Below, one piece after another: positions 1 to 39,261 of a stretch of DNA of 39,261 nucleotides. The notes beneath the pieces were generated by a model, which saw nothing but the letters and a program-made list of their open reading frames with translations, was not told the DNA's origin and made no database searches. The first letter of the stretch is position 1; each line of letters opens with the position of its first letter. Source of the DNA: Phytohabitans maris (lineage in GTDB: Bacteria > Actinomycetota > Actinomycetes > Mycobacteriales > Micromonosporaceae); contig NZ_JAVHUY010000071.1 in NCBI RefSeq assembly GCF_031085175.1, positions 1 through 39,261 on the forward strand, written 5' to 3'. The position numbers and the translations under genes were made by a program.

Positions 1-4
1 TTTT

Positions 5-973
5 GTGGCTGAGGTGTTGGTCGTTGTCGAGCATTCCGGCGGCGAGGTCAAGAAGGTCACCTTGGAGATGCTCACCCTCGCCCGCGAGCTGGGCACACCG
101 TCCGCGGTTGTTTTCGGTGGGCCGGGTGTGGCTGGGCTATTGGTGGACAAGCTGAGCCAGTACGGCGCTGGCACGGTGTACGCCGGTGAGGACGCCCTGT
201 TCGAGGAGTATCTGGTCGCGCCGAAGGCGGCCGTGTTGGCCGATCTGGTGCGGTCGACCTCGCCGGTGGCGGTGCTGCTCGGCTCGACCCAGGAGGGTAA
301 GGAGATCGCCGGCCGGTTGGCGGTCAAGCTCGACAACGGGCTACTGACCGACGTGACCGGGCTGGACGGCGACGGCACCGCGACACAGGTGATCTTCGCC
401 GGGTCGGTGATCGTGAAGTCCCGGGTCACCCGCGGGCTGCCGCTGGTCACCGTCCGCCCCAACTCACTCACCCCCACCCCCACCCCGGCCCCGGCCCCGG
501 CCGGCGCGCAGGTGACGCCGTTGCAGGTCAGCGTGGACGACACAGCCAGGCTGGCCCGGGTGGTCGAACGCAAGGTCGAACCCAAAGGCGCCCGGCCGGA
601 ACTGACCGAGGCGTCGGTGGTCGTCTCCGGCGGCCGCGGCGTCGGCAGCGGCGACAACTTCAAACTCGTCGAGGAACTGGCCGACCTGCTCGGCGGCGCG
701 GTCGGCGCATCCCGGGCCGCGGTCGACTCCGGCTTCTACCCCCACCAATACCAGGTCGGGCAGACCGGCAAAACCGTCTCCCCCCAGCTGTACGTGGCCC
801 TGGGCATCTCCGGCGCCATCCAACACCGGGCCGGCATGCAAACCTCCAAAACCATCATCGCGGTCAACAAAGACGCCGAAGCACCCATCTTCGAACTCGC
901 CGACTACGGCATCATCGGCGACCTGTTCAAAGTCGTACCCCAAGCCGCCGAAGAAATCCGCAAACGCACGTAG
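5..973 (+). CDS. etfA: Electron transfer flavoprotein, alpha subunit
   Basis: Alpha subunit of the heterodimeric electron transfer flavoprotein, which passes electrons from acyl-CoA and other flavin dehydrogenases to ETF:quinone oxidoreductase. The 322-residue length is normal for the family. The C-terminal half carries the FAD-binding domain, with the family signature [13 protein letters not shown] followed by [15 protein letters not shown] near residues 260-290. The start is a GTG at base 5, so the gene appears complete, but its ribosome binding site lies outside the window. etfB usually precedes it and probably ends just upstream (inference). A low-complexity Thr-Pro/Ala-Pro linker (about residues 156-166) separates the N-terminal domain from the FAD domain and is longer than usual. 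Confidence 0.95.
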
Positions 974-1041
974 GGCGTGAGCGAGGAGTGCCCCCGGGAG
1001 GCGTTCAGGTACGAGCCGGCGGGGCCCGGATGGCCAGGCCC

Positions 1042-1047
1042 TATGCT
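1042..1047 (+). promoter_or_regulatory. Putative -10 box of a leaderless promoter
   Basis: TATGCT matches the actinobacterial TANNNT -10 element and lies six bases before the ATG at 1054. That is the distance expected when transcription begins at the A of the start codon. No Shine-Dalgarno sequence is visible. The same geometry recurs before the PadR gene at 35203. Confidence 0.5.
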
Positions 1048-1053
1048 GGGCCG

Positions 1054-1389
1054 ATGCGCGAGAAGGTGATCCGGCTGTTCGTGGCCGTGGCGATCGCGGA
1101 GGCGATGTCCTGGGCCGGCCTGCTGATCGGGATGGCGTTCAAGTACGGTCCGCCCGGCAACGAGCTGGGCGTGCGGGTCTTCGGGCCCATCCACGGCGCG
1201 CTGTTCGTGGCGTACTGCGTGCTCGCCCTGGTCACCGCCCGGATACAGCGGTGGCGCCTGCTGCCCACCGGCGTGGCGCTGGCCTGCGGGATACCGCCGC
1301 TGGCCACCCTGGCGTTCAAGCGGTGGGCCGGCCGGCGCGGCATGCTCGCCGCCGCCGCGCCGGACCGCGTGCCGACCCCGGTGGGCTGA
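1054..1389 (+). CDS. DUF3817 family small integral membrane protein
   Basis: A 111-residue membrane protein of unknown function. It shows the features of DUF3817: an N-terminal helix with an AIAEAMSW-type motif, a conserved FKYG segment, a central helix beginning with GPIHGALFVAY, and a third hydrophobic stretch ending in a basic tail. An upstream in-frame ATG at 1030 and a longer reading frame from 988 exist, but the ATG at 1054 begins where the family normally begins and has a -10 box at leaderless distance. It follows etfA by 80 bases in the same direction, probably with its own promoter. It is convergent with the DUF1593 gene, and the two share the hairpin at 1484-1515. Confidence 0.75.
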   Translation: MREKVIRLFVAVAIAEAMSWAGLLIGMAFKYGPPGNELGVRVFGPIHGALFVAYCVLALVTARIQRWRLLPTGVALACGIPPLATLAFKRWAGRRGMLAAAAPDRVPTPVG

Positions 1390-1483
1390 CGCCCCTGAGG
1401 CGAGGGCCGCCGCCCAGGCGGCGGCGGTGACCGCGACCCCTTGCGCCAGCAGGCTGGCCGCGGCCTGATCCCCACTCGGGCTC

Positions 1484-1515
1484 GGGCCCGGTCGATCGCG
1501 AGATCGACCGGGCCC
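1484..1515. terminator. Probable bidirectional intrinsic terminator
   Basis: A perfect 14-bp inverted repeat: arms 1484-1497 and 1502-1515, with a GCGA tetraloop of GNRA type. It lies between the converging 3' ends of the DUF3817 gene (1389) and the DUF1593 gene (1544). There is no long T-run, which is common for actinobacterial terminators. Confidence 0.75.
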
Positions 1516-1543
1516 CTTCACGACCTGTTACGTGCCGGGTGCC

Positions 1544-3139
1544 TCAGTTCCGGACGGTGAGGACGACGCGCTGGTAGGAGGTCAGCGCCGGCGTGCCGTT
1601 GTCGGTTACCTGGAGGATGAGGTGGATCGTCTGGCCGGGTGCGGCATCGGCTGGTACGCGGATCTTCACGACGTTCTGGTGCTGTCCGCGTGTGACCTGG
1701 TTGACGGCGACGGTTCCCGGGTAGGTGTCGGCGTCGGTGTACTGCCACCAGTTGGTGGTGAGCTGGTCGTGGTCGGGGTCGGTCGTCAGGCCGGTGAGCA
1801 GGATCGTCTGGCCGCGTTTGACGGTACGGTCCAGTTGGCCGGCGACCTTGGCCGTCGGCGCGTGGTTGGCCTTGGCGTGCCGTGAGGTCACGGTCCACCG
1901 CATCCTGGCGGCGAAGTCCTGCTGGGCCGCGCCGAACCAGCGGCTGGCGGCGTAACTGCTGGACGAGGCGCCGTTCGGATCGATGTCGTTCGCGTTGCGC
2001 CCGCCCCAGCCGCCGTAGCTGGCGTCGACGTATCCGCGCAGGCCGTTGTCGATGAGGTTCATGAAGATCGAGGTGTCGCCCTCGGAGATCCAGGAGCCCT
2101 TTTCTTGCGGGGGTGTCCAGACCACGTACCCCATCGCCTTGAGCTGTTCGGTGGTGAGGCCGGAGAAGCCGAAGTGGTCGAAGATGTCGCCGGGGACCAT
2201 CTGCTTTCCGTCGCCCCAGACCCGGTAGAAGGCGCCGAACGGTCCGACGTCGGAGACGTTCGCCTTGGTCCACTGCGCGGACAGGTACGCGGCGTCCTGG
2301 GCAAGCACGGCGTTGCGGGCGCCGTAGCCCCAGATGCTGGTGGACATCTGGCGGAACTCGATGTCGGGCCAGTTCTGGCCGATGTAGCTGGCGTAGGTGC
2401 CGTCCTGGTCGCCGAACGACTGGATGATGGCCTTCTGCGACACCTTCTGGTAGATCCGCGGCCACGCCGGCGTGTTCTGGTACTGGTCCTTGATGGACTT
2501 CAACGCCCGGGCGATCGTGCTCTGGCCGGCGCCGGTGAGCAGGTAGACCGGACCGGGCCGGTTGTCGAGCAGGCTCGTCCTGACCAGGTTGGAGCCGGGG
2601 GTGTCCTTGGAGATGTCACCGTCGAACTCGATGTTGCCGGTGTAGATCTTCGACCGCAGCTCCCGGGGTGATGGGTAGCCGGCGGCGTGCTGGCGCAGGT
2701 TGGGGTAGACCTGCGCGTAGATGTCGACCGCCTCGTCGATGAACCGCTCGCCCGGCTTCCAGCGCCACGACGTGCACGGGCACAGGTTGAGTCCGAACCG
2801 GGTGTACTCGCGGCCGGGTACGAACCACAACGTGCCCTTGCCGTCGCCGGCCCAGTGCACACCGCTGCTGGAGTAGACCAGGCCCTCGGTGTTGAACTCG
2901 TTGCTGTACAGCAGGTAGCGCACCAGCGTGTTCTGGTCGTCGAGCTCCGGGTCGTGCATGAGGATGACGCGTGGCTTGTCACCGCCGGTCCAGCCGCCGG
3001 AGTGGCCGTCCGCCCCGCCGGCGGAGGCGGACGCGCCGCTCGTCGCGACCATGACTCCCGCGAGCGATACCGCTGCCATGGCACGCAAGACGCGCCGTGG
3101 CGCGCGACGTCTTGCGGTCGAGTCCCGAATTATTCGCAT
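1544..3139 (-). CDS. Secreted DUF1593 protein (nucleoside-hydrolase-like, Sde182 type)
   Basis: A 531-residue exported protein. Residues 1-41 form a signal peptide with an arginine-rich start, a hydrophobic core and an Ala-Ser cleavage region. The central domain (about 55-420) is of the DUF1593/Sde182 type, related in fold to nucleoside hydrolases. It starts with RVILMHDPELDDQNTL, where the acidic residues are where such enzymes bind metal. The last ~100 residues form the beta-rich domain typical of the family, starting NHAPTAKV. Members are often annotated as cellulose-binding or polysaccharide-associated, but the reaction is not established. The ATG has a strong site (GAGGAGG). The gene is transcribed away from the carboxypeptidase gene and has a palindrome about 70 bases upstream. 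A role in breakdown of plant-derived material is inference. Confidence 0.85.
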   Translation of the reverse strand: MRIIRDSTARRRAPRRVLRAMAAVSLAGVMVATSGASASAGGADGHSGGWTGGDKPRVILMHDPELDDQNTLVRYLLYSNEFNTEGLVYSSSGVHWAGDGKGTLWFVPGREYTRFGLNLCPCTSWRWKPGERFIDEAVDIYAQVYPNLRQHAAGYPSPRELRSKIYTGNIEFDGDISKDTPGSNLVRTSLLDNRPGPVYLLTGAGQSTIARALKSIKDQYQNTPAWPRIYQKVSQKAIIQSFGDQDGTYASYIGQNWPDIEFRQMSTSIWGYGARNAVLAQDAAYLSAQWTKANVSDVGPFGAFYRVWGDGKQMVPGDIFDHFGFSGLTTEQLKAMGYVVWTPPQEKGSWISEGDTSIFMNLIDNGLRGYVDASYGGWGGRNANDIDPNGASSSSYAASRWFGAAQQDFAARMRWTVTSRHAKANHAPTAKVAGQLDRTVKRGQTILLTGLTTDPDHDQLTTNWWQYTDADTYPGTVAVNQVTRGQHQNVVKIRVPADAAPGQTIHLILQVTDNGTPALTSYQRVVLTVRN

Positions 3140-3204
3140 AAACCCTCCTCAGAGTCCCGCGGGTGCCCCGGGACGCTCGGCGATTTCTGGTGCCGCGCAC
3201 GCTT

Positions 3205-3222
3205 GCTGAATATGTATTCAGC
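3205..3222. promoter_or_regulatory. Perfect 18-bp palindrome, candidate operator
   Basis: GCTGAATATGTATTCAGC has 8-bp perfect arms around TG. It lies in the 228-bp spacer between the divergent DUF1593 and carboxypeptidase genes and is AT-rich for this genome. It directly abuts a second dyad, CTTGACTCGATATCAAG (3223-3239). The position, 66-84 bases upstream of the DUF1593 start, suits an operator. The cognate regulator is unknown; the site lacks the central CG typical of LacI-family operators. Confidence 0.5.
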
Positions 3223-3367
3223 CTTGACTCGATATCAAGCCTTAATCAGCCTGACACAAAAGTCAAGAGCTGTTGCCACTGGTAGCCGCTATCCCAGAAT
3301 CAGTCGATGGGATGAAAGCGAAGGATACGAGTTATCCCCCTATACCTCCGGACTAGCGTGACTCAGC

Positions 3368-4633
3368 GTGCAAACACGGCGACTGATCGCGATGCTCGGC
3401 GGTGTCGCTCTGGCGCTGCCCACGGCTACAGCCACGGCGGGTGCCCCGGCCACGCCGCGGCTCAGACCGTGCCCGACCATCGCGGTCCCGGCGGGGGCCC
3501 GGTCCGCGCGGCCTTCGCCACCCGCGCTCGACCAGCGGCAGCGGGAGGTCGGCGGGCCGGAGCTGGCGTCCGCGGGGTTGGCGATCCCCGCCGGCGCGCC
3601 GGTGCCGGCCAAGCTGACCGCGACCTCGTGGCTGGTGGCCGACCTGGGCAGCGGCGCGGTGCTCGGTGCCTGCGGAGCGCACGAGTACGCCACCCCGGCC
3701 AGCGTGCAGAAGCTGCTCCTGGCGGCGACGTTCATGCCCAGACTCGACCCGGCGCGAGTGGTCGAGGTGACCCGTGCCGACATGAATTTCGAGCCCGGCA
3801 GCTCGGCGGTCGGGCTGGTCGAGGGTGGCCGGTACCCGATCAAGACGCTGTGGCTGGGCCTGCTGCTCAGGTCCGGCAACGACGCGGCGAACGTGCTGGC
3901 ACGCGTCGGCGGCGGCACGTCCGACTACCGGGCCGGAGTCGAGGCGATGAACGCCGAGGCAGCCCGGCTGGGCGCGCGCCAGACGCACGCCGTCACCCCC
4001 TCCGGCCTCGACGGTCCCGGGCAGTTCACCAGCGCGTACGACCTGGCGCTGATCGCCCGGGCCTGCTACGCCCGCGCCGACTTCCGGCGCTACACGGCGA
4101 CCGACACGGCGTGGATCCCGGCCCAACGCAACGGCGCGCGTGGTTTTCAGTTCGACAACGACAACGGACTCCTGCACAGGTATCCCGGAATGCTCGGCGG
4201 CAAGACCGGTTTCACCGACCTGGCCGGGCAGACCTACGTGGGGGCGGCCGAACGCCGTGGCCGCCGGCTCGTGGTCACCCTGCTCGGCGCGCAGGCCCAG
4301 CCGATAGGCAGTTACGGGGAGGTGACCACCCTGCTGGACTGGGGATTCGCGCTGCCCGCCGACGTCTCGGTCGGCCAACTGATCGAGCCCGAACCCTCGG
4401 ACACGCCGTCGACCGCCGGGCTCTCCCCGCAGGCGGCGCCCGCCGCGGGCGGGGCGCAGACCGCGACATCGTCCTCGGCCAGGAGAATCGGGCTGGCCGC
4501 GGGCGCCGCCGCACTGCTCGTCGCGCTCGCCGCGTTCGGCTGGGCACGGGCACGCGTCCGTCCGGCGGCCGGCGAACGCCGACGACGCCGGTTCGCCCGC
4601 CGCGACCGAGATCCGGACGGCGACCGGAGCTGA
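3368..4633 (+). CDS. Serine-type D-Ala-D-Ala carboxypeptidase (peptidase S11), membrane-anchored
   Basis: A penicillin-binding-protein-type enzyme that trims the terminal D-alanine of peptidoglycan stem peptides outside the membrane. The three active-site motifs are present: SVQK at 112-115 (nucleophile Ser112, Lys115), SGN at 169-171 and KTG at 279-281. A signal sequence occupies residues 1-24. A C-terminal membrane helix (about 376-398) followed by an arginine-rich tail anchors it with the catalytic domain outside, as in actinobacterial DacB-like proteins. The start is taken as the GTG at 3368, which has no clear ribosome binding site; TAGCGT at 3354 could be a -10 of a leaderless promoter. 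The 421-residue length is ordinary. Its stop is ten bases from the stop of the converging LacI gene. Confidence 0.9.
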   Translation: MQTRRLIAMLGGVALALPTATATAGAPATPRLRPCPTIAVPAGARSARPSPPALDQRQREVGGPELASAGLAIPAGAPVPAKLTATSWLVADLGSGAVLGACGAHEYATPASVQKLLLAATFMPRLDPARVVEVTRADMNFEPGSSAVGLVEGGRYPIKTLWLGLLLRSGNDAANVLARVGGGTSDYRAGVEAMNAEAARLGARQTHAVTPSGLDGPGQFTSAYDLALIARACYARADFRRYTATDTAWIPAQRNGARGFQFDNDNGLLHRYPGMLGGKTGFTDLAGQTYVGAAERRGRRLVVTLLGAQAQPIGSYGEVTTLLDWGFALPADVSVGQLIEPEPSDTPSTAGLSPQAAPAAGGAQTATSSSARRIGLAAGAAALLVALAAFGWARARVRPAAGERRRRRFARRDRDPDGDRS

Positions 4634-4643
4634 ACGCGGAGAC

Positions 4644-5681
4644 TCAGCGGGTGATCCGGCGGCGTGAGCTGTCACGGACCACAAGCTCGGGCGGCAGGGC
4701 TATGCGCTGTGGTTGCCGCCCGCTGGCGCTGTTTACGATCTCATCGAGGATCTTGACGGCGGAAGCGGCGATCTCGGCGATCGGCTGCCGCACCGTCGTG
4801 ATGGAGAGTCTGGGGTGCGACGAGAACGGTATGTCGTCGAAGCCGGTCAGGAGCACGTCGTCGGGCACGCGGATGCCGACGGCGTCGAATCCCTCCAGGA
4901 TCCCGAACGCGACTATGTCGGCCCCGCAGCTGACCGCGTCCGGCAGCGGCCCGCTGGCGATCAGGCTGGCCGCGCGCCGGCCCCACTCGGCACTGAAGCT
5001 GCCCAGCAGGCGATCGTCCGCCGGCATGTCGATCCCCAGACCCGCGGCCACACGGCAGGCCACCTTGTGGCGCTCGCGCGAAGAGGAGTCGGTGGGCACG
5101 GCCCCGACGTACACCGCGCGGCGGACCCCCTGCGCCGCGAGATGCTCGACGACCAGCCGCATCCCCACCTCCTCGGCCAGGCCCACCCAGTCCGAGTCGA
5201 CACCGTCCGCGTACTGGTCCAGCTGCACCACGGGCACCTGTTCCGCGGCTTCCCGCAGGATCGCGCCGCTCCTTTCGACGTGGACCGGAGTGATGATGAG
5301 AACTTCCACCCGGGCGGCGATGAACGACCGGACACGTTCGGCCTCGATCTTTGGATCGTTGTGCGAGCTGCTGAGGTGCAACGACATCCCAAGCTCCTGG
5401 ATCCGCCGCTCCAGCCCGTCGACCAGCAGGGTGAAGAACGGGTTGCCCAGGTCCGGCACGACAATCCCGACGGTCGAGGTGCGATCCCGCCGCAGCGCCC
5501 GAGCCGCGGTGTTCACCCGGTAGCCGAGCTCGGCCGCGGCCGCGTTGACCCGGCTCCGCAACTCAGGGCTCACCGGGCCACGACCGCTGAGCACCCGCGA
5601 AACGGTGGCGGTCGACACGCCCGCCACCCGGGCGACATCCGCGACCGTGGACCGTCCCGGCCTTGCCTCCGAACCTGCCAT
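4644..5681 (-). CDS. LacI/GalR family transcriptional regulator
   Basis: A sugar-type repressor of 345 residues. The N-terminal helix-turn-helix has STVADVARVAGVSTATVSRV and a hinge region ending in GYRVNTAARALR. It is followed by a periplasmic-binding-protein-like effector domain starting TSTVGIVVPDLGNPFF. The C-terminal part carries the usual LTGFDDIPFS segment. The ATG at 5681 is preferred over the GTG at 5711 because GAGGACGAGG lies just before it and it leaves a normal N-terminus. It lies 76 bases downstream of the leftward catabolic operon and in the same direction. It is the only LacI-type protein in the window, so it is the best candidate to bind the two TGTAA/TTACA dyads at 15381-15470 (inference). 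Confidence 0.9.
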   Translation of the reverse strand: MAGSEARPGRSTVADVARVAGVSTATVSRVLSGRGPVSPELRSRVNAAAAELGYRVNTAARALRRDRTSTVGIVVPDLGNPFFTLLVDGLERRIQELGMSLHLSSSHNDPKIEAERVRSFIAARVEVLIITPVHVERSGAILREAAEQVPVVQLDQYADGVDSDWVGLAEEVGMRLVVEHLAAQGVRRAVYVGAVPTDSSSRERHKVACRVAAGLGIDMPADDRLLGSFSAEWGRRAASLIASGPLPDAVSCGADIVAFGILEGFDAVGIRVPDDVLLTGFDDIPFSSHPRLSITTVRQPIAEIAASAVKILDEIVNSASGRQPQRIALPPELVVRDSSRRRITR

Positions 5682-5757
5682 CCTCGTCCTCACCCGTACC
5701 GTCCCCGCCACTTCCCTGTCGCCGCACCGCCCGGGGCCGCGCCACGACCGTCACACG

Positions 5758-6096
5758 CTATGGACCGGCGCTGTCCTCAAACTCCGCCAGGTCCTCAAGC
5801 CGATCGATGGACCAGCCGGCCACGCGATCACGCCAAGCGGCGGAGAGCTTCGCCCCCTCACCGGTCGCGTCGTCCTCGGCGAACGCGGCGAAGTCGGTCA
5901 CCTCGATGATCTCGCAGCCGTCCCACCTCTCACCGCCCTCGGGCTCGGCCCCGACCACCGCGAAGTCGAGAAAGGACACCACCGAAGGGTACCCACGCAA
6001 CACCGGACGCAGATAGGAGAGCGACCAGGCGCGGTACTCCCCGATCGTGTCGCCCTCGGACAGCCGAAACCGGGTCACGATGAACCGCCGGCTCAT
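5758..6096 (-). CDS. Small protein resembling HapK/RedY-like dimeric alpha/beta proteins
   Basis: A 112-residue soluble protein. The first part (residues 3-45: FIVTRFRLSEGD, then YLRPVLRGYPSVVSFLDF) looks like a ferredoxin-like dimeric alpha/beta barrel of the HapK/RedY or EthD kind: short strand, helix, strand. The assignment is tentative because it rests on general pattern only. Its start overlaps the stop of the cysteine hydrolase gene by four bases (ATGA), so the two are translationally coupled. It is the last gene of the catabolic operon. A role as a small accessory enzyme, for example an isomerase or monooxygenase-like protein of the pathway, is inference. Confidence 0.6.
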   Translation of the reverse strand: MSRRFIVTRFRLSEGDTIGEYRAWSLSYLRPVLRGYPSVVSFLDFAVVGAEPEGGERWDGCEIIEVTDFAAFAEDDATGEGAKLSAAWRDRVAGWSIDRLEDLAEFEDSAGP

Positions 6097-6872
6097 CGCG
6101 CCCCCTCCGGGGCCGAAGCGGAAGCCGGGGCCGAAGCGGAAGCTGGGGCTGTGGCTGGGGCGATCGTGCCGCGGAACCGGTCGCCGGGCAGGCTCTCGAT
6201 GTGCCGGACGATGTCCTTTGTGGGCAGTACGTCGGCGTACTTGGCGTTCATGTCGAACAGCGCCATCGCGTGCGAGGCCTGGAAGCGGTCGAAGCAGGCC
6301 TCCTCGGCGACGATCGTGTTGATGCCGTACGAGAAGGCGTCGACCACGGTCGCCCGGACGCAGCCGCAGGTGGTCGTCCCGCAGACGATCAGGCAGTCGG
6401 CGTTCAGGTCGCGCAGGTACGTCTTCAGCGGCGTGTCGAAGAAGACGCTCGGCGCCCGCTTGTGCAGCACGATGTCGCGCTCCTGCGGGGCGACCTCCCG
6501 TACGATCTGCTGTGGACCGAAGCCGGGCACCTTCGGCGGCTCACCCTGGCGGACGGTGCGCCACAGCCCTTCACCGAAGCCGTCCGGCCGTGGCTCGTAC
6601 CCCGTCGAGTAGAGGATCGGCAGGTTGCGGGCGCGTGCGGCGACCAGGAGCCGCTGGATGTACGGGATCGCCGCCCAGCCGTAGCTGCCGCACGAGTTGT
6701 ACCAGGTCTTGACCGACTCGGTGATCGGCTCGTCGACATGGCCGGTGAAGGCGTAGCTGACGTCGATGACCAGGAGCGCGGGGCGCGAGCCCATTTCGAG
6801 GTTCATGCCGTGACCGCTGACCGCGAGCACGGCCTTGTCGGTCTCGGTGAGGAAGTCGTCCCAGACGGGCAT
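6093..6872 (-). CDS. Isochorismatase-like cysteine hydrolase (N-carbamoylsarcosine amidase type)
   Basis: A cytoplasmic amidohydrolase of the isochorismatase superfamily, 259 residues. The catalytic triad is visible: Asp37 in LLVIDVSYAF, Lys138 in VLHKRAPS and Cys171 in GTTTCGCVRAT. The last segment is close to that of N-carbamoylsarcosine amidase (TTSGCIRAT), and the N-terminal extension of about 30 residues before the first strand also suits that subgroup. The family cleaves small amides such as N-carbamoyl compounds, maleamate or nicotinamide; the true substrate is unknown. The start at 6872 has GGAG eight bases upstream. The in-frame TTG at 6887 is a worse start because it would put that site inside the gene. 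It probably releases ammonia late in the pathway. Confidence 0.85.
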   Translation of the reverse strand: MPVWDDFLTETDKAVLAVSGHGMNLEMGSRPALLVIDVSYAFTGHVDEPITESVKTWYNSCGSYGWAAIPYIQRLLVAARARNLPILYSTGYEPRPDGFGEGLWRTVRQGEPPKVPGFGPQQIVREVAPQERDIVLHKRAPSVFFDTPLKTYLRDLNADCLIVCGTTTCGCVRATVVDAFSYGINTIVAEEACFDRFQASHAMALFDMNAKYADVLPTKDIVRHIESLPGDRFRGTIAPATAPASASAPASASAPEGAR

Positions 6873-6918
6873 GTGAGTGGCCTCCAACGGAGAGGGAGTC
6901 GGTGACGGGTGCGCGGGC

Positions 6919-7677
6919 TCAGCCGATCCGGCCGGCCGCCCAGGACGCGATGCCCTGCCACATCGGCGCGTACCCGTCCCAGTCGACGAACGGTTGGGGT
7001 GCCCAGTGCGGGCCGCAGTCGGAGGTGAAGGCCACCGCCCGGCCGCGCCCGTAGGTCCAGGTGGCCAGCAGCGGGTCGCCGTCGACGGTGGCGATCACCT
7101 CAGCCTCGGGGCGGGGCGAGACGACGTTGTAGCCGAGCAGGTCGGGCCAGTCGCCGGGCACGTCGGCCACGAGCGGGTGGTCCTTCAGGCAGAGCAGCGG
7201 CGTCACGCCGGCCGGGCGTTCGGCGCGGTCGTCCCGGTCGAGCATGGTGACCGGCAGTGCCCGCTCGACCGGGGTGTTGGCGAACCGCGCCTTGGCGTCG
7301 ATGCCCTGGAAGCTCAGGTAGCCGCCGACCATGACCAGGCCGCCGCCGGCGACGACCCAGTCGTGGAGGGTCTGGAGGCGGTCCGGCAGCGCCTTGCCGA
7401 GCCGGAAGGTCTCCGGGTGGATGAGCAGGGTGTTCGCGCCGATGTCGCTGAGGATGACGCAGTCGTACCGGCCCAGCTCGTCCACTGTGGACGGAAAGTC
7501 GACGGCGGCCACGTGCGAGGGCTGGTACGTCACCGTCCAGCCGCCCGCCTCCAGGGCCGCGCGCAGCCACCCTCCGCCTTCGGCGTACTCCGTCGTGGTG
7601 AAGCTGTCGAAGCCCTTCTGGTGGATACTGTGGACCGTCCAGGATTCGCCGACGAAGAGCGCACGCTTGTCTGTCAT
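6919..7677 (-). CDS. Putative glutamine amidotransferase-like protein (GATase1-like, DUF1355)
   Basis: A 252-residue protein of the class I glutamine amidotransferase-like fold (DUF1355 type). Landmarks are the N-terminal strand KRALFVGESW, the segment YDCVILSDIGANTLLI, the glycine-rich LHDWVVAGGGLVMVGGYLSFQG, and the C-terminal GRGRAVAFTSDCGPHWAPQ. No nucleophilic Cys in a typical G-C-G elbow is seen; the elbow position reads GGYLS. It may therefore not be a true glutaminase, and the function is unknown. The start ATG has AGAGGTAGGA upstream. It lies 12 bases after the binding-protein gene and is part of the catabolic operon. Confidence 0.75.
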   Translation of the reverse strand: MTDKRALFVGESWTVHSIHQKGFDSFTTTEYAEGGGWLRAALEAGGWTVTYQPSHVAAVDFPSTVDELGRYDCVILSDIGANTLLIHPETFRLGKALPDRLQTLHDWVVAGGGLVMVGGYLSFQGIDAKARFANTPVERALPVTMLDRDDRAERPAGVTPLLCLKDHPLVADVPGDWPDLLGYNVVSPRPEAEVIATVDGDPLLATWTYGRGRAVAFTSDCGPHWAPQPFVDWDGYAPMWQGIASWAAGRIG

Positions 7678-7689
7678 GTCCTACCTCTG

Positions 7690-8688
7690 CTAGTTGGTGC
7701 CGAGCATCTTGTCGACGAGCTGCTTGGCGTCGGTGCCCTTGTCGAGGGTTCCGTAGGTCTTCATGAGCTCGACCCAGGGGACGAAGTCGTCGGCGTCGTA
7801 CTCCTGGTAGGTGAACGAGGGCAGTTGCAGCTTGAGCCGGTCGACGAGGGCGGCGTCCAGGCCGGTGCGCTTCTTGAGCAGTTCGGCGGCGCCGTCCTGG
7901 TTGGCGCCGATCCACTTGCCGCCCTCGTCCAACGCCTGGCGCATCGACCCGAGCGCGTCCTGGTGCGCGGCCGCCCACTCCTTGCCGGCCATCATGAACG
8001 TGGTCAGCGCGGTGTCGCCGAGGATCTGGTACGGCCACACCCCGAGGTCCTGGGCTCCGGCGTCGAGGGCGATCTGGGCGTGCGGCGGCGAGACCGCGAT
8101 GACGTCGACGGTGCCGGCGCGCAGCTGGTCGGGCATGTCCGCGAAGGCCACCTGCACGAACTGCACGCTCTTGAGGTCGACGCCGGCCTTGTCGATGACC
8201 GCTTTGGTGAGCATCGTGTTGGCGCCGGCCAGCGTCGCCGTGCCGACCCGGGCGCCGGCCAGGTCCTTGACGGACTTGATTTTGGAGCCGGCCCCGGACA
8301 GCAGGAACAGCTGCTGGTTGTTGGGCTGGTTGCGCTCCCCGCCGGCCACGACGGTGATCGGGATGCCGCGCGCGGCCGCGTTGATGCCGATCGGCTGCAC
8401 GGTCCAGCCGACGTCGAACTGCTTGCCGATCGCGGACGGGATCTGCGTGGCGTCGGCGATCGGGGTCACCTCGACGTCGAGCCCGTGCCGGGTGAAGTAG
8501 CCCTGCTCCTGGGCGGCGTAGATCGCCAGCAGCGTCACGGTCGGGTTGGTGGTGGCGAGGCGGATCTTGGTACGGCCGCCCGCGCCGGTCTCCGCGGTGT
8601 CCGCGTCGTCCCCGCCGCACGCGCCGATGCCGAGCGTCAGGGCGGCCGCAACGGTCGCGGCCAGTAAAGACCTTCTTCGGGTACTCAT
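7690..8688 (-). CDS. ABC transporter substrate-binding lipoprotein, NitT/TauT type
   Basis: The extracellular binding component of the importer encoded just upstream. Residues 1-24 form a lipoprotein signal with the lipobox IGAC at Cys24. The mature part starts with KIRLATTNPTVTLLAIYAAQEQG, the usual first strand and helix of SsuA/THI5-like binding proteins. It also has the segments KQFDVGWTVQPIGINAAA and VKDLAGARVGTATLAG found in that family. Relatives bind sulfonates, nitrate, taurine, pyrimidine precursors or aromatic acids, so the ligand cannot be read from the sequence. It is 332 residues long, with GGAG upstream of the ATG. The importer order ATPase-permease-permease-binding protein is continuous. 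Confidence 0.9.
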   Translation of the reverse strand: MSTRRRSLLAATVAAALTLGIGACGGDDADTAETGAGGRTKIRLATTNPTVTLLAIYAAQEQGYFTRHGLDVEVTPIADATQIPSAIGKQFDVGWTVQPIGINAAARGIPITVVAGGERNQPNNQQLFLLSGAGSKIKSVKDLAGARVGTATLAGANTMLTKAVIDKAGVDLKSVQFVQVAFADMPDQLRAGTVDVIAVSPPHAQIALDAGAQDLGVWPYQILGDTALTTFMMAGKEWAAAHQDALGSMRQALDEGGKWIGANQDGAAELLKKRTGLDAALVDRLKLQLPSFTYQEYDADDFVPWVELMKTYGTLDKGTDAKQLVDKMLGTN

Positions 8689-8738
8689 GGTGTCGTCTCC
8701 TTGTATTTGTCGGTTCTCGGGGGTGGGGCGAGGCGGTC

Positions 8739-9521
8739 TCACGCCGGCACCTGCTCGGTCCGGCCGGACCGCGACCGGGCGCCGCCGAAGGCGGTGGCCG
8801 CCTTCTCCAGCCGGCCGGCGGCGACGTCGACCAGCAGCGCCATGATCGCGACCACGCAGATGAACCCGTAGACCGTCGAGGGTTGGTAGCTCTGCTGGGC
8901 GAGGAAGATCGCCGATCCGGTACCGGTGATCCCGGTCAGCATCTCGACCAGGAGGGTGACCACGAACGTGATCGGGCCGGCCACCCGCAGTGCGAGGAAC
9001 ACGGCCGGGAAGAGCGAGGGCAGCAGGATCTTGCGGACGACCTGGAGCCCGGACAGGTGCAGGGTGGTGCCGACGTCGCGCAGCAGGGGCGGGATGTCGG
9101 CCGCGGCGGAGCGGGTCGAGAGGATCATCGGCCACATCGAGGAGAAGACGATGGCGACCACGGCCATCTGGTTGGTGTAGCCGAGCATCAGCACGAAGAT
9201 CGGTACGGTGACCGCCGCCGGCATGACCCGCAGGAACTCGAAGGTGGGGTTCAGCGAGCGGTCGAGGACGGGTACCTCGGCCATCGCGAACCCGATGAGC
9301 GCCCCGATCACGGTGGCGATCGCGAGCGAGAGCACGAACCGTCCGGACGTCGCGGCGACCGCCTCGACCAGCCGGTCGTTGTCCCACTCCGCCACCATCG
9401 CGGTCCACCAGGTCGACGGGCGCGGGAAGTAGACCGAGTCGTCGGTGCCGAACAGCTGCCAGAGGGCGAGCAGGGCCACCAGGGGTACCAGGCCGCGGGC
9501 CCGGCGCAGGACGGGGCGCAT
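8739..9521 (-). CDS. ABC transporter permease, NitT/TauT type (second)
   Basis: A membrane-spanning subunit of 260 residues with about six helices. The cytoplasmic coupling loop that contacts the ATPase is around SAAADIPPLLRDVGTTLHLSG, followed by VVRKILLPSLFPAVFLALR. Its ATG overlaps the stop of the preceding permease by one base (TGATG), so it is translationally coupled. Importers of the SsuC/TauC kind usually use one permease as a homodimer. Here two different permeases are encoded together, so the channel is probably a heterodimer. Confidence 0.9.
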   Translation of the reverse strand: MRPVLRRARGLVPLVALLALWQLFGTDDSVYFPRPSTWWTAMVAEWDNDRLVEAVAATSGRFVLSLAIATVIGALIGFAMAEVPVLDRSLNPTFEFLRVMPAAVTVPIFVLMLGYTNQMAVVAIVFSSMWPMILSTRSAAADIPPLLRDVGTTLHLSGLQVVRKILLPSLFPAVFLALRVAGPITFVVTLLVEMLTGITGTGSAIFLAQQSYQPSTVYGFICVVAIMALLVDVAAGRLEKAATAFGGARSRSGRTEQVPA

Positions 9522-10333
9522 CACGCCACCCCCAACCGGTCGTCGACCTTGCGGGCCGACGACCCCCGGCCGGCCCAGCGGCTCAGCGCGTTGAAGACCG
9601 CGTTGGCGGCGACGGCGGTCACGCCGATCACGACGATGTAGCAGAAGGTCAGCTCGGGCTGCATGGCGTTGCGGGCGTTGTTGAGGCTGTTGCCCAGCCC
9701 CGCCGGGTTGCCGATCATCTCGGTGACGATGGCGACCACGAACGCCGAGCTGAGCGAGAGCCGCAGCCCGACCAGGATCGGCCCGATCGCCGATGGCAGC
9801 ACCACCTGGCCCAGCTCCCGAAACCAGCGCAGGTGGAGGGTGCGCGCCACGTCCCGCAGCAGGGGCTCGACCGTCCGGATGCCGCCGGCGACGCTGACCA
9901 GTACGGGCCACACCGCGACGTAGGTGACGAGCACCAGCTCCATCGAGGAGGAGAGCCCGAAGATGAGCGCGGTGATCGGGAGCAGGGCGATCGCCGGGAT
10001 GAGCCGTACCACGGTGACGCTGGTCATCGCCCACTGGTCGGCGAGGCGGGACAGCCCGAAGAGGCTGCCGACGACGATGCCGATCCCCGCCCCGATGCCC
10101 CAGCCGGAGAGGCTGTAGGTCAGCGTGTGCAGGAACTGCTCGTGGAAGTCGGCGGACGCCAGCAGCTCGGGCATCCGGCCGGCGATGGCCAGCGGGCCCG
10201 GCAGGAACAGGAAGTCCACGACCTTGGTGCTGACCAGCAGCTGCCAGACCACCAGGATGCCGGCCGCGGTCACCAGCCCGGCGGCGTTGAACCCCGGCAG
10301 CCACGCGCTCCGGCCGGTCCGCGCGGTGCTCAT
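9521..10333 (-). CDS. ABC transporter permease, NitT/TauT type (first)
   Basis: The first permease of the importer, 270 residues with six predicted membrane helices. The coupling segment is VEPLLRDVARTLHLRWFRELGQVVLP; the last helices lie around ELTFCYIVVIGVTAVAANAVF. The ATG overlaps the stop of the ATPase gene by four bases (ATGA). It is clearly homologous to the next permease (both have a LLRDV-TLHL loop) but well diverged from it, consistent with an old duplication and a heterodimeric pore. Confidence 0.9.
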   Translation of the reverse strand: MSTARTGRSAWLPGFNAAGLVTAAGILVVWQLLVSTKVVDFLFLPGPLAIAGRMPELLASADFHEQFLHTLTYSLSGWGIGAGIGIVVGSLFGLSRLADQWAMTSVTVVRLIPAIALLPITALIFGLSSSMELVLVTYVAVWPVLVSVAGGIRTVEPLLRDVARTLHLRWFRELGQVVLPSAIGPILVGLRLSLSSAFVVAIVTEMIGNPAGLGNSLNNARNAMQPELTFCYIVVIGVTAVAANAVFNALSRWAGRGSSARKVDDRLGVA

Positions 10334-11169
10334 GGCCGCCGCCGCGGGTCCGAGCTGTGCATGACGGTGTAGATCTCCTGGCGCAGCTCCAGGTAGCGCG
10401 GGTCGGCCTTGGTCGCGACCTGGTCCCGTTCCCGGGGCAGGTCGACCGCCAGGTCCCGGGCGACGCCCGCTGGCGAGCCGGCGAGGACGATGATCCGGTC
10501 GCTGAGGTAGATCGCCTCGTCCAGGTCGTGGGTCACGAACACGACCGTCATGCCGGTCTGCCGCTGGATCCTCAGCAGCGCGTCCTGCAGCGTGGCCTTG
10601 GTGATCGCGTCGAGCGCGCCGAACGGCTCGTCCATCAGCAGCGCGAGCGGGTCCATGACCAGCGCCCGGGCGATCTGCACCCGCTGCTGCATGCCGCCGG
10701 AGAGCTGCCGCGGGTGGTAGTGGAGGTTGTCGGCGAGCCCGACCATCGTGAGCGCGGCCAGCGCCCGCTCGCGCTGCTCCCGCCGGGGCATCTTGCCCTC
10801 GAGCCCGAGCCGCACGTTGCTCTCCACGGTGCGCCAGGGCAGCAGGGAGGCGGCGTAGTTCTGGAAAACCATGACGACGCGGTCCGGGGCGCCGGACAGC
10901 GGCTGCCCCGCGAACCGCACGTCGGATCCCTTGCCGGCCGCGTGCAGGCCACCGAGCACGCGCAGCAGCGTCGTCTTGCCGACGCCCGAGCCGCCGAGGA
11001 TCGAGACGAACTCGCCCGGCGCGACGTCGAAGTCGATCCCTTCGAAGATCGGCGCGCCGCCGTGGCCACCCGTGTAGCTCGCGTTGACGTTCCGGCAGGC
11101 GAAGCCGGCGTTCGAGGACGCCGTACCGGTCCGCGCGTCGGCGACACGGTCGAGTGCTTGGGTACGCAT
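10330..11169 (-). CDS. ABC transporter ATP-binding protein, NitT/TauT type
   Basis: The nucleotide-binding subunit that powers the importer, 279 residues. All motifs are present: Walker A GGSGVGKTT, Q-loop VFQNYAASLLPW, signature LSGGMQQR, Walker B LALLMDEPFGALD and the H-switch VFVTHDLDEA. The LLPW after the Q-loop is characteristic of nitrate/sulfonate/taurine-type importers. The start at 11169 is chosen over the upstream in-frame start at 11217 because GGGAG lies six bases before it. It follows the FAD monooxygenase gene after 54 bases and overlaps the first permease gene by four bases. Confidence 0.93.
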   Translation of the reverse strand: MRTQALDRVADARTGTASSNAGFACRNVNASYTGGHGGAPIFEGIDFDVAPGEFVSILGGSGVGKTTLLRVLGGLHAAGKGSDVRFAGQPLSGAPDRVVMVFQNYAASLLPWRTVESNVRLGLEGKMPRREQRERALAALTMVGLADNLHYHPRQLSGGMQQRVQIARALVMDPLALLMDEPFGALDAITKATLQDALLRIQRQTGMTVVFVTHDLDEAIYLSDRIIVLAGSPAGVARDLAVDLPRERDQVATKADPRYLELRQEIYTVMHSSDPRRRP

Positions 11170-11223
11170 GATCGGCTCCCTTCGTGATCTGGGCGAACCA
11201 GCGGGTCGGTCGGTCACGAGCGG

Positions 11224-12354
11224 TCAGCCGGCGACCGGGAAGCTGTCGGCGATGTGCATCTCCCGCTCCCACCACGGGGCGGTCTGGATGGCCCGCAGCA
11301 CCGGTTCGCGGGCGAACAGCAGCGGCTTGGGCCACTTCCAGGTCAGGCTGTCCAGCCGGCAGGACCACTTCTGGGTGACGTCCGCGTAGTGCCGGTAGTC
11401 GCGTTCCCAACGGGCCAGCGCCGCCGGTACGCCGCCGGGCTCCTCGTCGAGCACGCGGGCCAGCGCGTACGCGTTCGACAGCGCCAGCCCCGCGCCCTGC
11501 CCGAGCAGCGGCGGCAGGCCGTGGGCGGCGTCGCCGAGGATCGCCGCCACCCCGGAGGACCACCGCTTCGCCTCCACGACCATGTAGTTGTGCTGCAACG
11601 GCTCGCTCGGCGTGGCCGCGATCGCCTGGAACAGCCCGGCCAGGGCCGGGAAACTCGCGCTCCAGCTCGCCACGTCGATCGGGTACGCGACGCCGGGAGC
11701 GTCGTCCTCCGGGGCGATCAGGAAGATGTACGTGGAGTCCGGCGTGGTGGGCGTGACCCCGACCCGGCGATCGCCGGACCAGTGCATCGTCGTCCTGGGC
11801 AGCGGCTCGAACTCGCGGCCCGGGATGATATAGCGGGTGGCGACGCTGGAGAGCCTGCGGTACGTCTTGGTCAGGCCGAGGCTGTCGCGCACCACCGAGT
11901 GGTAGCCGTCGGCGCCGACGACGAGATCGGCCTTGAACGTCTCGCCGTCCTCGGTCCGGACCGTACCCTCCGGGCCGGCGTGGACGACCGTGGAGCCGGT
12001 ACGGATCGTGACGCCGGACCGCCGGGCCGCGCTCTCCAGCACGCGGATCAGCGACTCCCGCTTGAGCGCCCACATCCGCTGCTCGCCGACGTTGCGGTCC
12101 TCGTGGCGGGTGCGTCCCCACCGGTCGCACCGCCGCTCGATCTCCAGCCGCAGCCCGGTCTCGGCCACCGCGTCGAACAGGCCCAGCCGCTCCAGCACGG
12201 TCAGCGGGTTGTTGCGCAGGTACAGGCCGGCCCCCACCTCGCGGATCTGGGTGCCGCGCTCGTGCACCTGGACGTCCCAGCCGCGCTGGGCGAGCGCGTT
12301 GGCCAGCCCGAGCCCGCCGATGCCGCCTCCGACGATCTCTGCGTGACGTTTCAT
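11224..12354 (-). CDS. FAD-dependent aromatic-type monooxygenase
   Basis: A group A flavoprotein hydroxylase of 376 residues. The FAD fold is intact: the dinucleotide motif GGGIGGLG at 9-16, the DG motif GADGYHS around 147-153 and the GD motif ILGDAAHGLPPLLGQG around 272-286. By general resemblance it falls near 6-hydroxynicotinate 3-monooxygenase and 3-hydroxybenzoate 6-hydroxylase types, which use NADH and oxygen to hydroxylate or oxidatively decarboxylate a ring. The substrate is not determinable here. It lies between the DUF1185 pair and the importer. In such a context it is likely to be the ring-activating step, with the cysteine hydrolase and amidohydrolase acting on nitrogen-containing products (inference). 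Confidence 0.85.
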   Translation of the reverse strand: MKRHAEIVGGGIGGLGLANALAQRGWDVQVHERGTQIREVGAGLYLRNNPLTVLERLGLFDAVAETGLRLEIERRCDRWGRTRHEDRNVGEQRMWALKRESLIRVLESAARRSGVTIRTGSTVVHAGPEGTVRTEDGETFKADLVVGADGYHSVVRDSLGLTKTYRRLSSVATRYIIPGREFEPLPRTTMHWSGDRRVGVTPTTPDSTYIFLIAPEDDAPGVAYPIDVASWSASFPALAGLFQAIAATPSEPLQHNYMVVEAKRWSSGVAAILGDAAHGLPPLLGQGAGLALSNAYALARVLDEEPGGVPAALARWERDYRHYADVTQKWSCRLDSLTWKWPKPLLFAREPVLRAIQTAPWWEREMHIADSFPVAG

Positions 12355-12442
12355 GCCGACTCTCTCGCTTCGTTCGTTGGCCCTCGGTTCGCGGACACTC
12401 GTTTTCGGCCCGGTCCGGCGGGGTCACGGCCCGGTCCGGCGG

Positions 12443-12997
12443 TCATGGCCCGGTCTGGCGGAAGAACGGGCGGGCGCCGCTCGCCCCGGCGACCGCGACG
12501 AGGATCTCGTCACCGCGCGGCGCGTCCGGGACCACCACGGAGGCGGTGACGTTGTGCCCGCGGTGCGAGGGGTCGTTCTTGTGGATCATCGGAACGGTGA
12601 GCACCCCGGCGACCGCGCCGCGCTTGCAGGTCGAGCTCATGTACGTCTCGCCGCCAGCGAGGTCGCGCAGCACGTTGCCGAACCGGAGCGTCTGGATGAG
12701 GGCGGCGGAGTGCTCCACGGCCGCCCCGTCACCGCCGAGCGCCGCCTTCCCGTACGCCTCGATCCGCTCGGCCCCGCCCAGCTCCTCCAGCAGCCGGGGC
12801 ACGATGACCTCGGCCACCGCCGGCGCGCACTCGCGCACCAGCGGATCCAGGTCCTCGACGTACCCCAGGCCGAACCACGGGTTCTTGACCACCGCCGCGA
12901 CCACACACGTGCGCCAAGGCTCCGGCTCGATGCTCCGGCCACCCTCCCGGTAGATCAGCTCGCGCGCGACATGGACCTTGCGTACCGACAGACTCAT
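12443..12997 (-). CDS. DUF1185 (AA_synth) family protein, paralogue B
   Basis: A 184-residue protein of the AA_synth/DUF1185 family, whose biochemical role is unsettled. Family landmarks are NPWFG near residue 38, ERIEAYGKAALGG, VEHSAALI, FGNVLRD, and the C-terminal PRGDEILVAVAGASGARPF. The neighbour upstream is a clear paralogue with the same landmarks in the same order. The start overlaps the stop of that gene by four bases (ATGA), which couples their translation and suggests a fixed ratio, perhaps a heteromer. It lacks the ~20-residue charged C-terminal tail of its partner. There are 88 bases before the FAD monooxygenase gene. Confidence 0.85.
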   Translation of the reverse strand: MSLSVRKVHVARELIYREGGRSIEPEPWRTCVVAAVVKNPWFGLGYVEDLDPLVRECAPAVAEVIVPRLLEELGGAERIEAYGKAALGGDGAAVEHSAALIQTLRFGNVLRDLAGGETYMSSTCKRGAVAGVLTVPMIHKNDPSHRGHNVTASVVVPDAPRGDEILVAVAGASGARPFFRQTGP

Positions 12998-13614
12998 GCC
13001 CGTTCTCCCGTGGTGTCGTCCTTGCCCGCGGCGGCCTCGGCCGCCATGGCCTCGCGGTCCTTCGCGCGGTTGCCGAGCCGGGCGAACGGCCTCGGTCCCG
13101 AGGCACCGCCCAGCGCCACCACGATCTCGTCGTCCCGCGGCGCGTCGACGAGCACGATGTCGAACGACATGTAGTAGTCGCGCAGCGAGTCGTCGTCGCG
13201 GTGCGTGCCGGGCAGCGTGACGCAGGTGCCCGCGGTCGCCCGGCTGTTGGTGGAGTAGAGCAGGCTCTTGGAGCCGGTCACCGAACGCACGGCGTTGCCG
13301 AACGACGGGGTGTGGATGATGGCCGACGTGTGCTCGATCTCGCCGCCCAGCCCGACCATCGCGGCCCGGCCGTACGCCTGGAGCCGGTCCGGCCCGCCGA
13401 GCCCCGCGACGACCTGCTCGGCGAGCAGGCGGCCGAGCGAGTCGGCGAGCGGCAGCGCCTCCGGCGACAGGTTCTCGACGAACCCGCGGCCGTACCAGGG
13501 GTTCGCGATCACGGCGGCCGCGACCACCGTCCGCCAACCGCCGTCGATCGCGCGGTCCTCGTCGTGTACGAGGTCTTCGGTGACGACCGAGACCTTCCGA
13601 AGTTCTGGGATCAT
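12994..13614 (-). CDS. DUF1185 (AA_synth) family protein, paralogue A
   Basis: The first of two adjacent DUF1185/AA_synth proteins, 206 residues. It shares with its neighbour NPWYG, GGPDRLQAYGRAAMVG, IEHTSAIIHT, FGNAVR and APRDDEIVVALGGASGPRPFARLG. It has an extra charged tail of about 20 residues (KDREAMAAEAAAGKDD region). The family is named for amino acid synthesis, but that assignment has little support. Presence in a catabolic operon with an amidohydrolase and a monooxygenase suggests an enzyme acting on a small amide or ring intermediate (inference). The ATG has AGGAGAG upstream and lies 12 bases after the amidohydrolase stop. Confidence 0.85.
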   Translation of the reverse strand: MIPELRKVSVVTEDLVHDEDRAIDGGWRTVVAAAVIANPWYGRGFVENLSPEALPLADSLGRLLAEQVVAGLGGPDRLQAYGRAAMVGLGGEIEHTSAIIHTPSFGNAVRSVTGSKSLLYSTNSRATAGTCVTLPGTHRDDDSLRDYYMSFDIVLVDAPRDDEIVVALGGASGPRPFARLGNRAKDREAMAAEAAAGKDDTTGERA

Positions 13615-13626
13615 GTGCCTCTCCTG

Positions 13627-15288
13627 CTAGCTGGGATCGGGGAGCATGAGGCCGGCGAAGGCCGGTCCGATGTGGCTCGGCTTGCCACCGACGAGCGTCA
13701 GCTCGGAGCGAATGTGCGGGATCTGGTCGTCCGAGACCTCGAAGAAGTCGGCGTCCAGCACGGCGAGGTCGGCGAGCTTGCCCGGTTCGAGCGTCCCGCA
13801 GGCCCGCTCGTCACCGCCGAACCAGGCGCTGCCGGCGGTGTACGCCCGTAGCGCCTCCTCGCGGGTCAGCAGGTGCGCCTTGTCCCGGCTGGGACCCCGG
13901 CCACGGTTGATGCCGGTCACCAGCCAGTGCAGCGCGTACCAGGGGTTCGCCGACGCCGCCACCATCGCGTCCGTACCGGCGCCGACCGTCAACCCCAGAT
14001 CGAGCATCGTGCGCAGCGGCGGCGCCTGGCGGACCGCCTCCTCGCCGATCACCCGGGCCAGGTCGCCGGCGCCGACCGTCATCCAGTGCTGGACGGTGAC
14101 CCCGACACCGAGGGCCTTCATCCGCCGCAGGGTCTCGGGCCGGGCGAAGTCGGCGTGCGAGATCGCGAGCCGGGCGCGGGCCCGGAGCGCCGGGTCGAGC
14201 CCCTCCCAGACCTCCAGGAGCTGGCTGACCGTCGGATCGCCGACGCCGTGGATGTTCAGCGCCCAGCCGCGCTCGACGGCCCGCTCGGTCATGGTGGCGA
14301 ACCGGGCGCGCTCCTGCGGGGTGAGCACGACCTGCTCCAGCCCGTCGGCGTCGTACCACTTGGCGCTGGCGATCTCGCCGATCCCGACCACCCGGAGCAG
14401 GTCGTCGCCGAACCCGGGACGGACGTGGGTCAGGTAGTCCTCGAACTCCCGCTCCTCGTCCTCCGGGCCCCCGAAGACGTGCATGAACAGCCGGACCCGC
14501 AGGTTGAGCTCGCCCCGCCGGTGCAGCTGGTACAGCGGCCGGTAGGCGTCGACGCTCATCCGGGACCGGCCGCCCATGTCCACGACGCCGGTCAGCCCGT
14601 ACGCGGCGAGCTCGTCCACCAGGACCCGGGTGGAGGCGGTGGCCCGTTCCACGTCGAGGTCGAGCGCCCGGCTCAGGCAGTGGTTGAACGCGGGTACCCC
14701 GGTCACGACACCGGTCGGCTCGCCCGCCGCGTCGACCTCGTACACCCCGCCGGCCGGGGCGGCGCCGGTGCCGGTGACCCCGCACGCCGCCATCGCCCGG
14801 CTGTTCAGGAACGCCCGGGTGTACGACTCCTGCACGTACACCGGGTTGTCCGGCGCCGCCTCGTCAAGCTCGGCCCTCGTCGGCGCGCGCCCCTCCTCGA
14901 ACTGCCCGGCGTGCCAACCGCCGATCACCACGATCCAGGCACCGGGCGCCCTGGACCGCGCCGCCCGCGTGACCAGTGCCAGGGCCCCGGCGAGCGTGTC
15001 GGCGTCGTCCCAGCGGACCTCGTCGGTCCAGCTCCGGCCGGCCCGGACGAAGTGGATGTGCGAGTCGATCAGCCCGGGAACCACCCGCCGCCCGTCGAGG
15101 TCGACCACCGCGGTCGCCTCCCCCACCAGGGGTTGAAGCTGCGCGAGCGATCCGACGCCGAGGACGCGTCCGGAACGCACGGCGGTCGCCTGCTGCGCCG
15201 GCTGTCCGGGTACGCCCGTCGTGATCCGGCCGTTGACCAGCAGAAAGTCGGCCGAGGGGGGACGGGCTTCAGGTGTGTGCGCCGGCAC
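13627..15288 (-). CDS. Amidohydrolase family 3 protein (YtcJ type)
   Basis: A metal-dependent hydrolase of the amidohydrolase superfamily, 553 residues, usual for the YtcJ group. The metal-binding HxH is in PGLIDSHIHF (His77 and His79 from this start). Further conserved parts are the VYVQESYTRAFLNSRAM segment, the ALNIHGVGD motif and the C-terminal TLEPGKLADLAVLDADFF. Members cleave amide or formamide bonds of varied substrates, so specificity is open. The GTG at 15288 is chosen over the GTG at 15297 because a canonical GGAGGTGA lies seven bases before it and would fall inside the gene if the upstream start were used. It is the first gene of the leftward catabolic operon. Confidence 0.88.
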   Translation of the reverse strand: MPAHTPEARPPSADFLLVNGRITTGVPGQPAQQATAVRSGRVLGVGSLAQLQPLVGEATAVVDLDGRRVVPGLIDSHIHFVRAGRSWTDEVRWDDADTLAGALALVTRAARSRAPGAWIVVIGGWHAGQFEEGRAPTRAELDEAAPDNPVYVQESYTRAFLNSRAMAACGVTGTGAAPAGGVYEVDAAGEPTGVVTGVPAFNHCLSRALDLDVERATASTRVLVDELAAYGLTGVVDMGGRSRMSVDAYRPLYQLHRRGELNLRVRLFMHVFGGPEDEEREFEDYLTHVRPGFGDDLLRVVGIGEIASAKWYDADGLEQVVLTPQERARFATMTERAVERGWALNIHGVGDPTVSQLLEVWEGLDPALRARARLAISHADFARPETLRRMKALGVGVTVQHWMTVGAGDLARVIGEEAVRQAPPLRTMLDLGLTVGAGTDAMVAASANPWYALHWLVTGINRGRGPSRDKAHLLTREEALRAYTAGSAWFGGDERACGTLEPGKLADLAVLDADFFEVSDDQIPHIRSELTLVGGKPSHIGPAFAGLMLPDPS

Positions 15289-15380
15289 CAGGTTCACCTC
15301 CAGCGGGGGTGGACGACCCGGACGGGCCGTTCGTTGGACCGAGACGTTTCCACCGGCTCGTGACCGCCGTCAAGGTCGAG

Positions 15381-15396
15381 ATGTAATCCTTTACAT
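15381..15396. promoter_or_regulatory. LacI-type operator over the promoter of the catabolic operon
   Basis: ATGTAATCCTTTACAT is a dyad with perfect 6-bp arms. On the minus strand a TTGACG -35 lies at 15410-15405, and this dyad sits where the -10 of that promoter should be, so a bound repressor would block it. A second TGTAA/TTACA dyad lies about 75 bases away. Confidence 0.55.
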
Positions 15397-15455
15397 AGCC
15401 GTTACGTCAAGAAGTTCCTTGTCATCGACGTCTTTGAAGCCATAGCCTCGCTTCT

Positions 15456-15470
15456 TGTAAAACGATTACA
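15456..15470. promoter_or_regulatory. Second LacI-type operator, over the rightward promoter
   Basis: TGTAAAACGATTACA repeats the TGTAA...TTACA arms of the site at 15381, with a spacing of five instead of four. On the plus strand, TTTGAA at 15433-15438 is a possible -35, and TGTAAA at 15456 lies 17 bases further as a weak -10. The two dyads are centred 74-75 bases apart, about seven helical turns, which suits looping by a LacI-family tetramer and joint control of both divergent units. Confidence 0.5.
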
Positions 15471-15517
15471 GTCGAATCCGGGGCCTCGCGGACCCCGCCG
15501 ACGCGGAAGGACGACCG

Positions 15518-15622
15518 ATGAGCCCCGACCCGCGGCAGCACATCGACGAGACGGTCAGCGGGCGCGGCTATCTCGAGGCAATCGAGATCGCCCTGCCCGA
15601 GGCCGGCATGGAGCCGAAATGA
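15518..15622 (+). CDS. 34-residue leader reading frame before ribokinase
   Basis: A short frame of 34 codons with a good ribosome binding site (GGAAGG seven bases before ATG). It ends in ATGA, overlapping the ribokinase start by four bases. The peptide begins MSPDPRQHIDETVSGRG and ends IALPEAGMEPK; it is hydrophilic with no membrane segment. I do not recognise it. It could be a coupling leader that drives ribokinase translation, or what remains of a longer gene after an internal in-frame deletion. The overlap and ribosome site make translation likely. Confidence 0.5.
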   Translation: MSPDPRQHIDETVSGRGYLEAIEIALPEAGMEPK

Positions 15623-16620
15623 GCAGTCCACGCGCCGGTCACGTCGTCGTCGTGGGCAGCGTCAACCTCGACATCTCGGTCAAGGTGCACCGCCTCCCAC
15701 ACCCGGGCGAGACCGTCCTGGCCACCTCGGTGCACCGCACCGGCGGAGGCAAAGGCGCCAACCAGGCCGTCGCCGCGGCACGAGCCGGCGGCACCGCCAC
15801 CAGCCTCATCGGACGCGTCGGCAACGACGAAGAGGGACGCATCATGCGCAGCCTCCTGCGACACGACCGCCTCGACCTACGGCTCACGACGCTGACCGAC
15901 GCGACCTCCGGCCTCGCCCTCGTCACCGTCGACGACCACGCCGAAAACTCGATCGTCGTCGCCCCCGGCGCCAACGCCTCACCCGTCCCGCTATCCCACG
16001 AGGACGCGCAGGTCGTCGCGCAGGCCGACGTGCTGCTCTGCCAACTCGAAACACCGCCCCAACTCGCCCTCGACGCCGCCGGACACCGCCGCCCAGGAGT
16101 ACCGCTCCTGCTCAACGCCGCCCCCGCGATGCCACTACCCGAAGCACTCTGGAACAGCATCGACATGCTCATCGTCAACCAGCACGAAGCCACCGAGCTG
16201 ACCCAGGACACCACCGGCACCCTGGACCACCGCATCGCCCAACTGCTCCAGCGGACCCCGACCGTCCTCGTCACACTCGGAAAGCAAGGAAGCCTGCTCG
16301 CCACCCGCGATCAACCATGGCTGCACCTGCCCGCACCAGCGGTGAACGCCGTCGACACCACCGCCGCCGGCGACACCTTCTGCGGCGTACTCGCCGCGGA
16401 ACTCGCCAACGGCGTAACCACCCCGAACGCGGTCGCCACCGCCAACGCGGCAGCGGCACTGGCGGTGACCCGACCAGGAGCCCAATCGTCGATCCCCGAC
16501 TACCCGGAGGTCACCGCGGCCGCCCTCGGCCTGCTCTCCGGCTGGACCGGCGAGGACGGCGTCAGGGTGTACGACGACGAGCCGGGCGACTCAGCCGAAC
16601 CGGCCGTTGACGTAGTCTGA
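15619..16620 (+). CDS. rbsK: Ribokinase-type PfkB family sugar kinase
   Basis: A cytoplasmic kinase of 333 residues that phosphorylates ribose or a related sugar at the expense of ATP. The first PfkB signature is GGGKGANQAVAAARAGG (42-58). The second is DTTAAGDTFCGVLAAE (246-261) with catalytic Asp252 and the anion-hole glycine. The substrate motif VVVGSVNLDIS near the N-terminus is typical of ribokinase rather than fructokinase. GGAG lies six bases before the ATG. No sugar transporter or ribose pyranase gene is nearby. The last 30 bases overlap the 3' end of pstB on the opposite strand, so the C-terminal tail (about 20 residues) is probably a late extension. Confidence 0.88.
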   Translation: MSSPRAGHVVVVGSVNLDISVKVHRLPHPGETVLATSVHRTGGGKGANQAVAAARAGGTATSLIGRVGNDEEGRIMRSLLRHDRLDLRLTTLTDATSGLALVTVDDHAENSIVVAPGANASPVPLSHEDAQVVAQADVLLCQLETPPQLALDAAGHRRPGVPLLLNAAPAMPLPEALWNSIDMLIVNQHEATELTQDTTGTLDHRIAQLLQRTPTVLVTLGKQGSLLATRDQPWLHLPAPAVNAVDTTAAGDTFCGVLAAELANGVTTPNAVATANAAAALAVTRPGAQSSIPDYPEVTAAALGLLSGWTGEDGVRVYDDEPGDSAEPAVDVV

Positions 16621-17526
16621 GGTACGCGGGTCCTGCGGGTCGTTGAACATCGCGTCTGTCGGGCCGTGCTCGACGATGTATCCGGGGGTGCCCTGCTCGG
16701 CGAGGAAGAACGCGCACCGGTTGGAGACGCGGGCGGCCTGCTGCATGTTGTGGGTGACGATGACGATCGTCACCTCCGCGACGAGTTCGGCGATGGTCTC
16801 CTCGATGACCCGGGTCGAGGTCGGGTCGAGCGCGGAGCACGGCTCGTCCATCAGCAGCACACGCGGGCGGATGGCGAGCGAGCGGGCGATGCACAGCCGC
16901 TGCTGCTGGCCGCCGGAGAGCGCCCCGCCCGGCTGGCGGAGCCGGTCACGGACCTCACGCCACAGCCCGGCCTTGGTCAGGCACTCCTCCACCAGGTTGT
17001 CCTTGTCGCCGCGCCGCATGCTGGTGCCGGTGAGCTTCAGCCCGGCGACCACGTTGTCGTAGATGGACATGGCCGGAAACGGGTTCGGCTTCTGGAAGAC
17101 CATGCCGATCTGCCGGCGCGCTTGGGTGATCCGCCGGGAGGAGTCGTAGATGTCCTGGCCGTCCAGCAGGACCTCGCCGGCGAGGCTGGCGCTCGGGATG
17201 AGCTCGTGCATCCGGTTGAGGATGCGCAGGAAGGTGGACTTGCCGCACCCGGACGGTCCGATGAGCGCCGTGACCTCACCCGCGCGCATCGACAGCGACA
17301 CCCGGTCGAGCACCTGGTGGTCGCCGAACCAGGCGGTGATCTGGCGCGCCTCCAGCCCGGCCAGTGGCATGCGCCGTCTGCCGGCCGGCGGCGGCTCGGC
17401 AAGCCCGCGGGACAGCTCGAGGGTGTCGTCGCGCCGCGCCGGCGCGGGGGCGACGACGGTATCGGCGGTCGCGGGACCGTGGCCCGGTCCGGCTTGCACG
17501 GTCACGGTGTCTTCATGCTCACTCAC
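16591..17526 (-). CDS. pstB: Phosphate ABC transporter ATP-binding protein
   Basis: The ATPase of the Pst phosphate importer. Walker A GPSGCGKST, the Q-loop VFQKPNPFP typical of PstB, signature LSGGQQQR, Walker B VLLMDEPCSALDP and H-switch VTHNMQQA are all intact. At 311 residues it is about 50 longer than usual: a Pro/Ala-rich N-terminal extension precedes the core, which starts at LEARQITAWFG. An internal ATG (residue 53) would give a normal length. It lies 31 bases after the sortase-fold gene, at the far end of the cluster, separated from pstC and pstA by about 11 kb of surface-protein genes; this separation is unusual. It must act with the PstC/PstA pair encoded at 28349-30623. Confidence 0.92.
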   Translation of the reverse strand: MSEHEDTVTVQAGPGHGPATADTVVAPAPARRDDTLELSRGLAEPPPAGRRRMPLAGLEARQITAWFGDHQVLDRVSLSMRAGEVTALIGPSGCGKSTFLRILNRMHELIPSASLAGEVLLDGQDIYDSSRRITQARRQIGMVFQKPNPFPAMSIYDNVVAGLKLTGTSMRRGDKDNLVEECLTKAGLWREVRDRLRQPGGALSGGQQQRLCIARSLAIRPRVLLMDEPCSALDPTSTRVIEETIAELVAEVTIVIVTHNMQQAARVSNRCAFFLAEQGTPGYIVEHGPTDAMFNDPQDPRTSDYVNGRFG

Positions 17527-17557
17527 GGCGCAAACGTCCTTCTCTTCGACACTTTCC

Positions 17558-18535
17558 TCACATCAGGTTGGGCAGCAGCCGGGCGATCTGGTCGGCGGTG
17601 CCCACGCAGAAGAAGACCAGCACCGGAACGGACACGGTCCACACCTGCCAGCGCCCCCAGTGCAGCCGGGCCACGGCGAGCAGCACGGCGGCCGCCACCA
17701 GCGCCTGGCCCCACAGGACGAGCTGCATCCACGCGAACTGGTCGGTGCCGAGCGCCAGCTCCGCCGTCGACAGGTCGCGCCTCGTGAGCGGCATCGGCGG
17801 CGTGGGCAGCGCTGGGGAGGTCAGGTCGGCGTCGACGCGGAGCACTCCGGAGGGCAGCAGCGGTGACCCGTCGGCCGTCGTCAACGTCAGCCGGCCGCCG
17901 CCCGCGGCGACGGGGGGCGGAAACGGGTCGCCACCACGGCGCACGCCAAGGACCCGGAACGTCGATACGCCCTGACCGGTGGTGACGGTGAAGGTGTCGC
18001 CCGGGTTCAATGTGGACAGTTGGCCGAACGGCCCGCCGTACGTCGTGGCCCGGCCCATGATCACTGAGACGCCGGACTGGCCCGGCATCGGCGTGTTACG
18101 CAGGTGGCCCGGTCCATTTTGGAGGATCGAGCCGGTGGTGCCCTCGAAGACCACCTCGCGCAGGTCGATCCGCGGGATCGAGAGCACGGCGACGGCGGTG
18201 CCTTGTGCGAGCAGCTTGCTCGGGTCGTCCGGCCGGGTGGGACCCACCGGCGCCGTCGCCTGCGCCAGCTCCTTGCGGAAGTTCGCGTAGGAGGTGTACT
18301 GCGCTCTCGCGTGGTGCAGCGAGGAGAACGCTCCGATGTACGTGGCGAAGATGAGCACCACGAACGAGAGGAGGAGCAGCATGGTCGACGCGACGCGCAG
18401 CGCCGACGGCGCCGGCTCGGTGCGGGCCGGCTCGCCCGAGGGACGGCCGTCCGGCGCGGCGGCGGGCATCGCCACACCGCCGGACCCGAGCTCCGTCGGG
18501 CGGTCGCTCGTGTCGCTGACGACGACGGCCGTCAT
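17558..18535 (-). CDS. Sortase-fold membrane protein lacking catalytic His and Cys (class E-like)
   Basis: A 325-residue membrane protein with one helix at about 49-70, an outer domain and two C-terminal helices (about 270-290 and 298-315). The outer domain follows class E sortases: VLSIPRIDL at 117-125, ILQNGPGHLRNTPMPGQSG, TTYGGPFGQLSTLNPGD and RLTLTTADGSPL. In active class E enzymes the first catalytic motif reads GHRTTYGAPF, but here it is GRATTYGGPF with Arg162 at the His position. The LTLTTC motif is LTLTTA, with Ala221 replacing the Cys. Arg233 may correspond to the catalytic Arg. It should therefore not perform transpeptidation but might still bind sorting signals. It overlaps the LPXTG-protein gene by four bases. 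Confidence 0.8.
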   Translation of the reverse strand: MTAVVVSDTSDRPTELGSGGVAMPAAAPDGRPSGEPARTEPAPSALRVASTMLLLLSFVVLIFATYIGAFSSLHHARAQYTSYANFRKELAQATAPVGPTRPDDPSKLLAQGTAVAVLSIPRIDLREVVFEGTTGSILQNGPGHLRNTPMPGQSGVSVIMGRATTYGGPFGQLSTLNPGDTFTVTTGQGVSTFRVLGVRRGGDPFPPPVAAGGGRLTLTTADGSPLLPSGVLRVDADLTSPALPTPPMPLTRRDLSTAELALGTDQFAWMQLVLWGQALVAAAVLLAVARLHWGRWQVWTVSVPVLVFFCVGTADQIARLLPNLM

Positions 18536-19179
18536 CCGCGTTCCTCCCCGGGTGCGGCCAGCGCCCGCCGCAGTGTGCGGCGCCGCCCCATGGCCGTCAA
18601 CAGGCCACCGATCACGATCAGCCCCACTCCAGCGCCGGCGAACCCGATCAGGCTGGCGCCGGTCCGCGGCAGGGAGCCACCCCCGCCACCGTCGGAGGGC
18701 CCGATCGGCACGTTCGCGACGATCGTGACCGTGAACGCGAAGCTCGCGGTGCGCTTTGACGTCCCGCCCTCGAACGTGAGGGTCCTGCGGCCCGCGCCGA
18801 GATCGGCCGGGAGCGAGATGTCCCGGCGAGCGGTGCCGTCCTGACCGGCGTCGACCGTGCCGAGGTCACGCCCGGCGCCGAGAGACATGGCGACCCGCTC
18901 ACCAGCCGCGAACCCGGTCCCGGTGCAGGAGAGCTCGTCGCCCGGGTGCAACGTCGGGTTGTCGCCCAGCGAGCCGCCACCGGCGCCGGCGCACGCCAGG
19001 CTGGCCTGTCCCGGCGGCATCGTGTGCTCGGGAACGGTGACCCTGACCGACTGCCCGTCGCCGGGCTCGGCGAGCGCGCTCGGCGCCGCGCCGAGCGCGG
19101 CCAGGCCAACGGTCAGGACGGCGAACAGGGCTCCCCTCGCCAGTCGCCGGCCGAAGCGGATCGCGTTTCGGTTCGACAT
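18532..19179 (-). CDS. LPXTG-type cell-wall-anchored surface protein
   Basis: A secreted protein of 215 residues. After a signal peptide (to about residue 37) comes a small beta-rich domain with two cysteines and the phrase HPGDELSCTGTGFAAGE, of the type found in small Ig-like surface modules. It ends with a complete sorting signal: a glycine-rich linker, LPRTG at 170-174, a hydrophobic stretch and an RRR tail. A housekeeping sortase elsewhere in the genome would be needed to attach it, since the adjacent sortase-fold protein lacks its active site. The ATG at 19179 has GAGGAG seven bases upstream and is preferred over the in-frame TTG at 19194. It lies 11 bases after the DUF916-like gene. Confidence 0.85.
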   Translation of the reverse strand: MSNRNAIRFGRRLARGALFAVLTVGLAALGAAPSALAEPGDGQSVRVTVPEHTMPPGQASLACAGAGGGSLGDNPTLHPGDELSCTGTGFAAGERVAMSLGAGRDLGTVDAGQDGTARRDISLPADLGAGRRTLTFEGGTSKRTASFAFTVTIVANVPIGPSDGGGGGSLPRTGASLIGFAGAGVGLIVIGGLLTAMGRRRTLRRALAAPGEERG

Positions 19180-19190
19180 GCTCGGGCTCC

Positions 19191-20492
19191 TCAATCCGGG
19201 TCGGGTGCGGCCGGCGGCGCGGCTTCGCCGGCACGGTCGGCGTCGGTCTCGTCATGGCCAGCCGGGCGGCTGCCGTTGCCGCCGGCCGCGATGGGAGCGA
19301 GCTGCGCGGGCGCGGCGTCGGCGGCGGGCTCGAAGAGGGCAGCGAGTGCTCCGCCGCCGGCAAGCGCGTCGTCGGCCTGCCCGGCGGCCTGCCGGCGGCC
19401 CCGCGCCTCCGCCGCCGCGAGCTTCGCGTTGAAGCGTCGGCGGCTCCAGCCCAGCCACCACCACAGGCCGGCGCAGACCGCGACGAGGATCAGCAACAGC
19501 ACGATCTGCGGCCACGGTGTCGCCCACAGACCCACCGTCTGCGCGGTCGGCGCGAGCGGACCGGACATCTGCGGCGCGCCCGGCACCTGCGCCGGCGTGA
19601 CCGTCACGTGGGCCTTCAGCGGCCCGGCGGGCAGGACACCGGCCATGCGCGCGGTGAGGCGTACGGAGTCGCCGGGCAGCAACTCCTCCAGGGTGGCGGG
19701 CTGGGTCACGGCCTCGGTGCCGAACACGCTCGTGACGGAAACGCTCTGGGCGCCGGACAGCCGGACGTTGCCGGTGTTGCGCACCGTGTACGCGATGACG
19801 GCGCCGCCACCACCGAACGGATTGGCGGTCCCGTCGTAGCTGGTGGACACCGCCTCCACGCCGAGCGCCGCGGTCAACGTGCCGGCCACGCGCAGGTAGG
19901 TGGCGACGGCGAAGCGGTTCTCCCGGTCGACCTGGCCGCCCGCGGCCTTCTCCGTGATCGAGGCGATCACGCCGCCCACGTGGTCGCCGGGGGTGGCGTT
20001 GGCCGGCACCGTGATGGTGAACCGCTCGACCACCCGCGTCCGTGGCGGCACCCGCAGGCTGGCGTGGGGTAGGCGGGTCCAGGCGCCGACGTCGGTCGGC
20101 TTCACGTCGGCGGTCGCCATCCCGATCGTGCCTTCGGGCAGGGTGATCCCGTCGGCGGCGTAAACCCGGAACGTGACCGGCGCGGTGCCGAGGTTGGTGA
20201 TGCTGACGTAGTCGCGCACCACCGCGCCGGGGCGGACGCCCTCGTACGAGAAGCGGGTGCGCCCGTCCGGGCCGCTGGCGTTGGCCGGCGCCACGGACCA
20301 CCGCGTCACCGCTCCCCCGCCCGGCGGTGTCGACTGTGGACCCTGGCCGGCCGGCGGCGACGGGCTCGGCGCCGGGGCGGCGACCGGCGTGGGCGGCTGG
20401 GCCACTGCCGCCACCGGAGCCGCGCTGGCCAGGAACACCGCGACGACCGGCACCAGGTGCCAGCCGCGGTAGGCCCGCCGACGGTTGATCAT
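19191..20492 (-). CDS. DUF916-like (WxLIP-type) membrane-anchored surface protein
   Basis: A 433-residue surface protein. A signal peptide is followed by a Pro-rich stretch (33-58). Two beta-sandwich regions come next: the first (about 65-165) has FSYEGVRPGAVVRDYVSITNLGTAPVTFRVY, the arrangement of DUF916 domains, and the second (about 205-300) resembles the partner domain, with IAYTVRNTGNVRLSGAQSV. A C-terminal helix at about 328-349 is followed by a charged cytoplasmic tail of some 80 residues. DUF916 proteins of Firmicutes bind WxL proteins and peptidoglycan, and the gene here follows a WxL-like gene. The assignment rests on motifs and context, not on a search. GAGGGG precedes the ATG. Confidence 0.75.
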   Translation of the reverse strand: MINRRRAYRGWHLVPVVAVFLASAAPVAAVAQPPTPVAAPAPSPSPPAGQGPQSTPPGGGAVTRWSVAPANASGPDGRTRFSYEGVRPGAVVRDYVSITNLGTAPVTFRVYAADGITLPEGTIGMATADVKPTDVGAWTRLPHASLRVPPRTRVVERFTITVPANATPGDHVGGVIASITEKAAGGQVDRENRFAVATYLRVAGTLTAALGVEAVSTSYDGTANPFGGGGAVIAYTVRNTGNVRLSGAQSVSVTSVFGTEAVTQPATLEELLPGDSVRLTARMAGVLPAGPLKAHVTVTPAQVPGAPQMSGPLAPTAQTVGLWATPWPQIVLLLILVAVCAGLWWWLGWSRRRFNAKLAAAEARGRRQAAGQADDALAGGGALAALFEPAADAAPAQLAPIAAGGNGSRPAGHDETDADRAGEAAPPAAPDPD

Positions 20493-20517
20493 CGAAGGTT
20501 CCCCTCATATGCCGATG

Positions 20518-20537
20518 CCGGCCAGCTGGGTGGCCGG
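20518..20537. other. Small hairpin between the WxL-like and DUF916-like genes
   Basis: Arms CCGGCCA (20518-20524) and TGGCCGG (20531-20537) enclose a six-base loop in the 119-base spacer. There is no T-run. It could be a weak processing or attenuation site that sets the ratio of the two proteins; otherwise the spacer shows nothing clear. Confidence 0.3.
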
Positions 20538-20611
20538 ATCGGGATTACGCCTGTCAGGCGGCTGAGCGGATGAGGCGGGCCGCGGGACGACCTGCCCCAT
20601 CCCCCCGGTCG

Positions 20612-21940
20612 CTACTTGCTTACCAATGTGACGGTGAGGGTGGCCGAGTAGTCACCCGCCGGCGTCTCCTCGGGCACCTGAAGCTCCAGGGTCCCGCCGA
20701 GAGCGCAGTCACCGCCGCCCTTACCGGCATCCACAGTGGCCAGCGTGGCCTCCTGCTTCAGGCCCGGACTGCCCGGCGTGACGGGCGAACCCGCGACAAC
20801 CTCGTCGCACGCGTCGGCCACCTCCGGCGTCCAACCCAGGTTCTCCCCGCCGATCTTGTCGGTCCCGGTACCGGTGAAGTCCGAGGTCGATCCGGTGACG
20901 TACCAGCCGGCGAGCGAAGGGCGGTCGTCGGTCACGGTGATCGTGGCCAGTTGGCCCCGGAACGCCAGATCTCCGGCGCTCACCTGCTCCAGGTCCACCG
21001 CGTCGCCGGCGACGGACATGGTGAGCTCCCCGCTGCCGCCCCCCTGCGGGACGGTGACGTTGAGCGACTGGTTGCCCGACCCGCCGCCGGTGCCACCGGA
21101 GATCCTGACGGCCACCGCCTGCGAGGTGGACGGGGTGAACGCCGCAGGGTCGGTGGGCGTGAACTTCGCGGTCAACGAGTGCAGGCCGACCGGCAAGGTG
21201 TCCACCGTCAGCGTGGCCGTCCCGCCCGACACGTCATCGGTGCCCAACGACGCGGAGCCGTTCAGGAACTCCACACTTCCGGTGGCGCCTTCGCCGGACA
21301 CCGTCGCGGTCAGGGTTACGGCCTGCCCCGGCTGGGCGGTGGTCGGCTGGGCGTTCAGCGTGGTCGTGGTGGTGACCGCGCCGGGGTCGCCGCCGTCGAC
21401 GACCGCCCAGGTGCCGGCCGCCAGGTCGACGTGGATCCACGTGGTGGCCGCCGCCACGAACTGGGCGGCGCCGGTGTTGAAGCAGAGCAACGCGACCTGG
21501 TAGTCCCCGGACGGCAGCCCTTGCTCGCTGAAGATCCGCGCGAGTCCCCCGGCACCGAGGACGTCCAACCCGCCGCTCGGCGGCGTGTCCGACAGCCCGA
21601 AGATGTTCTCCGACAGCCGGACCAGCAGCGTGGGCGGGGTTCCCTCCCGCACGATCTGAACGTTCGCGGCGAACCGGTTGGCGGTCGGGCAGGCGATCGT
21701 GCTGGTGAACGTTCCCATCGTCTCGGCGCTTGTCGAGCCACTCGTGGGGTTGAGGGTCAGGCCACCTGGACCGTCGCCGACATCGGCCTGCGCGGCCGGT
21801 GCGTACAGGACCGCGCCGGCCACAGCCGCGCAGAGACCGGCGAGTGCCGCGGCGCGGCGTCTGTGCCGGCCCCGGTCAGCGGTGGTGCCCCCACCAGGCG
21901 CTGCCGCACTCTCGCGACGCCTGGGAGCTGTAGCGTTCAT
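20612..21940 (-). CDS. Secreted protein with novel N-terminal domain, Ig-like repeat and WxL-like C-terminal domain
   Basis: A 442-residue exported protein without membrane anchor. After a signal peptide (to about 53) comes a ~125-residue domain that also forms the whole of the protein encoded at 22090-22551. A bacterial Ig-like repeat (about 190-280) has the phrases TLTATVSGEGATGSVEF and GLHSLTAKFTP. The last ~150 residues look like a WxL domain: ITVTDDRPSLAGWYVTG, then LGWTPEVA, and a final GDYSATLTVTLVSK that corresponds to the YxxTLTWTL motif with Val instead of Trp. WxL domains bind peptidoglycan or DUF916 partners, and a DUF916-like gene follows. The ATG at 21940 has GGGGAA upstream. 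Confidence 0.75.
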   Translation of the reverse strand: MNATAPRRRESAAAPGGGTTADRGRHRRRAAALAGLCAAVAGAVLYAPAAQADVGDGPGGLTLNPTSGSTSAETMGTFTSTIACPTANRFAANVQIVREGTPPTLLVRLSENIFGLSDTPPSGGLDVLGAGGLARIFSEQGLPSGDYQVALLCFNTGAAQFVAAATTWIHVDLAAGTWAVVDGGDPGAVTTTTTLNAQPTTAQPGQAVTLTATVSGEGATGSVEFLNGSASLGTDDVSGGTATLTVDTLPVGLHSLTAKFTPTDPAAFTPSTSQAVAVRISGGTGGGSGNQSLNVTVPQGGGSGELTMSVAGDAVDLEQVSAGDLAFRGQLATITVTDDRPSLAGWYVTGSTSDFTGTGTDKIGGENLGWTPEVADACDEVVAGSPVTPGSPGLKQEATLATVDAGKGGGDCALGGTLELQVPEETPAGDYSATLTVTLVSK

Positions 21941-22039
21941 TGACGATAGTTCCCCACTTCCTGTTTCGTGGCCCACGCCTCATGCCTGGGCCGGCTGATT
22001 CCACTCCCCAGGACGGCTAGGCGGATCGGTGCCGGTGAC

Positions 22040-22075
22040 GGTGGTGCCGGAGGTGCCGGAGGTGCCGGCACCACC
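22040..22075 (-). terminator. Hairpin downstream of the small secreted protein gene
   Basis: Arms GGTGGTGCCGG (22040-22050) and CCGGCACCACC (22065-22075) form a perfect 11-bp stem with a 14-base loop. The loop contains part of a tandem GGTGCCGGA repeat. It starts 14 bases after the stop codon of the gene ending at 22090. No T-run follows, so partial termination or RNA stabilisation is as likely as full termination. Confidence 0.45.
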
Positions 22076-22089
22076 GCTACGCCCAACCG

Positions 22090-22551
22090 CTAGATGAGCG
22101 CCTTCCAGGTGCCGGCCTCGACGTCGATCTTGATCAGGTTCACGTCGGCCTTGACGGACTCGAATGCGGCGTTGAAGCAGAGCACGTCGACCTCGTAGTA
22201 ACCGGTGGTGAGGTTGCCGGCGAGGACGGTGAAGATGAGGGCCGTGTCCAGCGTGCCGCTCGGTCTCGCGGCGGTCGGCACGAAGTTGCCGCTCAGGCGC
22301 AGGGACGTGCCGTCCGGAGCGGCCAGGGCGACCATGCCGGCGGTGCGGTGGTCGGCGGGGCACGCCTTGGTCGCCGAGTAGCTGGCCATCGGGTTGTCGT
22401 TGACCGACCCCTTCGTCGGCGACAGGCGGAGCAGCCCGGGCCAGTTGCCACCGTGGGCCTGGGCCGGCGCCGGCGCGGCGATCACGGCAACGGCCGCGGC
22501 CGCGGTGGCGCCGAAGACCGCCAGGCTACGACGTACATTCCGCAGTTTCAT
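22090..22551 (-). CDS. Small secreted protein made of one unnamed domain
   Basis: A 153-residue exported protein: signal peptide to about residue 32 (ending in APAQAHGG), then a single domain. The domain starts LRLSPTKGSVNDN, has two cysteines (ATKACPADH and VDVLCFN) and ends NLIKIDVEAGTWKA. The N-terminal domain of the next protein has the same landmarks: LTLNPTSGS, TIACPTAN, YQVALLCFN and WIHVDLAAGTW. This marks a shared domain, probably stabilised by a disulfide, that I cannot place in a named family. The ATG at 22551 is preferred over the frame start at 22599 because the signal peptide begins there. It is likely part of the extracellular complex made by this cluster. Confidence 0.7.
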   Translation of the reverse strand: MKLRNVRRSLAVFGATAAAAVAVIAAPAPAQAHGGNWPGLLRLSPTKGSVNDNPMASYSATKACPADHRTAGMVALAAPDGTSLRLSGNFVPTAARPSGTLDTALIFTVLAGNLTTGYYEVDVLCFNAAFESVKADVNLIKIDVEAGTWKALI

Positions 22552-22610
22552 CACGTACCTTCTTTCCTCGCGGGTATGACGCACTCGGTATACATCCACG
22601 TTTGCCTATG

Positions 22611-22665
22611 CTTTGCACTTTGTGCCAAAGTGCCTGGCCGGCGAGGAGAACTGCCGGCCAGGCAC
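22611..22665 (-). terminator. Intra-cluster terminator after the third PstS-like gene
   Basis: GTGCCTGGCCGGC (22630-22642) and GCCGGCCAGGCAC (22653-22665) form a perfect 13-bp stem with a ten-base loop, 45 bases past the stop of the gene ending at 22711. A second, near-perfect hairpin (CTTTGCAC/GTGCCAAAG, 22611-22630) follows in the direction of transcription. This probably reduces read-through from the phosphate-binding genes into the surface-protein genes, which may have their own promoter between here and 22551. Confidence 0.7.
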
Positions 22666-22710
22666 CCGGGTAAATCAGTTACGGGCGTTTCCTGAGGATC
22701 TGGAGTTGAA

Positions 22711-23868
22711 CTAGAGGGTGGCGAATGCGCGCAGGTTCGGGTCGACCACGCCGCAGCGCGAGCCGATGGTGCCGAACCCGTACTCGGTGATCCGGCCGGT
22801 GAAGGAGCAGACCCCGACCAGCGGGTTGCTGCCGACGAAGATGGTGTTGAGGGTGTTGCTGGTGCCCGCGTCGACGGCCGCGCGCGAGATCACGTTGTAG
22901 ACCTCGCGGACGAGGCTCGGGTGGAACTGCGTGTTGAGCCGCAGACCGGTCGAGTCGAACGGCGACAGCGTGCCGATGTTCTGCAGGCGGGCGCCGTCAC
23001 GGCGGTCGATGGCCGGGTGGCTCTGCTGCGAGAGCCACTGGGCGATGGAGTACGGCATGAGCGCGTTGTGGTCCAGCCGGACCGCCGTGCCGTCGTGCTC
23101 CTGCACCGACTGCGCGGCACCACCGGCGGTCGGCGTGAACGTGTCCCTCACCCAGGCCGGCGGAGTCGTCGCGTTGATGCCCATCGCGCCGGCGAAGAAG
23201 TTCCGCGTCCCGGAACCGGGCTGCGGGATCAGCAGGTGGATCTCGGTACCGGTCAGACCGTCGTCGGTCCGCGGGTCGTAGGTGACGCCGTTGCTGGCGA
23301 CCGCCGGCGTACCGGCGCTGTACATCGCCTGCAGCTCAGCCAGGTCGAAAGTGCCCCCGATGACGGTGGCGTCCGCCCCCGACGCCGGACCCACCGCGAC
23401 CGTCACGCCGTCCAGCGCGAACGGGATGTACTGCAGCAGACCCTGCGGGCTCGCGTTGCCGCCCGGACCGCTGGAGGAACGGGCGAAGTCGAAGCAGCCC
23501 GAACCCGCGGCCCACGTCGCGCCGGGGTAGGTGGCCGTCGACGTCGCCGACAGCGAACGGCGCAGGGCGGCCACACCCTCGCTGGAGCCGTTCGGCCGCG
23601 AGATGTCGGTGCAGGCCGCGGTGGTCTTGGTGTCGATCAGGTCGTGGGCCGCGCCGGTCGTCGGGTTGAGCGCGTTCCACGAGCTGTACCCGGCGTCGTT
23701 GGCGATCGCGTTCATCACGTCCTGGGTGGTGTCCGAGCCGCCACCGTCGACGTTGATGCTCGTGCTGGGACCCGCCGGGTCCGCGGCAGCCGGGCCGGCC
23801 ACGCCGACCATGACGCCGGCGGCCAGCGCGCATGCGCCCGCGGCACCGATGAAGCTCTTCAGCTTCAT
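22711..23868 (-). CDS. Secreted PstS-like substrate-binding protein
   Basis: A 385-residue exported binding protein with signal peptide (to about 28) and no lipobox or membrane anchor. The mature part starts INVDGGGSDTTQDVMNAIAND, in the place of the phosphate-contact GAGST loop of PstS. A second ligand loop is LLIPQPGSGTRNFFAGAMG, corresponding to the SGT loop of PstS. Other segments (CTDISRPNGSSEGVAALRR, FDFARSSSGP) suit a PBP-like fold. Whether it binds phosphate is open, because the loops differ from true PstS. AGGGGTGAAC precedes the ATG at 23868. It lies 162 bases downstream of the 877-residue gene. Confidence 0.78.
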   Translation of the reverse strand: MKLKSFIGAAGACALAAGVMVGVAGPAAADPAGPSTSINVDGGGSDTTQDVMNAIANDAGYSSWNALNPTTGAAHDLIDTKTTAACTDISRPNGSSEGVAALRRSLSATSTATYPGATWAAGSGCFDFARSSSGPGGNASPQGLLQYIPFALDGVTVAVGPASGADATVIGGTFDLAELQAMYSAGTPAVASNGVTYDPRTDDGLTGTEIHLLIPQPGSGTRNFFAGAMGINATTPPAWVRDTFTPTAGGAAQSVQEHDGTAVRLDHNALMPYSIAQWLSQQSHPAIDRRDGARLQNIGTLSPFDSTGLRLNTQFHPSLVREVYNVISRAAVDAGTSNTLNTIFVGSNPLVGVCSFTGRITEYGFGTIGSRCGVVDPNLRAFATL

Positions 23869-24030
23869 GTGTTCACCCCTTTCAGGGCTGAGAACCGTGC
23901 TCGACCTGTTTGATCGAGCCACGACAATCCTTGCGATCGACAATGGTGGCCAGTACCCCGTTTTGGAGTCAGGTTGGCAATTCCAAGGAAACGCCAATAT
24001 TAAGAGGAAGTAACAGGAGCGGATGGCTTG
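23869..24030 (-). promoter_or_regulatory. AT-richer spacer, possible internal promoter
   Basis: This 162-base spacer is richer in A and T than its surroundings. It contains TTGGC (23974-23978) and GCCAA (23993-23997) as a loose dyad around TTCCAAGGAA, and the ribosome binding site of the following gene. Together with the downstream terminator it suggests that the gene at 22711-23868 can be expressed as its own unit. No convincing -35/-10 pair was identified. Confidence 0.35.
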
Positions 24031-26664
24031 TCAATTAGCGCGCCGGGTGCGGCGAAGTAGGCGATTTAGTGCTGGGGGCAGATGTCGCAGGAGTACGCCG
24101 CCGAGGCTGCCGCCGGCACCGGCGACAAGCGCGGCGACCAGCACCCAACGGATGATTCCAAGGGCGTCGTCGGGGGTCGAACCGGCGGCGAGGCCGGCGG
24201 GGGGCTGGCTCACCGTCCCCCCGGACGGCACCGCGCTCGGGCTGGCGGGCACCGGTGAGGCACCACCGTTGGGCACACCGGCCCCGCCGTTCGCATCGGA
24301 GTCGCCGCCGCCGGTCTGCCCGCCGGATGGGCTCGGCGACGGGCTGGGCCCCGCAGCGGCGATCTCCCGAAGCGTCTGCGCGGTGGCACGTGTCTTCGCG
24401 CGCAGGTCGGCGGGGAGTGGCAGGTAGCCGGGCGGGAGCTGGCCCACCTCGACGCCGGAGGTCTGCCCGGCGCCGGCGGCGTAGTCCAGCAACGCGGCGG
24501 TGTCGCGCAGCGCGGCTGGGTCCTGGTTCGTGCGGACGGCGGCGTAGACGATCTGGGTGAGCGGGTACCCGCCCGCGCCGGGGGCCGCGGGGTCGACGCG
24601 CAGTAGCCCGGCACTGTCCGCTTTCGCGGCCGCCACCGCGGCGGTAAGGCTGGCCGCCGACGGGGCGACGCAGCCGGCGCCGTCGGAGGAGCACAGGTTG
24701 GCGGTGGGCAGCCCGTAGCGGGCGCTGACCGAGGCCGCGGTGATCGCCCAGCTGAAGCGCTGGCCGAGAGCCCTCGGCGCCGGCTTCGCCCACCATCCGG
24801 CGTTTCCTTCAGGGGACAAGCCGTTCGGATCCCAGCCGGCGGTGCCGTGCGTGTTGCCGCGCTGCACGTGGACGGCGGCGTCCTCGAGGTTGAGGGCGTA
24901 CGGCACGTAGTCCACCGAGGTGAAGCAGGCGTCCGCCGGAGGGGCGGGGTTTCCGCTGGTGATGTGGGTGCAGGTGGGGTCGGCGCGCGGGTAGCTGCTG
25001 CCCGGGGGCGGGTCACCGAGCTTGAGCGCCTGGTAGTTCGGGTTGACCACCATGCCCCCCGCATCGGCCGTTCCACCCAGCCAGGACCGGGTGCCCGGCT
25101 CGGACTGGATCCAGCCCCAGACCGCCTGGTTGACCGCGGACTGGTCGGCGGTCGTCATCGGCGCCAGCGTGATGACGGCGTTCGAGAGCGTGGCGACCTC
25201 CGGGTTGAGCGCCTTCCACCGCGGGTCGTCGACGATCGTCAGCCGGACCGCCTTCATCCACTCCGGCTGGACGAAGTCGTTTCCGCTGGAGGCACCGCCC
25301 GGGAGGTCACCGCGGTACGACTGGGTCAGCGCCTTCGCCACCAGCTCCGGACCGACGCCGATCCGCTGCACCTGCTGGGTTTCGGAGCCCTTCCGCACGT
25401 CGATGCGGAAGGCGAAGGTGATGCCCGTGACCGCCACCGGGGCGTAGACCAGCGGCGGGCCCTGATCGGCGAAGGCGATCGGCTTGGTGGTGAAGGCGAG
25501 CCCGGCCGAGCCGGGCAGGTTGCTGGCCAGCTGGACGGCGTTCGTGGCGTCCGCGGTGTGCGTGAAGCTGTAGACCGCGCCGCCGTTCTGACACAGCGCC
25601 GGCTGCCAGGAGGTCATCATGTTCGCGACCAGCTCGGTGCCGATCACCGGCCGCTGCACGGTGTCCTGCGGGCAGATGTTGCTGGTGGGCAGGAAGTCCA
25701 GGTGCACCTGCAGGCGCTGCGCCCAGTTGCTCGCGCTGAGCGGCGACTCGCTGACACCCTGACGGTTTTGGCTGGAGGCGTCGGGCGACAGCTGGCCACG
25801 TGGCACGATGACCAGCCAGCAGCCCCGCGGAGCCCCGCCGCCTTCGGTGTCGCGGTCGCCGCAGCCCAGCCCGGTGGCCTCCCGCCCGGTCTGCACCTCG
25901 AAGGAGACTTGCCCGGTGCCGTCCGTGGACGTGGCCGCCACGGGGACCTCGTTGGTCGACTGGGACTGGAAGTACGTGCCCAAGGTCGGCTTGGTCGGGT
26001 CGCCGCCCTCGCTGATGTCGTCGAGGTAGATCTTCTCGCCGGTGTCGACCGGGATGAACGGAACGTAGTACTGGCTTGCGTCACTGGGGTTGTCGTGGTC
26101 GGGCCCGGTTGGTTCGGCCGGATCGCAGCCGTTGCCGAACCCGGGGCATTTGGTGCCCCTGCGCTCGTCCTGCAGCTTGTTGCCCCCGGGGCCTTCGGGC
26201 AGGCTGCTGACGCCGAAGCCGCCCCACTGGCAGCCCTCGGGATCAGGGCCGGTGGGTGCGTCACCGTAGCACTGCATGATCTGCAGGTAGTTTCCGGAGA
26301 GGAAGCTGACGTCCGTCGGGGCGCCTCCGGTCCACGCGACCTGCACCCCCTGGTGTGTGAGGCCCTCGGTCTGGCTCACGGTGACCGTGAGGTCCTTGTA
26401 CCTGGCCCGCAGATCCTCGTAGAAGGCGTCGGCTCCGCTCTTCTGCCGCGGCGTGGCGATCGTCTGGTTGTCCGACCTCGTGATGCCGTCGGACCACTTG
26501 ACGGTGACCGCCGAGTCGGTGCCGCCAAACCCGCTGATCGGATCGATGGCGGCCTCCGCCTGCCGGTCCGGGCCGAGTGGGTCCACAACGGCCAGCGCCG
26601 TCGCCGCCACCAGGGCGGCCACGCCGGCGGCCACCCGGCGGCGGATGCTGCCGCGGCGGGTCAT
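24031..26664 (-). CDS. Very large PstS-like protein with C-terminal membrane anchor
   Basis: An 877-residue exported protein, more than twice the length of PstS. It has a signal peptide (to about 38), then a long region with phosphate-binding-protein-like segments: NYLQIMQCYG, TKPIAFADQGPPLVYAPVAVTGITFAF and PLTQIVYAAVRTNQDPAALRD, the last two resembling the central and C-terminal lobes of PstS. Several Cys pairs suggest disulfides. A Pro/Ser/Gly-rich linker follows (about 765-830), then a membrane helix near 840-860 and a basic tail. The start overlaps the pstS stop by four bases (ATGA). It is probably fixed on the outer face of the membrane next to the Pst permease. The extra N-terminal ~350 residues have no function I can name. 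Confidence 0.78.
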   Translation of the reverse strand: MTRRGSIRRRVAAGVAALVAATALAVVDPLGPDRQAEAAIDPISGFGGTDSAVTVKWSDGITRSDNQTIATPRQKSGADAFYEDLRARYKDLTVTVSQTEGLTHQGVQVAWTGGAPTDVSFLSGNYLQIMQCYGDAPTGPDPEGCQWGGFGVSSLPEGPGGNKLQDERRGTKCPGFGNGCDPAEPTGPDHDNPSDASQYYVPFIPVDTGEKIYLDDISEGGDPTKPTLGTYFQSQSTNEVPVAATSTDGTGQVSFEVQTGREATGLGCGDRDTEGGGAPRGCWLVIVPRGQLSPDASSQNRQGVSESPLSASNWAQRLQVHLDFLPTSNICPQDTVQRPVIGTELVANMMTSWQPALCQNGGAVYSFTHTADATNAVQLASNLPGSAGLAFTTKPIAFADQGPPLVYAPVAVTGITFAFRIDVRKGSETQQVQRIGVGPELVAKALTQSYRGDLPGGASSGNDFVQPEWMKAVRLTIVDDPRWKALNPEVATLSNAVITLAPMTTADQSAVNQAVWGWIQSEPGTRSWLGGTADAGGMVVNPNYQALKLGDPPPGSSYPRADPTCTHITSGNPAPPADACFTSVDYVPYALNLEDAAVHVQRGNTHGTAGWDPNGLSPEGNAGWWAKPAPRALGQRFSWAITAASVSARYGLPTANLCSSDGAGCVAPSAASLTAAVAAAKADSAGLLRVDPAAPGAGGYPLTQIVYAAVRTNQDPAALRDTAALLDYAAGAGQTSGVEVGQLPPGYLPLPADLRAKTRATAQTLREIAAAGPSPSPSPSGGQTGGGDSDANGGAGVPNGGASPVPASPSAVPSGGTVSQPPAGLAAGSTPDDALGIIRWVLVAALVAGAGGSLGGVLLRHLPPALNRLLRRTRRAN

Positions 26665-28352
26665 GCCGGCCCTCCGGGCATCGTGAAGTCGTCGGAGCGG
26701 CGCTGCCGGCGCCGGGCGCCGGCCTGGGCGATCAGCGGCGGGCCCAGGCCGAGGGCGAGCAGCAGCACACCGGCCAGCACCATGAGTACGATGCGGAACC
26801 CGCCGCCGAGGCCGGCCTCGGCGGAGACCGGCTGGCCGAAGACGTTGGGGTCACCGGTGTTGCCGCCGGCCTGGCCGCAATCCTGGGTATCCGGATCGCA
26901 GGCGCCTTGTTGCGCGATGGGGTTGCTGCCCGGGTCCGGGGTGCCGCTCGGGTTGGTGCTGGGCCCGCCGGTGTTGCCGCCGCCCGGGCCACCGCCGCCC
27001 GGACCGCCGGTCCCGTTGTTGACCGGGGTTTCCTGGTTCTTGGCGCCGGCGGTGCCCGTCGCGCACTGCGTCGGGCCCTTCTTGTCGCAGTCCGGCGGCT
27101 TCGGGTCGGTCTTCGCCAAGGTGTTGGTGCCGTCGGTGGAGAAGGTCGGGTTGTTGCACGACCGGATGACGATGTTGCCGACCTTCGCGCCAGGGATCTT
27201 GCGAAGCTGGTCGAAGCCGGCCTGCACCAGGTTGATCGGCAGCGCGGAGTAGCCGAGCGCGTTGACCTGGGTCTGCCCCTGGCAGAGCGCGTACTTGCCG
27301 AAGTCGGCGAGCGTCTCGCCCTTGGCGGTGGTCATCGGCGCATTCAGCGAGACCGGCAGGATCATGTACGAGTAGCCGGACAGCGGGTAGGTACGCGGAT
27401 CGGTGTTGGTGTACACCTGGGACAGATCCTGGGTCAGGTACACGTTCGGGTCGTTCTTGTTCTGGTTGATCCTGGCCTTGAGCAGCGAGACGGCGACGTG
27501 GCCCGCGGTCGGCTCCGTGTAGTAGCCGCCGTTGTTGAGCATCTTCACCACGGGAAAGCCGGCCTGGATGGCGTACGAGTACTGGACGTAGCCGATGGCG
27601 CCGTTGGCCTGCGGTTGGGCCACGTAGCCGGCGACGCCGAGGTCACCGGCCTGGGCCACCATGCCCCGGCCGGGCACGATCGGGTACACCGAGGTCTGGG
27701 TGCACGGGTTGCGGCGCGCCGCGGCGCAGTAGGCGTTCCATATGGAGCGCTGCGTGCCGACCATCCACTGGGTGAGCTGCGCGGTCGACCCGGACCCCTC
27801 CGACCGCACCACGGGGACGATCCGGATCGCGGGCAGTCGCGACCGCAGCCCGGGGTTGTCTTCCTTGATCGCCGCGTCGTTCCACATCGTGATGCCGCCG
27901 GTGAAGATCCGGGCGATGGTGGTTCCCGACAGCCGTAGGTTCGTCACCCGCTGGTTACCGATCTTGAGGTTGTACATGAACGTGGTGCCGCCGGCGGTGA
28001 CGGGCATGTAGGCGAACGGGTGCGCCTGTGTGGGCGGCAGGTCCAGGTTGTTGCCGTCCTTGATCCCGTACGGGATGTCGGAGGCGGCCCAGTCGACGGT
28101 GCCGGACCGGAACTGGTTGCGGCCGTCCGACGAACCGGTGCCGGCGTAGTTCACGGTCATGCCGAACTGGGCGACGTTGCGCCGCCAGGAGTCGACGGCG
28201 TTTTGCGACCAGGTCGACCCCGCGCCGTTGATCGTCACGTACGCGAGCGCCGCCGGCGGCCGTACGAGTACACCGGCGCCGGTGGCAAGCACCAGCGTGC
28301 ACGCCACCGCGAGCCAGCGGCGCGGGCGGCCGGGACGGGACGTGGTGGTCAT
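26661..28352 (-). CDS. pstS: Phosphate-binding protein PstS with C-terminal membrane anchor
   Basis: The phosphate-binding component of the Pst importer, 563 residues. Ligand-contact loops are preserved: INGAGSTW just after the signal peptide, NYAGTGSSDGRNQF, the SDIPYG aspartate loop and RSEGSGSTAQLT. Ordinary PstS is about 370 residues and a lipoprotein. Here the signal peptide has no lipobox, and the C-terminus adds a Gly/Pro/Asn-rich linker with two CxxxxxxC-like pairs, a membrane helix (about 525-545) and a basic tail. It is therefore anchored through its C-terminus. The ATG at 28352 overlaps the pstA stop by four bases. Confidence 0.9.
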   Translation of the reverse strand: MTTTSRPGRPRRWLAVACTLVLATGAGVLVRPPAALAYVTINGAGSTWSQNAVDSWRRNVAQFGMTVNYAGTGSSDGRNQFRSGTVDWAASDIPYGIKDGNNLDLPPTQAHPFAYMPVTAGGTTFMYNLKIGNQRVTNLRLSGTTIARIFTGGITMWNDAAIKEDNPGLRSRLPAIRIVPVVRSEGSGSTAQLTQWMVGTQRSIWNAYCAAARRNPCTQTSVYPIVPGRGMVAQAGDLGVAGYVAQPQANGAIGYVQYSYAIQAGFPVVKMLNNGGYYTEPTAGHVAVSLLKARINQNKNDPNVYLTQDLSQVYTNTDPRTYPLSGYSYMILPVSLNAPMTTAKGETLADFGKYALCQGQTQVNALGYSALPINLVQAGFDQLRKIPGAKVGNIVIRSCNNPTFSTDGTNTLAKTDPKPPDCDKKGPTQCATGTAGAKNQETPVNNGTGGPGGGGPGGGNTGGPSTNPSGTPDPGSNPIAQQGACDPDTQDCGQAGGNTGDPNVFGQPVSAEAGLGGGFRIVLMVLAGVLLLALGLGPPLIAQAGARRRQRRSDDFTMPGGPA

Positions 28353-29602
28353 GAGGTCTCTCCCTGCGCTGTGCTCGACGAGAAGGGGGCCGGGTCGGCT
28401 GCGGTGCGCGCGGTGAATCGCCTGAGGTCGCGGCGGGACGCGGCGGCGCGGCGGCGGCGCTGGCCGGCGGTGAGCTCGCCCGGCCCGCGGCCGCCGATGA
28501 CGCGGGCGACGGCAAACAGCAGCAGCACCAGCAACATCAGCGTGACGGCGGTGCCGAAGCCGCGGACGACCATGTTCTCCTGCGAGTTCTGCACCAGCGT
28601 GTAGGCCAGCAGGGGGAGGCTCATCATCGGCCCGTTGACCGGGTCGGTGTTTACCTGAGCGGTGGCGCCGGCGGTGATCAACACCGGGCTTGTCTCGCCG
28701 ATCCCTCGGGCCGCGCCGAGGATCACCGCCGTCGCCAGCCCGGACCGTGCGGTCGGCAGCACCACGTGCCAGACCGTGCGCCACTGTCCGGAGCCCAGCG
28801 CGTACGACGCCTCGGTCAGGTTGCCCGGGACCAGCCGCAGCACCACGTCGGTCGCCCGGATGATGATCGGCAGCATGGTGACCGAAAGAGCCAGGGCCGC
28901 GGCGAGGCCGGACTTGTCCAGCCCGAAGATCAGAATCACCGTGGCGAAGATGAACAGGCCGGCCAGCAGGTCCGGCAGCGCGGTCATCGCCTCGACCACG
29001 GTGCGCACGAACCGGGAGAACCGGCCGGGGATCTCGTGCAGGAACACCCCGCCGAGCAGGCCCAGCGGCACCGAGACGGCCAGCGCGATGCCGAGCTCGA
29101 TCAGGGTACCGACGATGGCGTGCTTGACGCCGCCCACGGTCAGCGGGTCGAGCGGGCCGGCGTTGCGCATGTCCTGGGTGAAGAAGTTGAGGTGCAGCAG
29201 CGCCCGAAAGCCGCGCCAGCCGGTGTAGACGAAGATGTAGGCCAACACGCCGAACAGCACGACGGCGATGGAGTGCACGACCACCGACGAGACGCGGTCC
29301 CACATGGCCGGCCGGTCTTCGTCGAACGAGACCAGCAACGCGTAGGTGGCGACGAAGAGCAGCCAGCTCGCCACCACGAAGCCGAGCCATCCGGTGAACG
29401 GTCCCAGCTGGCTCCACAGTAGACCTGTCGTGGTCAGCGACGCGGCCAGCCCGCCGATCAGCGCGAAGACGTCGGTCTTGCGAAACCCGCCGAGCCGGCG
29501 GCGCACCTGCCCGCCGTACGGGCGGCCGCGGTCCGGGATCGTGGTGCGCGGCGCGGCGACCGTCGTAGCGCGCGGGTATGCCTCGGTCTTGAGCAGTGTC
29601 AT
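28349..29602 (-). CDS. pstA: Phosphate ABC transporter permease PstA, extended
   Basis: The second permease of the Pst importer. The core (about 120-375) carries GGVKHAIVGTLIELGIALAVSVPLG, the family motif FLHEIPGR, the coupling loop GSGQWRTVWHVVLPTARSGL and GAARGIGETSPVL. At 417 residues it exceeds the usual ~290: about 110 N-terminal residues bring two extra membrane helices (near 46-62 and 70-90), and a basic cytoplasmic tail of ~45 residues follows the last helix. The start is four bases after the pstC stop. Confidence 0.92.
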   Translation of the reverse strand: MTLLKTEAYPRATTVAAPRTTIPDRGRPYGGQVRRRLGGFRKTDVFALIGGLAASLTTTGLLWSQLGPFTGWLGFVVASWLLFVATYALLVSFDEDRPAMWDRVSSVVVHSIAVVLFGVLAYIFVYTGWRGFRALLHLNFFTQDMRNAGPLDPLTVGGVKHAIVGTLIELGIALAVSVPLGLLGGVFLHEIPGRFSRFVRTVVEAMTALPDLLAGLFIFATVILIFGLDKSGLAAALALSVTMLPIIIRATDVVLRLVPGNLTEASYALGSGQWRTVWHVVLPTARSGLATAVILGAARGIGETSPVLITAGATAQVNTDPVNGPMMSLPLLAYTLVQNSQENMVVRGFGTAVTLMLLVLLLFAVARVIGGRGPGELTAGQRRRRAAASRRDLRRFTARTAADPAPFSSSTAQGETS

Positions 29603-29606
29603 CGCC

Positions 29607-30623
29607 TCAGACCTCGCTCACCGCGCCAGACCGCGAACGGGCCACGATGGACGCCGCGATGAAGTTGACGACGAGGGTCACCGCGAAAAGCGCCAGTCCG
29701 GCCGCGAACAGCGCGCTCAGCGCGAACGGGCTCGACTCGCCGTAGTGCGTGGCGATCAGGCTGGAGACGCTGGAGGTGCCGTTTTCCAGGATGCGCGGCT
29801 GGATCACGAACACGGGCGAAATGATCATCACCACTGCGATCGTCTCGCCCAGCGCCCGGCCGAGACCGAGCATGGTGCCGCCGATGATCGCGCCCTTGCC
29901 GAACGGCAGCACGACGGCGCCGATCATGCCCCACCGCGTCGCGCCCAGCGCGTACGCGCCCTCCCGCTCACCGGCCGGCGCCTGGCTGAACGCCTCGCGC
30001 ATCACCGAACAGGCGATCGGCGCCACCATCAGCGCCACCACGAGGCCGGCGATGAACGTGCTCGACGTGTAGACGGTCTCCGTCGCCAGCGGGTCGTGCC
30101 GGGTGACGCCGTTGACCTTGAAGATCGGGATCCAGCCGAACCAGTCGGAGATCCACCGGGACAGGCTCAGCACCTTCCACTGGAGGAAGAACGCCCCCCA
30201 CAACCCGAAGACGACGCTTGGCACGGCGGCCATCAGGTCGACCATCGCGATCAGCGTGCGCCGCAGCCAGAACGGCGCGAACTCGGAGATGTAGAGCGCG
30301 ACGCCCACGGACAGCACCGTGGCCACGACGATCGCGACGATCGCGATGAGGACGGTGCCCAGGATGACGGCCGCGATGCCGAACTCGCCGCTGTCCGGGT
30401 TCCACTCCTGGGTGGTGAGGAAGCTGGGCCCGGCCTTCCGCAACGCCTGCAAGGCCCGGTAGGTGAGGAACAGGCCGACCAGCGTCATGATCACTAGCAC
30501 GAGGGCGCCGCCACCGCGGGCGACGGCGCGAAACACCCGGTCGGCCAAGCCGAGGTTTGCCTTCAGGCGCCGCCGCCGTTGCGTCTCCTGCCCCTCCGGG
30601 TGGGCCAGGGCGACACCGGTCAC
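29607..30623 (-). CDS. pstC: Phosphate ABC transporter permease PstC
   Basis: The first permease of the Pst importer, 338 residues with six helices. The family landmarks are ALYISEFAPFWLR, the DLMAAVPSVVFGLWGAFFL segment, REAFSQAPAGEREGAYALGATRW (coupling loop) and GLGRALGETIAVVMI. The start is a GTG at 30623, overlapping the stop of the preceding small gene by four bases (GTGA). There is a short charged N-terminal region before the first helix. It pairs with PstA. Confidence 0.93.
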   Translation of the reverse strand: MTGVALAHPEGQETQRRRRLKANLGLADRVFRAVARGGGALVLVIMTLVGLFLTYRALQALRKAGPSFLTTQEWNPDSGEFGIAAVILGTVLIAIVAIVVATVLSVGVALYISEFAPFWLRRTLIAMVDLMAAVPSVVFGLWGAFFLQWKVLSLSRWISDWFGWIPIFKVNGVTRHDPLATETVYTSSTFIAGLVVALMVAPIACSVMREAFSQAPAGEREGAYALGATRWGMIGAVVLPFGKGAIIGGTMLGLGRALGETIAVVMIISPVFVIQPRILENGTSSVSSLIATHYGESSPFALSALFAAGLALFAVTLVVNFIAASIVARSRSGAVSEV

Positions 30624-31156
30624 GGCTGCCCCTCGCGGCTGTACCGCGACGGCGCCGGACCCCGCCGGTCACGCAGCCCGCGGACCACATCGGTGACCTC
30701 GGCCTCCACCACGGCGTCCAGGAACCGCTTCGCCGCGTACCGGGCGTTCTGCTCCTGCTCGTAGCGATTGCCCGCCGCGACCGGCGCGCCGTCGAGGTCT
30801 CCCCGCCAGCTGAACTGCCCGGTCATCGGGTCGGCGACCGTGCTGAGCACCAGCCGGGCGGAAGAGCCCTGGACCTCCCGCACGGCTTGGCGGCACAGCC
30901 CAGGGTCGGCGAACCGGAACACGCTACGGGCCAGCTCGCGATTGTTCGCGGTCATCAGCCGCCACGCGTACCAGCCGGGTTGCGCGGGCGAACGCGGGCC
31001 GCGGCGCCGCACCGCGGCCACAGGCAGCGGCTCGGCGGCCTCCACCTCCACCGAGTTGACCCACGCCGGTGCGGGCGAGGCGAGCGGCCACCCCAACCAA
31101 TCCGGGGCCGCGGATGGCGGCAGCAGATGCACAAAGAACCGGACAGGTGCCGCCAT
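30620..31156 (-). CDS. Conserved-looking hypothetical protein at the head of the pst cluster
   Basis: A 178-residue soluble protein with no signal peptide or membrane segment. The central part (about 75-165) reads WYAWRLMTANNRELARSVFRF, then a Cys-containing helix, then FSWRGDLDGAPVAAGNRYEQEQNA. This recalls the strand-helix-strand pattern of YegP/DUF1508-type domains, but only loosely. I would not assign a function. The ATG at 31156 has GGAG eight bases upstream, while the longer frame from 31204 lacks one. It is the first gene of the pst cluster and is coupled to pstC by a four-base overlap, which suggests a cytoplasmic partner or regulator of the transporter. Confidence 0.6.
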   Translation of the reverse strand: MAAPVRFFVHLLPPSAAPDWLGWPLASPAPAWVNSVEVEAAEPLPVAAVRRRGPRSPAQPGWYAWRLMTANNRELARSVFRFADPGLCRQAVREVQGSSARLVLSTVADPMTGQFSWRGDLDGAPVAAGNRYEQEQNARYAAKRFLDAVVEAEVTDVVRGLRDRRGPAPSRYSREGQP

Positions 31157-31266
31157 CGCGCAACTCCAGTAAGTCAGAAAGTGGCGATGCCACGGATCGC
31201 GCATTCGCTCCCCACCTACTGCTCGATGCCTCGCCCGCGGTGTCTCCGATCACGACGAGGAGAGGG

Positions 31267-31301
31267 CGTCCCTATGCTGACACCCCCTTCACATAGGGAC
31301 G
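31267..31301. promoter_or_regulatory. Inverted repeat upstream of the pst cluster
   Basis: CGTCCCTATG (31267-31276) and CATAGGGACG (31292-31301) are perfect 10-bp inverted arms 15 bases apart, 111-145 bases upstream of the first gene. It may be a regulator site or an RNA hairpin in the leader. Confidence 0.5.
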
Positions 31302-31346
31302 ACCGTAGTCGAGCAGTAAGCGGGAGCCCACGCAACGGAGCTAAAG

Positions 31347-31357
31347 CACAGGTGAAC
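31347..31357 (-). promoter_or_regulatory. Single PHO-box-like unit
   Basis: On the minus strand this reads GTTCACCTGTG, which matches ten of eleven positions of the Streptomyces PHO-box unit G(G/T)TCAYYYR(G/C)G bound by PhoP. The known boxes are tandem direct repeats and no good second unit adjoins it, so this is only suggestive. Confidence 0.3.
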
Positions 31358-31432
31358 ATCCGACCATCAAGGGATCCGAGCACGGCAAGCCTGACGTCTA
31401 AGGAAGTTCGGCTAATTCACGCACTGCACCTG

Positions 31433-31466
31433 TTTAGGTCGTTACAGACTTTAGGTCGTTATAGAC
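31433..31466. repeat. Tandem 17-bp direct repeat upstream of the pst cluster
   Basis: TTTAGGTCGTTACAGAC (31433-31449) is followed directly by the same 17 bases with one change, C to T (31450-31466). It is AT-rich for this genome and lies in the 324-base spacer between the pst cluster and the FtsX-type permease gene. It may bind a regulator in tandem. Apart from this, the inverted repeat and the PHO-like unit, I see nothing else in the spacer. Confidence 0.6.
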
Positions 31467-31480
31467 CTTGACCATCGACA

Positions 31481-34045
31481 TCAGGACGGGATCCCGGCAC
31501 CGAGCGCCGCCGCCACGGTCAGCCCGACGGCGCCGCCCAGTGCCGCCCCGAGCACCACCAGGATGGCCAGCTCGCGCGCGACCAAGCCGGCCACCTGAAT
31601 GCCGAGCAAGCCCTGCACCCGCAGGTCGGCCAGTTCCGCCCGGCGCTCGCGTACCGCCAGCCAGCCGGCGTCGCCCACCACGAGGGCCGCCGTGAGCACG
31701 ATCAGAGCGGTGGCCGCGGTGTCGACCCATCGGTCCTGTAGGGACACGGGCACACCGAACAGTTCGCTGACGACCGCGCCGCGCCACACGAACGTGCGGA
31801 GAAGATCCAACGTCAGCGCACCGGAGCCGACCGCGACCGCGGCCAGGCAGATGGCGCTTCGGGATGGGGTCCTCAACAGCTGGACGATCGACGCCCGCAG
31901 CGGGCCGCGGGCATGCAGCCGCCGCACCCGTGGGGGGCGTTCCGGCCGGCCGGAGTGCGCGGCCACGCTGGCTCGCCAGGCCGGCACCACCGCCGCCGCC
32001 AGGCCAACGGCCAGGGCCACCGGCACCGCCAGCAAGGGGGGCAGCGAGCTGACCGGACCTCGCGCGGCAGTGGTGACCGGCCAGACGAGAAGGGCGCTGA
32101 CGAGGCCCGCGGCGAGCGCGAGCAGGCCCGCCTCCGCCAGCAGGTGGCGAAAGATCTCGCCCGGCAGCAGGCCCAGGCGCGCCTGCTGTCTCAGCTCCGG
32201 AGCCAGGGCACGGGTGGAGGCGAGTGTCGCGTTGGCGACCGCCAACCCGCACACCAGCAGGAGTACGACGAGCAGCGCCTGACTCTGGCTCTCCCGCGTG
32301 CGCACGCTCACCGCGGCCGCGGACTCCCGAAACCAGGTCTCGGCGACCGTCAGCTGGGGGCGGCCGTTATGGCCCGCCGGGACGGTGACCGCGACGCGGG
32401 CGGGTGTCGCGCCAAGAGTGACGCTGACCCGCAGGCCCGTCAAGCCGCTGATCTCGTCGGCGATCGCGCGAACCCGCTCCCTGCTGAGCGCGTCGGTGCC
32501 GGTGACGCCGGCGACGCGTACCCGAACCGCACTGACCGGGCCGGCCTGGTTCACGTTCCGGAAGGCCGACGTATCGGTGAACGCGCCGACGCGGTCCAGC
32601 GGGATGAGCATCGTGGGCGCCACGGACGGATAGCCCGCCGGGTTCGCGTTGGGAAGCAGGTCGCGCCCACCGAGCGCTTGTCGTGTCGCGGCGTCCGCGG
32701 CGGCCAGCGGCGGGACCGCGAACGCGCCGACCCCGCGCCTCCCGACCGACACCCGGGCCGGATCGAACGTGCCCACAGTGGACAGCCGAGGCAACGGCGA
32801 ACCCGCGCCACCAGGGTCCGCCGACGTGGCGTGCCTGACGAGCTGCCGAGCGGCGCTGTCCGAGGCGTCGACCGGAGGTACCTTCCGCGCGCTGCCGGGC
32901 ACCTGCCAGGTCGCGGGTGGCGGCGAGGGCTGCGGGGTGACCGAGACCTGGCCGTCGGCGTGGCCGACGTAGTCCACCGGCGTCGTCGTCCAGAACGCGT
33001 CGACGACGTCCGTACGGCCCGGGCTCAGCGCGTCGCTGACCAGCTGGCGGTATGCGTCCGCGGAGGTGACGGTACGGGTCGCCACCACGGTCTCGCGCGC
33101 CCCGGACAGCAGGCGGTCGACCTGCGCGGCGCTCGCCCCCGCCGCCATGGCGGCCGCCACCCGATCCGGAAGCCGGGCGACGGCGACGGTGTCGTGGTCG
33201 TTGTAGGCGAGGGTGTCGGCGCGGATGGCCGGAATCGTGGCGTCACCGCCGCTGGATCCGTACTCGGGCAGGTACTGTCCCGCGCTGACCGCCTTGTCGA
33301 GGCCGTTGAGGGCCGCTTCCGCGGTGGGGTCCACGGCGGCGACCAGAGTCGGGAAGGTCCAGGTGTCCTCGACCGAGGGCTGTGCGGCGCGTGCCGACCC
33401 GACACGGCTGGACCAGCAGGTCCCGACCCGGCGGGTCTGGACGGCGAACGGATCGCCACCGGGCTCGGCGTCCTGGTGGACGACCCGCGGCGGGCAGTCC
33501 TTGTCGGCCGTGACGTAGGTGTAGGCGGCATGCGGTTGGACGATCCTGCTCAGGCCCTGATCGGTCGTGTGCGTGATGGTCGCGCTGTACGCGGCCGGCG
33601 CCCGCGGGCGCGTCCCGGGTATCGGTATCGCGACATGCACGGTCTGCAGGATGTAACCCACCATCGCGATCGGCGCGGCCACCTCCACGCCGGGTATCCG
33701 CTGGATCCGTCGCGCCTGTTCGAGAGTGATGCCGCCGTAGACGTCCTGCCACTGGCGCGGGCGCAGCAGGCTGTCGCCGCCGACCCGTCCGGTGCCGCTG
33801 GCGGCTCCCGGCGGCAGGACCAGGATGTCGTAGGTGGTGGGCGCGGATGGTGCGGTGGCGCCGACGATCTCCACGCGTCGGGTGTTCGCGCCGCCGAGGA
33901 TCGTGAAGGCGGTCGTCGCAACCGTCATCGCCGACACCACGGCCAGCGTCCGCCACCGCTCGGAACGCAACCGACGCCATACCAGCCAGAGCGCCGCCAG
34001 GCGGAAGCCCCGCTTTCTGGCCGGTCGTCGACGCCCGGCGCTCAT
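31481..34045 (-). CDS. FtsX/MacB-type ABC transporter permease with large extracellular domain
   Basis: An 854-residue membrane protein. One helix lies near residues 31-50 (LAVVSAMTVATTAFTILGG). About 530 extracytoplasmic residues follow, then an FtsX-type core: helices around LLVVLLLVCGLAVANATLA, LLALAAGLVSALLVW, PLLAVPVALAVGLAAAVVPAW, and after a loop with PLRASIVQLLRTPSRSAI a second set ending at the C-terminus. Permeases of this type work in mechanotransmission or lipid/peptide efflux rather than in import. The ATG at 34045 is chosen because GGAGGAGG lies nine bases upstream; the frame extends to 34117. It belongs with the ATPase at 34257-35093, from which it is separated by 211 bases. 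Confidence 0.82.
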   Translation of the reverse strand: MSAGRRRPARKRGFRLAALWLVWRRLRSERWRTLAVVSAMTVATTAFTILGGANTRRVEIVGATAPSAPTTYDILVLPPGAASGTGRVGGDSLLRPRQWQDVYGGITLEQARRIQRIPGVEVAAPIAMVGYILQTVHVAIPIPGTRPRAPAAYSATITHTTDQGLSRIVQPHAAYTYVTADKDCPPRVVHQDAEPGGDPFAVQTRRVGTCWSSRVGSARAAQPSVEDTWTFPTLVAAVDPTAEAALNGLDKAVSAGQYLPEYGSSGGDATIPAIRADTLAYNDHDTVAVARLPDRVAAAMAAGASAAQVDRLLSGARETVVATRTVTSADAYRQLVSDALSPGRTDVVDAFWTTTPVDYVGHADGQVSVTPQPSPPPATWQVPGSARKVPPVDASDSAARQLVRHATSADPGGAGSPLPRLSTVGTFDPARVSVGRRGVGAFAVPPLAAADAATRQALGGRDLLPNANPAGYPSVAPTMLIPLDRVGAFTDTSAFRNVNQAGPVSAVRVRVAGVTGTDALSRERVRAIADEISGLTGLRVSVTLGATPARVAVTVPAGHNGRPQLTVAETWFRESAAAVSVRTRESQSQALLVVLLLVCGLAVANATLASTRALAPELRQQARLGLLPGEIFRHLLAEAGLLALAAGLVSALLVWPVTTAARGPVSSLPPLLAVPVALAVGLAAAVVPAWRASVAAHSGRPERPPRVRRLHARGPLRASIVQLLRTPSRSAICLAAVAVGSGALTLDLLRTFVWRGAVVSELFGVPVSLQDRWVDTAATALIVLTAALVVGDAGWLAVRERRAELADLRVQGLLGIQVAGLVARELAILVVLGAALGGAVGLTVAAALGAGIPS

Positions 34046-34256
34046 CGACGCCGACCTCCTCCCCCGGGACCCACGGCGTACCGCAAATACCGTCCCGCGC
34101 GGACACGTCATCGGCAAGCGTCGAACGATGTGTTAGCGGCTCGGTCACTTGACCGTCACCGGGAGACTCGGCGGAAGAAACCGAGCGGAACGCACACGGC
34201 CCGGCAGGAGATCCACTGAGGACTGACGAAGCCACGACGGATGTCGCGACCGGGCC
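34046..34256 (-). other. Spacer between the ATPase and permease genes
   Basis: It contains the ribosome binding site of the permease gene (GGAGGAGG) and a small stem, CTCGG/CCGAG, near 34169-34185. No reading frame with a plausible start and coding bias was found on either strand. Confidence 0.4.
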
Positions 34257-35093
34257 TCAGAGCACGGGTGCCGGCCGTTCGATCCAGCGGCGGGCACGCT
34301 CTCGCGCGGCCTCGCCGGTGTCGGCGCGGATATCGTCGACGATCGCTCCGTCGCGGAGGCGCACCACGCGCGGGCAGCGAGCGGCCACCGCGTCTTCGCT
34401 GGTGGCCAGCAACAACGTCGTACCGTACCTGCCGGTCAGCCGCTTGAGCAGATCCAGGATCTCGGTCGCCGCCCGCCCGTCCAGGCCGGCGGTTGGTTCG
34501 TCGGCGATCACCAGTCGCGGACGGTTGGCCAGCGCACGCGCCAGCACGACCCGCTGCCGCTGCCCGCCGGACAGGTGAGGAACCTCCACCCTCGCCTGCT
34601 CGGCCAGGCCGACCGCGTCGAGAAGCTGCATCGCCCGCTCGTACGGATCGAAGCTCAACCGCTGGTACAGCAAGGGAAACACGACGTTGTCGACGGCGGT
34701 GAGCGCACCCATCAGCCGGGAGTCGTGGGAAAGGACCCCGATACGCCGGCGAAACCGGGTGGCCTGCCGGCGGGAGAGGGACTCGATGCGAACGCCGTCG
34801 ACGACGACGCTGCCCGTGTCCGGCCGGTCCTGCGCGGAGGCGAGCCGCAACAGCGAGGTCTTGCCGCAGCCGGCCGGCCCGGCGATGGCCACCGCCGCGC
34901 CGGACGGAACGGCCAGGTTGACGTCCGTCACCGCGGCGACGGTGCCCGCGAAACGGCCTCGGCCAGTCGGCCACCGCCGAGTGACGCGACGAAACCGCAC
35001 CGTTGCCCCCGAATCGGCGGCGGCCGCCGGCTCGAGCTCGCTTCGAAGCGGTTCGCCATGGTCAAGGCTTGGTATCCCCCGCAGCTGGACCAT
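34257..35093 (-). CDS. MacB/LolD-like ABC ATP-binding protein with altered Q- and H-loops
   Basis: An ATP-binding subunit of 278 residues, the likely partner of the FtsX-type permease. Walker A GPAGCGKTS, signature LSGGQRQR and Walker B RLVIADEPTAGLD are intact. Two usual residues are changed: the Q-loop reads GVLSHDSRLMG with His instead of Gln, and the H-switch region reads LLLATSEDAVA with Ser instead of His. Both positions normally help to couple ATP binding and hydrolysis. The N-terminal ~28 residues before the first strand are extra, and a shorter start is possible. It is transcribed away from the PadR gene across a 109-base spacer, the usual arrangement for PadR-controlled ABC systems. 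Confidence 0.85.
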   Translation of the reverse strand: MVQLRGIPSLDHGEPLRSELEPAAAADSGATVRFRRVTRRWPTGRGRFAGTVAAVTDVNLAVPSGAAVAIAGPAGCGKTSLLRLASAQDRPDTGSVVVDGVRIESLSRRQATRFRRRIGVLSHDSRLMGALTAVDNVVFPLLYQRLSFDPYERAMQLLDAVGLAEQARVEVPHLSGGQRQRVVLARALANRPRLVIADEPTAGLDGRAATEILDLLKRLTGRYGTTLLLATSEDAVAARCPRVVRLRDGAIVDDIRADTGEAARERARRWIERPAPVL

Positions 35094-35190
35094 GCCCCCA
35101 ATGATGCCGCACCGGCATAGAGCGCGCTCGACGCCGGGGACGGGCCCGACCGACGGGATCCGACGGAGCGGAGTATCGCCTGGTCATAGG

Positions 35191-35196
35191 TAGGAT
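35191..35196 (+). promoter_or_regulatory. Putative -10 box of the leaderless padR promoter
   Basis: TAGGAT (TANNNT type) ends six bases before the ATG at 35203, so transcription would begin at the start codon. There is no Shine-Dalgarno sequence. The promoter lies in the 109-base divergent spacer, where PadR-type regulators usually bind to control themselves and the ABC genes. Confidence 0.5.
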
Positions 35197-35202
35197 GGCC
35201 GC

Positions 35203-35814
35203 ATGCCGTACGCGCACGCGTTGCTGGCGCTCCTCGCCGAGCGCGACTGCTACGCGTGGAGCCTGCGTGGCGGAGTCGAGGCCGCCCTGGGCAACGACTG
35301 GAGCGGCGCCTCGCGCAGTCACGTGTACGCGATCATCAAGCAGCTGCTCAGAAACGGGCTGATCAGCGCCGCCCCGCACCCCAGCGCCGACCACCGCCCC
35401 GACATCACCACGCACTCGATCACCGAGGCGGGCCGGGCCGAGCTGTCCCGGTGGATGGACGAGCCGACGATCCGCGCGGCGGGCTACCGCGACGACTTTC
35501 AGCTCAAGGTCATGGCGGCGGCTCTGCGCGGCGAAGCCGAGATACGCCGGATATGCGACATCCAGCGCCGGGCGCGGCTGGACGAACTGCAGGTGTTGCA
35601 CGCGCTGCGGGAAGAGGAGTCGGTCAACGGCGGCCTCGGCACCTGGACCGTGGAGGTCGCGATCAACTATCTCGACGCCGACCTGCTCGCGGTCGACTCG
35701 GCCGAGTCCCGGGCGGAGCAGATCGCCGAAGAGATACCCAAGCTGCTGGCGCCGTTCCTCTCCGGTGGCGGCTCCTCACCCGGCACCGCCACCCACACCG
35801 CCGTGGGACGCTGA
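35203..35814 (+). CDS. PadR family transcriptional regulator
   Basis: A 203-residue regulator. The winged helix-turn-helix occupies residues 1-75: MPYAHALLALLAERDCYAWSL, then SRSHVYAIIKQLLRNGLI, with the wing HRPDITTHSITEAGRAEL. The C-terminal ~100 residues form the helical dimerisation part (EIRRICDIQRRARLDELQVLHAL). PadR proteins repress neighbouring efflux ABC genes and respond to the compound or stress the exporter handles. It is divergent from the ATPase gene and is probably leaderless. Its stop at 35814 is followed at once by a decayed gene fragment on the same strand. Confidence 0.88.
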   Translation: MPYAHALLALLAERDCYAWSLRGGVEAALGNDWSGASRSHVYAIIKQLLRNGLISAAPHPSADHRPDITTHSITEAGRAELSRWMDEPTIRAAGYRDDFQLKVMAAALRGEAEIRRICDIQRRARLDELQVLHALREEESVNGGLGTWTVEVAINYLDADLLAVDSAESRAEQIAEEIPKLLAPFLSGGGSSPGTATHTAVGR

Positions 35815-35816
35815 CC

Positions 35817-36368
35817 ATCCACGCACGTGGCGAGGGGGCCGACTACCTGCACCGCCTCGCCGAAGCCGAAGCCAGAGCCGAGGACGGGGGCGGCGCCACG
35901 ATCGTCTGGGCGGTCACCTCCGCCAACCACGACAACACCAAACGCAACCCGGTCCCGTACCACCGTCGAGGGGCGGCGATCGAGCGGTTCAGCGTGCTGA
36001 CCGGGCTACGGTCGCTGGTCGTACCCGTCTTCGACACCGCACCCACCGACGCGTTCGCCGAGGTCACCCTCAAGACCATCACCGTCGCCACCGACCTGAC
36101 GCTCACCCCGGAAAACACTCTGGTCGCCTGCTCCACACCCGAGGTCGCCAAGCTGTACGAGCGGCTCGGCTTCCCGATCGCCCAGGTCGAGGCCGACCCG
36201 GAGCTACGCACCACGCCCGAGCGGCCGTGGGACGTCCTGCTCCGCCTGGCCGCCGGCGACGACAGCTGGCGCAAGCTGGCCCACCCCGCCACGATCGACG
36301 TCTTCGACCGCTACCGGCTGGCCCACACGGTCCGGTCGGTGGTCAACGACCCGGTCGATCGACCTGTC
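35817..36368 (+). pseudogene. Decayed gene fragment, no start and no stop of its own
   Basis: The +3 frame here has strong coding character: HARGEGADYLHRLAEAEARA, YHRRGAAIERFSVLTGLRSL, DAFAEVTLKTITVATDLTLTPE, ACSTPEVAKLYERLGF and RPWDVLLRLAAGDDSWRKL. It reads like a conserved soluble enzyme, but I cannot name the family. There is no ATG, GTG or TTG before this coding stretch: the frame runs back through the PadR gene, and only a CTG at 35811 is available. At the other end it continues without stop into the antisense of the monooxygenase gene. I conclude that both ends were lost, probably during rearrangement around the adjacent mobile elements. A CTG-started expressed protein is possible but unlikely. 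Confidence 0.55.
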
Positions 36369-36380
36369 CGGAAACCCCTC

Positions 36381-37547
36381 CTACGTGTAGAGGGTGAACT
36401 CGGGGTGGGCGCCGGTCAGGTAGTGGGCGCCGACCTCGCGGCGTTTGTACGCGACCGGGTCGTGCAGGGTGTGCGTGCGCACGTTGCGCCAGAACCGGTC
36501 GAAGCCGTACCGGTTGGCGGTGGACCGGGCGCCGGTCACCTCGTAGATGCCGGCGGTCACGTCCAGCGCGGCGTCGGTGGCGACCACCTTGAGCCGGGCC
36601 ACGGTGACCGCGAGCTCGCCGCGCTCGTCCCAGGTCAGGTCCGCGCCGCGGGCTTCGGCCTCGGTGAGCCGGGCGGCGACCCGTTCGGCCTGCGCGCCGA
36701 CCGCGTCCAGGCGGGCCGCGTACGAGCCGTAGGTGGCCAGGACGTACGGCTCGTCGGTGGCGGACGCCGCGCCGCCCAGGACCCAGGGCCGGGACGTGGT
36801 GCGGGTGTACTCGGCGGCCGTGGCCAGCGCGCCCTCCGCGATGCCGAGGTAGAAGTGGCCGAACACCGCCTGGATCGCCGGGGTGATCAGCGAGGAGCGC
36901 GGGGTGACCTTCACCGGGGCGAGCGAGCCGATCACCCAGTCGCCGCCGACGGGCGTTCCGGTGAACGTGACGCTGCCGCTGGCGGAGAGGCGCTGGCCGA
37001 GGTTGTCCCAGTCGCCGCCGAAGTCGATCCCCTCCGCGTCCCGCGGCACGGCCACGAGCAGCGGCTCGCCGGTAGTGGTGACCGTGCCGCTGGCCACGGT
37101 CAGGTCGCCCACGCTGGCGCCGGTGGAGAAGCTCTTGGTGCCGTCGAGCCGGTAGCCGGTGCCGTCCGGGGTGAGCGTCAGCTCCGGCTCGATCGGGTTG
37201 ACCGCGTCGCCCCACAGCCACTGCCACTGCGCGGACGGCCGGCCGAGCCGCTCAGCCACCTCGGGCGTACCGGCCAGCCACAGGTTGCTCTGGTTGACGT
37301 AGTGGTAGCCGAGCAGCTGGGCGATCGAACCGTCCACTGTGGCCAGCTCGCGGACGGCGGCGAGGGCGGTGGCCCAGGTCTGCCCCGCGCCGCCGAGCCC
37401 GGCCGGCACGAGCAGGGCGGGCAGCTCGTACCGGCGCAGGATCTCCGCCTCGGTGAACGGCTCCTTGTTGGCCCGGTCCCGCTCCAGCGCGTCGACCGCC
37501 AGCTCCTTGGCCGCGTCGCGGGCCCGGCCGATCCATTCCGAACTCAT
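36381..37547 (-). CDS. Acyl-CoA-dehydrogenase-fold flavin monooxygenase (DszC/SfnB-like)
   Basis: A 388-residue flavoenzyme of the acyl-CoA dehydrogenase fold. It lacks acyl-CoA chemistry and uses reduced flavin and oxygen. The segments LPALLVPAGLGGAGQTWATAL, SGASVGDLTVASGT-like core and especially the C-terminal GARSTANRYGFDRFWRNVRTHTLHDPVAYK are those of DszC and SfnB/SfnC relatives. These oxygenate sulfur compounds during sulfur acquisition, so the substrate is probably an organosulfur compound (inference). GGGGGAG precedes the ATG. The MITE-like element begins only 20 bases upstream of the start codon, so its native promoter must lie beyond or have been replaced. Confidence 0.85.
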   Translation of the reverse strand: MSSEWIGRARDAAKELAVDALERDRANKEPFTEAEILRRYELPALLVPAGLGGAGQTWATALAAVRELATVDGSIAQLLGYHYVNQSNLWLAGTPEVAERLGRPSAQWQWLWGDAVNPIEPELTLTPDGTGYRLDGTKSFSTGASVGDLTVASGTVTTTGEPLLVAVPRDAEGIDFGGDWDNLGQRLSASGSVTFTGTPVGGDWVIGSLAPVKVTPRSSLITPAIQAVFGHFYLGIAEGALATAAEYTRTTSRPWVLGGAASATDEPYVLATYGSYAARLDAVGAQAERVAARLTEAEARGADLTWDERGELAVTVARLKVVATDAALDVTAGIYEVTGARSTANRYGFDRFWRNVRTHTLHDPVAYKRREVGAHYLTGAHPEFTLYT

Positions 37548-37566
37548 GCTCTCCCCCTTCTGGACC

Positions 37567-37731
37567 TAGGGCCTGATCAAATTCCTTGCCGGGCTGCGCC
37601 GGGCCCAGACGCCGCCATGCGGCGCCGGGCGTAAGGCCGCATACAACACCGGTATGCGACCTTGCGCCCGCCACCACCTGACGCCGCCTGGACTCCGGCT
37701 CGCACCGACAAACTCTTTGATACAGGCCCTA
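37567..37731. mobile_element. MITE-like non-autonomous element, about 165 bp
   Basis: Imperfect terminal inverted repeats TAGGGCCTGATCAAA (37567-37581) and TTTGATACAGGCCCTA (37716-37731) flank a stretch without a protein-coding gene. Both ends include CTAG (37566-37569 and 37729-37732). The interior has a strong hairpin: 18-base arms at 37627-37644 and 37652-37669 with two mismatches and a seven-base loop. Size, terminal repeats and structure fit a miniature element mobilised by a transposase elsewhere; the terminal sequence differs from the adjacent IS701. Confidence 0.65.
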
Positions 37732-37796
37732 GTAGTGCTTTGTTAGGTCGGCGTGTCGTGGGGTCGTCGGGGTGGTGCGGGTAGTTTCATGCTTCG

Positions 37797-39140
37797 GTGA
37801 CTCCGGATGAGCTTTCGGTTGTGCGGCAACGCCTGGAGGCGTTCGCGGCGGACGTGTTCACGCCCTTGGCCCGGTCTGACCAGCGGGTCAAGGGCGAGAC
37901 GTATCTGCGGGGGCTGTTGCTGGACGGGCGGCGTAAGTCGATGCAGCCGATGGCGGCCCGGCTCGGCGTGGATCATCAGGGGCTGCAGCAGTTCGTGACC
38001 ACGTCGACGTGGGACACCATGGCGGTGCGGGCGCGGCTGGCCGAGCGGGCGGTAGAGTTGATCGACCCGGTCGCGTGGGTGTTCGATGACACCGGGTTCC
38101 CGAAGGACGGCACCGGCTCGCCCGGGGTGGCCCGGCAGTACTCCGGCACCCTGGGCAAGGTCGCCAACTGCCAGATCGGGGTCAGCGTCCACGCGGTCAC
38201 CGATACGGCGTCGTGCCCGCTGGACTGGCGGCTGTTCCTGCCGGAGTCCTGGGACGCCGCCAAGGCCGGACCGGCCGCGGTCAAGGCGGCCAAGGCCAAG
38301 CAGCGTAAGACGTTGACGAATGCACCGCGGGCCACCGCGTCTGTCGAACCGGCCGAGGTCGATGTTGATGCGGTCGCCGCTGCCGCGACCGAGACCGCGC
38401 GGCGGCGGCGCCGCAAGGCCGCGATTCCGGAGGATGAGGGCCACCGTCCGAAGTGGATACTGGCAATCGAGATGATCGACGGGCTCGCTGCACACGGATT
38501 GCGACCACCCCTGGTCACCGCCGACTCCGGCTACGGCGACAGCGGCCCGTTCCGGGCCGCGCTCGACGAACGCGGCATCCTCTACAGCGTCCAGGTCAAA
38601 GGCGAAACCCTCGCCCACCGGTCCGACGCGGAACCCGCGCCACCCACGTGGTCCGGGCACGGCCGCCCACCGACCCGCCCGGACTACCCCGACGACGCGG
38701 CCAGCATTGCCCGGCACGTGCTCGACGCCGGCCGCGATGCCGCGACCACGGTCACCTGGCGCGAAGGCAGCAAAGGCATCCTCAGCTCACAGTTCGTGTT
38801 CCTACGGGTCCGTCCGGCTGGGCACCGCATCCCCCGCAACCCCGACGGCAGCCTGCCCGAGCGGTGGCTGATCGCGGAATGGCCCGACGACGAGGCCGAA
38901 CCGGTCACCTACTGGCTATCCAGCCAACCCGCCGACACCGACCCCGTCGACCTGATCCGCACCGCGAAGATCCGCTGGCGGATCGAACACGACTACCGCG
39001 AACTGAAAACCGGCCTCGGCCTGGACCACTTCGAAGGCCGCTCCTTCACCGGCTGGCACCGCCACGTCACCCTGGTCACCGCCGCGCACCTGTTCATCAC
39101 CCTGCTGCGACACGACCCAAAAGCGGCTGCGCCGGCCTGA
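37797..39140 (+). CDS. IS701-family DDE transposase, zero-frame product
   Basis: Transposase of 447 residues as read in the zero frame, starting at a GTG. Catalytic motifs are VFDDTGFPKDGTGSPGVARQY (first Asp), VTADSGYGDSGPF (second Asp) and RWRIEHDYRELKTGLGLDHFEGRS (Glu). The zero frame ends LLRHDPKAAAPA. The C-terminal part that IS701 proteins normally have, GLTLYKVIRELQYLLATWTGACPTCH, is intact in the -1 frame and runs to a TAA at 39254-39256. A slippery heptamer CCCAAAA lies exactly at the switch (39116-39122). Either the full protein is made by programmed -1 frameshifting, or a one-base deletion has truncated it. No Shine-Dalgarno sequence precedes the GTG. Confidence 0.85.
   Translation: MTPDELSVVRQRLEAFAADVFTPLARSDQRVKGETYLRGLLLDGRRKSMQPMAARLGVDHQGLQQFVTTSTWDTMAVRARLAERAVELIDPVAWVFDDTGFPKDGTGSPGVARQYSGTLGKVANCQIGVSVHAVTDTASCPLDWRLFLPESWDAAKAGPAAVKAAKAKQRKTLTNAPRATASVEPAEVDVDAVAAAATETARRRRRKAAIPEDEGHRPKWILAIEMIDGLAAHGLRPPLVTADSGYGDSGPFRAALDERGILYSVQVKGETLAHRSDAEPAPPTWSGHGRPPTRPDYPDDAASIARHVLDAGRDAATTVTWREGSKGILSSQFVFLRVRPAGHRIPRNPDGSLPERWLIAEWPDDEAEPVTYWLSSQPADTDPVDLIRTAKIRWRIEHDYRELKTGLGLDHFEGRSFTGWHRHVTLVTAAHLFITLLRHDPKAAAPA
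39116..39122 (+). other. Slippery heptamer for -1 frameshifting in the transposase
   Basis: C_CCA_AAA fits the X_XXY_YYZ rule in the zero frame (CCA at 39117, AAA at 39120). Tandem slippage would pair CCC and AAA again and continue with AGC GGC TGC into the conserved C-terminal tail. GC-rich sequence follows within ten bases. Confidence 0.55.
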
Positions 39141-39261
39141 CCCTCTACAAGGTCATCCGCGAGCTGCAATACCTCCTCGCGACCTGGACCGGCGCCTGCC
39201 CCACATGCCACCAAACCGTGAAACCCTTACACCACAACCAATCTCGAGTTACCTAACAAAG

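Follow-up and report, generated by a model that had tools for sequence, protein, structure and literature searches.

Among described systems, the locus reported here is closest to the PstSCAB importer, the Csc/WxL clusters of Firmicutes and the class E sortases. Its PstC, PstA and PstB matched Pst models and its PstS kept nearly all phosphate-contact positions. Unlike PstSCAB, it encodes two additional PstS-type proteins, a transmembrane (TM) segment replacing the lipobox, a sortase-fold protein without the catalytic His and Cys (dead sortase) and surface proteins; no phoU was recognised in the window's cluster, and a separate ordinary pst locus coexists on contig 9 of the same genome. As in Csc/WxL clusters, WxL-like, DUF916-like and LPXTG-type secreted proteins adjoin, but here the module is optional, WxV prevails at its first motif, WxP is invariant at the second, and no DUF3324 match was found. 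The dead sortase matched the class E sortase SrtE1 in the PDB (5CUW, 1.9e-8), from which class it differs by the missing His and Cys, extra C-terminal TM segments and its location in a transporter cluster. In the available parts of three Csc/WxL texts (PMC1534035, PMC9772566 and PMC10599100), the word "phosphate" and the transporter terms searched occurred zero times. The literature searched, partly available as excerpts and including PMC13251363, yielded no description of a system joining Pst, a dead sortase and surface proteins; in the excerpts and texts searched, no known role was found for a dead sortase or a receptor fold without its site. This combination suggests a nutrient importer mounted on the surface, of a kind not described before.

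Inspection of ORFs and profiles in the window (the whole stretch of DNA analysed, 39,261 nucleotides) showed a leftward Pst-type cluster at 16591-31156 (Table 1). The pst, PstS-like, surface and sortase-fold genes named in the preliminary description were all present there in that orientation. The cluster is slightly longer than had been described because the DUF1508-like gene leads it. With the chosen start codons, 4-base overlaps were found between the DUF1508-like gene and pstC, pstS and pbp877, the DUF916-like and LPXTG genes, and the LPXTG and dead-sortase genes; pstA and pstS also overlap by 4 bases if the ATG at 28352 is taken. Gaps of 4 bases (pstC/pstA) and 31 bases (dead sortase/pstB) were present, and gaps of 119-156 bases separated pbp877, pbp3 and the small, WxL-like and DUF916-like genes. 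The gene caller was a GC-position heuristic, for which some ORF starts are too long. The window PstB scored 338 bits against TIGR00972, just under the cut-off of 343.2. The genes at 31481-35093, which code for an FtsX-like permease and an ATPase, were rejected as members of the system, a profile having detected the FtsX-like gene in 2 of 61 loci, both Phytohabitans. A scan for sigma-70 promoters and terminators gave nothing exceeding shuffled sequences.

Table 1. Features of the Pst-type cluster and its upstream region, in window coordinates.
Feature	Position	Strand	Basis
GTTCACC, single PHO-box-like unit upstream of cluster	31351..31357	-	presumed consensus; weak
DUF1508-like (YegP-like) small protein, first gene	30620..31204	-	homologue profile matches
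pstC permease	29607..30623	-	TIGR02138 1.7e-72, passes
pstA permease	28349..29602	-	TIGR00974 9.7e-59, passes
pstS, phosphate-binding-type receptor, C-terminal TM segment, without lipobox	26661..28352	-	PF12849 (PBP_like_2) 1.4e-30
pbp877, 877-aa protein, PstS fold ~335-770	24031..26664	-	TIGR00975 2.8e-9, under cut-off
pbp3, third PstS-like receptor, secreted	22711..23895; likely ATG ~23868	-	PF12849 1.5e-5
Small secreted protein, one copy of domain X	22090..22599	-	domain comparison
Surface protein: domain X, Big_3_5 Ig-like and WxL-like	20612..21976	-	PF16640 7e-17; PF13731 4e-4
DUF916-like (WxLIP_PGBD-like) membrane protein	19191..20492	-	PF06030 5e-4, under cut-off
LPXTG protein: LPRTG, then TM segment, Arg-rich tail	18532..19194	-	LPXTG anchor model 0.01, under cut-off
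Dead sortase, class-E-like fold, three predicted TM segments	17558..18535	-	PF04203 1e-14, above cut-off
pstB ATPase, catalytic motifs intact	16591..17526	-	TIGR00972 2.9e-101

A total of 80 of 158 relatives' loci were fetched, and 61 had enough flank; the 19 short-flank loci were excluded from the counts, in which presence denotes a same-strand profile match anywhere in the locus, position unchecked. The pstC, pstS, dead-sortase and pstB genes were each present in all 61 loci, and pstA and the third receptor in 60. The DUF1508-like gene was detected by profile in 52 loci and not found in nine, and the DUF916-like gene was present in 26. A reverse search from the sortase-fold protein returned the same clusters. 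Among 30 dead-sortase loci returned in this way, pstB lay within ~1.5 kb in 21; six of the remaining nine, refetched with longer flanks, all carried the 877-aa gene and the third receptor, and five carried pstS. The last three comprised two loci cut by contig ends and locus L171. In three clusters of one genus pstB was not seen nearby. Of 394 genomes sampled from the class, 55 had a profile match to the dead sortase, and nearly every dead-sortase locus examined was this cluster. Some sets contained duplicated Phytohabitans loci (L043/L057 and L044/L056). Chance co-location was rejected on the gene set recurring in relatives together with the reverse search. The cluster in the window belongs to a system conserved among actinobacteria, and with core genes in 60-61 of 61 long-flank loci its gene order is not limited to one strain, one of the two points on which the preliminary description had staked its conserved complex in advance.

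The catalytic His of the sortase fold was present in 0 of 75 rows, with Arg in its place in every one, and the catalytic Cys was likewise absent from all 75, its position holding Ala, Gly or Thr (Ala in the window); the catalytic Arg position was kept in 64. The 75 rows represent 73 distinct places, and the dead-sortase alignments had 57 rows, the first one 9. Alignment placed the dead sites opposite the Cys and His of sortases encoded elsewhere in the same genome, and the His site also opposite that of PDB sortases. The best sortase model was NF033747 (1.1e-21), under the class E cut-off. Pseudogene decay was rejected because all 75 rows share the same replacements and the mean identity over 65 loci is 52%. 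Judged by these residues, the protein cannot be an ordinary sortase. Over the 65 loci, its distance matrix correlated best with those of PstA (0.89) and PstB (0.85), compared with 0.76-0.79 for the receptors, correlations that partly reflect shared ancestry.

The three receptor-type proteins were compared in alignments of 45 (PstS), 54 (third receptor) and 78 (877-aa protein) rows. In PstS, with ligand positions numbered as in the E. coli protein, the equivalents of S38, R135, S139 and G140 were kept in 45/45 rows, that of T10 was Thr or Ser in 45/45 and that of T141 in 44/45, while Phe11 was replaced by Trp in 44. The D56 equivalent was Glu in 42 rows and Asp in three, the window copy among the latter. 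The predicted phosphate site of PstS is near-canonical, and the Glu found for Asp at this key position in 42 of 45 rows could indicate another oxyanion. A C-terminal hydrophobic segment, which tethers PstS to the membrane by prediction, was present in 78 of 80 PstS proteins and in 0 of 82 third receptors, which thus have no C-terminal anchor. The 428-aa third receptor is considered a receptor because of its PBP_like_2 match, just under the cut-off, its matches to PDB phosphate-type receptors (7e-8) and its motifs, the GSDTT and GSGT loops being retained. Where PstS has an acidic residue, the third receptor showed Arg (54/54), Ser (52) and Ser (54), positions matched by eye on a poor profile alignment; profile comparison of the two families gave a probability of 0.9% and an E value of 0.06. 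Ig repeats continue the third receptor in loci L068 and L062. The 877-aa protein scored 36.5 bits against the PstS model TIGR00975, far under the cut-off of 205. The best PDB sequence match of its family was PstS-1 of Mycobacterium tuberculosis (C-terminal lobe, 2.1e-8), from which it differs by a long N-terminal region, a C-terminal TM segment and, in profile alignment to PstS, replaced ligand positions with no phosphate-contact residues kept. The protein is a membrane-tethered PstS fold, and its phosphate site appears from this alignment to have been lost. The four motifs of PstB were intact in 73 of 73 sequences.

For the surface proteins, the WxL and WxLIP/DUF916 matches in the window were both under cut-off. 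In relatives, the WxL match at the same position passed in L081 (31.1 against 25) and failed in L101 (20.6), and the WxLIP match passed in L101 (31.0, cut-off 27.3) and L078 (33.1) and failed in L081 (25.6). Profiles gave no DUF3324 match in the window, L101, L081 or L078, the DUF916 part being matched. The first Trp-x-Leu motif of 42 aligned proteins was WxV in 32, WxL in seven, WxA in two and WxI in one, and the second was WxP in all 42; the window copy had WYV and WTP. The small secreted protein of the window showed no WxL match and consists of domain X, a new two-cysteine domain recurring in the surface proteins (37% identical between the small and the surface protein, 4e-18). A fold search of the PDB with domain X gave nothing at E <=0.001 and weak beta-sandwich or Fn3-like matches, and no function is therefore claimed for it. 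A pattern search showed an LPXTG/LAXTG-type signal between the third receptor and the dead-sortase gene in 40 of 60 loci and none in 20. The link to WxL/DUF916 families proposed from the window is real but optional to the system, being above cut-off in some relatives and not in the window; the second point staked in the preliminary description, a profile link to these families, was thereby borne out. The proposal of a conserved unit held, whereas Csc/WxL as its defining part did not, since nearly all loci contain the Pst permease, the three receptors and the dead sortase, and fewer than half the DUF916-like gene.

The reading favoured here, to which we give an even chance, sees in the cluster a Pst-type ABC importer that carries several receptors in a surface assembly, its oxyanion probably phosphate and the dead sortase a structural subunit. 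The dead sortase would belong to the permease in a structural or regulatory capacity, holding the receptors or their tails non-covalently, and the 877-aa protein would be a docking hub instead of a receptor. Where present, the wall-bound proteins (domain X, Ig, WxL-like and LPXTG/LAXTG) may carry the receptor platform outwards across the thick wall. On the outer side of the membrane the complex would trap phosphate or a close oxyanion and pass it to PstCA, complementing the ordinary pst locus of the genome. That a sortase fold became a non-catalytic ABC-importer subunit and a PstS fold a site-less docking hub is put forward tentatively, as somewhat short of an even chance. In the same tentative reading, actinomycetes would thereby have gained a wall-spanning, multi-receptor machine for capturing phosphate or another oxyanion, with seven conserved genes as its core and exchangeable surface modules that contain a new domain. 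If the parts assemble with the Pst permease, the picture of receptor capture across the thick Gram-positive wall would change and, to our knowledge, a non-enzymatic role of the sortase fold would be known for the first time. Such an assembly would also matter for the control exerted by phosphate, to which antibiotic production in Streptomyces is subject.

It is rather unlikely that the system takes up not free phosphate but another oxyanion, or phosphorylated compounds set free at the surface, the third receptor providing the specificity. Such import would fit the Glu at the D56 equivalent in most PstS proteins, the Arg/Ser/Ser matched by eye in the third receptor, the same phosphomutase-family gene downstream in 18 loci, which by their names belong to Streptomyces and a close relative, and flanking genes such as those of phosphomannomutase, nucleoside phosphorylase and DeoC type (Pfam). 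However, PstS retains its other phosphate contacts, Phe11 excepted, in 44-45 of 45 rows, the window PstS has Asp, and we know of no established substrate of Pst-type permeases besides phosphate. It is unlikely, too, that the permease and receptors serve as a sensor reporting the state of extracellular phosphate or wall polymer without bulk import, with the DUF1508-like protein as cytoplasmic partner. Two of the three receptor folds with altered or apparently lost sites, the coexisting ordinary pst locus and the DUF1508-like gene in 52 of 61 loci are consistent with sensing; the intact PstB motifs and the nine loci in which the DUF1508-like gene was not found argue against it, as does the fact that profiles recognised no PhoU, kinase or response regulator in the cluster of the window. 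That neither phoU nor a phosphate two-component gene was recognised there also weighs against the favoured reading. It is very improbable that the functional core is a Csc/WxL complex for adhesion or polymer binding, with the Pst genes recruited to it: WxL-, DUF916- and LPXTG-type proteins are encoded in the window, and DUF916-like genes adjoin WxL-like genes without a pst cluster elsewhere in the same genome (L039, L040 and L042), but the DUF916-like gene was present in 26 of 61 loci against 60-61 for the Pst core genes, and no separate surface protein was detected in locus L058. Finally, that the sortase-fold protein remains an enzyme through other residues and anchors the neighbouring LPXTG protein is hardly credible, as its kept fold and Arg position and the LPXTG/LAXTG-type signals of 40 loci stand against the loss of His and Cys in every row, the 20 loci without such a signal and the Cys/His-bearing sortases elsewhere in the genome.

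Among seven DUF1508-like homologues, three (L119, L094 and L098) passed the Pfam cut-off, two were below it and two had no match; the window copy had no DUF1508 match in Pfam. PHO-box-like repeats, scanned with a presumed consensus, occurred upstream of the first gene in 12 of 53 loci and in 19 of 350 controls (p 1.6e-4, relatedness ignored). The signal was absent from many loci. Over 76 loci, the mean best PHO-box score was 9.84 compared with 9.34 for random genomic stretches, and most of the top-enriched upstream 7- and 8-mers belonged to other elements. The PHO-box-like signals would lend modest regulatory support to a role in phosphate handling, including the suggestion in the preliminary description that the products may concentrate phosphate at the permease or use it for sensing. 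In two Phytohabitans relatives (L056 and L057), GTTCACCT was present upstream of the cluster.

The genes were read in the order DUF1508-like, pstC, pstA, pstS, a gene for an 877-aa PstS-like protein, a third PstS-like gene, genes for a small secreted, a WxL-like, a DUF916-like and an LPXTG protein, a sortase-fold gene and pstB. The window is an entire 39-kb contig of a 9.87 Mb genome. All genes named in the preliminary description were present in the leftward order it gave, and the junctions confirmed its two runs of four-base overlaps. The FtsX-like permease and ATPase genes adjoined the cluster in two Phytohabitans relatives and are not a general part of it.

Coordinates of the cluster, of neighbouring features and of a second copy in the same genome
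Feature	Position	Direction	Remark
Whole cluster	31204 to 16591	leftward	12 genes, DUF1508-like first, pstB last
pfkB-family sugar kinase gene	15619-16620	opposite strand	heads towards and slightly overlaps the pstB end
Tandem repeat TATAACGACCTAAAGTC / TGTAACGACCTAAACAG	31430-31463		unit of ~17 bases, upstream of the cluster
FtsX-like permease and ABC ATPase genes	31481-35093		directly upstream of the cluster
Second system copy (locus L036)	contig 1: 128000-147999		diverged

A search of 41 near genomes with the DUF916-like protein found matches in 20. Among 20 stretches fetched from this search, eight contained pst-type clusters of this gene content: those of two near species (L043, L044), further copies within the genus (L045, L046), copies in three other genera (L047, which is truncated, L052 and L053) and the second copy in the window's genome, in which PstB was 78% and PstS 51% identical to those of the window and an additional WxL-like and DUF916-like pair lay downstream of pstB. 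One stretch contained an ordinary pst locus (L037), and most of the rest carried WxL-like genes, DUF916-like genes or both, with no pst-type cluster. Three loci of the window's own genome (L039, L040, L042), with a DUF916-like gene adjoining WxL-like genes and no pst cluster, are free-standing actinobacterial WxL-type modules.

The 877-aa gene served as selection gene: species genomes scanned with its family yielded 158 relatives, of which the best 80 were fetched, all actinobacterial by title. The neighbourhood check on the 61 loci with enough flank for gene counts showed that the gene order extends beyond one strain, with pstC in 61, pstA in 60, pstS in 61, the third receptor in 60, the sortase-fold gene in 61 and pstB in 61. 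The DUF1508-like gene was found in 52 and the wxl profile, which also catches Ig/LAXTG proteins, matched in 52. The DUF916-like gene was found in only 26 of 61 compared with 60-61 for the core genes, and the Csc/WxL module was not borne out as the defining part.

A test independent of the 877-aa selection searched 394 genomes of the class with the sortase-fold profile; 55 of these matched at 1e-30 or better, the weakest only in part. Among the matches listed, pstB lay within ~1.5 kb in 21 of 30 loci, and arginine replaced the catalytic histidine by pattern in 29 of 30 (L195 did not fit). The other nine were L176, L180 (contig ends on that side), L171 and six refetched with longer flanks. All six refetched loci had the 877-aa gene and third receptor and five had pstS, the sixth (L206) starting at a contig end. 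PstB was present further off in L207 and L208, while L209 ended early. No pstB was found in the fetched stretch of the cluster copy in L204-L206 (three genomes of one genus); one of these genomes has a second cluster with pstB (L210), so ATPase sharing is possible. The sortase-fold gene preceded the third receptor in L207-L209 and L213.

The PstS family matched solved PstS proteins (1.9e-48). Contact positions, placed through this alignment using the residue numbers of the E. coli PstS ligands, were retained in 44-45 of 45 rows except Asp56 (Glu in 42, Asp in 3 including the window) and Phe11 (Trp in 44). The window PstS had no lipobox; a C-terminal membrane segment was found in 78/80 PstS and 82/85 877-aa proteins. 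The AlphaFold model of the 877-aa protein (pLDDT 82) had PstS proteins as best PDB matches (6.4e-11, TM normalised to target ~0.7) and its profile aligned to PstS with 98.4% probability. As we read that alignment, its Thr, Ser, Asp and Arg...SerGlyThr loop were replaced or deleted, and the protein apparently has a PstS-type fold without a ligand site. The third receptor matched phosphate-type receptors weakly (7.3e-8) and did not match the PstS profile of the cluster; it retained GSDTT and GSGT loops and had a conserved Arg-Ser-Ser near the acidic position (equivalence judged by eye), with a C-terminal membrane segment in 0/82. The receptor side combines three PstS-type folds, of which one is near-canonical, one is altered and one apparently lacks a site; two of the three are tethered. 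Import of another substrate, to be weighed with the retained and replaced contact positions, is unlikely. ATP-driven import is supported by PstB motifs intact in 73/73, and a sensor in place of an importer appears slightly less probable still.

Domain X, which has two invariant cysteines, made up all of the small protein and the N-terminal region of the WxL-like one (37% identity between the two over 129 positions, 4e-18), with 142 copies in 72/88 loci, duplicates counted. Pfam gave no match for the window's small protein, and three of 87 members had a single match, each to another family (E 0.003-0.006). The domain X model (pLDDT 77) had no significant PDB match. An alignment of 42 WxL-like domains showed WxV as first motif in 32 and WxL in 7, and WxP as the second in all 42. 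Many Streptomyces had a single LAXTG protein with an Ig-like domain after the third receptor, while in L068 (Glaciihabitans) and L062 (Cellulomonas) Ig-like repeats continued the receptor's own reading frame; neither form was detected in L058. The WxL/DUF916 part is thus a module that a locus may have or lack, attached to a core that stays the same. A Csc-type complex as the functional core is very improbable.

Class E sortases were the nearest models to the sortase-fold protein. In alignment to solved sortases its GR lay over their catalytic GH, with Arg at the His position in 75/75 rows, Ala (70), Gly (3) or Thr (2) at the Cys position and the catalytic Arg retained in 64. Sortases of the same genome aligned with GH opposite its GR and TC opposite its TA in five of six cases (the sixth, L200, aligned improperly). 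Decay of the gene was rejected because of 52% mean identity over 65 loci and the fixed positions, which show a maintained "dead sortase" that has lost its chemistry; a still active enzyme is hardly credible. Transmembrane segments were predicted near both ends (C-terminal 73/73, N-terminal 72/73). Its co-variation with PstA (0.89) and PstB (0.85), compared with 0.76-0.79 for the receptors, would suit a permease subunit but is no more than suggestive. The dead sortase may hold the receptors or their tails without cleavage, and wall-bound proteins would carry the platform outwards. Considered as an importer, the system is of the Pst kind; what sets it apart is its extra subunits. No description of it was found in the literature, in a search that took in few subscription papers and no preprints.

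Upstream of the first gene, the top three enriched 6-mers were pieces of GTTCACC, the PhoP-box unit, and GGTGAA occurred in 32/76 regions (7.7 expected); among the most enriched 7- and 8-mers, other elements prevailed. Direct GTTCACC repeats matching at least 11 of 14 positions were found in 12/53 first-gene regions versus 19/350 intergenic regions elsewhere in these loci (p 1.6e-4, kinship ignored). A cruder PHO-box scan gave only a small shift (mean 9.84; shuffles 9.17, random stretches 9.34), many loci had no such repeats and the window had one clear unit. Overall, this is only suggestive of PhoP-type control. Separate from the PHO-like unit, a conserved AGGGGCAAC element lay upstream of Streptomyces-type operons (e.g., L066, L076, L134), and AGGGGCAA occurred in 17/76 regions (0.3 expected). 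The core of the window's tandem repeat, AACGACCTAAA, was absent on the cluster's strand in L056 and L057.

Finally, a related downstream gene was found in 18 loci (e.g., L066, L107, L117), which were Streptomyces and L058 (Wenjunlia) among the 14 names shown. Flanking genes were assigned by Pfam, one example each, to phosphoglucomutase/phosphomannomutase, nucleoside phosphorylase and DeoC, which suggests that genes of nucleoside salvage may surround the cluster in those loci.
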